Shown here: one piece after another, positions 1-64,000 of the stretch
Layout: the number at the start of each line of letters is the position of its first letter
Numbering within the stretch: position 1 is the first letter of the stretch
NCBI RefSeq assembly: GCF_009763805.1
Contig: NZ_CP046803.1
Location: 248,001 to 312,000, forward strand
Direction: 5' to 3'
DNA: 64,000 bases
From: Vibrio cidicii
GTDB taxonomy: Bacteria > Pseudomonadota > Gammaproteobacteria > Enterobacterales > Vibrionaceae
The notes under the pieces: generated by a model
The model's input: only the letters and a program-made list of their open reading frames with translations
Told to the model about the DNA's origin: nothing
Database searches by the model: none
Position numbers and translations under genes: made by a program

Positions 1-814
1 CAAGTTTGGTTTCTGGGCGCACCCCAATCGCCATAATCAACACATCGGTACGCAAAGTTTCACCGTTATTGAGTGAAAGCGTCAGCTCACCTTGCATATG
101 GCGATGCGCTTCGTTTTCACCAGACTCGACACTGACAATGTGCTCTGTCGGGTGATACTCAACCGCTTCTAGTGCCACGCCCAAGCGTAAGTCGATGCCC
201 TTTTGTCGGATTTCGGCATGAACGAAACCTGCCATCTCTTTGTCAACCGGTGTCATCACTTGATCGGCCATCTCAATCAATGTGGTTTCTATTCCCAATT
301 GATGAAACGCTTCCATCATCTCCAGACCGATGAATCCGCCGCCAATTACGGTCGCGTGTTCTGGTTTGTTCATCTGAATGGTTTTGATGATGCGATCCAT
401 ATCTGGAATATTACGCAGTGAGTGGGTCAGCGGGTTGTCTATGCCCGGGATAGGTGGAACGACAGGACCAGCCCCAGGGCTGAGTAAGAGAAAGTCGTAG
501 CTTTCTTGATACTCAGAGCCGTCGAGTAAATTTTTCACGCTGATGGTTTTTTCTTCGCGATTGATGGAAAGAACTTCATTCATCACTCGCACATCGACAT
601 TAAAGCGGGCTAAAAAGCTCTCTGGTGTTTGCAACAGTAATTTACTGCGATCAGTGATGTCACCACCAATGTGGTAAGGTAAACCACAGTTGGCAAATGA
701 GACAAATTCGCCGCGCTCAAACATGATGATATGCGCGTCTTCACTGAGACGGCGTGCACGAGCTGCTGCTGAGGCGCCACCTGCGACACCACCAATGATC
801 ACGATTTTTGTCAT
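1..814 (-). CDS. CoA-disulfide reductase / NAD(P)H polysulfide reductase-like flavoprotein (3' end outside window)
   Basis: FAD- and NAD(P)H-dependent pyridine nucleotide-disulfide oxidoreductase. The first 271 codons are present and the reading frame is open to the window edge. The start ATG is at 812-814. Residues 5-13 carry the FAD Rossmann motif VIIGGVAGG. Residues 39-46 read SFANCGLP; Cys43 matches the single redox cysteine of CoA-disulfide reductases and NADH oxidases. A second dinucleotide-binding motif, VIGGGFIGLE, lies near residue 160. Related enzymes reduce CoA disulfide or persulfide or polysulfide, and some carry a C-terminal rhodanese domain, which would lie outside this window. 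It is downstream of, and co-directional with, the DUF2892 gene and divergent from an ArsR-type repressor, so a role in sulfane-sulfur handling is likely. The exact substrate cannot be read from the sequence. Confidence 0.85.
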   Translation of the reverse strand, partial: MTKIVIIGGVAGGASAAARARRLSEDAHIIMFERGEFVSFANCGLPYHIGGDITDRSKLLLQTPESFLARFNVDVRVMNEVLSINREEKTISVKNLLDGSEYQESYDFLLLSPGAGPVVPPIPGIDNPLTHSLRNIPDMDRIIKTIQMNKPEHATVIGGGFIGLEMMEAFHQLGIETTLIEMADQVMTPVDKEMAGFVHAEIRQKGIDLRLGVALEAVEYHPTEHIVSVESGENEAHRHMQGELTLSLNNGETLRTDVLIMAIGVRPETKL

Positions 815-883
815 GTAATAAAACCTCATTATTTTGACGGCACACAATAGCAGTGCGTTCACATAGCTATTGCGGCCACATCG

Positions 884-1069
884 TCATTTAAAGCCAAGTT
901 TTTTGAGAAATAGGGCGGCCGGACAAAATCCAGTGAATGCACTTTGGATTAAGTTGACGCCGACAAATACGGTTAACCATACAAAATTAGTATGCACATA
1001 GGTTGTGAGCAAGAGCGATAATAAAACCATGCTGCCTGCAATTATACGAACTCCGTTATCTACCGTCAT
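884..1069 (-). CDS. DUF2892 (YgaP-like) small inner-membrane protein
   Basis: A 61-residue protein with two hydrophobic segments (about residues 8-25 and 29-47) and the C-terminal motif GFCPAALFLKKLG. This matches the DUF2892 family, found alone or fused to rhodanese domains as in YgaP. Its ATG at 1067-1069 follows a strong GGAGG ribosome site. It is first in a two-gene minus-strand unit with the flavoprotein gene and shares the AT-rich promoter region with the divergent ArsR gene. Many family members sit with persulfide-metabolism genes; the biochemical role is not settled. Confidence 0.75.
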   Translation of the reverse strand: MTVDNGVRIIAGSMVLLSLLLTTYVHTNFVWLTVFVGVNLIQSAFTGFCPAALFLKKLGFK

Positions 1070-1113
1070 GATGTCACCTCCACGTGTTTAATGGTGTTAC
1101 TCTAAACTCTAAT

Positions 1114-1163
1114 ATTAGATATGTCTAATAAAAATTAATCTAATTTCAATTAAGCTAAATTAG
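1114..1163. promoter_or_regulatory. probable ArsR/BigR-type operator region
   Basis: The AT-rich divergent promoter region holds two inverted repeats: ATTAGA-TATG-TCTAAT at 1114-1129 and CTAATTT-(10 nt)-AAATTAG at 1140-1163. Both share the half-site CTAAT/ATTAG. They lie between the DUF2892 gene and the repressor gene, the usual place for an autoregulated ArsR-family operator. Binding by the adjacent repressor is inferred. Confidence 0.5.
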
Positions 1164-1219
1164 AATTGACTAAATTTGTTAATTCAGTAAACTCTAAATC
1201 ATGTACTTAGGAGGTGGCT

Positions 1220-1534
1220 ATGCATCGTGAAGATTCAATTAATCTAAAGCAAATGCGCGGTAGTGCACATGAGGTTTCTGAATTGCTTAAGGTGATGGCT
1301 CATCCTGAACGTTTAATGGTGCTGTGCCAGTTAACGAGCGGTGAAGTTGGCGTGGGTCAATTGCAACAGAGCTCAACATTGAGTCAGTCTGCGTTCTCAC
1401 AACATCTCACTTTGTTGAGAAAGCACGGTTTAGTCAAAGCGCGAAAAGAGTCACAACAGGTTTTCTACTCTTTGGCAGATGTGCGTGTTGCACAGTTAAT
1501 CAGTAATTTACAGTATGTTTTTTGTCATAATTAA
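1220..1534 (+). CDS. ArsR-family repressor, BigR/SqrR/HlyU-like persulfide sensor
   Basis: Winged-helix repressor of 104 residues from ATG 1220, which sits 5 nt after AGGAGG. An in-frame GTG at 1214 overlaps that ribosome site and is unlikely to be the start. The recognition helix region reads LSQSAFSQHLTLLRKHGL, typical of the family. Two cysteines, Cys36 in the LMVLC motif and Cys102 two residues from the C-terminus, match the dithiol pair of BigR/SqrR/HlyU. That pair forms a tetrasulfide bridge with sulfane sulfur and releases DNA. The gene leads the YeeE/YedE-RND unit and is divergent from two sulfur-associated genes. By family analogy it should repress both units until persulfide accumulates. 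It contains no CXC metal site of the ArsR/CadC type. Confidence 0.82.
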   Translation: MHREDSINLKQMRGSAHEVSELLKVMAHPERLMVLCQLTSGEVGVGQLQQSSTLSQSAFSQHLTLLRKHGLVKARKESQQVFYSLADVRVAQLISNLQYVFCHN

Positions 1535-1543
1535 GAGGCTTAT

Positions 1544-1969
1544 ATGGCGTTTATCATTCCTTGGGAATCGTTAGCAGGAGGCGTTTTACTTGGTCTATCA
1601 GCACTAATAATGCTAGTGCTTAATGGGAAAGTTGCCGGCATCAGTGGGATTTTGACCGGGTTATTAACCCCCAAATCACGCGACTTTGCTTGGCGTTTAA
1701 TGTTTGTTGTCGGCATGATCGCCGGAGGTGTGGCTGCCGTGACTTTCGGCATGGCGCATTTGCCAGCAGCTTCGTCTCTAGGCGGTTCCTCAGTCATGTT
1801 GGCATTAGCGGGTTTAGTCGTGGGGGTTGGCACACGGTTAGGAAATGGATGCACGAGTGGCCATGGTATTTGTGGTATTGGCCGTTTATCAACACGATCG
1901 ATGGTGGCGACAGGTGTGTTTATGTCAGTCGCTGCGGTGACGGTGTTTATCAGACTTCATTTGATCTAA
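1544..1969 (+). CDS. YeeE/YedE-family membrane protein (PmpA-like)
   Basis: A 141-residue polytopic membrane protein with about four hydrophobic segments. The motif GNGCTSGHGICG near residues 99-110 is the signature of YeeE/YedE transporters, which move thiosulfate or other reactive sulfur species. The conserved Cys and His line the transport path in characterised thiosulfate transporters. It begins 9 nt after the repressor stop codon, so the two are almost certainly co-transcribed. The next gene encodes the companion half protein. The pair resembles the PmpA/PmpB permease controlled by BigR in other proteobacteria. Confidence 0.8.
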   Translation: MAFIIPWESLAGGVLLGLSALIMLVLNGKVAGISGILTGLLTPKSRDFAWRLMFVVGMIAGGVAAVTFGMAHLPAASSLGGSSVMLALAGLVVGVGTRLGNGCTSGHGICGIGRLSTRSMVATGVFMSVAAVTVFIRLHLI

Positions 1970-1988
1970 TTTCCTAAGGCGTAACTCA

Positions 1989-2447
1989 ATGAACAACTTT
2001 CTATTTCGATTTACTTCGCTAGTCGCAGGACTTCTTTTTGGTTTGGGGATGGCTATTTCTGGGATGATTGATCCCGCTAAAGTGATTGGCTTTCTTGATG
2101 TGGCAGGGCAATGGGACCCAAGTTTGATGTTTGTGATGGGCGGAGCACTCACGGTGTTTATGCCCGGTTACTTTTTCATTGTGCGTCAGCAGAGCAAGCC
2201 AGTTAACGCGCCAAGTTTTTGCTTATCGACACAAAAGAGAGTGGATGCAAGGCTGATTTCTGGTGCGGCACTGTTTGGTGTTGGTTGGGGATTGGCGGGC
2301 ATCTGCCCCGGACCTGCCGTAGCGAGTCTTGGATTGGGCAATCCCCAAATCTGGATCTTTTTTGCGGCAATGATGGTCGGCTTAGGCACAACTAACTTGC
2401 TGATCTGTATTAGAAATGAGCGTCAAGTCAAAACAGAGCTGGCCTAG
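1989..2447 (+). CDS. YeeE/YedE-family half protein (DUF6691, PmpB-like)
   Basis: A 152-residue membrane protein with four hydrophobic segments. It has the motif GMAISGMIDPAKVIGFLD near the N-terminus and GICPGPA near residue 107. These are the features of the shorter partner of split YeeE/YedE systems. It begins 19 nt after the preceding gene stop, in the same operon. Together the two proteins have the size and motif content of one full YeeE protein, so they probably work as a pair in sulfur-compound transport across the inner membrane. Substrate and direction are inferred from family context only. Confidence 0.75.
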   Translation: MNNFLFRFTSLVAGLLFGLGMAISGMIDPAKVIGFLDVAGQWDPSLMFVMGGALTVFMPGYFFIVRQQSKPVNAPSFCLSTQKRVDARLISGAALFGVGWGLAGICPGPAVASLGLGNPQIWIFFAAMMVGLGTTNLLICIRNERQVKTELA

Positions 2448-2486
2448 CTCGGCTAGAGTAACAGAAACAATCAGGGAGATTTGATT

Positions 2487-3491
2487 ATGCAATGGTTGAA
2501 AAAATCTGCGTTAGCAGCCGCACTTTTGCTCACAACGAACAGCTCGGTAATGGCGGAAGTCTATACTGCGCAGCTGACTAAAGTCGATCAGGCCATCGTG
2601 TTGGATGGTGTGGTTCAGCCTGTCAATCAAGGTACTGTCGCCGCGCAAACGTCAGGTACCGTGGTCGCCCTTAATGTGGATGTGAATGATTACGTTAAGC
2701 AAGGTAGTGTGCTATTGGAAATTAGCGCAGTACAGCAATCGGCAGCGCTAGATGCGGCCAAGGCGCAATTGGCAAGCGCAGTTGCACAAAATAAAGAAGC
2801 GCAGGCACAAGTAAAGCGTTTTCGCCAATTGATGCCGAAAGGGGCGATTTCCCAAGATCAGATGGATGCAGCAGAAACGCGTGCTCGCAGCGCGGCTGCC
2901 GCAGTCAAATCGGCGGAGGCATCAGTAGCACAGGCAAAAGAGTCTCTCGGTTACACCAGCGTGATGGCACCTTATGATGGTGTGGTGACCAAGCGTTATG
3001 TCGAACTTGGGGAAACCGTGGCCCCGGGCACACCACTGTTGAGCGGTTTCTCGATGGACGAGCTGAGAGTGGAAAGTGAGATCCCGCAGCACTATTACTC
3101 GCTAGTAAACAATGAAGCGCAGTTTACGATTGACAATGGCGGTGGCGAGAAAGTCACTCCAACCGCCTACAATCTTTTCCGTTATGCAGAACCTAGCTCA
3201 CACAGCCATACTATTCGCCTCAACTTACCGGAAAAACAACTTGGTTTTACCCCAGGTGCTTGGGTGAAAACGCGTTTTGTCTATGGGCAGAGAGAACTCC
3301 TTCTGGTACCTAAAACGGCCGTCATGCGTCGCGCTGAACTGAGCGTCGTCTACCGACTCACTAAAGATGATGAGGCAATTCTAAACCCAGTACGTTTAGG
3401 GCAAGAGTTTGAAGACAGCTATGAAGTGTTGTCTGGGCTTGAAATTGGCGATCGTGTGGTAAGCAATTTGCTCAAAGTGAAAGGTGAATAA
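2487..3491 (+). CDS. RND efflux pump periplasmic adaptor (membrane fusion protein)
   Basis: HlyD/AcrA-type adaptor of 334 residues from ATG 2487, which lies 9 nt after GGAG; a TTG six bases upstream is less likely. An N-terminal hydrophobic signal ends near ...SSVMA. The biotinyl-lipoyl halves flank an alanine-rich coiled hairpin (roughly residues 75-150), followed by beta-barrel and membrane-proximal domains. No lipobox cysteine is present, so it is probably anchored by the signal or is periplasmic. It is followed after 1 nt by its RND transporter. No outer-membrane factor is encoded here, so a TolC supplied from elsewhere is expected. Its place after the sulfur genes suggests control by the same repressor. 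Confidence 0.85.
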   Translation: MQWLKKSALAAALLLTTNSSVMAEVYTAQLTKVDQAIVLDGVVQPVNQGTVAAQTSGTVVALNVDVNDYVKQGSVLLEISAVQQSAALDAAKAQLASAVAQNKEAQAQVKRFRQLMPKGAISQDQMDAAETRARSAAAAVKSAEASVAQAKESLGYTSVMAPYDGVVTKRYVELGETVAPGTPLLSGFSMDELRVESEIPQHYYSLVNNEAQFTIDNGGGEKVTPTAYNLFRYAEPSSHSHTIRLNLPEKQLGFTPGAWVKTRFVYGQRELLLVPKTAVMRRAELSVVYRLTKDDEAILNPVRLGQEFEDSYEVLSGLEIGDRVVSNLLKVKGE

Positions 3492-3492
3492 T

Positions 3493-6400
3493 ATGACTCA
3501 ACGACTCGGTATTTCGGGTCGCATTGCTGCGGCCTTTCAAAACTCAGCAATGACCCCATTGCTGGCCTTAGTTGGCTTGTTGATGGGAATCTTCGCTGTC
3601 GTGGTTACCCCAAAAGAAGAGGAGCCCCAGATTGATGTCACTTTTGCCGATGTCTATATCCCGTTTCCCGGTGCGTCTCCGCAGGAAGTCGCCAGCTTAG
3701 TGACCACACCGGCAGAACAGGTTATCTCTGAAATCCAAGGCATTGACAAAATTTACTCTTTCTCTCAGCCAGACGGTGCGATGATCGTGGCGATCTTTGA
3801 GGTTGGCGTGACGCGAAGCGATGCTGTGGTACGGATCTACAACAAACTCTATTCCAACAAAGACTGGATGCCGCAAGGCGTTGGAGTTGGAGAACCTATC
3901 ATCAAACCGCGTGGTATTGAAGATGTCCCCATTGTCACTATTACCTTATCAGACAAAGAAGGTCACTATTCTGGGCAGCAGCTAACTCAAATTGCGCACG
4001 GGCTAGAAACCGAGCTAAAACGCATTGATGGCACACGTGACATATACACGGTGGGTGCGCATGCCACTATCGTTGATGTTAGGCTCGATCCGGTCAAAAT
4101 GAATGCTTATGGTGTGACTATCAGCCAACTCAATCAAGTGCTTCCTTCTGCCAATCAACGTTCCACCACACTTAGTCTGACCCATGACAATCAACAGTTA
4201 CCGCTACAAATTGGTGAGTTCTTAACCCAAGTTGATCAAGTCAAGCAGCTTGTGGTTGGTGTACAAAATGGCTCGCCCGTCTACTTTGAAGACATCGCAG
4301 AGATCGCTCTGGGTGTCGATACACCCAAACACAACGTTTGGGCCAGTGACAAACATACCTTAGCGCCAGCCGTGACTTTGGCGATTGCCAAAAAGAGTGG
4401 GGAGAATGCGGTGAACGTCGCCAAAGCGGTGGAGGAACGCATAGATGTGCTGAAAAATCAGCTCATTCCCGCCGATATTGATGTGACTATCACCCGTGAC
4501 TATGGCAAAACCGCCGCAGATAAAAGCAATACCTTAATCGGTAAACTGGCGTTTGCCACCACGGCCGTCGTGTTACTGGTGCTGCTGACCATGGGCTGGC
4601 GAGAATCTTTGGTCGTAGGTATCGCCATTATTGTGACATTGATGATCACCTTGTTTGCCTCTTGGGCATGGGGCTTTACCTTAAACCGCGTCTCTCTGTT
4701 TGCGCTGATCTTCTCGATTGGTATCCTCGTGGACGATGCCATTGTGGTGGTGGAGAACATTCACCGCCACATGTCGATGGGCAAAAAGAAACTGTCGGAG
4801 TTGATCCCGGTTGCCGTTGATGAAGTCGGGGGGCCGACCATTCTAGCCACCTTGACAGTAATAGCGGCGCTGCTGCCGATGGCTTTCGTCTCTGGCTTAA
4901 TGGGGCCGTACATGAGCCCAATTCCAATCAACGCCTCAATGGGGATGTTAATCTCCCTTGCGGTTGCTTTCGTGCTTTCCCCTTGGCTGGCAGGGAAAAT
5001 GCTTAAAGCGGGCAAGCATGAAAATGAGCATCAAGCGGATTCGATTTTCCACAAACTCATGGCTCCTTTTATTACGGCCGAGAAACAAGCGAGAAATCGA
5101 CTTCTCCTCTTGCTGGGTGTTTTAGGTTTGATCGCAGGTTCTGTTGCCCTGCCAGCTATGCAAGCTGTGGTATTGAAAATGCTGCCTTTTGACAATAAAT
5201 CTGAGTTTCAGGTGGTATTGGATATGCCTGAAGGCGCCTCTCTTGAACGCACGCAACGCGTACTGTTTGAGTTAGGAGAAGAGCTTGCCAAAGTGCCGGA
5301 AGTAGAGAACTACCAAATTTATGTTGGTAATGCCGCACCCATCAACTTTAACGGCCTAGTGCGCCACTATTTCCAGCGCAACCAAGCTAACCAAGGCGAT
5401 ATTCAAGTCAATCTGCTGGATCGCCGTAAGCGGGATCGCGACAGCCACGAGATAGCCAGTGCTGTGCGTCCAGTGCTAAACCAAATCGCCAGCCAGTTTG
5501 GCGGAAAAGTGAAAGTGGTTGAAGTGCCGCCGGGGCCGCCAGTGTGGTCCCCAATTCTGGCTGAAGTTTACGCACCAACACCAGAGCTGCGAGCTCAAGC
5601 CGCTCGCCAAGTGCGAGACATTTTTAGACACAGTGAAGATATTGTCGACGTGGACATGTATCTGCCTGAAATCCATCAGAAATGGCAAGTGACGATCGAT
5701 CGCAGCAAGGCCGCTCGTTTGATGGTGCCGTACAGTGAGATTGTCGATGCGTTGGCGACGACGGTTGGTGGTAAACCGATCACGTATCTACATACAGAAC
5801 ACAGTAAGTATCCTGTGCCTGTCATGATTCAAGCGCAGGAAGGGGCAAAAGTACGTCTTGAGCAGTTATTGAACCTCAAAGTAAGCAGTCAAAATGGCAA
5901 CCACTACCCGCTAACGGAATTGGTTTCGATCACGCAAAGTCAGATGGAAGACTACATAGTGCATAAAAACCTTGTTCCTATGGTGATGGTCGTGGCTGAT
6001 ATGACGGGAGAGATCGACAGCCCGCTTTACGGCATGTTTAATCTCTCTGCCGAGCTCGACCAAGCGATGACGCTCGATCAGTACTACATCCACCAGCCAG
6101 ATGGGCTGCAAGGCATTTCAATCATGTGGGATGGTGAATGGACCATTACTTATGAAACGTTCCGTGATATGGGAATTGCCTATGCAGTTGGAATGGTGTT
6201 GATCTACTTGTTGGTGGTCGCGCAGTTCAAATCCTATTTGGTGCCGCTGATCATCATGGCACCGATCCCGTTGACGATTATCGGTGTCATGCCCGGCCAT
6301 GCCTTGTTGGGCGCGCAGTTTACCGCGACGTCGATGATCGGCATGATCGCCCTTGCCGGGATTATTGTGCGTAACTCCATTTTGTTGGTGGATTTTATTA

Positions 6401-6645
6401 ACCAGCAAGTTGAACAAGGCGTTGAGTTTGCCGAAGCGGTGATTCAGTCCGCGGCGGTGCGGGCAAAACCGATTATGTTGACCGCGCTGGCCGCCATGAT
6501 TGGGGCCGTATTTATCCTTGATGACCCGATTTTCAACGGCTTAGCGATAAGCCTGATCTTCGGCATCTTCGTCTCAACCATCCTGACCTTAATTGTTATT
6601 CCAGTGCTTTATTTCACCTTTATGCGCAAACGCTTCAGCCATTAA
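3493..6645 (+). CDS. RND-family efflux transporter (AcrB/HAE-type)
   Basis: Inner-membrane proton-driven pump of 1050 residues from ATG 3493. An in-frame GTG at 3484 overlaps the adaptor gene and is less likely. The protein has the duplicated RND layout: TM1, a large periplasmic loop, TM2-7, a second loop and TM8-12. The motif GILVDDAIVVVENIHRH in TM4 contains the paired aspartates of the proton relay. It forms a pump with the preceding adaptor. Its length and VTPKEEEPQIDV N-terminal region match the HAE group that often lacks a dedicated outer-membrane channel. The substrate is unknown; the context suggests a stress metabolite or a toxic sulfur-linked compound. Confidence 0.88.
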   Translation: MTQRLGISGRIAAAFQNSAMTPLLALVGLLMGIFAVVVTPKEEEPQIDVTFADVYIPFPGASPQEVASLVTTPAEQVISEIQGIDKIYSFSQPDGAMIVAIFEVGVTRSDAVVRIYNKLYSNKDWMPQGVGVGEPIIKPRGIEDVPIVTITLSDKEGHYSGQQLTQIAHGLETELKRIDGTRDIYTVGAHATIVDVRLDPVKMNAYGVTISQLNQVLPSANQRSTTLSLTHDNQQLPLQIGEFLTQVDQVKQLVVGVQNGSPVYFEDIAEIALGVDTPKHNVWASDKHTLAPAVTLAIAKKSGENAVNVAKAVEERIDVLKNQLIPADIDVTITRDYGKTAADKSNTLIGKLAFATTAVVLLVLLTMGWRESLVVGIAIIVTLMITLFASWAWGFTLNRVSLFALIFSIGILVDDAIVVVENIHRHMSMGKKKLSELIPVAVDEVGGPTILATLTVIAALLPMAFVSGLMGPYMSPIPINASMGMLISLAVAFVLSPWLAGKMLKAGKHENEHQADSIFHKLMAPFITAEKQARNRLLLLLGVLGLIAGSVALPAMQAVVLKMLPFDNKSEFQVVLDMPEGASLERTQRVLFELGEELAKVPEVENYQIYVGNAAPINFNGLVRHYFQRNQANQGDIQVNLLDRRKRDRDSHEIASAVRPVLNQIASQFGGKVKVVEVPPGPPVWSPILAEVYAPTPELRAQAARQVRDIFRHSEDIVDVDMYLPEIHQKWQVTIDRSKAARLMVPYSEIVDALATTVGGKPITYLHTEHSKYPVPVMIQAQEGAKVRLEQLLNLKVSSQNGNHYPLTELVSITQSQMEDYIVHKNLVPMVMVVADMTGEIDSPLYGMFNLSAELDQAMTLDQYYIHQPDGLQGISIMWDGEWTITYETFRDMGIAYAVGMVLIYLLVVAQFKSYLVPLIIMAPIPLTIIGVMPGHALLGAQFTATSMIGMIALAGIIVRNSILLVDFINQQVEQGVEFAEAVIQSAAVRAKPIMLTALAAMIGAVFILDDPIFNGLAISLIFGIFVSTILTLIVIPVLYFTFMRKRFSH

Positions 6646-6666
6646 TTGGCGATGTCGGCTAACTAG

Positions 6667-6694
6667 CGAGGCCCAACAGGGCCTCGTCTATTTT
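6667..6694 (+). terminator. intrinsic terminator after the RND operon
   Basis: Stem CGAGGCCC / GGGCCTCG with an AACA loop, followed by TCTATTTT. It lies 22 nt after the RND stop codon and overlaps the last bases of the convergent nuclease-family gene. Confidence 0.75.
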
Positions 6695-7593
6695 GGCAGG
6701 TTCAGAGTGAGAGTGCTGCTCAACGGGCAATGGTCGCTCAGTTGGAAACGCAGTACATCAAGGCTGTCAAAGCGCGTCTGTTTGGCTTCAGAGGCCGACA
6801 GGGAATGGCTGACGAGTATGTGATCGATTAAAGAGCGAAAACGGTGAGTTTTGCTCGGCTGCTTTTTCGAGCGCACCTGACATAACGCTTCACTGTCCTG
6901 AGACGCCAAGCGAAATTGCCCAGATTGAGCCAAAATTTCATAAAGCCAATCGCCCGCATAGGCGAGGTTGTGATTGAAGTCACCTAAAATCACATAGTTC
7001 TGTTTTTGCACTTCTCTCTCTTTTATCCACTTTGCCAATTGTTTGCCTTGTCGTTTGAGTGTTTGGCAAGAATCCGTTGCTTTAAATGCACCACTGCAAC
7101 CCGCTTTCAGATGCACGTTCAATAAGTGAATATCCGCATAAGGCGCCTGCTTAACAATGACATAAGAGGCGAAGCGCAGTTTGCTGTTGGCCTGAGTATC
7201 TAAAGCAATGTCTTGTGGATCTTCAAAGGAAATGCCCTTTTTGATCGCGAACCCCGTGTATTGGTTGATGTCATCAAACTGATGGCGGCGAAAGGGAGGG
7301 CTAGCGCGATCTGAAAGTCGCACATGGTAATTGGTACCGACGATTTGCTGTATCGCCTTGATGTCGTTGACCTCTTGGAAAGCGAGAATATCGGCTAGGG
7401 TTTGCTGGAAATAGAATGCCATTTTCGCCACATCCTCTGTTTGGCGTTGGCTTTCAACTATCTGCTTGCTTGGCACGCTGCTAAGCCACTGCATATTCCA
7501 GGTGGCAATATGCACTGTACCTGCGGCCTTGGCTAAAGCAGACCATAGCAATCCTAAACAAATCAAAAAAAGTACACAGAGTCGTCTCTTCAT
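6688..7593 (-). CDS. secreted endonuclease/exonuclease/phosphatase (EEP) family protein
   Basis: A 301-residue protein with an N-terminal signal peptide ending near the AKA of SALAKA. The EEP superfamily motifs are in order: ATWNMQWL, AFQEVND (metal-binding Glu), GDFNHNL (catalytic Asp/Asn) and SDHCPL (catalytic His) near the C-terminus. These bind Mg and cleave phosphodiesters in DNase I-like enzymes. The ATG at 7591-7593 is preferred over in-frame TTG and GTG codons just upstream. Export to the periplasm or medium is predicted, so the substrate could be extracellular nucleic acid or a phospholipid. The sequence does not decide between nuclease and phosphatase activity. It converges on the RND operon. 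Confidence 0.78.
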   Translation of the reverse strand: MKRRLCVLFLICLGLLWSALAKAAGTVHIATWNMQWLSSVPSKQIVESQRQTEDVAKMAFYFQQTLADILAFQEVNDIKAIQQIVGTNYHVRLSDRASPPFRRHQFDDINQYTGFAIKKGISFEDPQDIALDTQANSKLRFASYVIVKQAPYADIHLLNVHLKAGCSGAFKATDSCQTLKRQGKQLAKWIKEREVQKQNYVILGDFNHNLAYAGDWLYEILAQSGQFRLASQDSEALCQVRSKKQPSKTHRFRSLIDHILVSHSLSASEAKQTRFDSLDVLRFQLSDHCPLSSTLTLNLPK

Positions 7594-7725
7594 CACCAAT
7601 TATTCCTAAGTCATTCGGCAAGCCTTTATCCTACAAGAGCTCAAAAAATTTCAAGCAGAAAAGAACACATTTTTGCAATTTTCACGCTTTTCTTCCTAAC
7701 TGAGATCGCTGCCGACAAGATCGAT

Positions 7726-7766
7726 TTGATCTTAATCCATACCCCATTTTTGTTGATCAAAATCAA
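7726..7766. promoter_or_regulatory. FNR box (perfect) and an imperfect upstream copy
   Basis: TTGAT-CAAA-ATCAA at 7753-7766 is an exact match to the FNR consensus TTGATNNNNATCAA. A weaker copy, TTGAT-CTTA-ATCCA, lies at 7726-7739. They are about 125-165 bp upstream of nrdD, which encodes an oxygen-sensitive enzyme needed anaerobically, so FNR activation is a reasonable inference. Confidence 0.7.
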
Positions 7767-7800
7767 TACCGAGGGCGACGGCTTTTCGTTAAATACGCCA

Positions 7801-7856
7801 CAACATATAGTGCCAGTCGGATAAAAAATAACCCTATATAGTGTGTTTGTGGATAA
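7801..7856. promoter_or_regulatory. paired NrdR-like boxes and a DnaA box upstream of nrdD
   Basis: Two TATAGTG-centred elements, CAACATATAGTGCC and CCCTATATAGTGTG, have their TATAGTG cores at 7806-7812 and 7837-7843. That is a 31-bp offset, the spacing typical of tandem NrdR boxes. A perfect DnaA box (TGTGGATAA, the complement of TTATCCACA) follows at 7848-7856. NrdR represses ribonucleotide reductase genes in response to dATP/ATP. DnaA boxes occur in other nrd promoters. Confidence 0.6.
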
Positions 7857-7889
7857 CTCTGTGAGTATGCTAAGGGTAAGGAGAAGAAA

Positions 7890-10010
7890 GTGAAACCAAT
7901 CGTAATCAAGCGTGATGGCTCTAGGGCTCCATTTAGCCGCGATCGTATTCAAGCTGCGGTAGAAGCGGCTGCCGAGCATGTGGATAAAGAAATCGCCATT
8001 TATGCCCTTAACGTTGCTTTAGCGGTTGAATTGCAGCTAAAAGATCACGATGAAGTTCACATTCACGAAATCCAGACCTTAGTTGAAAATGAACTGATGC
8101 AAGGCCCTTACAAATCGCTTGCCCGAGCATACATTGAGTACCGTCATGATCGTGATATTGCGCGCGAAAAACAGAGTACGCTGACGCGAGAAATCGAAGG
8201 ATTGATTGAAGAGAGCAATGTTGATCTTATCAATGAAAACGCCAACAAAGACGGTAAAGTCATCCCAACTCAGCGTGATTTGCTCGCAGGTATTGTTGCC
8301 AAGCACTATGCCAAAACGCATATTTTGCCAAGAGATGTCGTACAGGCACACGATGAGGGCGATATTCACTACCACGATCTAGACTATGCGCCTTTTTTCC
8401 CTATGTTTAACTGCATGTTGATAGATCTGAAGGGAATGCTGACACACGGTTTTAAAATGGGGAACGCAGAAATTGACACGCCAAAGTCGATTTCCACCGC
8501 GACCGCCGTTACCGCGCAAATCATTGCTCAGGTTGCCAGCCATATTTACGGCGGAACGACAATTAATCGCATTGATGAAGTGCTTGAGCCCTATGTGATG
8601 GCGAGCTATGAGAAGCACTTCGACATCGCGCGTGAATGGGATATCTATGACCCAGAAGGTTTTGCACGTGCTCGTACCGAGAAAGAGTGTTACGACGCAT
8701 TTCAATCATTGGAATATGAAGTGAACACCCTACATACCGCCAATGGGCAAACGCCGTTTGTCACTTTTGGTTTTGGTCTTGGCACTAGTTGGGCATCGAA
8801 ACTTATCCAGCGCTCAATTTTGAAAAACCGTATCGCGGGTCTGGGCAAAAATCGCAAAACTGCCGTTTTTCCTAAATTGGTCTTTGCTATCAAAGATGGC
8901 CTCAACCATAAACCAGCAGATCCTAATTACGACATCAAACAGCTGGCATTAGAATGTGCTTCTAAGCGTATGTACCCGGATATCCTTAACTACGACAAAG
9001 TGGTTGAAGTGACTGGTTCTTTCAAAACACCGATGGGATGCCGCAGCTTTTTAAGCACTTACGAAGAAAATGGCGAACTGATCCATGAAGGGCGTAACAA
9101 TCTCGGTGTGGTGAGCCTCAACTTGCCACGTATTGCACTCAAAGCCGCTGGTGATGAGCAGCGTTTTTATCAATTGCTGGATGAGAAACTGAAGCTAGCC
9201 CGTCGCGCTTTAGAAACACGTATTAGCCGTTTAGAGAATGTTAAAGCGCGCGTTGCACCGATTCTTTACATGGAAGGGGCGTGTGGTGTGCGTTTGAAGG
9301 CAGACCAAGCGATCGCCGACATATTCAAACATGGCCGAGCGTCCATTTCTCTTGGTTACATCGGTATCCATGAAACCATTAACGCGCTGTATCGCGATGG
9401 TACGCACGTTTATGATGATGCAAGTCTACGAGACAAGGCGCTAGAAATTGTCAAACGCATGAAAGCGGCCGTAGATCTGTGGACAGAGGAGACTGGCTAC
9501 GGATTTAGCCTCTATGGCACGCCAAGTGAAAACCTGTGTAGCCGTTTCTGTCGAATTGACACCAAAGAGTTTGGCGTGATTGCGGGCGTGACCGACAAAG
9601 GTTACTACACCAATAGCTTTCATTTGGATGTGGAGAAAAAGGTCAACCCTTACGATAAGATCGATTTCGAAATGCCTTATCCGGAAATTTCCAGCGGTGG
9701 GTTTATCTGCTATGGCGAATTTCCAAACATGCAAAACAACATCGAAGCGCTGGAAAACGTCTGGGATTACAGCTACACCCGCGTGCCTTACTACGGCACC
9801 AACACCCCTATCGACGAGTGCTATGAGTGTGGTTACAACGGAGAATTTGACTGCACCAGCAAAGGGTTCACCTGCCCGAAATGTGGTAACCATGATTCCT
9901 CAAAAGTGTCCGTGACTCGCCGGGTGTGTGGCTATTTAGGTAGTCCAGACGCACGGCCGTTCAACTTCGGCAAGCAGGAAGAAGTGATTCGTCGAGTGAA
10001 ACATCTCTAG
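7890..10010 (+). CDS. nrdD: anaerobic ribonucleoside-triphosphate reductase
   Basis: Class III ribonucleotide reductase of 706 residues that makes dNTPs from NTPs without oxygen. The start is GTG 7890 after AAGGAG. An ATP-cone allosteric domain occupies about residues 3-95, starting VIKRDGSRAPFSRDRI. Near the C-terminus the four-cysteine zinc site reads CYECGY...CPKCG, and the glycyl-radical loop reads RVCGYLGSPDARPFN. The length matches the E. coli enzyme closely. The activase gene nrdG follows 62 nt downstream. FNR and NrdR-like sites lie upstream, consistent with anaerobic and dNTP-linked control. Confidence 0.97.
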   Translation: MKPIVIKRDGSRAPFSRDRIQAAVEAAAEHVDKEIAIYALNVALAVELQLKDHDEVHIHEIQTLVENELMQGPYKSLARAYIEYRHDRDIAREKQSTLTREIEGLIEESNVDLINENANKDGKVIPTQRDLLAGIVAKHYAKTHILPRDVVQAHDEGDIHYHDLDYAPFFPMFNCMLIDLKGMLTHGFKMGNAEIDTPKSISTATAVTAQIIAQVASHIYGGTTINRIDEVLEPYVMASYEKHFDIAREWDIYDPEGFARARTEKECYDAFQSLEYEVNTLHTANGQTPFVTFGFGLGTSWASKLIQRSILKNRIAGLGKNRKTAVFPKLVFAIKDGLNHKPADPNYDIKQLALECASKRMYPDILNYDKVVEVTGSFKTPMGCRSFLSTYEENGELIHEGRNNLGVVSLNLPRIALKAAGDEQRFYQLLDEKLKLARRALETRISRLENVKARVAPILYMEGACGVRLKADQAIADIFKHGRASISLGYIGIHETINALYRDGTHVYDDASLRDKALEIVKRMKAAVDLWTEETGYGFSLYGTPSENLCSRFCRIDTKEFGVIAGVTDKGYYTNSFHLDVEKKVNPYDKIDFEMPYPEISSGGFICYGEFPNMQNNIEALENVWDYSYTRVPYYGTNTPIDECYECGYNGEFDCTSKGFTCPKCGNHDSSKVSVTRRVCGYLGSPDARPFNFGKQEEVIRRVKHL

Positions 10011-10072
10011 TTGTAAAAAAGATAAGGAGTCAACTTTACATGAGTTGGCTCTGCCCTTTGAGAAGGTAAGTG

Positions 10073-10540
10073 ATGAACTATCACCAATATTACCCGGTGG
10101 ATGTCGTAAATGGACCGGGAACTCGCTGCACACTGTTTGTTTCGGGCTGTGTCCATCAGTGCCGAGGTTGCTACAATCAATCCACGCAGCGTTTAGATTC
10201 TGGAACGCCTTTTACCCAAGAGGCGGAGGATAGAATCATCGCTGATCTCAATGATAAGCGGATACCTCGCCGTGGGTTATCGCTATCAGGCGGCGATCCA
10301 CTTCATCCTGCCAACGTGGCCGATGTGTTGCATTTGGTAAAGCGTGTTCGAGCGGAGTGTCAAGGCAAAGATATCTGGTTGTGGACAGGTTACTGCCTAG
10401 ATGAACTCGATACCGCGCAACGCGAAGTCCTTGGTTATATAGATACCCTAATTGACGGTAAGTTTGAGCAAGACAAAGCAGACCCCAGCCTGAAATGGCG
10501 AGGCAGTGCGAATCAAATCATTCATACCTTTACTCTGTGA
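10073..10540 (+). CDS. nrdG: anaerobic ribonucleotide reductase activase (radical SAM)
   Basis: A 155-residue radical-SAM enzyme that installs the glycyl radical on NrdD. The cluster motif CVHQCRGC gives the CX3CX2C cysteines that hold the 4Fe-4S cluster. The sequence after the start, NYHQYYPVDVVNGPGTRCTLFVSG, is typical of NrdG. The ATG at 10073 follows AGAAGG; a GTG three bases earlier is less likely. Forms an operon with nrdD. The SGGDP motif near residue 66 contributes to SAM binding. Confidence 0.96.
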   Translation: MNYHQYYPVDVVNGPGTRCTLFVSGCVHQCRGCYNQSTQRLDSGTPFTQEAEDRIIADLNDKRIPRRGLSLSGGDPLHPANVADVLHLVKRVRAECQGKDIWLWTGYCLDELDTAQREVLGYIDTLIDGKFEQDKADPSLKWRGSANQIIHTFTL

Positions 10541-10732
10541 AACAACGGTTGTACTAGCATAATGCGCTATTCGAGCCTTCTATGTTAATCAAATGTTGCC
10601 TGCTTTGGTTTTTTTCACTGAATTGATTGGCAAGGTAAAAATTTGCTTCGTCTTCACAATCCTTTGATGTTAAGTTTTATCTTCCTATCTGGATGACTTC
10701 CATCACTTGAATTTCAAAGGGTTGTGACTTTC

Positions 10733-11920
10733 ATGTTTTCTCAATTACCAACACCAGCTTTAGATCCAATTCTTTCATTAACCGTCGCTTTTCGTAACGA
10801 TCCTCGTCGCGAAAAAGTGGACCTTGGAATTGGTGTTTACAAAAATAGCCAAGGCGAAACGCCCATCATGCGTGCAGTCTCTCAGGCGCAGCATATCGTC
10901 GCTGACACACAAAAAACCAAATCTTATGTAGGCCTCGCGGGCTGTGAAGAGTTCAACCAATCGATGGTGGACCTATTGCTAAAAGGCACATCGGTCTTGG
11001 ATCGCGTGGCCGCAATCCAGACTCCGGGGGCAAGTGGTGCGCTGCGCATGTTGGGCGATTTGATGAAAGTGGCTCAGCCAGACACCACGGTTTGGATTTC
11101 GAACCCAAGTTATGTCAATCATAAGCCAGTGATGGAAGCGGCGGGTCTAAAGGTGAAGTATTACCGCTACTTCAGTCCTCTGACTAAGCAGGTGGATACC
11201 GAACTCATGCTGCAAGACTTGGCTGGTGCTGGTGTGAATGATGTCGTACTGCTACACGGTTGTTGTCACAACCCGACAGGTGCCGATATTGACTTTTCCG
11301 CTTGGCAAGCGATTACCGAACTGGCCGTGAAAAATGGTTTTACGCCGTTTGTCGATATTGCCTATCAAGGTTTTGGAGATGGTCTGGAAGAAGATGCGAA
11401 AGGTCTACAATACATGGCCAATCAAGTCGAAGAGATGCTCATCACCACCTCATGTTCGAAGAACTTTGGTTTATATCGTGAGCGTACTGGTGCGGCAATT
11501 GTCGTTGGTCAGAGCGCATTGGCAGCACAAAATGCCAAGGGAAAACTCATGACCTTGGCTCGCGCGACATACACTATGCCGCCAGATCACGGCGCCGCTC
11601 TGGTAAAAACGGTGCTGCAAGATCAAGCATTAACCACATTGTGGAAGCAAGAACTGCGTGAAATGCAGCAACGTTTGTTAAACCTTCGTCAAACCTTGTG
11701 TAATGAATTGAGAAATCAGCACAATACGTCACAATTCGACTTTATTGAAAGCCACAAGGGGATGTTTACTGTGCTAGGCTTTTCACCAGAGCAAATGGGA
11801 ACGTTGCGTGAAGAATATGGAATTTATGGGGTGGGAGACGGGCGAATCAATATCGCTGGCCTGACAGAAAAGGACATTCCTTACGTAGCTGATGCGATAG
11901 TTAAAGTCTCACAACGTTAA
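10733..11920 (+). CDS. aspartate/aromatic amino acid aminotransferase (AspC/TyrB family)
   Basis: PLP-dependent class I aminotransferase of 395 residues from ATG 10733. It matches the AspC/TyrB subfamily throughout. The N-terminal VDLGIGVYKN, the HGCCHNPTG motif that contacts the cofactor, and SCSKNFGLYRER with the Schiff-base lysine are all present. Reactions in this subfamily move the amino group of aspartate, tyrosine or phenylalanine to 2-oxoglutarate. Sequence alone does not separate an aspartate from an aromatic preference. It is preceded by a 192-nt gap after nrdG and followed 13 nt later by a lipoprotein gene, with which it may be co-transcribed. Confidence 0.9.
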   Translation: MFSQLPTPALDPILSLTVAFRNDPRREKVDLGIGVYKNSQGETPIMRAVSQAQHIVADTQKTKSYVGLAGCEEFNQSMVDLLLKGTSVLDRVAAIQTPGASGALRMLGDLMKVAQPDTTVWISNPSYVNHKPVMEAAGLKVKYYRYFSPLTKQVDTELMLQDLAGAGVNDVVLLHGCCHNPTGADIDFSAWQAITELAVKNGFTPFVDIAYQGFGDGLEEDAKGLQYMANQVEEMLITTSCSKNFGLYRERTGAAIVVGQSALAAQNAKGKLMTLARATYTMPPDHGAALVKTVLQDQALTTLWKQELREMQQRLLNLRQTLCNELRNQHNTSQFDFIESHKGMFTVLGFSPEQMGTLREEYGIYGVGDGRINIAGLTEKDIPYVADAIVKVSQR

Positions 11921-11933
11921 ACCAGGTGATTGG

Positions 11934-12560
11934 ATGAAGAATTGTAAACTTATTTTACCCTTGCTACTTTGTGGCGGTCTGAGCGCGTGTGTTACAGCCC
12001 CCGCACAAGAGGAACAGGTTGAAAATAAGCCAGAAGTCAACAAAGAACAAACCACTGAACAGGCAGTAAAACAGCCTGAACCCATCGAAACGGAACAACC
12101 CGTTATTGAGTTAAAGGCAAAAAAAACCTCAGATGGTAAGCTGATTCTCGGTGAAAAAGAGTGGGTTTATGTGCCTGGGTTAGAAGAAGCATTTCGTTCA
12201 CGTGTTGATACTGGAGCAACCACTTCATCCATTAGCGCCGTTGATATCGTCGATTTTGAGCGTGACGGCAAAGATTGGGTTAAGTTCAAAATCGAACATG
12301 ACGGTATTCAGAGTAAAGAGATTGCTCTGCCTGTGGAGCGCTGGGTTAAAATTCGTCAATCGAGTGTAGAGGGAACGCAGCGCCGTCCGGTCGTTTTAGC
12401 TTGGATCCAAATCGGCGATCTCAAAGAGAAGACGGAGTTTACCTTAACAGACAGAACGCATCTTAGATACCCAATGCTACTCGGACGTAGCTTTTTCAAA
12501 GATGTGGCCATTGTTGATGTCTCCCGCAAATATGTTCAGGATAAACCGCAAAATAAATAA
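11934..12560 (+). CDS. lipoprotein with retropepsin-like 'ATP-dependent zinc protease' domain
   Basis: A 208-residue predicted lipoprotein. The signal peptide ends with the lipobox LSAC, giving Cys19 as the lipidation site. A Glu/Pro/Lys-rich linker covers about residues 20-65. The C-terminal domain carries RVDTGATTSSI and LLGRSFF, the two signatures of the retropepsin-like family (DUF785/RimB-like) often annotated as ATP-dependent zinc proteases. The Asp of DTGA would be catalytic. No ATP-binding or zinc motif is visible, so the common name is probably misleading. The gene starts 13 nt after the aminotransferase gene and is followed directly by a strong terminator. Confidence 0.78.
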   Translation: MKNCKLILPLLLCGGLSACVTAPAQEEQVENKPEVNKEQTTEQAVKQPEPIETEQPVIELKAKKTSDGKLILGEKEWVYVPGLEEAFRSRVDTGATTSSISAVDIVDFERDGKDWVKFKIEHDGIQSKEIALPVERWVKIRQSSVEGTQRRPVVLAWIQIGDLKEKTEFTLTDRTHLRYPMLLGRSFFKDVAIVDVSRKYVQDKPQNK

Positions 12561-12563
12561 CAA

Positions 12564-12590
12564 AAGGGACCAATACGGTCCCTTCGTTTT
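12564..12590 (+). terminator. intrinsic terminator
   Basis: Stem AAGGGACC / GGTCCCTT with an AATAC loop, followed by CGTTTT. It ends the aminotransferase-lipoprotein unit. The A run at its left side could also serve the convergent beta-barrel gene. Confidence 0.8.
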
Positions 12591-12600
12591 AATGCTCCAA

Positions 12601-13137
12601 TCAGAAATGGAATCGCACTGACATCAAGATTTGGTGGCCGTAAATGCCGTTGTTACGAATATCGGCGCCTATCGAAAGCTGCTGTGTTGAGTGGAATCTT
12701 GCGCCGATACCAATGATGGAGGCCGTTTCATCATTAGAAATAAGTTGTCCAACACGGCCATGAACTTCAATGTTCTCCATCAACCAGATACGGCTGCCTA
12801 TATTAATTTCGGTCTTCCACTCATCACCAATGGTATCGCTGGAATCTGATTTCACGTTGTGCAAAAGCATTTGGCCGTAAATATCGGCAAACTGCCCCAT
12901 TGGCCCGTTAAATCCAATCCCCCCCGCGAGATCCCAGTCACCGCTAAATTCACTGTCAAAACGCGCGATAATGTGTGTATTTTCAGTGAAGTAGGTATTA
13001 AATTCCGCCCCAAACGTTCCAGGGCTCGAACCCATGCGCACCTCAAACATGTTGTAATTAAAATTGTTTGCACTTGCTGCAACTGGGAGCAAAGTACATA
13101 CACCCAACATTGCCGTTTTGAGAGCTCTACTTAGCAT
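12601..13137 (-). CDS. small outer-membrane beta-barrel protein of unknown function
   Basis: A 178-residue predicted outer-membrane protein. The chosen ATG at 13135-13137 follows a GGAG site and gives a clean signal peptide, MLSRALKTAMLGVCTLLPVA, with cleavage after ASA. An upstream extension is possible but would bury this signal. The mature protein alternates polar and aromatic residues in short strands and ends LMSVRFHF, with the C-terminal phenylalanine that marks BAM-inserted barrels. About eight strands are expected from the length. No specific family was recognised. It stands alone and converges with the previous gene. Confidence 0.65.
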   Translation of the reverse strand: MLSRALKTAMLGVCTLLPVAASANNFNYNMFEVRMGSSPGTFGAEFNTYFTENTHIIARFDSEFSGDWDLAGGIGFNGPMGQFADIYGQMLLHNVKSDSSDTIGDEWKTEINIGSRIWLMENIEVHGRVGQLISNDETASIIGIGARFHSTQQLSIGADIRNNGIYGHQILMSVRFHF

Positions 13138-13275
13138 GTGATCTCCGAAGCCAAAAAAATAACGATCCATTATGACAAAAATAGCCTGCAATTAGCAGGC
13201 CAAATAAGTATAGGCGATGAAAATCAGTAGCATACCAGCATTTGGGCGAGAATTTAAATACGCTGTCTGCGTGGC

Positions 13276-13644
13276 TTAGAGTATAACGATTTGATCCACC
13301 TCGATTTCTGGTATTTTGCCACCTTCATACTCGCCAAACAATCTTAGCTGCGTGGTTTCATTGATCGGTGTAGTCAAATGCACCTTGTCATCGAGCTCGA
13401 CTTGGACCTCAGCGCTGCCATCTGAAAAGAGAAACGTGTCATTATTTAACTGCTTGATGAACTTACCTTCCACCACCACATGCTTTTCGCTAAACATACC
13501 GGTTTCTTGGAGTAAATCAGCCACCTTACTGATTTCAACTGGGCCGTTGAATTGAATGCCAGTATTGTGCTGGTAATCTTTGGCGACCGCGATGCTGGAT
13601 ACTAAGGTCATAACTGCAGCTGTGGTAAAAAATGCTTTTTTCAT
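13276..13644 (-). CDS. YgiW/YdeI-family periplasmic OB-fold protein
   Basis: A 122-residue exported protein. The ATG at 13642-13644 starts a signal peptide, [21 protein letters not shown]. The mature part has the pattern [12 protein letters not shown]...[31 protein letters not shown], typical of the bacterial OB-fold family (YgiW, YdeI, VisP). Known members are stress- or peptidoglycan-linked periplasmic proteins that may bind small ligands. It is divergent from cobQ. The precise role here cannot be inferred. Confidence 0.78.
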
Positions 13645-13793
13645 TTTATGATTCCTGTGTGGTTCAAGTACGTAATGGATTAAAACAAACTTCATTTGAA
13701 CCGCATCTGAGAAAACCATTCATGTTCGATTCATTTCCCCTTTACGGCAAAAAAGGTAAGATAATCAACCTCTCATCATTTAGTAGCGATAGC

Positions 13794-15245
13794 ATGAAAT
13801 CGACAGTAACAACCCTTATGGTTCAGGGCACCACATCGGATGCGGGAAAGAGCGTCCTCGTGGCAGGAATATGCCGCGTCCTTGCGCGTAAAGGGGTAAA
13901 AGTTAGCCCTTTCAAACCGCAAAATATGGCGTTAAATAGCGCGGTGACCAAAGAGGGCGGAGAGATCGGTCGAGCGCAGGCGGTCCAAGCGATGGCATGC
14001 AACATTGAGCCAAGCGTGCATATGAATCCAGTTTTGATTAAACCCAATAGTGATACCGGGGCACAGATTATTCTGCAGGGTAAAGCCATCACCAACATGG
14101 ATGCCTACGGATTTCATAACTACAAAAAAGTGGCGATGGACACCGTTCTGGATTCGTTTTCTAAGCTGAAAGAAGAATATCAAGCGATTATGATCGAGGG
14201 GGCAGGCAGCCCGGCAGAAATCAACCTAAGAGAAAATGACATCGCCAATATGGGCTTTGCCGAAGCGGCGGACGTGCCGGTTATTATTGTTGCGGACATT
14301 GACCGAGGTGGCGTATTTGCCCATCTCTACGGTACTTTGGCTTTGCTTTCTCCGTCTGAACAAGCGCGGGTAAAAGGTTTTGTGATTAACCGATTTAGAG
14401 GGGATATTAAGCTATTGGAATCGGGTCTAGACTGGTTGGAAGATAAAACCGGCAAACCTGTTATTGGCGTGTTGCCCTATTTGCATGGCCTAAACCTTGA
14501 AGCAGAAGATGCGATAACCTCACAGCAGCAGCTTGGCCAGCAAATCAAGTTGAAAGTGGCGGTCCCCGTGTTTACTCGAATCAGCAATCACACTGACTTT
14601 GACGTCCTGCGCCTTAATCCTGATATTGATTTGAGATACGTTGGCAAAGGCGAAAGGCTAGACAGGGCTGATTTGATTATTCTGCCCGGATCCAAGTCAG
14701 TTCGCGACGATCTGGCTTATCTGCGTGAGCAAGGCTGGGACAGAGACATTCTACGACATCTGCGTCTAGGCGGAAAAGTCTTAGGTATCTGCGGGGGTTA
14801 TCAGATGCTCGGCGAATCCATTGCCGATCCTCTGGGCGTCGAGGGAGCACCGGGGGTCAGTGCTGGCTTAGGATTACTCAATGTGGATACAATTCTCACT
14901 GACGAAAAATGTTTGACTAACACCAAAGGGCAATTATCTCTTGACGGTAATTTGGTTACAGTGAGTGGCTATGAAATCCATGTCGGGCGCACGAACGTTC
15001 GGGAGACCCAACCGATTGTGTTGGAAAACGGGCAGAGTGAGGGCGCTTTGAGCACTTGTGGCCAAGTAATGGGCAGTTATCTGCACGGCCTATTCGATAG
15101 TGAGGCTGCATTAAGCTTGCTTTGCCAGTGGGCAAATGGAGCCCAAATCGAAGCGCGCGATTTTGCACAGCAAAAAGAAGAGGCGATCAATCGTATTGCC
15201 GACGCGATCGAAACTCATCTCGATCTCAGCAAATTGAATCTATAA
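13794..15245 (+). CDS. cobQ: cobyric acid synthase
   Basis: Glutamine-dependent amidase that converts adenosylcobyrinic acid a,c-diamide to cobyric acid in cobalamin synthesis. It has 483 residues from ATG 13794. The N-terminal P-loop-like motif [11 protein letters not shown] opens a dethiobiotin-synthetase-like ATP domain. The C-terminal triad-type glutaminase domain has [12 protein letters not shown] with the nucleophilic Cys, and GSYLHGLFD with the catalytic His near the end. The frame is open upstream to 13632, but the conserved family start favours 13794; no strong ribosome site is visible. modABC follows 14 nt later. No other cobalamin gene lies in the window. Confidence 0.92.
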
Positions 15246-15259
15246 GAGGATGGAAACGC

Positions 15260-16015
15260 ATGAAAAAGTGGCTTAGTTTGATGGTAGTACTATTGGCTTC
15301 TTCGGGCGCTTCCGGCCAAGAAGAAGTTAGGGTGTACGCGGCATCGTCATTAACCAACGCCATCTCCGCCATCATCGCGATCTATCCTGCGCCAGAAGGG
15401 GTTAAAATCACGCCTGTCTATGGAGGTTCTTCATCGTTAGCGCGTCAGCTCGCAAATGGAGCGCCAGGTGATATTTTTATTTCTGCCAACACTAAGTGGA
15501 TGGACTACTTATCTCAGGAACAACGGATTTCGCGTGACGATGTCACTAATTTGTTGGGGAACCAGTTAGTGGTGATCACCCACAAAGACAATGACGTTAC
15601 TCTAGATCTCCACTCTGCAGAGCAATGGCAGCAACTCTTGCGCGACGAGAGGCTGGCGATGGGCGATGCTAACTCAGTACCCGCGGGTATGTATGCACGT
15701 CAGATGTTCGAAAATTTGCACTTGTGGTCACAAATTGAAAAGCGGGTCGCCCCAAGTAAAAATGTCCGACTGGCACTTGCATTGGTCGAAAGGCGCGAAG
15801 CCCTATTGGGCGTGGTGTACCAAACAGATGCTTTACTGTCTGAGAAAGTCAAAGTTGTGAACACGCCTGATCCCGCTTTATATGAGCCGATTATTTATCC
15901 TGCTGGTCTACTTTCAGATTCCAAACAAGCGAACGCATTTTACCAGTTTCTCTTTGACGATGAGGCGAAAGCCATCTTTAGTCGCTTTGGTTTCGTTAGT
16001 CTGGAGCAACCGTGA
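15260..16015 (+). CDS. modA: molybdate ABC transporter substrate-binding protein
   Basis: A 251-residue periplasmic binding protein. The signal peptide is MKKWLSLMVVLLASSGASG. The mature start EEVRVYAASSLTNA and the later GGSSSLARQLANGAPGDIFISAN are the oxyanion-binding loops of ModA, where serine and backbone amides coordinate molybdate or tungstate. The start ATG 15260 follows AAGAGGA. It is separated by 14 nt from cobQ and overlaps modB by 4 nt, so cobQ and the mod genes may share a transcript. Confidence 0.93.
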   Translation: MKKWLSLMVVLLASSGASGQEEVRVYAASSLTNAISAIIAIYPAPEGVKITPVYGGSSSLARQLANGAPGDIFISANTKWMDYLSQEQRISRDDVTNLLGNQLVVITHKDNDVTLDLHSAEQWQQLLRDERLAMGDANSVPAGMYARQMFENLHLWSQIEKRVAPSKNVRLALALVERREALLGVVYQTDALLSEKVKVVNTPDPALYEPIIYPAGLLSDSKQANAFYQFLFDDEAKAIFSRFGFVSLEQP

Positions 16016-16701
16016 CAGATTTAGAATATCAAGCACTGTTGCTCAGTGTGAAAGTCGGATTCTATACGGTGCTGTGGCTTTTGCCTTTTGCCATTTTTTT
16101 TGCTTGGCTGTTGGCTAGAAAGCAGTTTTTCGGCAAAACCTTACTAGACAGTGTGATTCATCTTCCGTTGGTGTTACCTCCGGTTGTTGTTGGCTACATT
16201 TTGCTTGTTGTGATGGGAAGGCAGGGCCTTTTAGGCGCGCCGTTACACCAGCTTCTAGGTATCAGCTTTTCTTTCAATTGGAAGGGAGTAGTACTAGCGT
16301 GCTGGGTCGTCTCTTTACCTTTGATGGTAAGAGCCATTCGGCTGAGCTTGGAAAACGTGGACATTAAGTTAGAACAAGCGGCGGCCACCTTGGGCGCATC
16401 GCCCTTAAAAGTATTTTTTACTATTACGTTACCACTGATGACGCCGGGGTTAATCACCGGAATCACGCTTGCCTTTGCTCGAAGCTTAGGTGAATTTGGT
16501 GCCACCATCAGTTTTGTTTCCAATATCCCGGGTGAAACACAAACCCTACCTTTGGCCATGTTTAATTTCATCGAAACGCCAGGAGCGGAGATGCAAGCGG
16601 CCAGATTATGTATTCTCTCGATCGTGATTGCTTTACTCTCTCTTTTTATTTCTGAGTGGCTCAATCGCCGTGCTGCGGCGCGTTTGGGAGTCAAAATATG
16701 A
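16012..16701 (+). CDS. modB: molybdate ABC transporter permease
   Basis: A 229-residue inner-membrane permease with about five membrane segments. The cytoplasmic EAA loop reads [30 protein letters not shown] and contacts the ATPase. The [11 protein letters not shown] segment is conserved in ModB. Translation probably starts at GTG 16012, whose GTGA overlaps the modA stop, and the gene overlaps modC by 4 nt, so the three are translationally coupled. Confidence 0.93.
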
Positions 16702-17804
16702 ATATGTTAACCGTTCGATTTCGCCAACGCCTTGGAGCAAGCGAGTTGGACATTAATCTGACTTTGCCTGCGAGAGGTATCAGTGCCATCTTTGGCCGAT
16801 CTGGTGCAGGAAAAACTTCCATCATCAACGCTATCAGTGGCTTAACTAAACCACAAAGCGGCCGGATAGATCTGAACAGCACATGCCTGTTCGATTCAAT
16901 GCAACAAATTGATCTGCCAACACATAAGCGTAAAATTGGCTACGTCTTTCAAGATGCTCGCCTCTTTCCTCACTATAGCGTCGAGGGCAACTTGCGTTTC
17001 GGGATGAAGCAAGACAACCCCGCATTGTTTGCAGAAGTCGTTACGCTTCTAGCCTTAGACCCCTTACTCAAGCGTTACCCGGCTTCGCTTTCTGGAGGCG
17101 AAAAGCAGCGGGCGGCAATAGGCAGAGCGTTGCTCTCTGAACCTGAATTGTTGCTGATGGATGAGCCTTTGGCATCACTGGATATCCCAAGAAAAAAAGA
17201 AGTGATGCCTTTTTTAGAGAGATTGGCTGATCACATTGACATCCCAATCATTTATGTGACTCACAGTTTGCAAGAAATCCTCAGGCTCGCAAGTCATATC
17301 GCGGTGGTCGATCAAGGTAAAATTGTCGCCAGCGGCAAATTGGAAGAAATTTGGTCGTCGCAAATATTAAAACCGTGGTTCTCTTTTGCAGATCAAAGCT
17401 CGCTGTTTCTCGCTAAAGTTGCTGAGCAGCATGCAAGCTATGCATTGACACGGGTTCAATTAGCAGAAAACGTCTCAATTTGGATCCAAAAAGTGGATGT
17501 TTGTCTAGGTGTGGAGATCCGCCTTCAGATTAGAGCGAGCGATGTTTCACTCACCCTGGTGCGTCCAGAGCAAACTTCCATTCGCAATGTGTTGCCTGCG
17601 ACTATCACCCGCATCGAAAAGCAACATTCATCGGCTGGTCAAGCAAGTGTCAATGTCGAGCTGCGCCTCGAGAATGACTGCCACTTATGGGCAACCATTA
17701 CGCCTTGGGCTTTGGATGAATTGCAGTTAAGTGTGGGCACACAACTCTTTGCGCAAGTTAAAGGAGTTAGCGTTACGCAGCGTGATATTGCCTTGACGCA
17801 TTGA
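16698..17804 (+). CDS. modC: molybdate ABC transporter ATP-binding protein
   Basis: A 368-residue ATPase from ATG 16698, which overlaps the modB stop (ATGA). The Walker A motif is GRSGAGKTS, the Q-loop lies in [10 protein letters not shown], the signature is LSGGEKQR and the Walker B motif is [12 protein letters not shown], followed by the H-loop THS. The C-terminal ~120 residues form a TOBE/mobe domain typical of ModC. The complete transporter feeds molybdenum cofactor enzymes, consistent with anaerobic respiration genes nearby. No modE gene is adjacent. Confidence 0.94.
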
Positions 17805-17962
17805 AGTAACGTGGTCACTCGGCGTGTAATCAGCGACTACTGAGTGACAGTGTGACGATCAGTAGCGCTGTTTTGAGCGATCTCGATCGACTGTCAATAC
17901 TTCGTCGCCGTAGCTGTGCAACGAGTTAGATGCATTAGGAAGACGTGTTTTCCTGTGCGACT

Positions 17963-17987
17963 AAAAAGCTGCTCGTTGAGCAGCTTT
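17963..17987 (-). terminator. intrinsic terminator of the minus-strand gene at 17995
   Basis: Perfect stem AAAGCTGCTC / GAGCAGCTTT with a 3-nt loop. Read on the minus strand it is followed by a T-rich tract and lies 8 nt after the stop codon of the DUF3069-like gene. Confidence 0.78.
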
Positions 17988-17994
17988 CAAACAC

Positions 17995-18432
17995 TTACTT
18001 AGCGAATACATCTTTGAAATCGCGCTTTAAGATAGGATCGCGGCGCGCTTTTTTCAGCTGCTTGACCATATCTTTAACACAGTTGAACAAAACATGATCA
18101 AGGAGTTGCGCGCGATAGTTATCTTTTTCTTCTTCAGACATGCCTTCTGGCAATTTCATAGTTGGAAACTCTTCCATCACGTTGATACCAGCAAAGGCTT
18201 GGCTGACAGAAATAAGGGCATGAAACTGCTCAAAATTATCCAATACGTTTTGTGCGCTGGCTGGGATGCTGTTCCACGCTTCGCGAACCGTTTCTTCTGA
18301 TACTTCGTGAATAGACGTCACCATCTCATACATGGCTTCCGGCACCTGATCAAACTCAATAACCTGACGCAGCTCAGGTGAAACAGTTGATAGGTCGATA
18401 GGTTGCTTTTCTGTGTTATTTGCTTCTGACAT
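17995..18432 (-). CDS. conserved hypothetical protein (DUF3069-like)
   Basis: A 145-residue soluble, acidic, mostly helical protein with no signal or membrane segment. I recall similar Vibrio proteins annotated as DUF3069, but cannot confirm this. It contains no catalytic motif I recognise. The C-terminus is basic (VKQLKKARRDPILKRDFKDVFAK), whereas the centre is acidic. It stands alone, with its own terminator and a divergent REC-GGDEF gene upstream. Confidence 0.6.
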   Translation of the reverse strand: MSEANNTEKQPIDLSTVSPELRQVIEFDQVPEAMYEMVTSIHEVSEETVREAWNSIPASAQNVLDNFEQFHALISVSQAFAGINVMEEFPTMKLPEGMSEEEKDNYRAQLLDHVLFNCVKDMVKQLKKARRDPILKRDFKDVFAK

Positions 18433-18571
18433 GACACGTCTCTCGAATGATAAAAAGCGAATAGTAAGTCCAACCCGAAAAAAGTCAACGAATTACGATC
18501 TCCTCTGGGTGAAACCAACTGCCTGATATGATATACATTTAATAATAGTATAGAAGCCTCAAGGAAAGGCC

Positions 18572-19540
18572 ATGATTCCAACCTGTTCGTCAATGCGAAT
18601 CCTACTCGTAGACGATGTTCAACTTGATCGTATGCAACTTGCGATACGTCTCAAACAGTTAGGTCATTTGGTTGAAGCAGTATCGGGTGGAAAAGATGCG
18701 CTTGCCGTGTATGCAGACTTCGAACCCGAGCTCGTGTTACTCGATATCAATATGCCAGAAATGGATGGTTTTGCGGTGTCGCAAGCGATCAGAGAAATTT
18801 TTGTCGAATGGGTGCCGATCATCTTCTTAAGTAGCTATGAAGAGCCGGAAATGATTGCCCAAGCGATAGAGGCGGGGGGCGATGATTATCTGATCAAGCC
18901 AGTCAACAAACTCGTTCTCAGTTCAAAGTTGATTGCCATGCAACGTATCGCAACCATGCGGCGTGAATTAAAGCAAAAAACGGCCAAGTTAGCGGAATTG
19001 AATGAGCTTCTCCAACAGCAAGCCAATGAGGATGGCTTGACCAAACTCTTCAACCGACGCTATGTCGATCAGCAGTTGGCTGAAATGATTGGTTGGCATG
19101 GACGTCACCAAACGCCAGTCAGTCTTATCTTGCTCGACGTAGATCATTTCAAAGCGTTCAATGATAACTACGGGCATATCGAGGGCGACAAGTGTTTACA
19201 AGAAATTGCACGAAACATCAAAGCGCTCTTTAATCGTTCGGGCGAGTGTGTCGGTCGCTATGGCGGGGAGGAGTTCGTCGTTGTGCTCGGTGGAATTCAC
19301 CATCAGCAGGCATTACACGCAGCAGAGAGAGTGCAAGGCATGATGAATCGTCTCGCTTATTGTCATAACTATTCAGATGTTGCTCGTTTTGTGACATTGT
19401 CACAAGGAGTGTTTACCTTTGTCCCGCAAGGCAACGAAGAGATTGAATGGATTTACAAGCAAGCTGACCACGCCCTTTATCAAGCAAAGTTAGCGGGGCG
19501 AAATCAATATGTCTCTGCTGAATCTTGCGCCGCGATTTAA
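18572..19540 (+). CDS. response regulator diguanylate cyclase (REC-GGDEF)
   Basis: A 322-residue soluble protein. The receiver domain (about residues 8-125) has phospho-acceptor Asp58 in LLDINMPEMDG and the conserved Lys109 in YLIKP. A short helical linker leads to a GGDEF domain with GGEEF at 231-235, so it should make c-di-GMP. No RxxD inhibitory site is visible five residues before GGEEF. This PleD/WspR-like design couples phosphorylation to c-di-GMP synthesis. No histidine kinase gene is adjacent. The ATG at 18572 follows AAGGAAAGG. A matS site lies inside the coding sequence. Confidence 0.9.
   Translation: MIPTCSSMRILLVDDVQLDRMQLAIRLKQLGHLVEAVSGGKDALAVYADFEPELVLLDINMPEMDGFAVSQAIREIFVEWVPIIFLSSYEEPEMIAQAIEAGGDDYLIKPVNKLVLSSKLIAMQRIATMRRELKQKTAKLAELNELLQQQANEDGLTKLFNRRYVDQQLAEMIGWHGRHQTPVSLILLDVDHFKAFNDNYGHIEGDKCLQEIARNIKALFNRSGECVGRYGGEEFVVVLGGIHHQQALHAAERVQGMMNRLAYCHNYSDVARFVTLSQGVFTFVPQGNEEIEWIYKQADHALYQAKLAGRNQYVSAESCAAI
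19391..19403. other. matS site (MatP-binding)
   Basis: GTGACATTGTCAC, an exact match to the matS consensus GTGACRNYGTCAC, inside the REC-GGDEF gene. It is one of four identical copies in the window. Confidence 0.8.
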
Positions 19541-19574
19541 GCGTTTATTCAGCTCAGCGACTTAGTAGTCAATC

Positions 19575-20820
19575 TCACTCTAATTTCATTTTAACTTGGT
19601 TTCGGCCCGCCTTTTTCGCTTGATAGAGGGCCTCATCAGCCAACGTGCGAATGGCATCGGGATCTTTAGAGGTTCTGCTGTCGGATAAACCAATACTCAC
19701 CGTTACATTGACGGTTTTGGGTTTATCATTCGCATTTCCACGGCGTCTTTTACCATCACTGTGATTATCCGGACGAGTTTCATCATCTCGAATTACCAGC
19801 TTGTAGCTTTCAATGTCAGCGCGAATATCGTCGAGATACTCTTCAACCTCACGTGCACTTTTGCCTTTAAATACAATCACAAACTCCTCACCGCCGTAGC
19901 GATAAACTTTTGCGCCACCATTGATGTTCAGAAGACGTGAGCCAACCAACTTCAGAACATCGTCACCAGTATCGTGACCATAGGTATCGTTAAACTTTTT
20001 AAAGTGATCCACATCAACCATAGCGATAGCAAATTTTCTTCCCAAATGCTTTAAGTCCATTTCTAACGCACGTCTGCCAGGAATCTGAGTGAGGACATCA
20101 ATGAATGCAAGCTCATGGCTCGCCGAAATAACATAGATGATCAATAAGATACCAGCGAGTGAAAACATGGTGCTAGAGATGTATTTCACATCAAAAAAGA
20201 TAAAAGTCACTGACGCAAATAATAGGCAAGAGTAGATCACGACTTCAATTGGGCGGTTGTGCATCAGCACGAGAATAGCAGTACTAAGAACCACACCTAT
20301 ATAGTATGCAACCAATACGAAAGGGAGTTTCGACACATAAGGAATTGAAAACAAGATTCCTTTTCCCCATAGTGCAACTCCTGCTTCGTTGAAGTAATCG
20401 AGAGACACATACGACCAAAGCAATAAGGTGGCGAGTACCGAGAGGTAAATCGCGATCGAGCGATGGTGCATGCCGGTTGCATTAAACAGATAGACAATAA
20501 AACATGCACTCGGTAATAGAAAGGCAAGCAGAGATAATTCGATCAGCGCGGAAACCGGATGAAAGGGGAATCTGAAGCCGATTCTGAATCACAGAGTACG
20601 CCATCAGCATCGCCATCGATATCATGGCAATTCTACCTTGCTTAAAGACACTGCAGAGTAAAAACGCGGTAATCAGAAAGAAATAAGGTAAGTTAGCGGC
20701 CAGGCCCCAATTGGCTTGTGTGACTAAAATGATGTTGTCCATACCAAAAAAGATGATCCCGAGTAAAAATAGGGGGAAAATCATTCTGAACTGTGCAGAG
20801 GTAACGAACGGTAATGCCAT
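19575..20820 (-). pseudogene. membrane-bound diguanylate cyclase (GGDEF), interrupted by a +1 frameshift
   Basis: The restored protein has about 414 residues. The N-terminal half holds roughly seven hydrophobic segments of an integral-membrane sensor. The C-terminal GGDEF domain has RYGGEEF and the metal-binding DVDHFKKFNDTYGH, so the domain looks catalytically intact. In the sequence as given the frame breaks near 20552: removing one T from GGTTTCC (minus strand, AAA on plus at 20552-20554) joins ...PLSSG to SALIELSLL and restores one long reading frame. Placement within about 20 nt is not unique. Its start is the ATG at 20818-20820. It is convergent with the REC-GGDEF gene. Confidence 0.8.
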
Positions 20821-21024
20821 TAAAAGCCGCTATCCTATAAAACAAACTTATGTGTCGAGTAACCTGCTAGGATACGATTATTTCTCGATTTTCCAAGCTT
20901 TTTGCTAAACTTAGTGGGGAATTATTGACGGTGTTGGTAAAAGTTAAATGCACAGCTTGGACGCCGATAAAACCTTAGTATAGAGTGGCTGAAATAGACT
21001 CAATTAAAACAAGGAGTTGTATAG

Positions 21025-21402
21025 ATGCAAATTAGTGTAGATGTACATAACTACATGGAAACTTTAGTGGGTCAGGTGCTCGCTCGAGAAGAATATACAC
21101 AGGAGTTCACATCGGAACAATTAGCCGATTTGGCGTGTTTGGCGCTTGTGCAACTGAAACCCGTCTATATCAGGCATGATATTGATTTTTTGTCGGCATT
21201 ACCGGAAGCTCGATTGGTGCAATTTAAAAGAAATAGCGAAATTGCGGTAAAAAATGCAGAAAGTATGATTATTGACGACCGAAGACAAAATCGTAGTTTC
21301 GATGATGTACCTGTGGTCTTTTCGCACGTCAATTATGATGATGACGCGACGCTAGAGTGGTTTGAAAAACCAATATTACCAACACATAAAGCACATAAAT
21401 AA
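21025..21402 (+). CDS. ComFB-like small protein
   Basis: A 125-residue soluble protein. Its opening region (VHNYMETLVGQVL...TSEQLADLACLALVQLKPVYIRHDIDFLSAL) has the helical pattern of the late-competence ComFB family. Some ComFB-domain proteins have been reported to bind cyclic dinucleotides. The usual zinc cysteines are not evident, with only Cys42 in this region. It is preceded by AAGGAG and followed 8 nt later by the HlyU-domain gene. Two diguanylate cyclase genes lie immediately upstream, so a link to c-di-GMP is possible but unproven. Confidence 0.6.
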   Translation: MQISVDVHNYMETLVGQVLAREEYTQEFTSEQLADLACLALVQLKPVYIRHDIDFLSALPEARLVQFKRNSEIAVKNAESMIIDDRRQNRSFDDVPVVFSHVNYDDDATLEWFEKPILPTHKAHK

Positions 21403-21410
21403 GAGGTTAA

Positions 21411-21692
21411 ATGGGACTTTTTTCGCGTCTGTTTGGTTTAAAAACGAAGCCAGTTGAGCAACTGCAGGTTGAGGCTGTTGAGTATAAGGGGTATTTGATA
21501 TACCCGGAGAGCAAAGCTGAGGGAGGGCAATTCCGAGTCTCTGGACGTATCACTAAGGAGAACGAAGGTGTCCTAAAAACCCACCAATTTATACGTTCTG
21601 ATCTCCTATCATCGGAAAGCGATGCTAACGAACTGATGATTAAAAAATCACAAATGTTTATCGACCAAATGAAAGACGACATATTTAATTAA
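21411..21692 (+). CDS. HlyU-domain (PF10115-type) protein
   Basis: A 93-residue protein starting MGLFSRLFGLK, with VEYKGYLIYPESKAEGGQFRVSGRITKE followed by HQFIRSDLLSS and ANELMIKKSQMFIDQM. This pattern matches the small family named HlyU in protein-domain databases. It is unrelated to the ArsR-type HlyU of Vibrio, so the name should not be taken to mean a hemolysin activator. No helix-turn-helix is visible. It lies 8 nt after the ComFB-like gene and is followed by a terminator. Confidence 0.75.
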   Translation: MGLFSRLFGLKTKPVEQLQVEAVEYKGYLIYPESKAEGGQFRVSGRITKENEGVLKTHQFIRSDLLSSESDANELMIKKSQMFIDQMKDDIFN

Positions 21693-21727
21693 AAGTATCT
21701 CAGGATTTGATTCCAGTCATCTTTGCT

Positions 21728-21765
21728 AGAGCCATTAGTGTTTATGCTGATGGCTCTTTTTGTTT
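21728..21765 (+). terminator. intrinsic terminator
   Basis: Stem AGAGCCAT / ATGGCTCT with a 14-nt loop that can pair further, followed by TTTTTG. It ends the ComFB-HlyU-domain unit. Confidence 0.75.
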
Positions 21766-21996
21766 TGACACAAAAGTGTAATCTATGTGGTTGTAAAATA
21801 ACCAATAATTTAAGGTCTGGTTGGACCTCCGTCTTGTTAGTGCATCATTGTTTTATCTCATGAAGTGCGTAGAGTTCATTCATTACGTGGGGTTATATGT
21901 AATGAAATTTTGTATTTTAACTACAAAATGCTTGAAGTCGTATTCTGTGTCCGATACAAAAAGATGAGTAACAAGACCAATAGTCAAGGAATAGCT

Positions 21997-23554
21997 ATGC
22001 AAGTTGGTGTACCAAGAGAACGACTCGCGGGAGAAACGCGGGTTGCTGCATCGCCTAGTTCGGTTGAGCAGCTAATAAAATTAGGTTTCGATGTAGTCAT
22101 CGAAACGCAAGCGGGGGCTTTGGCGAGCTTCGATGATGCAGCTTACGCAGCGGCTGGTGCGAAGTTAGTCTCGTCTGAAGAGGCGTGGAAATCAGAGCTG
22201 ATCTTGAAAGTTAATGCGCCAATCGTTGACAGTGAAAATGGCATCGATGAAATCGCATTGCTACAAGAAGGTGCAACCTTAGTCAGTTTTATTTGGCCAG
22301 CGCAAAATCCTCAGTTGATGGAGCAACTATCTAGCAAAAAAATCAACGTATTAGCTATGGACGCGGTACCTCGAATTTCGCGCGCTCAAGCGCTGGATGC
22401 GCTCTCATCCATGGCGAATATTGCTGGTTACCGTGCGGTAGTCGAAGCTGCACATGAATTTGGGCGCTTTTTTACGGGACAGATTACTGCTGCTGGTAAA
22501 GTTCCGCCAGCAAAAGTGTTTGTTGCAGGGGCAGGGGTTGCGGGTTTGGCGGCCATCGGTGCGGCAGGTAGCCTTGGCGCAATCGTGCGTGCATTCGACG
22601 TTCGTCCTGAAGTGAAAGAACAAGTCGAGTCGATGGGCGCGCAATTTCTTTCGGTCGATTACCAAGAAGCGGCGGGTAGCGGTGATGGTTATGCTAAAGA
22701 AATGTCCGATGACTTTAACAAAAAGGCCGCTGAGTTGTATGCAACCCAGGCAAAAGATGTTGATATCATCATTACAACGGCATTAATTCCTGGCAAACCT
22801 GCCCCTAAGTTAATCACTAAAGAGATGGTCGACAGCATGAAGCCCGGCAGTGTGATCGTAGACTTAGCCGCTGCAAACGGCGGTAACTGCGAATACACGG
22901 TGGCCAACCAAGTTTTTACGACCGCAAATGGCGTAAAAGTCATTGGTTACACCGACATGGTGGGAAGATTACCGACTCAGTCGTCTCAGTTGTACGCGAC
23001 CAATTTAGTCAATCTTTTTAAACTGCTGTGCAAAGAGAAAGATGGCACGATTAACATCGACTTTGAAGACGTTGTGCTTCGTGGCGTAACCGTAGTCAAA
23101 GAAGGTGAAGTCACTTGGCCAGCGCCGCCAATTCAAGTCTCCGCTCAGCCCCAATCTCAGCCGAAAGTTGCCGCCAAAGTAGAAAAGAAAGCCGAAGAGC
23201 CTGTTTCTCCGGTGAAGAAACTGCTTGGCCTTGCTGCCGCTGTTGGCGCATTTGCTTGGATTGCGTCTGTGGCTCCTGCTGCTTTCTTGTCTCACTTTAC
23301 CGTGTTTGTTTTGGCTTGTGTGGTGGGTTACTACGTCGTTTGGAACGTGACTCATGCGTTACACACACCCTTGATGTCAGTCACGAAACGCTATCTCGGG
23401 CATTATTGTCGTTGGTGCGCTTTTGCAGATAGGCCAAGGAAATGGGGCCGTTACCTTCTTGGCATTTATTGCCATATTAATTGCGAGTATTAACATCTTT
23501 GGTGGCTTTACGGTGACCAAGCGTATGCTCGAAATGTTCCGCAAAGATAAATAA
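21997..23554 (+). pseudogene. pntA: NAD(P) transhydrogenase subunit alpha, with a +1 frameshift near the C-terminus
   Basis: Membrane-bound proton-translocating transhydrogenase alpha subunit, about 518 residues when restored. The ATG 21997 follows AAGGA and gives the conserved start [17 protein letters not shown]. The NAD-binding domain has [20 protein letters not shown]. The C-terminal third is a proline-rich linker plus membrane segments. After LMSVT the frame shifts: ACGAAACGC at 23384-23392 should read ACGAACGC to give the family sequence [20 protein letters not shown] and the normal end near 23554. As given, the frame ends at 23493 with an unrelated tail. pntB follows after 13 nt. Confidence 0.93.
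22529..22536 (+). other. KOPS motif (FtsK orienting sequence)
   Basis: GGGCAGGG, matching GGGNAGGG, on the plus strand inside pntA. It points rightward toward the dif-like site at 30035-30062. Confidence 0.45.
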
Positions 23555-23567
23555 TAGGGAGTCATCA

Positions 23568-24962
23568 ATGTCTGCAGGATTAGTACAGGCGGCATACATC
23601 GTTGCTGCTCTATTTTTCATCTTAAGTTTGGCGGGATTGTCCAAACAGGAATCGGCTCGTGCGGGGAACTATTACGGAATCGCGGGGATGTCGATCGCCT
23701 TAATCGCGACCGTTTTTAGCCCGAGTGCACAAGGGCTTGCGTGGGTGATTCTCGCTATGGTGATCGGCGGTGGTATTGGTATTCACTTTGCGAAAAAAGT
23801 TGAAATGACCGAAATGCCAGAGCTGGTTGCAATTTTGCACAGTTTCGTGGGTATGGCGGCCGTGTTGGTTGGCTACAACAGCTTTATCGAGCCACCACAA
23901 CCAGTTTCTGTCGATGTCGCAGGAATGCACGCAGAGCATGTGATCCATTTAGTGGAAGTTTTCCTTGGTGTGTTTATCGGTGCGGTAACCTTTACTGGTT
24001 CTATCGTTGCGTTTGGTAAGTTACGTGGAGTGATCTCTTCTTCGCCGCTAAACTTGCCGCATAAGCACAAAATGAACTTAGCAGCGATCGTCGTTTCTAC
24101 TCTACTGATGATCTACTTTGTGAAAACCGACGGAAGCATGTTTGCGCTCATCGTGATGACGTTAATCGCGTTTGCGTTTGGTTACCACCTAGTGGCGTCC
24201 ATCGGTGGGGCAGATATGCCAGTGGTGGTTTCAATGCTCAACTCCTACTCAGGTTGGGCAGCTGCGGCAGCTGGCTTTATGCTGGCAAACGATTTGCTGA
24301 TTGTGACTGGCGCGCTGGTTGGTTCTTCTGGTGCAATTCTCTCTTACATCATGTGTAAAGCCATGAACCGCTCTTTCATCAGTGTTATCGCTGGCGGTTT
24401 TGGTCAGGAAGTGGTTATTTCTTCCGATCAAGAATATGGCGAACACCGTGAAGTCAGTGCAGAAGAAGTGGCTGAAATGCTGAAAAACTCAACTTCTGTC
24501 ATCATTACTCCCGGGTATGGTATGGCCGTGGCACAAGCGCAATATCCCGTCCATGAAATTACCGAAAAACTGCGAGCTCAAGGGATTAATGTCAGATTTG
24601 GTATTCACCCAGTCGCGGGCCGCTTGCCAGGTCACATGAACGTTTTGCTTGCAGAAGCGAAAGTGCCTTACGATATCGTGCTCGAGATGGACGAAATTAA
24701 TGAAGACTTCGCAGAGACCGATACTGTTCTGGTCATTGGTGCAAACGACACGGTTAACCCTGCCGCGCTGGAAGACCCAAATAGTCCGATAGCAGGAATG
24801 CCGGTACTAGAGGTATGGCACGCGAAGAACGTTATTGTGTTTAAGCGTTCAATGAACACGGGATACGCTGGTGTTCAAAACCCTCTGTTCTTTAAAGAAA
24901 ATACCTCGATGCTGTTTGGTGATGCTAAAGAGAGTGTCGACGCCATCTCTAAAGCGCTTTAA
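23568..24962 (+). CDS. pntB: NAD(P) transhydrogenase subunit beta
   Basis: A 464-residue integral-membrane subunit with eight or nine membrane segments in the first ~270 residues, which carry protons. The C-terminal NADP-binding domain has [39 protein letters not shown] and NDTVNPAA, all diagnostic of PntB. With PntA it makes NADPH from NADH using the proton gradient. It begins 13 nt after the restored pntA stop, so the two form an operon, closed by a strong terminator. Confidence 0.97.
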
Positions 24963-24983
24963 ACGATACGGTTACTACACTCG

Positions 24984-25009
24984 AAGGTCGGTGAAAACCG
25001 ACCTTTTTT
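24984..25009 (+). terminator. intrinsic terminator of pntAB
   Basis: Stem AAGGTCGGT / ACCGACCTT with a GAAA loop, followed by TTTTTA. Confidence 0.85.
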
Positions 25010-25112
25010 ATAACAAACGCGAACCTCTGCGTGAAATACCAGTCATAAAATGTCTATTTTTGTGAATATGCTGTATATTGTGTCCAGATTTCACTGCATT
25101 TAATCGTTAACT

Positions 25113-26567
25113 TTGTTCAATAAGCGTCTTTTTTCACTCTTCATTACTCTTCTAATTCTGCCGCAAATTGCGTTGGCAGATTCGTTGCCAGAGCGCATAG
25201 ACCGTTTTACTGAATTGTTCGACTACCATAACGCAGTGAAAAGTTATGACATCCGTGACATGCAGTCGACTTTCCCTACGCGTTTACTTTCTCCTGAATC
25301 CATGCAGCCACAAACGGCGAGCTACCCACTTAAAGATATTCAGCAGCTTTATCAACTGTCTAAGACATGCAACGGAAAACTACCTCTCAGTCCTTTGATC
25401 ACTGAGCCCTTAGTGTTTACGCGAGCGATATGTAAAGGCTCAAAGTTGACCTCTCGCTGGTTCTCCCGCTCAGCGCTGATCCATCCCGGTGGTGGAACTT
25501 ATGCGGCAAGATACGTGGAGAAATACCCAGAAGAACAAGAAACGCTCAAAAAGTACATGCATATCCAAGAGCGAGAGGAAGATCAAGGCGATGAATTACT
25601 TAGCAGCTTGAAATCAATGGATGAAGATACCATAAACGCATTGATTTCCGGAGCAAACATGTTCCTTGAGAAAGATAACCTGTGGCTTCGTCGTGGCGAC
25701 TACTACTATATTTTTGATAAAGATATTTGGTCAGAAAATGTTGAAAAAGCGGGGTTGTCACTGACTTTGGCACCTGATAATGGGAGTTGTTTCGTCCAAA
25801 GAGGCAACATCTGCTGGAATCTTGAAGATCATTCGCAAGTGTTGCGTATTTCAATGATCGTGCTTGTGATTGCCAACATCATGCTTGTAGCTGGTTGGGC
25901 GGTTTATCGTTGGAACAGCAAACGACAAGAGATGAAAAGTCGTATGCTGGTACTGCAAATTCTCACTCATGAACTTCGTACACCGATTGCCAGTCTATCA
26001 TTGACCGTTGAAGGGTTTCGCCGAGAGTTTGAGCACTTACCGGAAACCGTTTATGATGAGTTTCGAAGGCTATGTGAAGATACCCGCCGATTAAGACAAC
26101 TCGCGGAAGCAAGTAAAGATTATCTTCAGTCAGACAATCAGCCTTTAGCGACGGAATGGATACCTTCTGTCGAAGAGTGGCTAATGTTTAAATTGGAAGA
26201 CCAGTTTCCGGAAGGTGTTCAACTTTGCATTGATCGTGATGTTGCAGCAAAAATTAATGTTTATTGGTTGGGAACTTGTGTTGACAATCTTATTCGAAAT
26301 GCAGTGAAGTATGGTGTTGCACCTGTCGTTTTGAACGTGAGCACCAGTGACACTAAATTAGTGATTGAAGTACAAGACAATGGCGTGCTGACCAGCAAAG
26401 ACTGGACGCATTTACGTAAGCCATTTGTCAGTAAAAGTGGTTTAGGGCTAGGCCTAACCATTGTTGAATCTATGGTTGGACGAATGGGAGGGAAAATGAA
26501 ACTCATTGGTCCACCAACTACGTTTATTTTGGAGATACCTTGTGAAACAGACGTTGCTACTCGTTGA
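25113..26567 (+). CDS. vxrA: VxrA-type sensor histidine kinase
   Basis: A 484-residue membrane kinase. A signal or first membrane segment (about residues 5-22) is followed by a ~220-residue periplasmic domain, TM2 at about 245-266, and the HisKA domain with His286 in LTHELRTPIASL. The HATPase region has NLIRNAVKYG and GLGLGLTIVES. The domain order, the neighbours (pntAB upstream, a DUF2861-like gene and a TraF-like gene downstream) and the order of genes match the V. cholerae vxr (wigKR) locus, which controls cell-wall homeostasis, biofilm and type VI secretion. The only in-frame start is TTG 25113, with a weak ribosome site. It overlaps vxrB by 26 nt. Confidence 0.85.
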   Translation: MFNKRLFSLFITLLILPQIALADSLPERIDRFTELFDYHNAVKSYDIRDMQSTFPTRLLSPESMQPQTASYPLKDIQQLYQLSKTCNGKLPLSPLITEPLVFTRAICKGSKLTSRWFSRSALIHPGGGTYAARYVEKYPEEQETLKKYMHIQEREEDQGDELLSSLKSMDEDTINALISGANMFLEKDNLWLRRGDYYYIFDKDIWSENVEKAGLSLTLAPDNGSCFVQRGNICWNLEDHSQVLRISMIVLVIANIMLVAGWAVYRWNSKRQEMKSRMLVLQILTHELRTPIASLSLTVEGFRREFEHLPETVYDEFRRLCEDTRRLRQLAEASKDYLQSDNQPLATEWIPSVEEWLMFKLEDQFPEGVQLCIDRDVAAKINVYWLGTCVDNLIRNAVKYGVAPVVLNVSTSDTKLVIEVQDNGVLTSKDWTHLRKPFVSKSGLGLGLTIVESMVGRMGGKMKLIGPPTTFILEIPCETDVATR

Positions 26568-27204
26568 AGACGATAAGAATCTGGCAGATGGCCTATTGGT
26601 GAGCTTGGAGCAGGCAGGTTACGAGTGTTTGCACGCCGAAAGTATTTCTGAAGTGGAGCCGCTTTGGCAAAAAGCGGACTTGGTTATATTGGATAGACAA
26701 TTGCCAGACGGTGATTCAGTCTCGTATCTCCCTGAGTGGAAGAAATCAAAGAATATTCCGGTCATTCTGCTCACCGCGTTGGTCACTGTAAAAGATAAAG
26801 TGGCCGGATTAGATTCGGGTGCAAATGACTACCTGACAAAACCTTTCGCGGAAGCGGAATTATTTGCCAGAATCCGAGCGCAGTTACGTTCACCTGAAAC
26901 ATCAGAGCAGCTCAATACAGATCAAGTGGTGACAGAAAACTTGATCATCGATAAATCAACGCGAGAAGTCTTTTTTAAAGGAGAGCAAATTACCTTAACG
27001 AGAACCGAGTTTGATCTACTGCTGTTTTTAGCGAGCAACTTGGGACGAGTCTTCACTCGAGATGAATTGCTTGATCATGTCTGGGGCTACAACCATTTTC
27101 CCACTACGCGTACAGTAGACACTCATGTATTGCAGTTACGCCAGAAGCTTCCTGGGCTCGAAATTGAAACGCTGCGTGGCGTGGGTTACAAGATGAAAGG
27201 CTGA
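26542..27204 (+). CDS. vxrB: VxrB-type response regulator (OmpR family)
   Basis: A 220-residue transcription factor from GTG 26542, which follows GGAG by 7 nt. The receiver domain has the acidic pair in LLVEDDKNL, phospho-acceptor Asp51 in VILDRQLPDG and Lys in DYLTKPF. The C-terminal winged helix (about residues 120-218) ends TVDTHVLQLRQKL...LRGVGYKMKG, typical of the OmpR/PhoB group. Its start lies inside the end of vxrA, and its stop overlaps the next gene's ATG by one base (TGATG), so the operon is tightly coupled. Confidence 0.88.
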   Translation: MKQTLLLVEDDKNLADGLLVSLEQAGYECLHAESISEVEPLWQKADLVILDRQLPDGDSVSYLPEWKKSKNIPVILLTALVTVKDKVAGLDSGANDYLTKPFAEAELFARIRAQLRSPETSEQLNTDQVVTENLIIDKSTREVFFKGEQITLTRTEFDLLLFLASNLGRVFTRDELLDHVWGYNHFPTTRTVDTHVLQLRQKLPGLEIETLRGVGYKMKG

Positions 27205-28086
27205 TGCGCTGTCTATTCCTTACTTCTTTCGCTCTCTCTCTTTTTGTTCAGCCGGTCTACGGAGTAGACTGGTTTGAGAAGAACACGCCGCTAACTCAAG
27301 CTCACAAACATCTTCTGGAAGATGATCTATCCAGCATGTTTGATTCATTTGTCGAAGTCTGGCAATCGTCACCCAATGATACGTTGAAGTCTCATCTTAA
27401 TGAGCTTCTGATCTTATCCTTAGAGCGCGATTGTGGAAAATCACTCACCAAGAAAAAACTTCCAGTATGGGCAAGCGGTGTCAATATCGTCCGCCAGACC
27501 ATTCAAAGCCCGGGACGGGATACTCATCGACTTGTTATTGATGTGAGATCAACGCGTTCTCTTAGTAATGTGAGTATGACACGCTGGATAGACCGCCCTG
27601 TATCTGCAGATAGTCTTTTCAACGAAGTTTCAAGTGCCGACGTCGCGACAAGAGAAAACGAAAAACATTACCAAAAGCGCTACAATTTATCAGGAAAGTT
27701 GGAGTCCGGACTTTATCGTCTTCTTATTCAGGCGGAAGATGGTGACGATTGGAGTGGTTGGGTCATCCTTGGAGAACCTACGGCTCCTCAATATGTCCGT
27801 TGGGCCTCGAAAGAGAATTGGAAGGTAGAGAAGCGCGCCTTGATGAATCCATATTGTCCACTCCCAGAGATGAATGTGGGTTTATATGACTTCGTCAATG
27901 GACAATACGAAACGGGTATGGAATAAGACTTATGAGTCTGATTATCCAGAAAGCCTCGAGCTTGAAGGCATTCCAAATGAGCGGTATGTTCTTGCGGTTA
28001 GCCTTAACACAAGACGTTGGCAAGGGGACATTATCGTTGAACAGTCGCAAACCATCAGCCGTACTTACGATATTACTCAAGAATAA
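27204..28086 (+). pseudogene. VxrC-like exported protein (DUF2861), with a +1 frameshift
   Basis: The restored protein is about 293 residues with an N-terminal signal peptide ending near QPVYG. It is downstream of vxrB and overlaps it by one base. I recognise the DUF2861 pattern but not a function; V. cholerae vxrC is the third gene of this operon, so the name is likely but not certain. In the given sequence the frame stops at 27926 after ...NGQYETGME. Removing one A from TACGAAACGGG (27910-27912) continues as NGQYERVWNKTYESDYPE and runs to 28086. Confidence 0.75.
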
Positions 28087-28149
28087 ACGGCTAAATAAAT
28101 CTTCTTCACTGCCGATACAAAACAAAAAGAAATCTCAGGATTATTTATC

Positions 28150-29280
28150 ATGAAGATGAAAAACCGATATCTCGCAGCGGCCATCGCCACACTATGTGGT
28201 TCCTCTGTCGCAAATGCCGCTAATTATGCTATTGAAGCACGAAGTGATGGTATGGGGGGCGTGGGAACAGTATCAGCTACTTATCTTACCGCACCTTTCT
28301 TCAACCCTGCACTAACAGCCGTGTATCGTAGGAACGATGATGCAGGCATGATCGTTCCAAGTTTTGGCATTAGTTATAATGATCCCGACAAACTCGTTGA
28401 TCAAATTAAAGATCTTGGCGATCTTATTGCTGCTAGTGATCCTGGCGTCGTCGACGCGTTGAATAATATCAATGGTGATCAGCTCGACTTTGAAATCGGT
28501 GGTGTCGTTGCTTTTGGTATTCCAAATAAATTTCTTTCTGCCACCATCTACGGTAAGGCCTACACAGAATCTTTCGTGACACCAACAATTGCGTCTGGGC
28601 CGGATCCAGATAAAAGCTACGTGCAAGCCGTATCTGTCGCGGTGACAGAAGTTGGCGTATCGCTTGGTAAATATCAGACTTTTCTTAACCAACATATGGC
28701 GTTTGGTGTCACACCAAAGCTACAGCGAGTTTATACCTATTCCTATGCATCCACATTTAGTGGCTATGACTCTGGAGATCTGCGCGAAAACGAAACGGCT
28801 GAAACCATTTTTAATCTTGATGCAGGAGCGCTTTGGTTTTACGGTCCCTTTAGAGTGGGAGTCGCAGCAAAAAATCTTGTTGGTCGAGATATCAAAACCA
28901 AAGAATACACGTTTGGTGGGACAAGCCCAGCAACTACAATTTCTTCTTACGAGTACAGTATGAGGCCGCTGTATACGGTTGGGGCAGGGATCGTCTCCGA
29001 TTACTTCACATTGAGCGTGGATTATGATCTCAATGAAGAGCAGAAGTTCTCCGCTTTTGATGACAACACGCAAATGCTTAGAGCGGGTATTGAAGTTGAT
29101 CTGTTGCGGCAACTTCAACTAAGGGGAGGTTATATGAAAAATATGGCCCGAGATACTGACGATACGATTACCGCAGGTATTGGCATATCCCCACTAAATC
29201 TTTTCGAACTGGATATTTCTGCCCGTTACACCAATGAAAATGCCATGGGCGCATCAATTAATTTCCTTGCGACCTACTAG
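28150..29280 (+). CDS. outer-membrane TraF-like (TraF_2) beta-barrel protein of the vxr locus
   Basis: A 376-residue protein with signal peptide MKMKNRYLAAAIATLCGSSVANA. The mature part starts with YAIEARSDGMGGVGTVSATYLTAPFFNPAL, the conserved opening of conjugal-transfer TraF-like outer-membrane proteins (PF13729-type), and ends ...ASINFLATY with an aromatic terminal residue. The repeated beta strands and FadL-like pattern support an outer-membrane barrel. It lies 63 nt after the DUF2861-like gene, in the position of the later vxr genes. Whether it corresponds to vxrD or vxrE of V. cholerae I cannot tell from sequence alone. Confidence 0.78.
   Translation: MKMKNRYLAAAIATLCGSSVANAANYAIEARSDGMGGVGTVSATYLTAPFFNPALTAVYRRNDDAGMIVPSFGISYNDPDKLVDQIKDLGDLIAASDPGVVDALNNINGDQLDFEIGGVVAFGIPNKFLSATIYGKAYTESFVTPTIASGPDPDKSYVQAVSVAVTEVGVSLGKYQTFLNQHMAFGVTPKLQRVYTYSYASTFSGYDSGDLRENETAETIFNLDAGALWFYGPFRVGVAAKNLVGRDIKTKEYTFGGTSPATTISSYEYSMRPLYTVGAGIVSDYFTLSVDYDLNEEQKFSAFDDNTQMLRAGIEVDLLRQLQLRGGYMKNMARDTDDTITAGIGISPLNLFELDISARYTNENAMGASINFLATY
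28982..28989 (+). other. KOPS motif (FtsK orienting sequence)
   Basis: GGGCAGGG on the plus strand inside the TraF-like gene, pointing to the dif-like site about 1 kb to the right. Confidence 0.45.
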
Positions 29281-29295
29281 TCATATCGCTATAGT

Positions 29296-29324
29296 CGGCT
29301 CCAAAGCAAAGGAGCCGAATTTTT
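29296..29324 (+). terminator. hairpin ending the vxr operon and overlapping the yoaH ribosome site
   Basis: Stem CGGCTCC / GGAGCCG with an 8-nt loop, then AATTTTT. It fits an intrinsic terminator for the preceding gene. Its right arm also contains the GGAG that would be the yoaH ribosome binding site, 10 nt before that ATG. Confidence 0.6.
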
Positions 29325-29486
29325 ATGTTTGATGATCTGCCACCGCTATCACATCAAGAACAGCAAAAAGCTGTAGAGAGAATCCAGAAACTTATGTCCG
29401 AGGGAATGAGTACAGCCCAAGCAATAAAAATCGTTGCAGAACAGATTAGGGCAGAGTACAAGACTAACGACAAAGCAAGTCACTAG
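29325..29486 (+). CDS. yoaH: YoaH / UPF0181 family protein
   Basis: A 53-residue protein starting [19 protein letters not shown], followed by [26 protein letters not shown]. The match to the E. coli YoaH (UPF0181) pattern is close in both sequence and length. Function is unknown. Its ribosome site lies in a hairpin. A strong terminator follows. Confidence 0.88.
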
Positions 29487-29516
29487 GTACGACCCCACAA
29501 TAAACTAAAAGTCAAG

Positions 29517-29547
29517 AAAGCAGAGCCAAAGCGCTCTGCTTTTTTTT
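29517..29547 (+). terminator. intrinsic terminator after yoaH
   Basis: Stem GCAGAGC / GCTCTGC with a 6-nt loop, flanked by AAA and followed by eight Ts. Confidence 0.88.
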
Positions 29548-29704
29548 GTCAAAAATAACCCAAACACAGTTCAATAGGTAAAACCTATCTTAATCAAATC
29601 TCACGACCCTCGTTGCAAAATACGCCAACCAGCTAAATATATCTAATTAATTCAACGCGATACATCAGACTTTAAATCTTAATCAGGACACTGTAACACA
29701 TATT

Positions 29705-29721
29705 GTGTAATTAAATTACAC
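29705..29721. repeat. 17-bp near-perfect palindrome
   Basis: GTGTAATT-A-AATTACAC, a perfect inverted repeat around one central base in the terminus gap. It could be an operator or a fork-related element; no known consensus was recognised. Confidence 0.5.
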
Positions 29722-30010
29722 GACTAGTTTTGGGGGAAGATTTCCATGTAGTGTATTGTTCTGGTTAAACGCAAAAGTGACAACGTAATCACTGCACTTC
29801 TTTGTAAGTTCACTCTACGTCTACTGGGTGCTCTCACTCATTGAGCTATCGCCATAGTTCGTACAACAATGAGTTTCTCTGTGTCTGAGTGGTAAGTTGT
29901 TAGAGTAAGATTCCCCACAATGTAATTGAGAGCATTTATTTTGATGTCGGTATGTCACTAAGAATTTCTGCATAGCAGGATAGCTTGCGGAGCATTAGCA
30001 CTAGGTACCA

Positions 30011-30023
30011 GTGACCCTGTCAC
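30011..30023. other. matS-like site (one mismatch)
   Basis: GTGACCCTGTCAC has perfect arms but C instead of a purine at position 6 of the matS consensus. It lies 11 bp left of the dif-like site. Confidence 0.4.
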
Positions 30024-30034
30024 TTTATTACCGC

Positions 30035-30062
30035 AGTTCGTATTATATATCTTATGTTAAAT
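30035..30062 (+). other. dif-like XerCD recombination site
   Basis: XerC arm AGTTCGTATTA, centre TATATC, XerD arm TTATGTTAAAT. The XerD arm is identical to the gammaproteobacterial dif arm. The XerC arm matches that of V. cholerae dif1 (AGTGCGCATTA, recalled from memory) at 9 of 11 positions and the whole site at 24 of 28. It lies in the large non-coding gap, with exact matS sites on both sides and KOPS motifs pointing at it. This is probably the chromosome-dimer resolution site of this replicon; a mobile dif-type copy is the alternative. Confidence 0.8.
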
Positions 30063-30244
30063 GTCTTGAGTTTTTAGTTAAGTTCATAAGTAGATCTATT
30101 TCAATCACTTACCCTGCTTTCCAATCACTTGCCTATTGTGAGTTATAGGTCTACGCTAACTTCATGTGTTGGTGTTTCTAGGTTTTTGTTAGGTTCATAA
30201 GAGTATGCATATTTAACAGCATTCTGATTTACCATAAAATCCAT

Positions 30245-30285
30245 AATATAGAACAAAACAATCTGCGCTTGTTTTGTTCTATATT
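30245..30285. repeat. perfect 17-bp inverted repeat with 7-nt spacer
   Basis: Arms AATATAGAACAAAACAA and TTGTTTTGTTCTATATT flank TCTGCGC. No T tract follows, so it is not a usual terminator. It lies 183 bp right of the dif-like site and 122 bp from the 3' end of the yciH gene. Confidence 0.7.
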
Positions 30286-30406
30286 AAGTTCAAGCATTTC
30301 AGCTAAAGTTCAACGTGGCGGAATGTTTGAATAACATTTTGTGCTGAAAAAGAAAAAAGGAGCGTTATGCTCCTTGTGTTTGATTGGTTGTCGAGGTAGA
30401 TACGTA

Positions 30407-31096
30407 CTACCCGCCTGCTAGCTTAACTTTCATGCCTTTTTTCTCTAGGTATGATTTGATTTTCTCTCGAACATCACCCTGAATTTCAATGTTTCCATCT
30501 TTGACCGAGCCGCCACAACCGCAGGTTTTCTTCAGCTCAGCTGCAAGTAGTTTAAGAGGTGCATCATCAAGATCTAGCCCTGTAACTACACAGACCCCTT
30601 TGCCTTTCCGGCCTTTAGTTTCACGCTGAATGCGTACAATGCCATCACCTTTGGGGCGTTGTGCTTTAGGCTCATCTTGCTTAATTCGGCCTGTCTCTGT
30701 GGAATATACAAGAGTCATAACTATTTCTTCTGTTGCTGTTTCTGCTTTCTGTTTTGCAATCAAATAGGCCTCAATGTGGCGTTGAATAGCCGCTTTTGAA
30801 CCCTTAATGAGTTTACCATTAAAAAAACAATACCAAGCGTTTGGTTCGCCAGTGTCATTTTTAATGGAAAAACCATTAAAATTTTCTGCTTGAGGTGTTC
30901 CGGATTCTAGCTTCCTATCTAAAGATGCAAACTCTCGAGGGTCAATGATGGATGCAGTGTCACACCACCAGTCAATGCTCTTCTTGACGGCGCTCAAGCT
31001 CCCCTGAAGAACATGATTCTTTATTCTTACCTGCCAGACACTGGTGTCATTACCAGCAGACTTTAAGTTAAAACCACGGTAATTTGATATAGCCAT
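30407..31096 (-). CDS. yciH: YciH (SUI1/eIF1-like) with N-terminal DUF3319-like duplicated domain; fusion may be artefactual
   Basis: As given, one 229-residue frame. Residues 127-229 match E. coli YciH closely (LVYSTETGRI, GDGIVRIQRETKGRKGKGVCVVTGLDLDD, CGCGGSVKDG, GMKVKLAGG). YciH is an eIF1-like factor thought to act in translation-initiation fidelity. Residues 1-126 hold two copies of a ~40-residue motif with a shared FxIK...W...GS..A pattern, which I recall as DUF3319. The two parts may be separate genes: removing one A from the minus-strand GAAAC at 30739-30741 would end the first part at a TAG (30721-30723), 2 nt before the yciH ATG (30718). A 103-residue YciH would then span 30407-30718, the usual length. 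Confidence 0.8.
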   Translation of the reverse strand: MAISNYRGFNLKSAGNDTSVWQVRIKNHVLQGSLSAVKKSIDWWCDTASIIDPREFASLDRKLESGTPQAENFNGFSIKNDTGEPNAWYCFFNGKLIKGSKAAIQRHIEAYLIAKQKAETATEEIVMTLVYSTETGRIKQDEPKAQRPKGDGIVRIQRETKGRKGKGVCVVTGLDLDDAPLKLLAAELKKTCGCGGSVKDGNIEIQGDVREKIKSYLEKKGMKVKLAGG

Positions 31097-31198
31097 GTAA
31101 CTGAATCATCTATTAATTAAGTCTTAGATTAATGATAATTGTAATCAGGCGCTTAGCAAGTATAAAATGCTTATATTAACGTGTTATAGTGCACTAAA

Positions 31199-32155
31199 AT
31201 GAAAAAAAACCTTTATGCATATACAGATACCACTGAAGTCAAAGGGCTTATCGAACGATTGAGCCAAAGGCCCGATCTGGAGTTTTTCAATCAGTTTACC
31301 CAATTCAAGTATGCCAAAAATTCGCTACTCGCCATACAAAATGACTGGAGTCGGTACCTAGATTTTTGCAACCAAGCAAAAATAACCATACTACCCTGCT
31401 CTATCATTGCCATGCGGCGCTTTATTGAAACCGAAGCAAGGGAGAGAAAATATTCATCGATTCGACGTTCATGTGTTCATATTGGCCTAATTCACCAACT
31501 ACTCTCATTGGCTAACCCAACCTCACATCGCACGATTCAATTATCACTCAATGTATTGCGCTTAGAAAAAGACACAAGCCCTGTTCAAGCTATTGCATTT
31601 ACCAAAGAGCACCTTGCTCTATTGCACTCCACTTTATTGAAAAGTAAGAACAATAAAGACATCCGCGATTGTGCTATCTACTCAATTATGTTTGAGTGCG
31701 CCGCAAAACGCTCAGAGTTAAAAGCACTACGATTGGAATCTGTGCGGAAAACTGGCGGTACAGTTTCCATTACGGTTGGTGATAGCGCTTACCACTTGAG
31801 CGAGCTAAGTAGCCTAGCCTGTCAGCGTTGGCTAGAACGTTTACCTGCCGATGCTCATTACCTTTTTGCCGCGATTGACAAACACGGTAACCTCTCCTCA
31901 AGCCAACTTGATGATTCTTCGATATTTAGAATCATGCAAAATGCAGGGAAACGATTGGGATTGGATGAGACTTTTTCAGGCCAATCTGGGCGTATTGGTG
32001 CGGTAGAGCAACTGCGTACTCAAGGGATGAAAATTAAAGAAATACAAGACTTTGGGCGCTGGCTTAGCCCTGCCATGCCTTATCAGTACGCAGGACGTCA
32101 AGGCATGGCACAGCAAGAAATGCGGAAGTTTAAAATAATAAAACCGTGGGATTAA
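31199..32155 (+). CDS. tyrosine recombinase (phage-integrase family), atypical active site
   Basis: A 318-residue tyrosine recombinase with an N-terminal SAM-like core-binding domain and a C-terminal catalytic domain. Arg171 lies in CAAKRSELKALR. The box II region reads FSGQSGRIGAVEQL, with Gln262 in place of the usual His and Arg265 conserved. Trp288 (GRW) and the nucleophile Tyr297 (PYQYAG) are present. It is not XerC or XerD by sequence. There are no other phage or integron genes around it. It begins 103 nt from the divergent yciH frame and about 1.1 kb from the dif-like site. Its stop overlaps that of the convergent ddl gene in TTAA. Confidence 0.82.
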   Translation: MKKNLYAYTDTTEVKGLIERLSQRPDLEFFNQFTQFKYAKNSLLAIQNDWSRYLDFCNQAKITILPCSIIAMRRFIETEARERKYSSIRRSCVHIGLIHQLLSLANPTSHRTIQLSLNVLRLEKDTSPVQAIAFTKEHLALLHSTLLKSKNNKDIRDCAIYSIMFECAAKRSELKALRLESVRKTGGTVSITVGDSAYHLSELSSLACQRWLERLPADAHYLFAAIDKHGNLSSSQLDDSSIFRIMQNAGKRLGLDETFSGQSGRIGAVEQLRTQGMKIKEIQDFGRWLSPAMPYQYAGRQGMAQQEMRKFKIIKPWD

Positions 32156-33153
32156 GCTGTGATTGAACGCTCAATGCAGTCTGCAAGATAGTCATGGAAC
32201 CGATGGCCGTTGTGCTGCAACATCTTAGGGAACATCGAGATAGGAGTCATACCAGGGAATGTATTCACTTCATTAAGGTAGATCTCTCCCTCTTCTGTTA
32301 AAAAGAAGTCAATCCGAGACAGGTGGCGCAGGTTCATCTGTCTAAATACTTTCTCACTGCATTCACGAATGGTATCGAGTTGTTTTTGAGTTAAATTTGT
32401 TGCTTCTACTTCGGTCAAAGAATGGCTGCTAGCACTGTATTTCTCATCATAGCTATAAAATGAACCTGCAGGTGCGATGATTTCACCGGGTTTTGAAATA
32501 TACAGTTCGCCGTTCATTTCGTAAGCTGCGACTTCAAGCTCACGTGGTTTAACCGCTTTTTCAACGAGGACTTGATGAGAGAAAGTAAACGCTTTGTCGA
32601 TCGCTTCGTCGAGTTCTTCCTGTTTAGTCACGCTGTAACATCCCACAGAAGAGCCTTGTCTCGCCGCTTTGACAAACACCTTCCCCCACTTTGTAAAAGC
32701 TTCGGCACTTTTTAAATGGGCAGTCTGATCATTTTGAGTCAAAAAGAGGTACGGAGTATTGGGAATGCCGATGGCATCATACCAAAGCTTTGACGTGATT
32801 TTATTAAAGCTATTGCTGCTCGCTTCTGGACCACAACCGAAATAAGGAATATTGGCAAGTTCAAACAGAGACTGGATATCTCCTGTCTCTCCTGGATAGC
32901 CATGAATACAAGGCACGATGAAATCAATCCCAACGACATCGCTAGCATAGTCGCTTTTAATGCTATTGGTGTGGATATCTAGGTAAACAAGATTGCCTTG
33001 CTGATCAAACCAACCTTCATTTTTGATTTCAACTTTGCAAACGTTTATCCCTTCAATGAGGTTCAATTGCTGCTCAAGAAAGCCGGCTGAAAGCAGCGAA
33101 ATCTCATGCTCTGATGAGCCTCCGCCACATAGAAGTAGGATATTTCTCTTCAT
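32152..33153 (-). CDS. ddl: D-alanine--D-alanine ligase
   Basis: A 333-residue ATP-grasp ligase that makes the D-Ala-D-Ala dipeptide for peptidoglycan. The N-terminal LLCGGGSSEHEISLLSA gives the conserved GxSxEHxVS-type motif. VKAARQGSSVGCYSV forms the ATP-binding loop, and the C-terminal LNEVNTFPGMTPISMFPKM holds the metal and product sites. The ATG at 33151-33153 is preferred for its family-typical N-terminus; another in-frame ATG at 33183 would add 10 residues. It is the Ddl-A type gene found on Vibrio chromosome II, not the division-cluster ddlB. Confidence 0.93.
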   Translation of the reverse strand: MKRNILLLCGGGSSEHEISLLSAGFLEQQLNLIEGINVCKVEIKNEGWFDQQGNLVYLDIHTNSIKSDYASDVVGIDFIVPCIHGYPGETGDIQSLFELANIPYFGCGPEASSNSFNKITSKLWYDAIGIPNTPYLFLTQNDQTAHLKSAEAFTKWGKVFVKAARQGSSVGCYSVTKQEELDEAIDKAFTFSHQVLVEKAVKPRELEVAAYEMNGELYISKPGEIIAPAGSFYSYDEKYSASSHSLTEVEATNLTQKQLDTIRECSEKVFRQMNLRHLSRIDFFLTEEGEIYLNEVNTFPGMTPISMFPKMLQHNGHRFHDYLADCIERSITA

Positions 33154-33311
33154 TTGAATAATCTGATCCGTGATAAAGGACATGCTTACTCAATGATAGC
33201 GATATAACGTGATAGGTACAGTTATTTATCGGCAATAGTTAATGAGACAAGCTTAAGTGCGTATTTGTTAGGCAAAGGAGCCATAACAGGGCTGGCTCCT
33301 TGAACCCTGAG

Positions 33312-33887
33312 TTAATTTAATTTATTCAGCGTTGGGTAGTCCGAGTTTTTGATCGAGTCGATGCTCTTCACGAAAGGTTTTAGGTCTTTAAACTCTTGAG
33401 GAAGATTGGCAATGGCTTTTTTAGCCTCAGTACTGGTGGCGAAATCGCCGTACAAAATAGTAAACCATTTAGTCCCATTGACGACCTTGTAGTTTTCCCA
33501 AATCGGTTGTTCATTTTTGGGCAAACGCGAGGCAAAGTAGTCTACCTTCGATTGCGTACCAACAGCCATCACCTGAATGGTGTAGCCGAAACGTTGTAAC
33601 TGATCACGTTGTTTTTGGCTTGGTGGAACAATTTTTACCGCTTTGGGGCGTTCGGTTTGCGGGCTGAGTTTGACAACGGCTTTTTCTTCAACCGGAGTTT
33701 CAACTTTCACCACAGGCTGAGGCAGATTTGTCTCTTGAACCACATCCTGTTGGGTCATTAATGGCTCAGGAATGGTATCCATTTTAAACTCTTCACGGTG
33801 GCTTTCTGAGGTTACATTGGTGACGTAATCTCCGGATGAACAAGCAGAAAGCAACACAGACAAGGTAACGATTGCAACTTTTTTCAT
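33312..33887 (-). CDS. SPOR-domain lipoprotein
   Basis: A 191-residue predicted lipoprotein. The signal ends with the lipobox LSAC (Cys16). A low-complexity Pro/Val/Glu linker follows. The C-terminal SPOR domain (about residues 100-175) has YTIQVMAVGTQSKVDYFASRLP and WFTILYGDFATSTEAKKAIANLP, the fold that binds denuded glycan strands at the division septum. A role in cell-wall remodelling or division is likely. It is a monocistronic gene between ddl and the Pat-type gene. Confidence 0.83.
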   Translation of the reverse strand: MKKVAIVTLSVLLSACSSGDYVTNVTSESHREEFKMDTIPEPLMTQQDVVQETNLPQPVVKVETPVEEKAVVKLSPQTERPKAVKIVPPSQKQRDQLQRFGYTIQVMAVGTQSKVDYFASRLPKNEQPIWENYKVVNGTKWFTILYGDFATSTEAKKAIANLPQEFKDLKPFVKSIDSIKNSDYPTLNKLN

Positions 33888-34112
33888 GGAATGGCTCAGC
33901 TCTATACAAATTTACTGTAAATCATGCCGATAGCGTAGATGAGAATCAAGCGTCTATCCGCATAAACTGGTTTTAACATGTGATTTGCAACACAAAGTGT
34001 CCACCACTCACCGATTTAGTAAGCATAGTTGTACTTGGGTAAGTTTCACTCAGGTTATTTTTGTTTATCATGTTATTGATCTGGCTTCTTAAGCTTTTTA
34101 GGAGAGATGTGG

Positions 34113-36791
34113 GTGAACAAGCTACAAAAGTTATTTAAACCAACGTCGATTGCCGTTATTGGAGCGTCACAACGTAACTTAAGTGCAGGCAACATCGTCA
34201 TGAAGAATCTGCTACAAAGTGGCTTCGAAGGCGCAATTATGCCAGTGACGCCCAAATATCGCTCGGTGGCGGGCGTGTTGGCCTACTCTTCAGTGGCTTC
34301 GCTGCCATTTGCGGCCGATGTCGCGATTCTCTGTACCCGCTCTGAACGGAACGTGGAGATTTTTAAGCAGTTAGCCGAAGCAGGCACCGAGTTTGTCATT
34401 GTCCTCGCTTCAGATACGGATTACCCCCATCATGAAGAGGCATCGGTCGCCGACGCGTGCTTAGCCATCGCCAGAGAACATCAGATGAGAATTCTCGGCC
34501 CAAATAGTCTTGGGCTTATCTTACCTTGGCAAAAGTTCAACGCGTCTTTCTCTCCATCGACAGCAAAGCCGGGCAAAATTGCCTTTGTTTCTCAATCAGC
34601 GGCGGTATGCACGACCGTTTTAGACTGGGCAAATGATAAAGAGATCGGCTTTTCTGCGTTTGTTTCTGTCGGCAATGGATTGGATATCGACTTTGACGAA
34701 CTGCTTGATTACTTTAGTACCGACAGTAAAACAGATGCCATTCTGCTCTATCTCGATTCAATCACTGATGCGCGGCGCTTTATGTCCGCCGCGCGAGCCG
34801 CTTCGCGTAACCGACGCATCCTTGTGCTCAAAGGGGGTCGCTCACCGCATGGAAGACGTGCACTAAATAAACCCAGTGCTGATACGTTAGATATTGTTTA
34901 CGATTCCGCCATCAGGCGCAGTGGTATGTTGCGCGTACACAACACGCATGAACTTTTCGCGGCGGTTGAAACCTTGACGCATTCTGTTCCCTTACGTGGC
35001 GAGCGGCTTGCGATTATTACCAATGGCGCAGGGCCTGCTTTGATGGCGGTCGATACGCTGCTTGAGCGAGGCGGTCAGTTGGCGACCTTACCTGAAGATA
35101 TCAGTAACTTACTTTCATCCATTCTTCCGACTAGCTGGTCTCGTTCCAACCCTATCGATGTGGTGGGCGACGCAGACAAGGGGCGTTACGTCAAAACGAT
35201 CAATGCCATTTTAGATAGCGACTGCGCTGATGCGCTGCTGATCATGCACAGTCCTTCAGCGGTCTCAGATTCCGTCGAAACAGCCGAAGCGATTATTGCT
35301 GCGATCAAAGCACACCCTCGCCACAAGCGCTTTAATATTCTAACTAATTGGTCAGGTGAACAGACAGCCAAACCGGCTAGGTTACTTTTTACTAAGGCCG
35401 GCATCCCAACTTATAGAACGCCAGAAAGTGCCGTGGTCGCATTCATGCACCTCGTCGAGTACCGCAGAAACCAGAAACAACTGATGGAAACGCCTACCAC
35501 TGCGGAGCCTTTACATATTGCAGACGTAAATGCCGCTAAAGAGTGGGTTGAGCAACAGCTAAGTGAAAAAACGCAGGTCAGTTTAGACACGCATCAACTC
35601 GGAACGCTGCTAAAGCTGTTTAATTTCGACGTACTGCCAACTTGGATTGCAGGAGACACCAGTGAAGCCGTACATATTGCCGAGCAGATTGGTTACCCTG
35701 TAGCGGTTAAACTACGCTCTCCTGATATTGCCCATAAATCGGATGTGCAAGGCGTCATGCTCAATCTACGCAATAGTCAAGAAGTGGCTTCCGCGGCTGA
35801 CGCTATTTTAGACCGCACCAAGCTCTCCTACCCGGCGGCGAGAATTCATGGTTTGTTGGTGCAAGGTATGGCAAAGCTGGCTGGCGGAGAAGAAATTCGC
35901 GTCAAAGTGATCACAGATAAAGTCTTTGGACCGGTTATTTTGCTTGGCCAAGGAGGCTCTGAATGGAGCGAATCCCGTGATGCTTCCGCTGCGCTTCCGC
36001 CGCTGAACATGAGCTTGGCAAGATACTTGATCGTTCGGGCAATTAAAGAAGGCCATATTCGCTTGCAGAAACTGCCAGAGCCCATGGATGTACTAGGACT
36101 GGCGAAATTCTTAGTTAGGATCTCTCAAATGGTGGTTGAGCTGCCACAAATCAAAGAGTTGGATATCCATCCCGTTTTGGCGAATGGCGAACACTTTACT
36201 ATCTTAGACGCCGATTTGACCTTAGAACATCATGCTGGCAATGGCCAGGAGCGTCTTGCTATTCGCCCTTTTCCCGCCGAATTCGTTGAGACAGTGATAC
36301 TTAAAGATGGTGAAGTGGTTTTGCTGCGCCCTATCTTGCCGGAGGATGAACCGCAACATGCGGACTTTATCAGTAAAGTCTCCAAAGAAGACCTTTATAA
36401 ACGGTTTTTTAGCGATGTCGGAGAGTTCAATCACGAAGCGCTGGCTAACTTAACCCAAATCGACTATGACCGGGAGATGGCCTTTGTCGCTATCTCCTTT
36501 AGTGAGGGTGAAGCGAGGATCATCGGCGTATCACGTGCGTTGATCAATCCTGAAAATACCGAAGCGGAATTTGCCATTTTGATCCGCTCGGATCTAAAAG
36601 GTAAAGGGCTCGGCAATGTATTGATGACGAAGATCATCGACTATTGCCGTGCAAAAGGGACTCAGCGTATGACAGGCATCACTATGCCAACCAACCGAGG
36701 TATGTTGATGCTGGCACAGAAAATGGGCTTTGCGCTTGATGTCCATTTTGAAGATGGCACTGCAGACATGGTGTTGCCACTCAATCCTTAA
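34113..36791 (+). CDS. Pat/YfiQ-type protein lysine acetyltransferase (acyl-CoA synthetase-like + GNAT)
   Basis: A ~892-residue multidomain enzyme. Order: CoA-binding domain (SIAVIGASQRNLSAG near the start), succinyl-CoA-ligase-like domains, an ATP-grasp-like region (YPVAVKLRSPDIAHKSDVQGV and GGEEIRVKVI around residues 525-605) and a C-terminal GNAT acetyltransferase (about 730-890, with ENTEAEFAILIRSDLKGKGLGNVLM carrying the acetyl-CoA loop). Family members such as Pka/YfiQ acetylate and inactivate acetyl-CoA synthetase. GTG 34113 lies 8 nt after GGAG and gives the family-like start MNKLQKLFKPTSIAVIG; ATG 34107 is too close to that site. Confidence 0.87.
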   Translation: MNKLQKLFKPTSIAVIGASQRNLSAGNIVMKNLLQSGFEGAIMPVTPKYRSVAGVLAYSSVASLPFAADVAILCTRSERNVEIFKQLAEAGTEFVIVLASDTDYPHHEEASVADACLAIAREHQMRILGPNSLGLILPWQKFNASFSPSTAKPGKIAFVSQSAAVCTTVLDWANDKEIGFSAFVSVGNGLDIDFDELLDYFSTDSKTDAILLYLDSITDARRFMSAARAASRNRRILVLKGGRSPHGRRALNKPSADTLDIVYDSAIRRSGMLRVHNTHELFAAVETLTHSVPLRGERLAIITNGAGPALMAVDTLLERGGQLATLPEDISNLLSSILPTSWSRSNPIDVVGDADKGRYVKTINAILDSDCADALLIMHSPSAVSDSVETAEAIIAAIKAHPRHKRFNILTNWSGEQTAKPARLLFTKAGIPTYRTPESAVVAFMHLVEYRRNQKQLMETPTTAEPLHIADVNAAKEWVEQQLSEKTQVSLDTHQLGTLLKLFNFDVLPTWIAGDTSEAVHIAEQIGYPVAVKLRSPDIAHKSDVQGVMLNLRNSQEVASAADAILDRTKLSYPAARIHGLLVQGMAKLAGGEEIRVKVITDKVFGPVILLGQGGSEWSESRDASAALPPLNMSLARYLIVRAIKEGHIRLQKLPEPMDVLGLAKFLVRISQMVVELPQIKELDIHPVLANGEHFTILDADLTLEHHAGNGQERLAIRPFPAEFVETVILKDGEVVLLRPILPEDEPQHADFISKVSKEDLYKRFFSDVGEFNHEALANLTQIDYDREMAFVAISFSEGEARIIGVSRALINPENTEAEFAILIRSDLKGKGLGNVLMTKIIDYCRAKGTQRMTGITMPTNRGMLMLAQKMGFALDVHFEDGTADMVLPLNP

Positions 36792-36845
36792 AAAAGCCTA
36801 GGTCTTAAAGGCTTAGATGCGGGAGAAGATTTGCCGCTCTCCCGC

Positions 36846-37734
36846 TTATTTCAACTTCCAGTGCTTTTTCAAATGCTGAATACACCACGACTTGGCTTCA
36901 CCCATTTGATTGCGTTTCCAACCGAGCACAATGTTCATCGTCTTAGTGTCACTGCCGGAGATCTCTTTCAGAAAACCTTGTTCAATTAACGGTATCGCCA
37001 TGCTGCTGGGTAACGTGCCAATGCCTAACCCTGCAATCAAGGCATCGATCTTTGCTTGCAGATTGGTTACGGTTAAACGAGGTTGCTTTTGGATCACGTT
37101 GACGCTTAGCGCTGGCTGCTCACGGGCCGTATCGGCAATGGCAATGATGCGGTGTTTTTCTCTCACGGTGTCATCAAACTGCCCACTTCGATTGTGAATA
37201 TAGTGGTTTGCCGCGGCTACCCAAATCATCGACATCTTGCCAATCAATTCGGTTTTTACATCGTGAGGAACCACGTCCAGTGCGGGACAGACTAACAAGT
37301 CGGCTCGTCCAGATTGTAAGGCTTCCCAACACCCCGCTAAGATTTCTTCTTGTAACCTGACTCTCGTTTTGCTCACGTTGCCCAGCGCTTCGACTAAAGG
37401 GAAAAAGTGGTTTACTGAGATAATGCCATCGTAAGCAATCGTGATGTCTAACTCCCATCCGTTTCGCCAGTAACGTGGCGTCATTGACTAACTTTTCAGT
37501 CGCACCAAGGATCGTTCGCCCTCGCTCCAAGATCAAACGTCCTGCCTCGGTAAAGTTTGCCTTATGACCGGATCGATCAAAGATCATGATGTCCAGCTCT
37601 TGCTCCAACTTCTGGATCTGATAGCTGAGCGAGGATGGCGCCCTATCAAGCTCATTGGCCGCGGCGGCAAAACTTCCGCGCCTTTCGATGGCATCAAGGA
37701 TATGTAGCGCTTCTAATGTTATCGGACTTTGCAC
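36846..37734 (-). pseudogene. hupR: LysR-family regulator HupR, with a +1 frameshift
   Basis: A restored protein of about 295 residues. An N-terminal helix-turn-helix (LEALHILDAIERRGSFAAAANELDRAPSSLSYQIQKLEQEL) and a C-terminal co-inducer domain are typical of LysR regulators. It is divergent from the heme-receptor gene, as V. vulnificus hupR is from hupA. In the given sequence the frame breaks at 37462-37464: removing one A from GCGAAACGG (minus) changes LLAKRMGV to LLANGWELDITIAYDG, the expected start of the effector domain. The start is probably GTG 37734, 5 nt after AGAGG. The regulator name rests on context. Confidence 0.75.
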
Positions 37735-37888
37735 AAACACCTCTTTTAAATGTGATCAAAATCAACTTTATGAGTTTTATAGAATCACACATTAATTCAT
37801 CTAAAAATCAATCTATTCATATGATTTTAAAAGAATATTTACCATTTTAGTACTCATTGTAGATAAATATGCGCCACACTTTATTTAT

Positions 37889-37907
37889 GAGAATGATAGC
37901 AATTATC
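37889..37907. promoter_or_regulatory. Fur box upstream of the heme receptor
   Basis: GAGAATGATAGCAATTATC matches the 19-bp Fur consensus GATAATGATAATCATTATC at 15 of 19 positions and lies 60 bp before the receptor start. It predicts iron repression of hupA and perhaps of hupR. Confidence 0.7.
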
Positions 37908-37966
37908 ATTAGCATCCAATATTATTGCGCCGTTAAATCGCCTACGATGGATTTTAAGGTAGTAAA

Positions 37967-40104
37967 ATGTATAACAAAACGTTTCTTTCAGCCTCAATAC
38001 TATTAGCTCTCTCTGCTTCAGTACAAGCAGAAGAATATGGATTATTCGATGAGATTGTTGTGACAGCGACACGCTCAACACAAAATAAGCAAGATGTTGC
38101 AGCCTCGATTAATACGGTCAATGCGCAAGATATCGATAAATCTCTAGCCACAGACGCAAAAGATGCGCTCAAATACACTCCGGGCGTCGAAGTCAAATCG
38201 GGCAGCCGTTTCGGTATTTCAGGCTTTAACATTCGTGGTATGGAAGACAGCCGGATTCTCACCGTTGTTGACGGTGTACAGCAACCTGTTGGGTACAACC
38301 CAGGTGCAACAGAAACAGCGCAAATACAGCAATGCGGTTGAAATCGATACATTACAAGCGATAGAAGTCAACAAAGGGCCCTCTTCTACACTTTATGGCT
38401 CAGATGCTTTGGGTGGAATGGTACAATTTCGGACTAAAAATCCAAGTGATGTTTTAGTTGATGAGAACGACGGACATCGATTTGGAATTAAGTCGACTTA
38501 TACTTCTGTCGATGAACAGTTTAAAAACACCCTAACTTGGGCAATGCGTCAAAGCCAACTAGAAACTCTACTCATGGTTACCTATGCTCAAGGGCATGAA
38601 ACTCAGTCACACAGCTCAGGTGCGAACGTTGAGGGCCCAGATCGTGGGTTAACTAACCCCGCAGACACAAAGTTGGGTAACCTACTTGCCAAAGTACAAT
38701 ATCAAGCCAATGAAAATCATCGTTTAGGCTTAACCCTAGAACACTACACCAAAAGCTATGATGAAGATGAACTCAATTACAATGGCTATGCCATCATGCC
38801 TGGTTTTGTCTACAGCGATAACTTTAACGAAGACGTTAACGAACGTACCCGCGTGTCAATTGAGCACCAATGGTTGATGGACACATTGCTCGCTGATTCA
38901 AGTTTAGCCACTCTGAGTTATCAAACTTCAAGCTCTCTCAACAAAAACTACGATACTACACCAAGCAACGGTGTACGAATGAGAGAAAGAGAAGCAGAAG
39001 ATAAATCTGTACAACTAGATGTTCAGCTAAATAAAGTCTTAGAGATAGGCGAAATACCTCATGATGTTACCTATGGAGGCAACTATCTAAACAACGCGTT
39101 TAGCTTGGAAAATACCGATTATCTATATAGCTCTGGTACTTCTCGTCCCGGCAACACCGCTCTTCCAGACGCAGATATGATCAAGTGGGGCTTGTTTGCT
39201 CAAGACCAAATGTATTTTTGGGATGAGCAATTAATCGTCACTGCGGGCATTCGTTATGACGCATTTGAGGCGAAACCAAAAACAGATACGGGTTTCACAA
39301 CAGAGTATGAGTCCAATAAGGACAAGGCGTTTACAGGTAAATTGGGGGCAGTTTATCACCTTAAAGACAACCTCTCTCTATTTGGCCAAATCAGCCAAGG
39401 ATTTAAAGCTCCAACTGTTTACGATCTTTACTATTTCTACAACCAAGGCGCTATTATCGAAGCTAATCCTGACTTAAAAGCGGAGCGTAGCACATCATAT
39501 GAGGTTGGTACACGCGGATACAATGACTATGGCAACATCGAATTTGCTCTGTTTTTTAATGATTACAAAGATTTCATTACGCAAACCAAAACCGGTGAGT
39601 CAGGTGACAAAGATATCATCAGTAAATACAACATTGATGAAGTTCGTATCTATGGTGCAGAGTTAAGCTCATCCCTATTGCTAGATAAAGTGTCTCCTTT
39701 GCCTCATGGAAGTTATGCACGTTTGTCAGTAGCTTACGCACATGGTGAAGATAGATCCACAGGGAAAGAAATTGACACTGTTGCGCCGTTAACAACAGTA
39801 TTTGGCATTGGCTATGAACAGATAGAATTTGGCTCAGCACTAAATGTAAAAATGGTCGCAAGCAAAGATAAATGGTTGTTAGAAGACAATATAGATGTCG
39901 CGGGTTATACCGTTGTTGACCTAACCGCTTACTATTCACCGATGAAAGATCTGACATTTAAAGCAGGACTGTTTAATCTCTTTGATAAAAAATATTGGCA
40001 TTACTCTGATATGTCTGGAAAAACTGGTACCGAAAAATTCAGTAATGACTACTTCACCCAGCCAGGAAGGAAACTGGGGGGTGAATGTGGACTACAAGTT
40101 CTAA
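37967..40104 (+). pseudogene. hupA: TonB-dependent heme receptor HupA, with two +1 frameshifts
   Basis: The restored protein has 711 residues, in line with my memory of HupA (about 712). A signal peptide (MYNKTFLSASILLALSASVQA) and the TonB box-like DEIVVTATR are followed by the plug and a long barrel that should end ...WGVNVDYKF. As given, frame 1 stops at 38341 and frame 2 runs to 40145 with a non-family tail. Removing an A from CAGAAACAG (38313-38315) and from AGGAAACTGG (40071-40073) restores GATEQRKYSNAVEID and QPGRNWGVNVDYKF. HupA imports heme iron from hemoglobin across the outer membrane. A Fur box and hupR lie upstream. Confidence 0.88.
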
Positions 40105-40118
40105 CTATCGGTAAAACA

Positions 40119-40143
40119 AAAAGCCAGCAACTGCTGGCTTTTT
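40119..40143. terminator. bidirectional intrinsic terminator after hupA
   Basis: Stem AAGCCAGC / GCTGGCTT. A runs precede it and Ts follow it on the plus strand, so it can end hupA and also the small minus-strand gene at 40191. Confidence 0.78.
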
Positions 40144-40190
40144 AACACTCTATTTTTAAAAGAAAGAAAAAAGTTAGGAAAAATAAAGCG

Positions 40191-40265
40191 TTACTGTTTT
40201 GCCATCTCTTTTTTAACCATCACCGCGGATGCAACGATAAAAGCAATGATAAGCGCAAGTTCCAT
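40191..40265 (-). CDS. putative 24-residue single-span membrane peptide
   Basis: Frame ATG at 40263-40265 to TAA at 40191: MELALIIAFIVASAVMVKKE followed by MAKQ. One hydrophobic helix (about residues 3-17) is followed by a basic tail, the layout of regulatory small membrane proteins. GAGGA lies 5 nt before the ATG. A shared terminator lies just downstream. No family was recognised and no expression evidence is visible. Confidence 0.45.
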   Translation of the reverse strand: MELALIIAFIVASAVMVKKEMAKQ

Positions 40266-40409
40266 GGAATCCTCAGAGTTGAAATAGTTGAGCAAAAAAC
40301 AATCCGCTTAAGTCTATCACTCATCACTCAATAAGCTACCTATTTGCACTTAAGTTGCGGTTTTTCCGATTGAGATCAAAGTTTATTCCGAAGTCTGAGA
40401 AAATAAACT

Positions 40410-42392
40410 TCAGTCACTTACTGCAGCGCCTATTACAATTGCTTGCCCTTTCCCCGCTTTTTTCGCTCGGTACATTGCGGTATCGGCACATTTCAGAATG
40501 TTATCCATGTCTTTCTCATTTGAACCGATCAGCTTCACACCGATACTACAGCCGACTTGCAGTGTCTGGCCATTATATTGAATGGGCCGACAGATACTTT
40601 GTAACAAACGCTCGGTTAACTGAGTAACCGATTGCGGACTGGCAGGTTTGACGAGCAAAACAAACTCATCACCGGACAATCGAGCAACCAGATCGCTACT
40701 GCGCACTTCTTGCTGCAAGCGAGTGGAAATAACGCGCAGTACTTCGTCGCCAGCATCATGACCGAAGGTGTCATTGACCTGTTTAAAGCCATCTAAATCC
40801 ATATAAAGTAGTGCTAACTCTTTATTCGAGTAAGCGGACGAGCGCAGCTCTTCTTCCAATATTCGATGTAGTTTAGAACGATTGGCAAGCCCTGTTAATG
40901 CATCATGATGCGCAAGGTACTCTAAGCGCTCCATTTCTTTCGCATCAGAGAGATCCGCCAAGATGATGACCATGTCATAAACCTCTTCCTGATCCACTTT
41001 TTTAACAATATGACTGACTTTGGCAAACATCGGCACCAAGGTGCCGTTAAGGTGCTTCTCCCATACTTCTCCTTGCCATTGTCCGTAGTGGGCCAACGAT
41101 TCTTGAATGGTTGGCATCAGCGATTGCAGTTGTTTCCAGTGGAACACTTGAAGAAAAGAGCGACCAACTAACGTGTCACTGCTGTAACCAAGCATATGCG
41201 TGAGCGCTGGGTTACACATAGTAATCACGCCATTGTGATCAAGAACAATCAGGCCATCTTGGCTGTGTTCAAACACCCCCGCGGCAATACGTTGGCGGTT
41301 CATCGCCGCCTCTATCTCAGTAACATCTTGAATGGCAAAGAGCGTTGCACCTCGGTTACTTATAGAACGTGAGGAAATTTGCAGCAGTTGAACACTTTGA
41401 TCGGCCTTTTTACAAGAGAGTAAATAGTCATCCAACACCTGTTTTTGCTCGATGGCCGCGATGAGCACCGCTTTCTCTTCCGTCTGAATCAAGTCGGTTA
41501 AAGTGTTGTTTTCCACCGCCGCAAGAGAAATTGGAAAAATCTCTTTACTAGCCGCATTACTGTGCAAAATAACACCATCATGGTTCACAACTAGCAACGC
41601 ATGTTGAACGGTTTCAATCACTTCATTGGCAAATGCTTTCTCTTTTTCTAAACGATCTAAGGTGTAATGGACTTGGCTGTCTCGCTGAGCCAGCCGTTTC
41701 ACCATGGTATTAAATGCGTCAATGAGAGCGCCAATTTCATCATCCGCTTTGGGTTTGAGGTTGGGCCTTTTAAGACGATGTTCCACAAAAGCTTGCATCG
41801 AGTCGTGTAAAGAGTAGACCGGCTCCAAAATAAATTTTTGCACGATGAGATACAGCAGTGCGCCAGTAGGAAGCAGCATAAAAAGGAACACTATGCTGCT
41901 TTCGATCAGCTTATTGATGATCTGTTCAAAGGCTTGGTTTGATACGGTAATTCTCAGTGAGGCAATTTTGCTCCCATCCATTTCGATCGGCACCAACAGA
42001 TAAAGATACTTGCCAGCAACAAGGTGACCTTTCTTCTGCAAAGCGTCTCTTTGGGTTTGATCGGGAATCGGAGCCTCATCAGCTTGCGCTTCATAAATCG
42101 AGAACAGCTGCTCATTCAAATCAAATAACTTCACCCGCAAAATAGCCGGATCGGCGTTAAATGCCGACAACACTTCGCTGGCTGCCAACGAGTCATCAAA
42201 CAACACTGCCGCTTGCAGGTTAAACGCCACCCCTTTGGCCAAAATGGAGACACGATCGATCAGGTTCTTCTGTTCATTCTGATAATTGACAAAAAAATGA
42301 AAACCTTGCGCGAAGATAAATATAAAGGTGACGAAAATTAATATTGGTACCAGCAACTTATGCCGTATAGAGAGGTTTTTTAGTGAAGGCAT
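40410..42392 (-). CDS. membrane diguanylate cyclase (periplasmic sensor-HAMP-PAS-PAS-GGDEF)
   Basis: A 660-residue inner-membrane protein. TM1 (about 13-33) and TM2 (about 162-184) enclose a periplasmic domain. A HAMP domain follows, then two PAS-like regions (near 265-370 and 375-490) and a C-terminal GGDEF domain. The GGDEF motif reads LSGDEF, an active variant, and the metal site is LLYMDLDGFKQVNDTFGHDAGDEVL. Domain design and genetic context fit YfiN/TpbB-like cyclases whose activity is held down by a periplasmic YfiR. It overlaps the YfiR-like gene by 13 nt. Confidence 0.9.
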   Translation of the reverse strand: MPSLKNLSIRHKLLVPILIFVTFIFIFAQGFHFFVNYQNEQKNLIDRVSILAKGVAFNLQAAVLFDDSLAASEVLSAFNADPAILRVKLFDLNEQLFSIYEAQADEAPIPDQTQRDALQKKGHLVAGKYLYLLVPIEMDGSKIASLRITVSNQAFEQIINKLIESSIVFLFMLLPTGALLYLIVQKFILEPVYSLHDSMQAFVEHRLKRPNLKPKADDEIGALIDAFNTMVKRLAQRDSQVHYTLDRLEKEKAFANEVIETVQHALLVVNHDGVILHSNAASKEIFPISLAAVENNTLTDLIQTEEKAVLIAAIEQKQVLDDYLLSCKKADQSVQLLQISSRSISNRGATLFAIQDVTEIEAAMNRQRIAAGVFEHSQDGLIVLDHNGVITMCNPALTHMLGYSSDTLVGRSFLQVFHWKQLQSLMPTIQESLAHYGQWQGEVWEKHLNGTLVPMFAKVSHIVKKVDQEEVYDMVIILADLSDAKEMERLEYLAHHDALTGLANRSKLHRILEEELRSSAYSNKELALLYMDLDGFKQVNDTFGHDAGDEVLRVISTRLQQEVRSSDLVARLSGDEFVLLVKPASPQSVTQLTERLLQSICRPIQYNGQTLQVGCSIGVKLIGSNEKDMDNILKCADTAMYRAKKAGKGQAIVIGAAVSD

Positions 42393-42895
42393 AGCGCAGC
42401 CTCCTTGACGCTGGCAAGTCGCAGTAAACTCGACCCTATGGTGTAACGCTCACTGACCAAATTCTGCGAACAGATCAGCGGTTTTATCCTGCCCTCGTTC
42501 TCTTGCAGTGCGATGATCCCGCCATCCCGCAGAAAGTGGCTTTGCGAACTAATTGTGACCGCGTAACCACCAACACTACGCACCCGCTCGCTTGTGAGTG
42601 GCTTACCATAATAGATAATGTCGCAGGGTTGATTGCTTGAGTTGACTACGGCTAAAGTCAAATCGCGGATAGTTTTTCCTTCAATCACTTTGGCTAATGT
42701 TTGCTTTACTTTGTCATCATCTTGGACACAAAAGTAGATGTGCGTTTTACTCGGCTCTTCATTCCAAAAAACAAAGTTGCTGATCTGGTAGATATACACC
42801 GCCACCACTTCATGTGGTTGGAACTTGTCTGCCTGAGTCAAAAACGGGCAAAGTGATGCTATCAATCCGCAAAGCAGGCGGATTTTAAAATTCAT
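42380..42895 (-). CDS. YfiR-like periplasmic protein (DUF4154)
   Basis: A 171-residue protein with a signal peptide ending near SLCPFLTQA. The core VVAVYIYQISNFVFWNEEP...HIYFCVQDDD and DIIYYGKP...GGYAVTISSQSHFLRDGGIIALQENEGRIKPLI is the DUF4154/YfiR pattern. YfiR proteins sit in the periplasm and repress a YfiN-type diguanylate cyclase until released by redox or envelope cues. The gene overlaps the TonB receptor gene by 11 nt and the cyclase gene by 13 nt, so all three are one coupled operon. Confidence 0.85.
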   Translation of the reverse strand: MNFKIRLLCGLIASLCPFLTQADKFQPHEVVAVYIYQISNFVFWNEEPSKTHIYFCVQDDDKVKQTLAKVIEGKTIRDLTLAVVNSSNQPCDIIYYGKPLTSERVRSVGGYAVTISSQSHFLRDGGIIALQENEGRIKPLICSQNLVSERYTIGSSLLRLASVKEAALCLH

Positions 42896-44872
42896 AACTG
42901 AGCCTCACATAGTGAATTTGCTCACTCTTAAACAGTGACAGAGTATTGAGATCATCGGCACTGCCAACGCCACCTAAGTTTTGCACCACTACTTCGACTT
43001 TAGGGTAGTTAGGGGCGTATTGCCAAGACAGCTTCATATCTAAAGTGACGACATCATCTAAAGCAATGTTCTTGTTTTTCCAATGCTGATAATAAATGGT
43101 GCTATCCCATTGCAGTTGTTTGTTAATGTCCCAAAGCAATTGCAATGACAACAAATGCTGCTGATCGATGCTGGCCCAGAGCGCGGATGTACCGTTGGAA
43201 TAATCTCCACCTAGCCAATCGATATCTAAGTTCATATAACTGTAAGCAGCATAAATTCGAGTATCCGTTTCGTGCGCACCATTCAACTGCCATTTCAACG
43301 CCATGCGATGTGCCTTGATAATCATCGATAGTAAACGCATTAACAATATCCCCTGCATCGAAGGAATCGACCATCACCACATTGTCGTGCAGCGAATAGT
43401 AAACGGTCATATCTAAGCTGAACTGGGGATGATAAGTGATTCGATAGCCAAGCTCGTAACTTACCACTGACTCCGATTTAAGTTGGTCGCTAGGGTACAC
43501 CACCACCTGTTTCGGCGTTGCATCGTAGTAAACAAAGTAAGAATTGCTGTCGATATAGGATGGCGCAACCACCGCTCTGCCTACGCCAGCCCAAATCTGC
43601 TGACTCTCAGAAAAGCTATACATAGCGCGCAGTTGAGGTGAAACTTCCAAAGCGGACGTCTGGCTAAAATACTCGGCTTTGACACCCAAGGTGGTGCTGA
43701 AGTTTTCGCGCCACTGTTTATCGATTTGCCCATAAGCATTGAAAATTTGCTCATGAGCGCGGCGCACATCATAGACACGGTACAAAATATCAACGTTATT
43801 CTCATCCCACTCGGACAATTGTACGCCAGAAAAATCAAGTTTTATGAAACGAGCTCCTGCGCCTATTTGCCACCGAGTCTCACTATCTGAGTAATCGAAG
43901 TAGTTGGTATCAAGATCAAGAGTCATGTACTTACCGGGCGCGTCTTTAGCGTTATCCTTGTTGTAATCAAACCACAAAGAACTCTCCCACTTCACCCCTT
44001 CGACCAGATATTGTGCATATTGCAGTTGACCAAAAGCACTTGTCGCCTGAACGTCAAGCTCTTTAGGCCCCCATTGGCTACCATTCCAGTAGTCACTGTC
44101 TCGTTGGTAACCATATTGATTGGCTCCAACACGCAAGGTGATATCACGATTTTCTTCCCTATGAGCAAACAAAACGCCGCCCGTCTGGTTGAGCCATGTC
44201 TCGCTGTCATAAGAGAGGTCCGAGCGGTTACTTTTCTGCTTGTAGAATACCCGCCCTTGCGTCTCTTCGCTGATAGAAAAGCCTTGCCTCACGCCAAGCT
44301 CATAGTCTTGCTTATTGCTGTAATTTCCTTCAACTAAGCTAGAAAGTGTGAATTCAGCGCGTTTAGTGATGATGTTCACCACACCATTGACAGCATTGCC
44401 TCCCCAAATACTACCCGACGGCCCTCGCAGCACTTCAATACGATCAATATCAGCGAGCAGATAATCAATACCAGGCCAATAGACGCCACCATAGACGGGG
44501 CTGTACACCGTTCTGCCATCGATCAAAACCAACAGCTTGTTGTATAAACCGCCGTGAAATCCTCTTGCTGAAACGTACCACTCTGTTTCTGAGAATTTGC
44601 TGACACGTAAACCGGGGACAAGCTTAAGCGCTTCGGGGATGGTACGAAACGCCGCTGCGCGCAATTCGCTCACCGCTTAACACGTAAACTGAAGCAGGGA
44701 TATCGGAAAGCTTTTGTGCTGTTTTGGCGACGGTTTGCACTTCCACTTCCAGCATGCCTAACTCTTCAAGGCTCATATCCATGAGTTGTTTGAGAGCGTC
44801 TGTTCGACTGCTGGCATACACTGGATATGACATCAGGCAGATTAGATTGATGAGTGTTGCAGTATTTTTCAT
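42885..44872 (-). pseudogene. TonB-dependent outer-membrane receptor of a YfiR-cyclase operon, with two +1 frameshifts
   Basis: A restored protein of about 661 residues. A signal peptide and a plug domain with SDIPASVYVLSGERIARSG and IPEALKLVPGLRVSKF lead into a barrel ending VRLSYEF. As given it is in three pieces. Removing one T from GGCGTTTCG (minus, 44647-44649) joins the signal part to the plug, giving RSGVRTIPEAL. Removing one A from CACGAAACGG (minus, 43268-43270) or a nearby base joins the barrel halves. The ligand is unknown. It precedes a YfiR-like gene and a diguanylate cyclase in one operon. No Fur box was found upstream. Confidence 0.78.
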
Positions 44873-45040
44873 ATCCAGCTCGCCTGAACCTACTATCTTT
44901 ACTACTGATTATTGCCACAAATCCCAAGTTCTACCGCAGATCGAAAACGTTTAATTGGCAAAGAATGATGTGGATCACTGTCATGACGGATTTTTTAAGA
45001 GAACTTACACTAATTAACGGCAAGGACGGTTGAAATTATA

Positions 45041-45781
45041 GTGAATAAGCAAAGAGTTACTCTAAATTGCGACATGGGCGAAAGCTTTGGGATCTGGACT
45101 ATGGGTTCTGATGAATTGGTGATGCCGTGGGTTGACATGGCCAATATCGCTTGTGGATTTCATGCCTCAGACCCTCACGTCATGGCTAAAACGGTCGCCT
45201 TAGCCAAGCACTATAACGTCAAAGTCGGTGCACACCCAGGCTATCAAGATCTTAGCGGTTTCGGTCGCAGAAGTATACCTCACACCGCCGCGCAAATTAC
45301 AGAACTCGTCCTCTATCAGGTGGGTGCATTGAAGGCTTTCTGCCAATATCACGATGTGCCGCTCCATTATGTCAAACCACATGGTGCACTCTACAACGAT
45401 ATGATGGCCGATGAAGAGGTGTTTCGCGCCATTGCTGAAGCCGTTTCTGTCTTCGCTCTTCCACTGATGATTCTGGCAACCACAGACAATCAGCGCTACC
45501 TAGACATTGCGGATATTTTTGATGTGCCACTGCTATTTGAAGCCTTTGCTGATCGCAGTTATCAAGAAGATGGTCGACTTACCCCGAGATCGCAAGCGAA
45601 TGCGGTCTACCACAATGCCGATGACATCTATAACCAAGCGATGCAAATCGCCACCTATGGTTGCGTCACTACCGTTTCAGGAACAAGAGTGTCATTGGAA
45701 GCCGACACCATCTGTGTGCATGGTGATAATCCTGAGTCTATTGCCTTGGTACAAAGGTTAAGCCAAGCATTGGCCAAATAA
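45041..45781 (+). CDS. pxpA: 5-oxoprolinase subunit A (LamB/YcsF family)
   Basis: A 246-residue protein of the LamB/YcsF family that opens 5-oxoproline to glutamate together with PxpBC. The start VTLNCDMGESFG, KVGAHPGYQDLSGFGRR and HYVKPHGALYNDM are family signatures. It starts with GTG 45041 and is followed 11 nt later by pxpB. pxpABC form a complete ATP-dependent oxoprolinase operon closed by a terminator. Confidence 0.92.
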   Translation: MNKQRVTLNCDMGESFGIWTMGSDELVMPWVDMANIACGFHASDPHVMAKTVALAKHYNVKVGAHPGYQDLSGFGRRSIPHTAAQITELVLYQVGALKAFCQYHDVPLHYVKPHGALYNDMMADEEVFRAIAEAVSVFALPLMILATTDNQRYLDIADIFDVPLLFEAFADRSYQEDGRLTPRSQANAVYHNADDIYNQAMQIATYGCVTTVSGTRVSLEADTICVHGDNPESIALVQRLSQALAK

Positions 45782-45792
45782 GAGGAAGAGAT

Positions 45793-46476
45793 TTGAAGAG
45801 CAATTGCTACCGAATTCAACCCGTTTCTGAATGCAGCTTGATGGTGTACTTTACCGAGAGCGTCAATGAGCAGCAAGTGGGCGAATTGGCGAATCTGATT
45901 CGGCAGACTCTACCCAATGCGCTGATGAACGTGGTTCCTGCCTATCGTTCTATCTTGGTGGAATACTTACCTTTTCGCTTGAGTGAATCACAGTTGCTGC
46001 TTCAGCTTGAGCAACTGTTGCAAAGTAGCCAAGTTACCACATCCGTTCAGGCCGGACGCAACCATCGCATTCCCGTTTATTATGCCAAGCAAACCGCGCT
46101 GGATCTGGAGACGTTTCTTCATCGCGGCTTGTCACTGGATGACGTTGTCGATCTGCACTGTGAAACGCCCTACACCGTTTCCGCCATTGGTTTCACACCA
46201 GGCTTTGCGTTTTTGTCTGACGTTGATGAGCGCCTCGCCGTTCCTAGACTGGCTTCGCCACGTGTTTCCGTCCCGGCAGGCAGTGTCGCGGTAGCCGAAA
46301 GCAAGACGGCCATTTACCCATCCGCTACGCCCGGCGGCTGGAACATCATCGGCCGATGTCCAGTGTCTGTGTATAACCCGAATGAGGTTCCTGTGACCCC
46401 GTTTACGATTGGCGATACAGTGACTTTTTACCCGATCAGTGAGCAAGAGTATCTCGAATTAGGAGGCACATTGTGA
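45793..46476 (+). CDS. pxpB: 5-oxoprolinase subunit B (KipI-like)
   Basis: A 227-residue KipI/allophanate-hydrolase-subunit-1 family protein. Key segments are GFTPGFAFLSDVDERLAVPRLASPRVSVPAGSVAVA and YPSATPGGWNIIGRCP, conserved in PxpB. It starts at TTG 45793 after GAGGAAGAG and overlaps pxpC by 4 nt (GTGA). It acts with PxpC as the kinase part of 5-oxoprolinase, which recycles a damage product of glutamine and glutamate. Confidence 0.92.
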   Translation: MKSNCYRIQPVSECSLMVYFTESVNEQQVGELANLIRQTLPNALMNVVPAYRSILVEYLPFRLSESQLLLQLEQLLQSSQVTTSVQAGRNHRIPVYYAKQTALDLETFLHRGLSLDDVVDLHCETPYTVSAIGFTPGFAFLSDVDERLAVPRLASPRVSVPAGSVAVAESKTAIYPSATPGGWNIIGRCPVSVYNPNEVPVTPFTIGDTVTFYPISEQEYLELGGTL

Positions 46477-47408
46477 CAACCCACGCGCTAAAAGTCATCA
46501 AACCGGGGTCACTCAGCCTGATTCAGGACTTTGGCCGATTCGCCCTTGCCCATCAAGGCATCACGCAAGGCGGACCGGTGGACGACTACGCCTACAGTTG
46601 GTCGAACCATTTGCTGGGCAATCCCGTCAATTGCACCTCGTTGGAAATCACCTTAGGTCAAGCGGCATTCGAAGTACTCAGTTCGTGTCAACTGGCGATC
46701 TGTGGCGGCGATCTCGATGCGCGTCTCAACGGACACCCATTGCACAACTGGAGCGAATTTCGCGCGCACAAAGGTGACATTCTCACTTTTGGCTTAGCAA
46801 AAAATGGCCTGCGAGCTTACCTCTCAGTGGTTGGCGGCTTTGACGTCAGTCCGCAGCTTGGCAGCACCAGTACCGTCGTGCGCGATCATCTCGGCGGCCT
46901 GAAACAAAACGGCATGCCGCTGGTTGCTGAACAATTATTACCTTTTGCGCCACACCAACCTAACCCAAATAAAGCCCGCTCGCTGACTTTCCGTTTCAAG
47001 CCTGATTACAACTTGCCGTTAAAATTGCGCGTGATTGAAGGTTGTCAGGCCGCGGATTTTGCTGCCGAGGAAATCGCGCTGTTTTATCAAACGCGATTTA
47101 CCGTGGATCCCAACTCAAATCGCATGGGATACCGACTGGCCGGAGGGACGATTTCGCCTCCCTATCAGGGGATCTTGTCGGAAGGAATTACCTTGGGCGC
47201 CATTCAAGTGCCACCGAATGGTCAGCCAATCATTTTGCTAAATGACAGACAAACGATTGGCGGCTATCCCAAACTAGGCTGCGTTGCCCGAATCGACCTT
47301 CCAAGACTGGCGCAAGCAAAACCGGGACAGGAGGTCCGTTTTGTTAGAGGCGACCGCGAGGGTTTGCAAGATGTTTGGTGCCAATGGGCACGTTTTTTTG
47401 GTTACTGA
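46473..47408 (+). CDS. pxpC: 5-oxoprolinase subunit C (KipA-like)
   Basis: A 311-residue KipA/allophanate-hydrolase-subunit-2 family protein. The segments IKPGSLSLIQDFGRFALAHQGITQGGPVDDYAYSWSNHLLGN, SNRMGYRLAG and PNGQPIILLNDRQTIGGYPKLG are family signatures. Starts at GTG 46473 inside the pxpB stop, so it is translationally coupled. It is the third gene of the pxpABC operon. Confidence 0.92.
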   Translation: MTTHALKVIKPGSLSLIQDFGRFALAHQGITQGGPVDDYAYSWSNHLLGNPVNCTSLEITLGQAAFEVLSSCQLAICGGDLDARLNGHPLHNWSEFRAHKGDILTFGLAKNGLRAYLSVVGGFDVSPQLGSTSTVVRDHLGGLKQNGMPLVAEQLLPFAPHQPNPNKARSLTFRFKPDYNLPLKLRVIEGCQAADFAAEEIALFYQTRFTVDPNSNRMGYRLAGGTISPPYQGILSEGITLGAIQVPPNGQPIILLNDRQTIGGYPKLGCVARIDLPRLAQAKPGQEVRFVRGDREGLQDVWCQWARFFGY

Positions 47409-47465
47409 TTGCTTTTGCTTACTGATTACTATAGCTAAGAGCAAGCACACTGCTGTGAGAAGTGA

Positions 47466-47495
47466 CCAAGGCGACGTGGATGTCGCCTTGGTTTT
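47466..47495 (+). terminator. intrinsic terminator of pxpABC
   Basis: Stem CCAAGGCGAC / GTCGCCTTGG with a 6-nt loop and a TTTT tail. Confidence 0.85.
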
Positions 47496-47499
47496 ACGC

Positions 47500-48939
47500 T
47501 TATTGATACACCCCTTCACCCACCACTTGAGCCAACGATACTGGGTAACCGCGCTGTTTGGCTAATGAGGTGGCTACCGATTCTATCTCACTGGCGGCCA
47601 GTGAACAGGTGACCGGGTGTTCTTGTTCGATGTGAGTGGAGATAGGCTTACCAAACCACTGCAAGGCGATTTTCTGCGCTGCAAGCAACGTCGACGAGCC
47701 TTTGACAATTTCGATGCAAGCATAATGGTTAGCAGAGAAGGAGACATCTGCCGCGCGCAGTGTTGCATCACGCCCGGGAATTTGCTGCGCGCCAAACAGC
47801 GCTTTGCCCGCTGGCTTGGCACTGATAAAGGCCGGCAACAACTTAGCCGCGTGTTCAATCGCCTTTTGGGTGCGCAGTTGCAAAACCGATTCATCCCATC
47901 CTGACCGGATCTTTTTGACGTATTGTGCTGGCAACTTCGGCTGCGCAGAGCGAGGCGATGCTGCCACTAAACCATCTTCAAATAGCGTGATATCTTCCGT
48001 CATACCATGCAGTTGAAAATAACCGTCGGCGTATGGCGTGAGCTGCGCCATGCCATCTGGCGTGCCTCGTTCGCCATGAAAAATCACTTCTGGCCAAGAC
48101 TCATGACATTCTTGCCACTGCGTGACGTACGCCGCTTTAAACTCGACCATACGTTGCGTGGTCACACCAACCACATCATCGAGTTCGCCCGTTTCAAAAC
48201 CACATGCGTTGATCAAGTAATCAGCGTAGATAGGTTGAGACAAACCAGCAACATCCAACTGCCATTTAGCCCCATCCCACTGCGCATGTTGCAACTCTCG
48301 GTTACACATCACCGTCGAGGCCGGAAAGCGCTCAAGGGCAAGGGTGGCGATGGCAGAAAGACGAAACACACTCCAGCCATATTCGGCCACCATGATCACC
48401 GGATATTTAAGCTGCTCGAGATCAGTATTTTTGGCAAATGGAATGCACCAGTCGTCAAATGTTTTGGGCTGCTCAGGCTGAGTTAACCTCGCTAAGCGCG
48501 CGAGATCAGCTTTGGCATAGAGTTTGAAGTAGTTGTCCGGCTCGCCAAGCACTTGGTTGCGGGCGTCTTCTCGAACTAGATCTCGATATGCTTCGCGAAT
48601 GATAGCCAATCTTGGCAACAGCTCTTCGGCCTCTCCCGCATCACTGCGCGGTACCGCAATGATGGTGGGGCGAATGTTGATACTGGCTGGAAAAAGTCTG
48701 ACGCTGTCGATCGATTGTTTCAGGAGGTCAATGCATTGCTGCGTCGAGATCTCACGATAAAGGTTTCCCCCGGCGTGCAGATGACAGATCGGCGGACCAT
48801 TGACCAAGGAAGGCCCTTTTTCTATCAAGGTCACCGCATAGCCTAATTCTGAAAAATGTATCGCGGCCGTGGCGCCAGCGACACCACCCCCTACAACGGC
48901 GATATGTTTGTTGCCGGTGGACGAGTTCAAAGCGTTCAT
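47500..48939 (-). CDS. FAD-dependent oxidoreductase (DAO-like)
   Basis: A 479-residue flavoprotein. The N-terminal FAD motif VVGGGVAGATAAIHFSELGYAVTLIEKG is clear, followed by NGPPICHLHAGGNLYREIS. No membrane segments are evident and no second dinucleotide motif was seen. The class (D-amino-acid oxidase/GlpD-like) usually oxidises amines or hydroxy acids. The start ATG at 48937-48939 gives a conventional N-terminus; an upstream frame continues but lacks family similarity. It converges on the pxp operon. The substrate is unknown. Confidence 0.78.
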   Translation of the reverse strand: MNALNSSTGNKHIAVVGGGVAGATAAIHFSELGYAVTLIEKGPSLVNGPPICHLHAGGNLYREISTQQCIDLLKQSIDSVRLFPASINIRPTIIAVPRSDAGEAEELLPRLAIIREAYRDLVREDARNQVLGEPDNYFKLYAKADLARLARLTQPEQPKTFDDWCIPFAKNTDLEQLKYPVIMVAEYGWSVFRLSAIATLALERFPASTVMCNRELQHAQWDGAKWQLDVAGLSQPIYADYLINACGFETGELDDVVGVTTQRMVEFKAAYVTQWQECHESWPEVIFHGERGTPDGMAQLTPYADGYFQLHGMTEDITLFEDGLVAASPRSAQPKLPAQYVKKIRSGWDESVLQLRTQKAIEHAAKLLPAFISAKPAGKALFGAQQIPGRDATLRAADVSFSANHYACIEIVKGSSTLLAAQKIALQWFGKPISTHIEQEHPVTCSLAASEIESVATSLAKQRGYPVSLAQVVGEGVYQ

Positions 48940-49258
48940 TATTCCACTATGTCTATGAATTCTGGGATTGAATTCTACTCGTGATTGAACGTGAATAAAA
49001 TCACAAATTCGCTGTGGATTTCTCCGTACAGCAGGCGAAAAGTATAAAAATTTTCTACGTAAAGACGGCAATAAAATTATCAAAAAAATACTTGACTGAT
49101 TTGTCTCGATTTCAGTTTCTCGGCCAAATGTGAATAACCCTCTCTGCGCAAGTCCGATAGGGCAAAGACTTCGCTCACTTTGCCTTCTTTTTGAGCTTCA
49201 CTTATCCCAAAAGTTATCCACTGATTTTGTGGATAACTGGGATAAGACTAGTCGGCTA
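48940..49258. other. 319-bp gap with two hairpins and DnaA boxes
   Basis: Separates the flavoprotein gene from the permease gene upstream of it on the minus strand. It contains GGCAAAG / CTTTGCC at 49161-49184, followed by TTCTTTTT on the plus strand, and the large DnaA-box hairpin at 49201-49246. No coding frame of quality was seen. Confidence 0.6.
49201..49246. repeat. long inverted repeat carrying two DnaA boxes
   Basis: Inner arms AGTTATCCAC / GTGGATAACT flank TGATTTT, and outer arms CTTATCCC / GGGATAAG extend the pairing with a 3-nt bulge. The right arm contains a perfect DnaA box (TGTGGATAA, 49228-49236); the left holds TTATCCACT. It follows the permease gene by 12 nt and may act as its terminator. 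Confidence 0.6.
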
Positions 49259-51701
49259 TTAGCCATACGAGTTATTCATGGGTGTCAATAACTGTTTGAT
49301 TAAACTTGATACAACCATGAACAATGTCGCCAACGCCAAGGTGGGCAATAGCAGCCACAAATGTGGATGCAGCGTAGCGGATAAGTCAAAGCCGAAACGC
49401 ATCACCGCCGCCACCGTTGCTTCCGCGCCGAGAGCAGAAATCGCACTGGCAATCAGAGCCATGATGCCATATTCCGCCCAGATGGTACGCGTGACCCGTT
49501 TTTTCGACGCACCCAATGTGCGGTACAAGCGGATCTCTTGCTGACGCTGCGCTAAACTCAGGCGCAACAAGGTAAAGATCAACATCACTCCCGCCATCAC
49601 CCCCATGAGTGCCAAAATCGAAATCGACCACACTATCTGTTCAACCAGATCTTGGATCTTGCTCGCCATGGTGCGAATGTCGAGCACACTGACGGTCGGG
49701 TATTGCCGCGACAACTGATTCAGCAAGGATGTCTGGTGCTCTTCAATACGAAAACTGACCAAATAGGATGCAGGAATAGACGCCATCACATCCGGTGTAA
49801 AGATGAAATAGAAGTTAGGCTTCATATCACGCCACTCAACGTGACGAATGGTGTTGACCGTCGCGTTGAAGGTTTGACTGTTCACCACAAACGTGAGTGT
49901 ATCGCCAATCTCGATTCCCATCTCTTCAGCTACTTTAGCTTCAACCGACACGCCTTGCATTGGCGTCCAACTGCCCGCGGTCACCTGATTATAATCAGGA
50001 ATGCTGTCTCCCCAAGTAAGGTTTAACTCTCGACTCACTGCGTCACTACGCTCTTGGCCATCTGGCCGGCTATCACTGGTGACATTTTCACCGTTGATAG
50101 CAGTAAAACGGCCGCGAATGATCGGGTAAGCCGGAGAAACGATTCACTTGGTTCTGGTCTAAAAACGTCAAATAAGGGTCAAGTTCAAAGTCACTGATAT
50201 TGAGCGCAAACACATTGGCGGCATCGGCAGGCAGTGTCCGCTGCCAATCTTTAAGCAGATCGGTACGCACCAGCCAAATGATCGCCAATAACATGAGCGA
50301 CAATGACAACGCCCCCAACTGCAACCCACTGCCGAGTGCCGAGCGGTTGATGCGGCTCAGTGCCAGTTTAACGGAGGTAGAAAATGGTAAGCGTGCCAAT
50401 AGCTTACTCAGCGCTAAGCCAACAAAGGCTAGCACAATGAAAAGCAGCATGATTGCCCCGAGCACAATCCACACCATGATGTTATTGTGGTAAATCGCCA
50501 ACATAGGCAAAAGTGGCACCCCAATCAGCAGCCAGGTTTTCGATGGGATGGCTTTCTGCTGGTTGTCTGTTTGCATCACATTGATCGCTGATGTATGTAA
50601 CAGAGCCGACAGCGGAATGCCCAAAGCGGGAATCGCAATCAGTAGCGCGGTAAACAATGAGACTAAATACGGCGTAATGCCATACGATGGAAGCGGGTCG
50701 GGCAGCAGATCTTTCAATGGAATGCGCAGCAACTGCTCCAGACCCATGCCAATCAGGACGCCGATAACGGCCGCGCATACAAATAGCAGCGCTAGCTGAA
50801 TCGCTAACCAACGGGCTATCCACGCTCGGCTAGCACCAATGCTTTTTAACATCGCGATGGTTTGTTTTCGCGTGACAACGTAATTTTGGCAAGTTAGCAC
50901 GAGTGTTGTCGCCGCCATAATGATAACAATCGCGACGGTGAGAGACAGATATTGATTGGTGCGTTCAAACACTTCGCTACTACGACTGGCACTCTCCTGA
51001 TCGCGCCAGCGATCACTCGGCGTCAGCTCAACGCTCTCTTTGACCTTCGCAATCGCTTGATCACTGCCGACGATAAACAGACGATACTGCACACGACTAC
51101 CCACTTGAATCGCACCAGTACGGGCTACATCCGTGTCGTGAATATACGCCGCTGGCATCTGTTGAAACGGGTTGAAGCTTAATCCGGGTTCGCTCTCAAT
51201 CACGCCAGAAACGACAAAATCTGCGTCGCCAATCGTGACATTGTCACCTTGCGTAACCTCCAGCCTTTCCATAATCCGGCTATCTAACCACAGTTCCCCC
51301 GGGTTCACATGCTGAGCGCGAGTTGTGTCGCTGCGCAGGCTCAGTTCACCAAGCAGCGGATAGCTCGATTGCACCGCTTTGACGGTGACTAACTGCATCC
51401 CCGTGTCACTAAAGGCCATGGTGGCAAAACGGGTCATTTTTGAGGTGGTAAGCGCTTCACTCTTGACCGCATCAAGCAAAGTTTGTGGCAGAGGATTGGC
51501 GGAAATGAAGAGCGTATCGGCGGTGAGTGCATCTTTGCCCTGCTTGACGATCACCTGTTCCATACGCGTTGCCAAGGCCGATAAAGCAAACACCGCAGAG
51601 ATGATCAGCACCAGTGCGACACTGATTGGCCAGAGGTTGCCATGGCGTATCTCTTCCAAACTCCAGGCGGTGAGCCTACGATTTAATCCGTTTGATGCCA
51701 T
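49259..51701 (-). pseudogene. FtsX-like ABC transporter permease (YbbP-like), with a +1 frameshift
   Basis: A large permease of about 813 residues when restored, with two FtsX-type membrane-domain units: one in the N-terminal half (TM near LWPISVALVLIISAVFALSAL, MacB-like periplasmic loop) and one at the C-terminus (IVWSISILALMGVMAGVMLIFTLLR). As given, the frame stops at 50088 after ...NRFSGLPDHS. Removing one T from CGTTTCTCC (minus; AAA at 50137-50139) restores NRSPAYPIIRGRFTAING. With the adjacent ATPase and divergent tesA it matches the E. coli ybbA-ybbP-tesA arrangement. The substrate of this exporter is not known. Confidence 0.8.
51235..51247. other. matS site (MatP-binding)
   Basis: GTGACATTGTCAC, an exact consensus match, inside the permease gene. 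Confidence 0.8.
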
Positions 51702-51702
51702 A

Positions 51703-52380
51703 CTAACTTGCCTCCGACAGTTGACCTGCATCCATGCTAAACACGCGTTGGCAGCGCTGAGCAAGCTTCATATCGTGCGTCACTAACACTAACGTCGTGC
51801 CATGGTGTTGATTGAGCTCAAACAGCAGCTCAATGATTTTTTCTGCCGTGTGTTGATCGAGATTGCCGGTCGGTTCATCGGCAAACAAAATCTTCGGCTG
51901 GGTCATAAATGCACGTGCCAAAGCCACCCGTTGCTGCTCGCCTCCCGATAACTGGCTCGGGAGGTGATCCACTCGCGAGGCCAAACCTACCGAAGCAAGC
52001 AACGCTTTACCTCGTTCGTTATCCTCCTCTTCCCCTTTGAGCAGACACGGTAAAGTGACATTTTGCAGTGCGGTCAGGCTTGGAATGAGCAAAAAACTTT
52101 GGAAAACAAAGCCAATCGATTCACTGCGTAGCGCGGCACGCGCTTCATCGTCCAAACGAGACAAAGGTTGATCGAGCAGATAAACTTCGCCGGATGAGGC
52201 GACATCAAGGCCAGCTAAGAGTGTCATCAGGGTTGACTTTCCTGCACCGGAGGTGCCTACAATAGCCACACTCTCTCCTTCAGCGACTTCAAGATTGACA
52301 TCGCTTAGGATTATTAACTTCTCATTGCTTGTAGATACTTGTTTGCTAACGGATTTTGCTTTAATTACTGGAGATTGCAT
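51703..52380 (-). CDS. ABC transporter ATPase (YbbA/LolD-like)
   Basis: A 225-residue ATPase. The Walker A motif [10 protein letters not shown]-loop VFQSF, signature LSGGEQQR and Walker [13 protein letters not shown] are all present; the LolD/MacB group is indicated by [21 protein letters not shown] spacing and EPTGNLD. The start ATG at 52378-52380 overlaps the tesA start on the other strand. The stop lies 1 nt from the permease ATG, so the two genes are coupled. It probably energises the FtsX-like permease. Confidence 0.88.
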
Positions 52381-52981
52381 GGTCAGATTGTTTTCCTTAA
52401 TGCTGATGTTAATCCTGTCGTGGACGGCAACGGCGGCTGAAAAAATTCTCATACTTGGCGATAGTTTAAGTGCAGGATACAACATGCCAGCCGAGCAGGC
52501 ATGGCCAAGTTTGTTACCAGACGTACTAAAAACCTACGGGAAAGACGTACAAGTGATCAACGCCAGTATTTCAGGCGACACCACAGGCAACGGTTTGGCG
52601 CGCCTGCCAGACTTGTTAACCACCCACTCCCCCGATTGGGTGTTAATTGAACTGGGCGCTAACGATGGCCTCAGAGGTTTTCCGCCTAAAACCATCGCTG
52701 CGAATCTGTCACGGATGATCCAAATAACAAAGGCGGCGGGCGCGAAACCCGCGTTAATGCAAATACGCGTTCCACCTAACTACGGCAAACGTTACTCGCA
52801 AGCATTTTTCGATCTTTACCCTACCTTGGCAGAGCATCAACAAGTGCCATTGTTGCCATTTTTCCTTGAGCAGGTGATCACTAAACCAGAATGGATGATG
52901 CAAGATGGCCTGCATCCCACCGCTGACGCGCAACCTTGGATCGCTGAGTTTGTTGCCGAAATGTTTAGCAAACATCTCTGA
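52379..52981 (+). CDS. tesA: periplasmic lysophospholipase/thioesterase I
   Basis: A 200-residue SGNH hydrolase. A signal peptide (residues 1-20) is followed by ILGDSLSAGY with nucleophile Ser29. The oxyanion residues are the Gly in ISGDTTGNG and the Asn in LGANDGLRG, and Asp176-His179 (DGLHPT) complete the triad. It hydrolyses thioesters and lysophospholipids in the periplasm. The ATG 52379 follows GGAG. It is divergent from the ybbAP-like genes, with overlapping start codons, as in E. coli. Confidence 0.95.
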   Translation: MVRLFSLMLMLILSWTATAAEKILILGDSLSAGYNMPAEQAWPSLLPDVLKTYGKDVQVINASISGDTTGNGLARLPDLLTTHSPDWVLIELGANDGLRGFPPKTIAANLSRMIQITKAAGAKPALMQIRVPPNYGKRYSQAFFDLYPTLAEHQQVPLLPFFLEQVITKPEWMMQDGLHPTADAQPWIAEFVAEMFSKHL

Positions 52982-53062
52982 TTTTAATGCCCTAGCTCAA
53001 ATCATTTTACGTTTCTTTACGTTAGCCTAACTGCCTCTTTATCCCCCAATCAGGAAAATGGC

Positions 53063-54266
53063 ATGCGCATAGAACCACAAATTGATGGCGTTGTTGCCCG
53101 CTCAGCCCATCCCTATGGCTGTGAAGCTGCAATTAAACAACAAATAGAGTACGTAAAACGCGCGCCACAGATCACTCAAGGCCCTAAACGGGTACTGATC
53201 CTTGGCGCTTCCTCTGGATTTGGTCTTGCTGCTCGCATCGCACTGACGTTTGGCGGCGCCAAAGCAGACACCATCGGCGTCTCGTTTCGAACGTGGCCCA
53301 AGCGAAAAAGGCACTGGTAGTGCGGGTTGGTACAACAACATTTTTTTCAAAGCGCAGGCACAAAAAGAAGGCCGTACCGCCATCAACATCGTCGGAGACG
53401 CCTTTGCCAAAGAGACGCGCGAGCAAGTGATTGAAGCGATAGAGACCTATTTCGATGGCGAAGTTGACCTTATTATTTACAGCCTAGCGACTGGCATGCG
53501 GCCCATTCCGGGCAAACCCGGTGAGTTTTGGCGTAGCGTGATCAAACCCTATGGTCAGCCTGTCATCGGCGCCTCCCTCGATTTACAGCATGACCGTTGG
53601 ATTGAAACCACGCTTGAGCCTGCCAGTGATGAGGAAGCCGAGCACACCATCAAAGTGATGGGCGGTGAAGATTGGCAAAGTTGGGTGGATGCACTTATCA
53701 ACACCGAATCCATCGCTGAAGGTTGTAAAACCATCGCCTTTTCTTACATCGGGCCGGAAGTCACTCACCCGATTTATCTCGACGGTACGCTAGGCCGGGC
53801 GAAAATCGATCTGCACCAAACCAGCCATGCGCTCAATTTGGAAATGGCCAATTTCAATGGCAGCGCCTACGCCACCGTCTGTAAAGCCTTGGTGACCAAA
53901 GCGAGCGTGTTTATTCCCGCGTTGTCTCCCTATCTGCTTGCCTTGTATAAAGTGATGAAAGCTGAGCAATGCCATGAAACCTGCATTGAACAGATGCAAC
54001 GTTTATTTAGTACGAAACTCTATGGTCAAGCGAAAGTCGACGTGGACGGTGAACGCTTGATCCGCATCGATGAGTTAGAACTGGCTCCGCATATTCAGCA
54101 AAAGGTTAACGCTCTGTTGTCTGAAATGAACGGCGACAACTTTAAGCAACTTGGCGATTATGAAGGTTATAAAGGCGAATTTCTTAAACTAAACGGCTTT
54201 GGCTTTGAGTCAGTTGATTACACTCAAGAGATTGATCTCGCTGACTTGAAAAAGTTGCGCCCTTAA
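53063..54266 (+). pseudogene. fabV: trans-2-enoyl-CoA/ACP reductase FabV, with a +1 frameshift
   Basis: The restored enzyme has 400 residues, the usual FabV length. It starts MRIEPQIDGVVARSAHPYGCEA, has the NADH motif VLILGASSGFGLAARIA and the YX8K active site in YLDGTLGRAK. FabV carries out the last step of fatty-acid elongation and is resistant to triclosan. As given, the frame stops at 53320. Removing one T from TCGTTTCGAACG (53285-53287) joins IGVS to FERGPSEKGTGSAGWYNN, the conserved continuation. The gene stands alone, followed by a terminator. Confidence 0.93.
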
Positions 54267-54314
54267 GCCGCCAGTGTATATGTCTTAAACTTGAGATTCT
54301 GTTTTTGACTGATG

Positions 54315-54345
54315 AAGTCCCGACCACATTTCGGGACTTTTTTTC
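54315..54345 (+). terminator. intrinsic terminator of fabV
   Basis: Stem AAGTCCCGA / TCGGGACTT with a 7-nt loop, followed by TTTTTT. Confidence 0.85.
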
Positions 54346-54456
54346 ATCTTGTTCTGCTTAACTCCTATACTTAAACCCAAGCGCACTCTGCTCCCATTTG
54401 AGGCGCTCCATGTGACCACAGGATGTGGTGACAACGAGGATAAGGACTGCCAAGTC

Positions 54457-56371
54457 ATGACGAAATTCAAAACGCTTGATTATCAAATCCCTGAACCAAT
54501 GCAACACGGTTGGCAACGGATCGTCAATTTGCTTGCCGATATCGTTGGCGTGCCCGCCGCGTTGGTGATGCGTATTCACCCACAGCACATTGAGGTGTGC
54601 CGTACCAGCGAGACTCCGTTAAACCCTTACAAATTAGGCGATTCGGAAACGTTAGGTCACGGTTTGTATTGCGAGAGTGTCATCAATTCGAATACAGAAA
54701 CTGATGATTCCCAACGCTCTGAGCGACCCGCTATGGGACAAAAATCCAGACATAAAATTGGGCATGATCTCCTATTGCGGCCTGCCGCTTCTGTGGCCAA
54801 ATGGCGAGGCGTTTGGCACCATCTGTCTACTGGACGAAAGAGAAAATCATTTCAGCGACACTTATCGAGAATTACTGCGCTGTTTTCGCAGCTCCATCGA
54901 AGCGCAGTTGGCAGTTGTCTATCAACATGAAAAACTGCTTAGGTTGAATAAAGCACTGCAACATCGCGTCGAGAGCCGAACCAGTAACTTGGCTCAGTTG
55001 AGCTTTTCACTGAGTCAGGAAAGAGACAAACGTCTTGCCGCCGAGCAAGATGCCGACTATCAGCGACAGCATGATCATGGCACTGGCTTTTTGAACCTCA
55101 GCGCGCTGGAAAACCAGTTGCAAAGACAGTTAGAACAATCCAATCCCACCAACATTGCGGTGATCCATATCGGCTTTACCAATGCGCGCACCATTCAAGC
55201 CAAGTATGGTTTCGCCCTGTTTGAGGAACTCTTGGTCGCGTATCGCAATCAAATTAGCATACCAGACGCGATGTTCACGTTAACTGGCCGCCCGGCGTCT
55301 CATGATTTGGTCATCGTAATCCAATCAGAGAGAATCGGCCAAATTTTAGAAACCTTGCTCTATCGGATTGTCGCTGTGGGTCAAAGCACCTTTAACATTG
55401 ATAACAATGAGGTCCATCTGCACGCCTTTATCGGTGTTGCACTCTCAGATGCGCAGACAAACAGCGCCGAAGAGTTACTCAGCCACGCCAATCAAGCCAT
55501 GGTAGTCAGTAAAGAATCCGGGCAGCGCTACACCTACTTCTCCTCAGCGCACGCCGACGCGTTGTTATATCACAACCAGATTGAAAGCTACCTATTGCAA
55601 GCAGTACGTAACGACGACCTTACGCTCTATTTTCAGCCCAAAGTGTGTCCCAACACCCACAAATGGATTGGCGCAGAGGCTTTGCTGCGCTGGAGCCACC
55701 CTGTGTTGGGGGATGTATCCAACGAAGCGCTTATCCATATGGCAGAACAAAATGGGCTGATTTTTGAGGTCGGTGCTTTTGTGCTGCGCGTGGCAATCGA
55801 AAAAGCCAAACAGTGGTCGGAAGTGGTTGAAAATTTCCGCGTAGCGGTCAACATCAGCGGCATTCAGTTGAAAAATCCGCTGTTTGCGGAACAAGTGCAG
55901 GATCTGCTAGAAGCTTATCAGCTCCCTTCTCACTATCTAGAACTTGAGGTCACAGAAAGCGGTTTGATCTCCGATGAACTGGTGGCGAAAGCGACGCTGA
56001 GCCGCTTACATGAACTCGGCGTGACATTGTCACTCGATGACTTTGGCACCGGATACTCTTCCTTCAGCTATCTGAAGAAATTCCCGTTTGACGCGATCAA
56101 AATCGACAAAAGTTTCGTCCAGCAAATTGAACACTCAGAGCAAGATGAAGAGATCATTCGCTCTATTATTCACGTGGCGAAAAAGCTCGATCTCGAAGTG
56201 GTGATGGAAGGTATCGAGACGGATACGCAAGAAGCGTTTTTGATCCGTGAAGGCTGCGACATCGGCCAAGGCTTCTTATATGGCAAGCCGATGCCGAGTA
56301 ACGAGTTTGAACAAGGCTTGTTCAACCAGAATTTCCTCGGCACTGCGTCTTTTGCTTACCACACGTCATGA
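54457..56371 (+). pseudogene. GAF-GGDEF(degenerate)-EAL c-di-GMP phosphodiesterase, with a +1 frameshift
   Basis: The restored protein has about 637 residues. An N-terminal GAF sensor (near HGWQRIVNLLADIVG and LGMISYCGLPLLWPNGEAFGTICLLDE) is followed by a degenerate GGDEF domain (TGRPASHD in place of GGEEF) and an EAL domain with the EAL motif in GAEALLRW and the loop-6 motif DDFGTGYSS. The EAL domain looks competent to cleave c-di-GMP. As given, the frame stops at 54930. Removing one A from CAGAAACTG (54698-54700) continues as INSNTELMIPNALSDPLWDKNPD. A matS site lies inside the EAL part. Confidence 0.82.
56021..56033. other. matS site (MatP-binding)
   Basis: GTGACATTGTCAC, an exact consensus match, inside the EAL-domain gene. 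Confidence 0.8.
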
Positions 56372-56457
56372 TATCGGGCACAGACCCGATTTGGCTTTAC
56401 TCTTCCTCCGGCGATTCCTATAATCGCCGCTTTTGTGTTTCTAAAAGGCTGATTGTT

Positions 56458-58113
56458 ATGGACCTGTTGACTGCAAAACTCAAAAAGCTCGAAAAGCAAA
56501 ACTATCGTGCCTACCAGCAGATAAAAGGACAATACAACTTTGGCGATTTCGACCTTTTCATCGATTATGTTCAGTCGGATCCCTTTGCTTCTGCGTCCCG
56601 ATTCCGCGCTTTCCGTGCTTGGTCTTTAACTGGCCTTTCTTGGCTGCGTGATGAGTCGCCCGCTTATCAACTGGCTGCGCGTGATTTCATCGCCCGTAGC
56701 TTTGCCGAATTTGCCAAGCAAGAATCCAGCGTTTCTATTGCGCTGCATGGTCAAACCGTCCTTGATAGCACTGCCGTTTTGTTTACAGAAGATGGTATTG
56801 AGCTGCGCTTTAGAGTCAACCTGCCAGCGGAAGGGCGCGATATTCTGGCGAAGAAGGCGCTTAATATTCTGACCTTCCACCTGCCCAAATTTATCCGCCG
56901 CGCGACCATCGAGCGAGAACTCGACAAAGAGGCGCTGATCAAACATTGTCAAACCGTCGAAGACCAAGATTCGCTGCGCGAACAGTTAGCCAGTCACGGC
57001 TTGGTCGCGTTTGTTGCTAATGGAAGCCGTTTGCCACGCGTAGCGGGTAACTGCGATTTGCCCATGAAAGAGGCAGTGGAGTTTCAAGCGCCAGCCTCAT
57101 TGCAAGTAACACTGCATGCGCCGAATCGTGGTTTTGTCAGCGGTTTAGGTATTCCCAAAGGCATTACCTTGATTGTCGGTGGTGGTTTCCACGGCAAATC
57201 GACGCTGCTGAGCGCCATTGAGCGCTCTATTTACAACCACATTCCGGGTGATGGCCGAGAGTACAGTGTCACCGACATCAATGCGATGAAGATCCGAGCG
57301 GAAGACGGTCGCTGCGTGCATCACCTCAATCTGTCGAACTACATCAACCATTTGCCGATGGGGAAAGAGACGGCCGATTTTACCACTCAGGATGCCTCAG
57401 GCTCGACATCACAAGCGGCTTGGCTACAGGAGTCGGTTGAAAGCGGCGTGAGCACTTTGCTGATTGATGAAGACACCTCAGCCACCAACTTTATGATCCG
57501 TGATGAGCGTATGCAGGCATTGGTTGCCAAAGGCGACGAACCTATCACGCCATTGGTTGACCGAATTGGCCAATTGCGTGACGAGTTGGACATCTCTACC
57601 ATTATTGTCATGGGTGGCTCAGGCGATTATCTGGACGTTGCCGATACCGTAATCCAGATGCACGATTACCAAGCGGTTGATGTGACAGAAAAAGCGAAGC
57701 AAGTGATTGCATTGCACCCAACTCAGCGTCACAACGAATCTGAATCACCTTTGGTCACATTTCCGCCTCGCGCGTTAAACTGTCAGGCGTTGATGAACAT
57801 TCTCACCGATGGCAAGTTCCGCGTTTCCGCCAAAGGAAAAGAGTCGCTACGCTTTGGTAAAGAGTTTGCGGATATCTCAGCGTTAGAGCAGTTGGAATCA
57901 TCTGACGAGGTGAATGCCATCGGTTGGGTTTGGTATCAGTTGGCACAAATGCCCGGTTGGTGTAACAACCCGGCAAAAGCCGTTACCGAACTACTGCAAG
58001 GCGCATGGTTTGAGAAGATGCCTCAGCATGGCGACCTCGCCAAACCTCGCCCACTCGATGTGATGGCCGCGCTTAACCGCATGCGTAAGTCTCAGTTTCG
58101 CAATAACAACTAG
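56458..58113 (+). CDS. predicted ABC-class ATPase (PF09818-type)
   Basis: A 551-residue soluble protein. A P-loop-like VGGGFHGKSTLLSAIERSIYNHIPGDGREYSVT is followed by LLIDEDTSATNFMIRDERMQALV, which includes a Walker B-like motif, and IIVMGGSGDYLDVADTVIQM. The family is described as an ABC-class ATPase, but it has no membrane partner and no known function. The ATG at 56458 is preferred over an upstream extension because it gives the conserved MDLLTAKLKKLEKQNYRAYQQIKGQY start. It is followed by a strong terminator. Confidence 0.8.
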   Translation: MDLLTAKLKKLEKQNYRAYQQIKGQYNFGDFDLFIDYVQSDPFASASRFRAFRAWSLTGLSWLRDESPAYQLAARDFIARSFAEFAKQESSVSIALHGQTVLDSTAVLFTEDGIELRFRVNLPAEGRDILAKKALNILTFHLPKFIRRATIERELDKEALIKHCQTVEDQDSLREQLASHGLVAFVANGSRLPRVAGNCDLPMKEAVEFQAPASLQVTLHAPNRGFVSGLGIPKGITLIVGGGFHGKSTLLSAIERSIYNHIPGDGREYSVTDINAMKIRAEDGRCVHHLNLSNYINHLPMGKETADFTTQDASGSTSQAAWLQESVESGVSTLLIDEDTSATNFMIRDERMQALVAKGDEPITPLVDRIGQLRDELDISTIIVMGGSGDYLDVADTVIQMHDYQAVDVTEKAKQVIALHPTQRHNESESPLVTFPPRALNCQALMNILTDGKFRVSAKGKESLRFGKEFADISALEQLESSDEVNAIGWVWYQLAQMPGWCNNPAKAVTELLQGAWFEKMPQHGDLAKPRPLDVMAALNRMRKSQFRNNN

Positions 58114-58131
58114 GTTTTCAGCTTGATAACA

Positions 58132-58161
58132 AACGCCCTGCACAATGCAGGGCGTTTTTTA
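58132..58161 (+). terminator. intrinsic terminator
   Basis: Stem AACGCCCTGCA / TGCAGGGCGTT with a CAA loop and a T run. Confidence 0.85.
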
Positions 58162-58202
58162 GTTGGTGGACTTAATCGATGGTGAACTTCATAGATGGTA
58201 AA

Positions 58203-58821
58203 TTAGTGACGCAAAACGTTCCAGGCTTCGCACAGAATGCGAAAGCGCTCTGCGTTGCCATTGTCGCGATCTGGATGCCAACGTAGCGCCAATCGACGCC
58301 AACGTTTACGAATGTCTGCGGCGGTGGCGTGTTGATCCAGTTCAAAAAGCTGCAATGCCTTATTTCTATCGATATCATCACCTTCGTGGTGCCCCACAAA
58401 ACGGCGATATCGGGTCCAGAAACTCATTTAACAGTCGCTTCACTTCCCCTTCATTGGCTTCGTAGTTTTGCCACTGCACATAGTACTCACGCAGCGGATC
58501 ATCGACATCAATGGTGTGGCCAGCGCAAGCGTGGCTTGACATCAGCACGATATCCATCGCTTCCACTTGCAACCAATTGTCAGGATACAGCGTTTCTTGC
58601 AACTGATAGAGTGCGTTCATGATGAGAAAGTTGCGTTTAAATAGATCTTTCTCTGGCAGAGGGTCAAGTTCATAGATAAAACCCTGCTCACCTAAATGGG
58701 CGGCTAACGTGTGCACTTTCCATCCACTGGGCTGCTTACGAAGAACCTCCAATATTGGCCACAACAGCGGGTTTTCCATGTACGTCTGAAACGTACTCGC
58801 CAGATTGGTCTGCTCCTGCAT
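58203..58821 (-). pseudogene. DnaJ-related protein, with a +1 frameshift
   Basis: The restored protein has about 205 residues. The N-terminal ~145 residues match the DnaJ-related domain, and the C-terminal part is a J-domain with the HPD motif in RWHPDRDNG. J-proteins stimulate Hsp70 ATPase; this type is a DNA-J-like protein of unknown client. The frame breaks at 58420-58422: removing one T from GAGTTTCTGG (minus) gives NEFWTRYRRFVGHH and links the two domains. It is transcribed alone. Confidence 0.83.
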
Positions 58822-58965
58822 TGTCTTACGCCTTTAATACTATTTGCTCAGATAAAGTTAAGTATGAACGGTAGGTTTACCTTGTTTCTTATTTTCATTC
58901 AAAGCCAACCCCGCCAATTTGTCGAGCAAGATTTCGTTTTGAATGTCAGTTCGTGAAGCAATGTA

Positions 58966-58994
58966 CAAAAAAGAGACAGCCGCTTGGCTGTCTC
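58966..58994 (-). terminator. intrinsic terminator of the 2OG-oxygenase gene
   Basis: Stem GAGACAGCC / GGCTGTCTC with a GCTT loop, followed by a T run on the minus strand. Confidence 0.8.
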
Positions 58995-59019
58995 GTTCCG
59001 ATTTACGCAAAAGATGGGC

Positions 59020-59859
59020 TTAAATCACACCAAGCTCACGCAGACGCTCCATCAAGTAACTATGCGCCGTGTAACGCTCTGAAAGCACCACCTCTGGTTT
59101 TGGATGAAGGAAAAGCGGCAGGGAAATGCGAGATTGTTCCTGACGCTCACCTGTTGGGTTGATCACGCGGTGGGTGGTGGATGGAAAGTAACCGCCGGAA
59201 GCTTCCTGCAACATATCACCAATGTTGATGATGAGATTGCCAAAATCACAAGGCACATCAATCCAAGAGCCATCTTTCGCTTTCACCTGTAAACCCGGCT
59301 CGTTTGAGGCAGGTAAAACCGTCAAGAGGTTGATATCTTCGTGAGCCGCGGCGCGAATTGCTCCCGGCTCTTCATCACCTTTCATCGGTGGGTAATGCAG
59401 CACACGCAGCAGCGTTTTTTCGCTACCGTTGATCATCTCAGACAGCGCGATTGAGAACTTCTCTTGCACCTCTTTTGGCGCGTGCTCTTCAACCCAGCCC
59501 AACAGCTCAGACGCGAACGCATTGGCGCGCTGGTAATAATCTAGAATCTCTTCTTTCAGTTGAGCAGGAATTTGTCCCCAAGGGTAAACGTGAAAGTACT
59601 CTTTAATGTCTTTGACGCTGTGACCTTTAGCCACTTCAGAGACCGATGGGGGAAAGTAACCATCTTGGGTTTCAACGTTAAAGTGGAAATCGTTTTTCTC
59701 TTCAGTGCAAAAGAACTCGTACCAATTTTTGTAAATCGATTCGACCAACTCTTTCGGGATAGGATGATTTTTTAAAACGCCAAAGCCTGTTTCACGCAGG
59801 GACTTAACAAACTGCTCAGCGGCATCTTCAGCGAGATAATCGACGGTTTCCAGTTTCAT
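59020..59859 (-). CDS. 2-oxoglutarate/Fe(II)-dependent oxygenase (isopenicillin-N-synthase-like)
   Basis: A 279-residue soluble enzyme. The iron-binding facial triad is visible: His and Asp in AAHEDINLLTV, and the distal His in TTHRVINPT. The RxS motif in QSRISLPLF contacts 2-oxoglutarate. The N-terminal non-heme dioxygenase domain starts near MKLETVDYL. Family members oxidise peptides, amino acids or lipids, but the substrate here cannot be told from sequence. The gene stands alone. Confidence 0.83.
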   Translation of the reverse strand: MKLETVDYLAEDAAEQFVKSLRETGFGVLKNHPIPKELVESIYKNWYEFFCTEEKNDFHFNVETQDGYFPPSVSEVAKGHSVKDIKEYFHVYPWGQIPAQLKEEILDYYQRANAFASELLGWVEEHAPKEVQEKFSIALSEMINGSEKTLLRVLHYPPMKGDEEPGAIRAAAHEDINLLTVLPASNEPGLQVKAKDGSWIDVPCDFGNLIINIGDMLQEASGGYFPSTTHRVINPTGERQEQSRISLPLFLHPKPEVVLSERYTAHSYLMERLRELGVI

Positions 59860-60082
59860 GACTTTACTTCTGATTGTTGTTATTCAATTTGAGAGGCGGA
59901 TTTTATCGCTCGAATCAAATGTAAATCAAACTTTAATGAAGTGTTTTAATGCAAACGATCAAATGTTGCGCGAGCTACCTCACATTCAACACCTTTTGTA
60001 AGCGTCTTTCAAACGACAAAGCAATTGAACAATGTTCATTATGCTGTCATCATTCGCCTGAATATTAACAAGGAACTGCTGG

Positions 60083-60679
60083 ATGAAATTGAACCGCACA
60101 CTGCTGCTTTTTACCATTGCTTACCTATCCATTTTTGTTTTTTCTGCTATTGCTCCGAGCTCACGTGCTGTGTGGATCGCAGAAATCATTCCCGCTGTGG
60201 CGATTTTTGCTGTTGTCTTGTGGCTTAGTCGCTCGTTTCAATTTAGCCAAACGGCCTATCTACTGATGTTTGCTTGGCTGGGGCTGCACACCATTGGGGC
60301 AAAATACACCTTTGCTGAAGTGCCTTTTGACTGGTTTAACCAACTGATTGGTTCTGAGCGCAACAATTTTGATCGGATCGCCCATTTTTCTATCGGTTTA
60401 TACGCCTACCCAGTAGCCGAATACCTTATTCGTCAGCACAAACAATCGGCTCTGTTTGCTTCACTATTCGCGTTGTTTACCATCATGAGCTTGGCGGCAG
60501 GCTATGAGATTGTAGAATGGTGGTACGCAGCCCTCGCCGGTGGAGACGAAGGCATTGCATTCTTGGGCTCTCAAGGAGATGTGTGGGACGCGCAAAAAGA
60601 TATGTTATGCGACACTTTAGGCGCAATCAGCGCGCTCGCTTTATTGCAACTCCAGCGTATTGGCCGTAATCCAGCTTAA
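60083..60679 (+). CDS. YjdF-like membrane protein (DUF2238)
   Basis: A 198-residue inner-membrane protein with about five hydrophobic segments. It contains FDRIAHFSIGLYAYPVAEYL and YEIVEWWYAAL, with a WDAQKDMLCDTLGA stretch near the C-terminus, all seen in the YjdF/DUF2238 family. Function is unknown. The ATG at 60083 follows AAGGA. Its last 39 bases overlap the convergent cutA gene. Confidence 0.75.
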   Translation: MKLNRTLLLFTIAYLSIFVFSAIAPSSRAVWIAEIIPAVAIFAVVLWLSRSFQFSQTAYLLMFAWLGLHTIGAKYTFAEVPFDWFNQLIGSERNNFDRIAHFSIGLYAYPVAEYLIRQHKQSALFASLFALFTIMSLAAGYEIVEWWYAALAGGDEGIAFLGSQGDVWDAQKDMLCDTLGAISALALLQLQRIGRNPA

Positions 60680-60976
60680 GTAAGGATTAAAGCCATCTTG
60701 GATCTCCAGTTGCACAATTTGCGGCACTTCGTAATTGTGTAACTGGCTGATTTGCTCTTCAACTTGAGGATATAAGTCTTTGCGAGTTTTGATCACCAGC
60801 AAGGTTTCCACGTCCTGACACACCTCACCCTGCCAAACGTAATGACTGTTGATCGCCATTTCTTGAATACATGCAGCTAGTTTTTGCGTCAATAATGCTT
60901 TGATTATCTGATTTTTGTTGGCTTCGTTATTGGTTGTCGTCAACACGACACAGAAGGCTTGCTTGTTATCGACCAT
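60641..60976 (-). CDS. cutA: divalent-cation tolerance protein CutA
   Basis: A 111-residue trimeric CutA1-family protein: FCVVLTTTNNEANKNQIIKALLTQKLAACIQEM, SHYVWQGEVCQDVETLLVIKTRKDLYPQVEEQI and HNYEVPQIVQLEI are conserved. The cellular role is uncertain, and copper tolerance is only one suggestion. It overlaps the 3' end of the LysR gene by 11 nt and that of the yjdF-like gene by 39 nt. Confidence 0.92.
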   Translation of the reverse strand: MVDNKQAFCVVLTTTNNEANKNQIIKALLTQKLAACIQEMAINSHYVWQGEVCQDVETLLVIKTRKDLYPQVEEQISQLHNYEVPQIVQLEIQDGFNPYLSWITANTLELQ

Positions 60977-61883
60977 GGCTTTCCCTTAGTAGCTGAACGA
61001 AATGGTGCGTTTTTTCATCATCCACGCCTTTCTTAGTATAGACACCGATATTGCCGCGCTGCTCTTGATTCACCACCAGTGTTTCGATTTGATGCTCAGC
61101 CATCCACTGGCACATTTTATCGGTGTACGGCATCACGGCATCGCTGGCTTTGAGCAGATCAAGGCTGGCAGAGAGTGAGTCCACATCGTAAATCGCCCGT
61201 CCTTGAAAACGCTGACTGGCTAAATCAAACGGTGAGCTCATGTGCTCAGCCAACACCGAGCGATGCCTTGCATGATCAGGTGTAACGCGCAGGAGCGCAA
61301 AGTCGTTTTGCGCTATCAAACGCTTACTGGTGTCGGTTTTGTATTTCTGCAGCAAAGGATGTCCGCGGCGAACAAACAGTGCCTCGTAATCACGAAACAG
61401 AGGAATAAAGTTAACTTGGCAGCGTTCATGCAGCCCATGCACTTCATGGCCAATAAAGAGATCAATCTCCCCCTGTACTAAGTGGTGCATCAACGAGAGA
61501 TTGTTCCCAAACTCGAGATGCAGCGAACAATTGGGCACTTGTTGCTGGTATCGGGCGATCGCTTCACGCACAAACAGCTCCCACCACGCCTCTCCTGTTC
61601 CCACTTTCAACTTGCCAGAGTGGCGCTGTTGCATGTCCATCATCTGGTGGATTAGCTGAGAGTGTTTTTCTTGCTGCTCTTCGACGTAGTTTCTAAACAG
61701 ACGACCATATTCGGTCAGTTCTACCCCTTTAGAACGGCGATGAAACAACGCAACGCCCATATCGCTTTCGAGTTTTTTAATCGCCGTGGTAAGCGATGGT
61801 TGGCTGATATTGAGCTTTTCAGCAGCTTGTTTGATGTTGCATTCGCGTGCCACCATCAGAAAATATCGATAGGTTCTATTCAT
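60966..61883 (-). CDS. LysR-family transcriptional regulator
   Basis: A 305-residue regulator. The N-terminal helix-turn-helix reads YRYFLMVARECNIKQAAEKLNISQPSLTTAIKKLESDMGVALFHR, typical of LysR. The C-terminal part is a periplasmic-binding-like effector domain. The ATG at 61883 is preferred; an upstream frame exists but adds a poor N-terminus. It precedes cutA on the same strand, overlapping it. The divergent alpha-glucosidase gene is a candidate target, but this is inference only. Confidence 0.85.
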   Translation of the reverse strand: MNRTYRYFLMVARECNIKQAAEKLNISQPSLTTAIKKLESDMGVALFHRRSKGVELTEYGRLFRNYVEEQQEKHSQLIHQMMDMQQRHSGKLKVGTGEAWWELFVREAIARYQQQVPNCSLHLEFGNNLSLMHHLVQGEIDLFIGHEVHGLHERCQVNFIPLFRDYEALFVRRGHPLLQKYKTDTSKRLIAQNDFALLRVTPDHARHRSVLAEHMSSPFDLASQRFQGRAIYDVDSLSASLDLLKASDAVMPYTDKMCQWMAEHQIETLVVNQEQRGNIGVYTKKGVDDEKTHHFVQLLRESHGR

Positions 61884-62059
61884 AGTATTCAGATAAAAGT
61901 CACATTTTACACGCTGCATTCCTGTCCAATTTCACGCAGCAGGCAGAGTATACGTAATGATATAGCTATTACCTATATCAAGAGGCATGCATTCTATTTT
62001 ATCTGCCGTCCACTTCTCACTATAGTTAGGCATAAAATGTGAGTTTAGAAGGCAGAAAA

Positions 62060-63694
62060 ATGGAAACGAAATGGTGGCATGACGCGGTGGTGTATCAGAT
62101 TTACCCGCGCAGTTTTTGTGACTCAAACAACGATGGCATTGGCGATATCAAGGGCATTATTAGCAAGCTTGATTATCTGCAACAGCTTGGCGTTAACGTG
62201 CTGTGGCTCTCTCCGGTGTATAAATCTCCGATGGACGACAACGGTTACGACATCTCCGATTACCAAGATATCGCGGCTGAATTTGGTACCATGGATGAAA
62301 TGAAAACGCTGCTGGCCGAAGCCAAACAGCGTGATATCAAGATCGTGATGGATTTGGTGGTTAACCACACTTCCGATGAACATCCTTGGTTTATTGAAGC
62401 GAAAAAGTCCAAAGACAATCCCTATCGCGATTACTATATCTGGCGAGATGCCAAGCCCGATGGCAGTGCGCCAGATGAGCTAGGGTCCATTTTCGGTGGC
62501 AGTGCTTGGCAGTGGGATGAAACCACACAGCAGTACTATTTCCACCTCTTTTCCAAACGCCAACCGGATCTGAACTGGGAAAATCCTCAAGTTCAACAAG
62601 AAGTGCACCAAATGATGAACTGGTGGATTGAGCAAGGTATCGGCGGTTTTCGTTTGGATGTGATCGATTTGATTGGTAAAGAGATCGACAAAGGCATCAC
62701 AGGTAATGGGCCAAGGTTACACCCGCTGCTGCAAGAGATGAATCGTGCCACCTTTGGCGACAAAGATCTGCTCACCGTTGGCGAAACTTGGGGCGCAACA
62801 CCGGAGATCGCCAAACTCTACAGCGATCCAGCGCGCCACGAGCTTTCTATGGTGTTCCAGTTTGAACACATTACGCTCACCTGGCAGCATGGCGATAAGT
62901 GGAACCCTATTCCGTTGGATCTAAAACAGTTCAAACAAGTGCTGACTAAATGGCAAACCGAACTGGCCGATCAGGGCTGGAATTCACTGTTCTGGAACAA
63001 TCACGACTTACCACGCGTGGTGTCCAAATACGGCAATGATCGAGAATTGCGGGTAGAGTCCGCCAAAATGCTCGCAACGGCGCTCCATTTCCTCAAAGGC
63101 ACGCCTTACATCTACCAAGGGGAAGAGATTGGGATGACCAATGTCGCCTTTGATTCGTTGCAGCAGTACAAAGACATTGAAACGCTCAATTTCTATCAGG
63201 TAAAAACGCAGTCTGGCGTCTCACACAAACATATGATGCAAGCGATCCATGAGAACAGCCGAGACAACGCCCGCACCCCGATGCAGTGGTCAAATGCACC
63301 TTATGCTGGTTTTAGCCAAGTGGAACCGTGGATTGAAACCAATCCAAATTATGGAGCGATTAACGTTGAGCAAGCGTTAGCCGACCAGAACTCGATCTTC
63401 TATCACTACCAGAAATTGATTCAGTTGCGTAAAGCTCACCCAGCGATTGTGTATGGCGATTTCACCCCACTGTTTGAAGACCACGACAGTGTGTTTGCTT
63501 ACCTGCGCAAACATCAGGATGAAACTTTGCTGGTGATTAACAACTTTAGCGAAACGGCGCTGAGTGTTGAGCTGCCCGAAGCGTTAAGAAGCCAGTCGGT
63601 GGAATGTTTGATTTGCAACTATGAAGCGAAGCAGCATCTTGACGTGACATTGTCACTCAAGCCATATGAATCTTTGGCATTTAAGCTCAATTAG
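62060..63694 (+). CDS. GH13 alpha-glucosidase (oligo-1,6-glucosidase-like)
   Basis: A 544-residue glycoside hydrolase of family 13. The catalytic residues are visible: nucleophile Asp200 in GGFRLDVIDL, acid/base Glu242 in LLTVGETWG and stabiliser Asp316 in FWNNHDLPR. The start METKWWHDAVVYQIYPRSFCDSNNDGIGD is characteristic. It resembles oligo-1,6-glucosidases and trehalose-6-phosphate hydrolases, and a sequence-only choice between them is not safe. No signal peptide is present, so it is cytoplasmic. A matS site lies in its last codons. It is divergent from the LysR gene and convergent with an SgrR-like gene. Confidence 0.9.
   Translation: METKWWHDAVVYQIYPRSFCDSNNDGIGDIKGIISKLDYLQQLGVNVLWLSPVYKSPMDDNGYDISDYQDIAAEFGTMDEMKTLLAEAKQRDIKIVMDLVVNHTSDEHPWFIEAKKSKDNPYRDYYIWRDAKPDGSAPDELGSIFGGSAWQWDETTQQYYFHLFSKRQPDLNWENPQVQQEVHQMMNWWIEQGIGGFRLDVIDLIGKEIDKGITGNGPRLHPLLQEMNRATFGDKDLLTVGETWGATPEIAKLYSDPARHELSMVFQFEHITLTWQHGDKWNPIPLDLKQFKQVLTKWQTELADQGWNSLFWNNHDLPRVVSKYGNDRELRVESAKMLATALHFLKGTPYIYQGEEIGMTNVAFDSLQQYKDIETLNFYQVKTQSGVSHKHMMQAIHENSRDNARTPMQWSNAPYAGFSQVEPWIETNPNYGAINVEQALADQNSIFYHYQKLIQLRKAHPAIVYGDFTPLFEDHDSVFAYLRKHQDETLLVINNFSETALSVELPEALRSQSVECLICNYEAKQHLDVTLSLKPYESLAFKLN
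63644..63656. other. matS site (MatP-binding)
   Basis: GTGACATTGTCAC, an exact consensus match, near the 3' end of the alpha-glucosidase gene. Confidence 0.8.
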
Positions 63695-63712
63695 ACAACC
63701 ATTTGAATACGC

Positions 63713-63738
63713 AGAGGCCCGATATTGGGCCTCTTTTC
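63713..63738. terminator. intrinsic terminator
   Basis: Stem AGAGGCCC / GGGCCTCT with a GATATT loop, then TTTTC. It lies between the convergent alpha-glucosidase and SgrR-like genes. Confidence 0.75.
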
Positions 63739-63752
63739 TAACTCGCATATCT

Positions 63753-64000
63753 TCAATTTTCCTTTTCAAGCTGCAGATCGGGCTTAACCCAGACTTGGCT
63801 AAAATCAAACCAGCCTAGCGCATTGCATTTGGCGTTTTGCAGCGCACCACTGTGGTCTTTGTTGACGCCGAGCCAGCAGTGGAACATGGGGATCACTTGG
63901 AAACTTTTCACCAACTGTTTACCAATCTCTCTGGCAGGAAAAGCGTTTAGCACGCCACTACGCCAACTCTCCACCAGCGCCAGCCACCGCTGGAAATCGT
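63753..64000 (-). CDS. SgrR-like regulator/solute-binding protein (C-terminal part only)
   Basis: Open from the right window edge to a stop at 63753; about 82 codons are present and the 5' end is outside. The segment FQVIPMFHCWLGVNKDHSGA and the end LGWFDFSQVWVKP match the C-terminal solute-binding domain of SgrR-type regulators, where this region ends with a WFDF motif. The identification is tentative since the DNA-binding part is not in view. Confidence 0.55.
   Translation of the reverse strand, partial: DFQRWLALVESWRSGVLNAFPAREIGKQLVKSFQVIPMFHCWLGVNKDHSGALQNAKCNALGWFDFSQVWVKPDLQLEKEN

What the first reader, a model, noticed from the sequence alone, without database searches (positions are those of the whole stretch)
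19575..58821. All detected frameshifts can be explained by the same change: GAAC read as GAAAC
I found 13 places where deleting one A from GAAAC (on one strand) restores a family-consistent sequence: 20552, 23386, 27910, 30739, 37462, 38313, 40071, 43268, 44647, 50137, 53285, 54698 and 58420. All are insertions; none is a deletion. Seven are tightly placed by conserved residues (for example pntA SVTNAISG, fabV GVSFERG, hupA QPGRNWG). The others are placed within about 20 nt and each permitted stretch includes a GAAAC. Housekeeping genes such as pntA and fabV are affected, which argues against real decay. Many GAAC tetramers are unaffected. Likely a systematic base-calling or assembly error tied to this context; a genuine mutational bias is less likely.
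Basis: partly seen in the sequence, partly recalled or inferred. Interest (0 to 1): 0.9.

Follow-up and report, generated by a model that had tools for sequence, protein, structure and literature searches.

The report
Sulfur-marked DNA sites misread as frameshifts
Many apparent broken genes in this marine bacterium's genome are probably sequencing errors at the short DNA word that its own sulfur-tagging (phosphorothioate) defence system is predicted to mark, so the errors may record where the tags sat.

Summary
In 994 kb sampled from the assembly (303 kb comparable with relatives' proteins) I found 69 frame breaks: 61 of the +1 (extra base) class, 53 of them on GAAAC/GTTTC, and 8 of the -1 class, none on it; about 2.2 of 69 are expected. 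rpoC, secE and trpS are among the genes hit and the word lies on either strand, so decay or programmed frameshifting is untenable. The cause it did not name is most likely DNA phosphorothioation. The genome carries dndBCDE plus dptFGH, whose E. coli/Salmonella relatives put sulfur at GpsAAC/GpsTTC. Flanks of the error sites match the published in vivo preference (C-2, A/C-1, T/G+1, G+2). A second same-genus genome with a dnd locus shows the signature (17 of 24 breaks); four genomes without a dndC match show none (0 of 39). Errors from untrained modifications, and nanopore signals of phosphorothioate, are in print; my searches listed no paper on this consensus-insertion footprint. Not shown: reads, sequencing platform, or chemical proof of sulfur.

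The parts
19593..20820 (-). GGDEF-domain gene lying in two frames; census break at GAAAC
   Evidence: Pfam (ORF 19575-20471), reference span and break
22000..23545 (+). pntA-like transhydrogenase alpha subunit, frame broken near its 3' end; +1 class in 75 of 75 references, placed on GAAAC by 1 and about 20 nt away by 74
   Evidence: Pfam PF01262/PF05222/PF12769
27252..28083 (+). DUF2861 gene, frame broken near its 3' end at GAAAC
   Evidence: Pfam
30407..31096 (-).
   Evidence: Pfam; covered but no split in census
36849..37734 (-). LysR-type regulator in two frames (HTH in one, substrate domain in the other); census break at GAAAC
   Evidence: Pfam
37967..40145 (+). TonB-dependent receptor in two frames (plug domain split between them); described only
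   Evidence: Pfam; no reference protein for base-level placement
42885..44673 (-). second TonB-dependent receptor; main ORF lacks both ends of its profiles, the neighbouring ORF 42885-43358 has no Pfam match; described only
   Evidence: Pfam
49271..51731 (-). FtsX/MacB-type permease gene in two frames; census break at GAAAC
   Evidence: Pfam
53063..54263 (+). fabV-type trans-2-enoyl-CoA reductase gene, frame broken in its 5' part at GAAAC
   Evidence: Pfam PF12241/PF07055
54457..56356 (+). GGDEF-EAL gene in two frames; GAAAC within 8 nt but not 6 nt of the best break interval
   Evidence: Pfam
58209..58788 (-). gene in two frames; census break at GAAAC; family not examined

Best explanation
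The strain's DndCDE complex replaces a non-bridging oxygen by sulfur between G and A (and G and T) at a subset of GAAC/GTTC sites, chosen with the flank preference (A/C)GAAC(not A). Native DNA was sequenced with a long-read method, most likely nanopore, whose base caller was not trained on phosphorothioate. At sites where most molecules carry the sulfur, the disturbed signal is read as one base too many in the AA (TT) run, the error survives into the consensus, and about 2.5% of GAAC sites in the compared regions appear as GAAAC frameshifts. Shown here: the +1/GAAAC census, the complete dnd/dpt locus, the flank match, replication in a second dnd-positive genome, absence in four genomes without a dndC match. 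Inferred: that sulfur is on the DNA, that it sits at those sites, the platform, and the insertion mechanism.
For: (1) 53 of 69 breaks at GAAAC vs 2.16 expected; 53 of 61 of the +1 class, 0 of 8 of the -1 class. At DNA level 47 of 50 alignable sites lack one base in the relative within 6 nt (3 of 53 not alignable). (2) Same genome: dndB, dndC, dndD, dndE, dptF, dptG, dptH by PADLOC and NCBIfam; DndC main piece 68%, DndD 52%, DndE 74% identical to those of an E. coli dnd locus. (3) GAAC/GTTC is the motif of E. coli B7A and S. enterica Cerro 87, and nanopore reads show errors at such sites, 25-fold fewer without dndC (PMC9069010, parts 1-3 of 4 read). (4) Flanks of 53 sites vs 2061 other GAAC sites: A/C at -1 48/53 vs 967/2061 (p 5e-11), T/G at +1 43/53 vs 1008/2061 (2e-6), G at +2 26/53 vs 542/2061 (5e-4), C at -2 20/53 vs 448/2061 (0.011): the four preferences reported for phosphorothioated sites in PMC9521924. 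(5) G010, also with dndBCDE and with rpoB and rpoC each split: 17 of 24 breaks at GAAAC, 0.92 expected; genomes without a dndC match: G117 0/11, G001 0/18, G007 0/4, G024 0/6. (6) dndC itself is split at GAAAC against 7 of 7 references.
Against: No reads, platform or chemistry could be seen. Most dndC-positive assemblies are clean at rpoC: of the 22 of 148 same-genus genomes over the DndC cut-off, 20 have an unsplit rpoC, as do 21 of 21 dndC-positive genomes other than G000 from the order sample (G135 and G136 are in both sets; G345's two matches lie in one frame). dndC-positive G120 has 1 break in 42 kb covered, not at GAAAC. That fits short-read polishing but is not proof. rpoB is whole in G000. 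Of the 69 breaks, 16 are not at GAAAC, 8 of them +1 class. In G010 only A/C at -1 (14/17, p 0.007) and not-A at +1 (16/17, p 0.03) are significant; T/G at +1, G at +2 and C at -2 are not. An in vitro study found no significant flank effect on modification (PMC4515589, passages), so part of the flank bias could come from the base caller.
Confidence: 0.88

Rival explanations
1. A DNA methyltransferase recognising GAAC (or a longer word containing it), not phosphorothioation, disturbs base calling.
For: Untrained modifications are a known cause of motif-bound nanopore consensus errors (PMC10687267, passages read). G000 holds one PF01555 match over the cut-off (of 2) and 4 PF02384 matches over the cut-off, one of them strong.
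Against: G010, with the same signature, has no PF01555 match and a single PF02384 match that barely passes its cut-off (21.6 vs 20.4 bits, E 2e-4), while both genomes have dndBCDE. The flank rule equals the one published for phosphorothioate. Other methyltransferase families (Dam type, C5 type, Eco57I type) were not searched.
Confidence: 0.07
2. A context-bound base-caller or polishing fault that needs no DNA modification.
For: The platform and software of these assemblies are unknown; the AA run is a short homopolymer.
Against: GAAAC ranks first of 512 5-mers, while 0 of 39 breaks in four genomes without a dndC match, two of them noisy, are at GAAAC; only about 2.5% of GAAC sites are affected and with strong flank selection.
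Confidence: 0.04
3. Real insertions: mutation or decay promoted at phosphorothioate sites, or programmed frameshifting.
For: Independent reads were not seen.
Against: rpoC, secE and trpS, core genes expected (general knowledge) to be essential, are broken together with an EF-G gene, glnA and pckA; the GAAAC word lies on the coding strand 32 times and on the opposite strand 21 times, which no translational signal would do.
Confidence: 0.01

Closest known systems
Dnd/Dpt phosphorothioation with GpsAAC/GpsTTC (E. coli B7A, Salmonella enterica Cerro 87)
   Same: Same genes (dndBCDE with dptFGH) and the same word; same flank preference (PMC9521924)
   Different: Here it is a Vibrio-genus genome, and the sites are inferred from assembly errors, not from chemistry
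Nanopore detection of phosphorothioate by error signal (PMC9069010)
   Same: Errors at native GAAC/GTTC that depend on dndC
   Different: That work compares reads with amplified controls; here the error is a fixed one-base insertion in an assembled genome
Modification-mediated nanopore consensus errors in Listeria (PMC10687267)
   Same: Assemblies of low quality because of an untrained, motif-bound modification
   Different: There the motifs are GCAGC and GCTGG and the errors are counted as mismatches; 0 occurrences of phosphorothio-, dnd or GAAC in its main text

Membership tests
Dnd phosphorothioation system | DndC, DndD, DndE present | tested here: met
   NCBIfam TIGR03183 (main piece), TIGR03185, TIGR03184 over cut-off; dndC lies in two frames
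Dnd phosphorothioation system | DndB regulator and DptF/G/H restriction partners | tested here: met
   TIGR03233, TIGR03238, TIGR03236, TIGR03237 over cut-off
Dnd phosphorothioation system | Cysteine desulfurase DndA or IscS | not tested
   not searched
Dnd phosphorothioation system | Sulfur in DNA at GAAC/GTTC | not testable with these tools
   needs mass spectrometry, iodine cleavage or reads; only indirect evidence here
GAAC/GTTC specificity class | Flank preference C-2, A/C-1, T/G+1, G+2 of the sites | tested here: met
   all four significant in G000 for the error sites taken as a proxy; in G010 only A/C-1 of the four
Modification-mediated long-read consensus error | Errors concentrated at one word | tested here: met
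   53 of 69 and 17 of 24 breaks at GAAAC
Modification-mediated long-read consensus error | Disappears on amplified DNA or with short reads; long-read-only assembly | not testable with these tools
   no reads or platform data held

The most novel reading that the evidence does not exclude
Long-read assemblies of dnd-positive bacteria can carry a base-resolution fossil map of phosphorothioate sites in the form of GAAC-to-GAAAC frameshifts. Because an error reaches the consensus only if most molecules give it, the map marks sites of near-complete occupancy, and it shows that a Vibrio Dnd complex follows the same flank rule as the Salmonella one. Public assemblies could be mined for phosphorothioate epigenomes without new experiments.
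Probability: 0.65. Interest if true: 0.72.

Novelty: new variant of a known kind. Interest (0 to 1): 0.62.

Why it matters
It explains a class of false pseudogenes in dnd-positive bacteria, gives a simple diagnostic (+1 breaks at GAAAC), and turns a nuisance into data: which of the many GAAC sites are heavily sulfur-modified is an open question, and assemblies already deposited may hold part of the answer. It also warns that annotators and decay studies can mistake an epigenetic footprint for gene loss.

Tried and rejected
Genuine decay, translational frameshifting and simple homopolymer error were considered and set aside for the reasons given under the rivals. A first family query, TIGR04062 (dnd_assoc_4), found nothing in the genome or in any of 14 controls and says nothing. 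A first census with all reference ORFs of at least 120 codons, overlapping and antisense ones included, gave 26 clusters with duplicates and was replaced by one with non-overlapping ORFs of at least 100 codons. E. coli as a third test genus was looked into: 204 of 5426 complete genomes match dndD, but I found no way with these tools to pick out noisy assemblies; the DGQHR gene split in two E. coli strains is shared by both and was not pursued. Paper searches for this footprint in print list none that describes it, judged by titles and starts of abstracts. Searches showed 15 of 352, 12 of 20, 12 of 15 and 10 of 91 papers; the other four showed every paper that matched. The library lacks most subscription papers.

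Full report
What was asked. I tested the coincidence, extended it to about a fifth of the genome and to other genomes, and looked for a cause.

The organism. The window lies in a genome of 4.75 Mb in two contigs (1.32 and 3.43 Mb), here called G000. The product of the ORF after pntA (464 aa; by position pntB, a name recalled) is closest, among the 80 loci kept, to Vibrio records (88% at best), and 24 of the 40 relatives drawn are of its genus. That the genus contains a listed pathogen is recalled; for that reason I compared and counted but restored nothing.

Census method. Non-overlapping open reading frames of at least 100 codons from stretches of relatives were compared by tblastn (E 1e-6, at least 45% identity) with the sampled DNA. 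A break is two collinear matches of one protein to one strand in different frames. It was placed by the sum of substitution scores of the two frames, and the interval of near-best places was padded by 6 nt. Where several references hit one break, a reference with a shift of exactly one base was preferred, then the narrowest interval. Expected numbers come from random intervals of the same widths in the same covered DNA. Choosing instead the narrowest interval of all, or the majority of references, gives 51 and 52 in place of 53 for G000 and leaves the other genomes unchanged.

Result in this genome. In 994 kb sampled, 303,165 bases were covered. There were 69 breaks: 61 of the +1 class and 8 of the -1 class. 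GAAAC/GTTTC lies in 53 of 69 intervals against 2.16 expected (p 2e-65) and ranks first of 512 5-mers. By class it is 53 of 61 and 0 of 8. Of the 8, 6 come from references in two stretches of G010, three of the six from one 122-codon ORF hitting three places, which I suspect are not genes. At DNA level, 50 of the 53 sites could be aligned to the relative, and 47 of the 50 show a net one-base gap within 6 nt; the relative reads exactly GAAC/GTTC at only 8, which fits the distance of these genomes (at most 77% identity over one 2.9-kb stretch). In an earlier, smaller pass the figures were 36 of 39 intervals, 33 of them among the 34 breaks with a shift of exactly one base.

The window itself. At pntA 1 of 75 references places the break on GAAAC; the other 74 show the same class of shift plus a gap of seven codons and are placed about 20 nt away. 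Site 30739 is covered but shows no split, and four sites lie in TonB-dependent receptors without a reference.

Not real lesions. rpoC is in two frames in G000, while rpoB is whole. Nine of the 53 reference orthologues of genes broken at GAAAC were named: rpoC, EF-G, trpS, secE, glnA, pckA, frdA, ntrC and an RND permease. That rpoC, secE and trpS are indispensable is general knowledge. The GAAAC word lies on the coding strand 32 times and on the other strand 21 times in G000, and 7 and 10 times in G010, so it is not a translational signal.

The cause. GAAC/GTTC is a known phosphorothioation word: recalled first, then read in PMC9069010 (parts 1 to 3 of 4) and PMC9521924 (passages and section 11). 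A search for DndC in G000 hit C2:667,119-668,520 in two frames. The surroundings (locus L084 = C2:650,001-670,000) hold dptF, dptG, dptH, an HNH protein and a DGQHR protein on one strand and, convergent, dndB, dndC, dndD, dndE. DndC (main piece), DndD and DndE are 68, 52 and 74% identical to an E. coli dnd locus, and DndE matches two solved DndE sequences, 4lrv and 5wtu; that 4lrv is from E. coli B7A is recalled, not shown by the call.

Flanks. Which GAAC sites are hit is not random: 53 hit and 2061 other GAAC sites in the covered DNA give 2.5%, and 48 of 701 (6.8%) within (A/C)GAAC(not A). The enriched letters are C at -2, A/C at -1, T/G at +1 and G at +2, the four preferences that EcoWI-seq found for phosphorothioated sites in E. 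coli carrying the Salmonella dnd genes, with similar ones in Salmonella itself. T at -1 occurs in 1 of 53 (37% of other sites) and A at +1 in 0 of 53 (31%). The caveat is that an in vitro study saw no significant flank effect on modification (PMC4515589, passages), so the base caller could add to this bias.

Other genomes. Among 148 same-genus genomes, 22 pass the DndC cut-off. rpoC is split into frames in G000, G010, G001 and G117; partial or second matches in G069, G075 and G090 were set aside as contig ends or copies, judged from the table only, and G054, G096 and G134 gave no match. G000 and G010 are dndC-positive, G001 and G117 have no dndC match. G010: 17 of 24 breaks at GAAAC, 0.92 expected. 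G117: 0 of 11. G001: 0 of 18, 17 of which are of the -1 class. G007 and G024, without a dndC match and with few breaks: 0 of 4 and 0 of 6. The dndC-positive G120: 0 of 1. Pooled, 70 of 93 in G000 and G010 against 0 of 39 in the four without a dndC match. Both genomes with the signature being dndC-positive by chance would have a probability of about (22/148) squared, 0.02, before the motif is considered. G010's locus has dndB, dndC, dndD (itself in two frames) and dndE. G010 has no PF01555 match and one PF02384 match barely over its cut-off, whereas G000 has clear ones of both kinds, which speaks against a shared methyltransferase of these families; other families were not searched.

Against. 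Most dndC-positive genomes look clean: rpoC is unsplit in 20 of the 22 of the genus sample and in 21 of 21 others from the order sample (G135 and G136 are in both sets). I read this as different sequencing and polishing, which I cannot check. In G010 only the A/C at -1 and not-A at +1 preferences are significant.

Novelty. Nanopore error signals at phosphorothioate sites (PMC9069010) and assemblies spoiled by untrained modifications (PMC10687267, passages) are known. A consensus-level insertion footprint at phosphorothioate sites was not apparent in the listings of my searches (some listings capped). I rate it a new variant of a known kind. An extrapolation of 53 breaks per 303 kb suggests several hundred such errors in the whole genome; this is inference.

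Noticed in passing
L084:11677-12555 and 13397-14560: An HNH-nuclease-like gene and a DGQHR-domain gene lie between dptH and the convergent dndBCDE genes; G010 and E. coli have a DGQHR gene in the same place.
   Followed up: no
L084:16981-18613: dndC, part of the modification complex, is itself split by the artefact that its product probably causes; in G010 dndD lies in two frames (L234:6585-8598).
   Followed up: partly
window 30407-31096: One ORF fuses DUF3319 with a SUI1 domain; it may be two genes joined by a frame change, which a split-gene test cannot detect.
   Followed up: no
L228-L230, L249-L253 (genome G001): Another noisy same-genus assembly: 17 of 18 breaks are of the -1 class with no GAAAC, a different error type.
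   Followed up: partly
L254 and L255, 6502-7662: The DGQHR gene beside dnd is annotated in two pieces in two E. coli river strains but whole in two other strains; being shared, it may be a real mutation.
   Followed up: no
window 31199-32155: A phage-integrase-family gene in the window.
   Followed up: no
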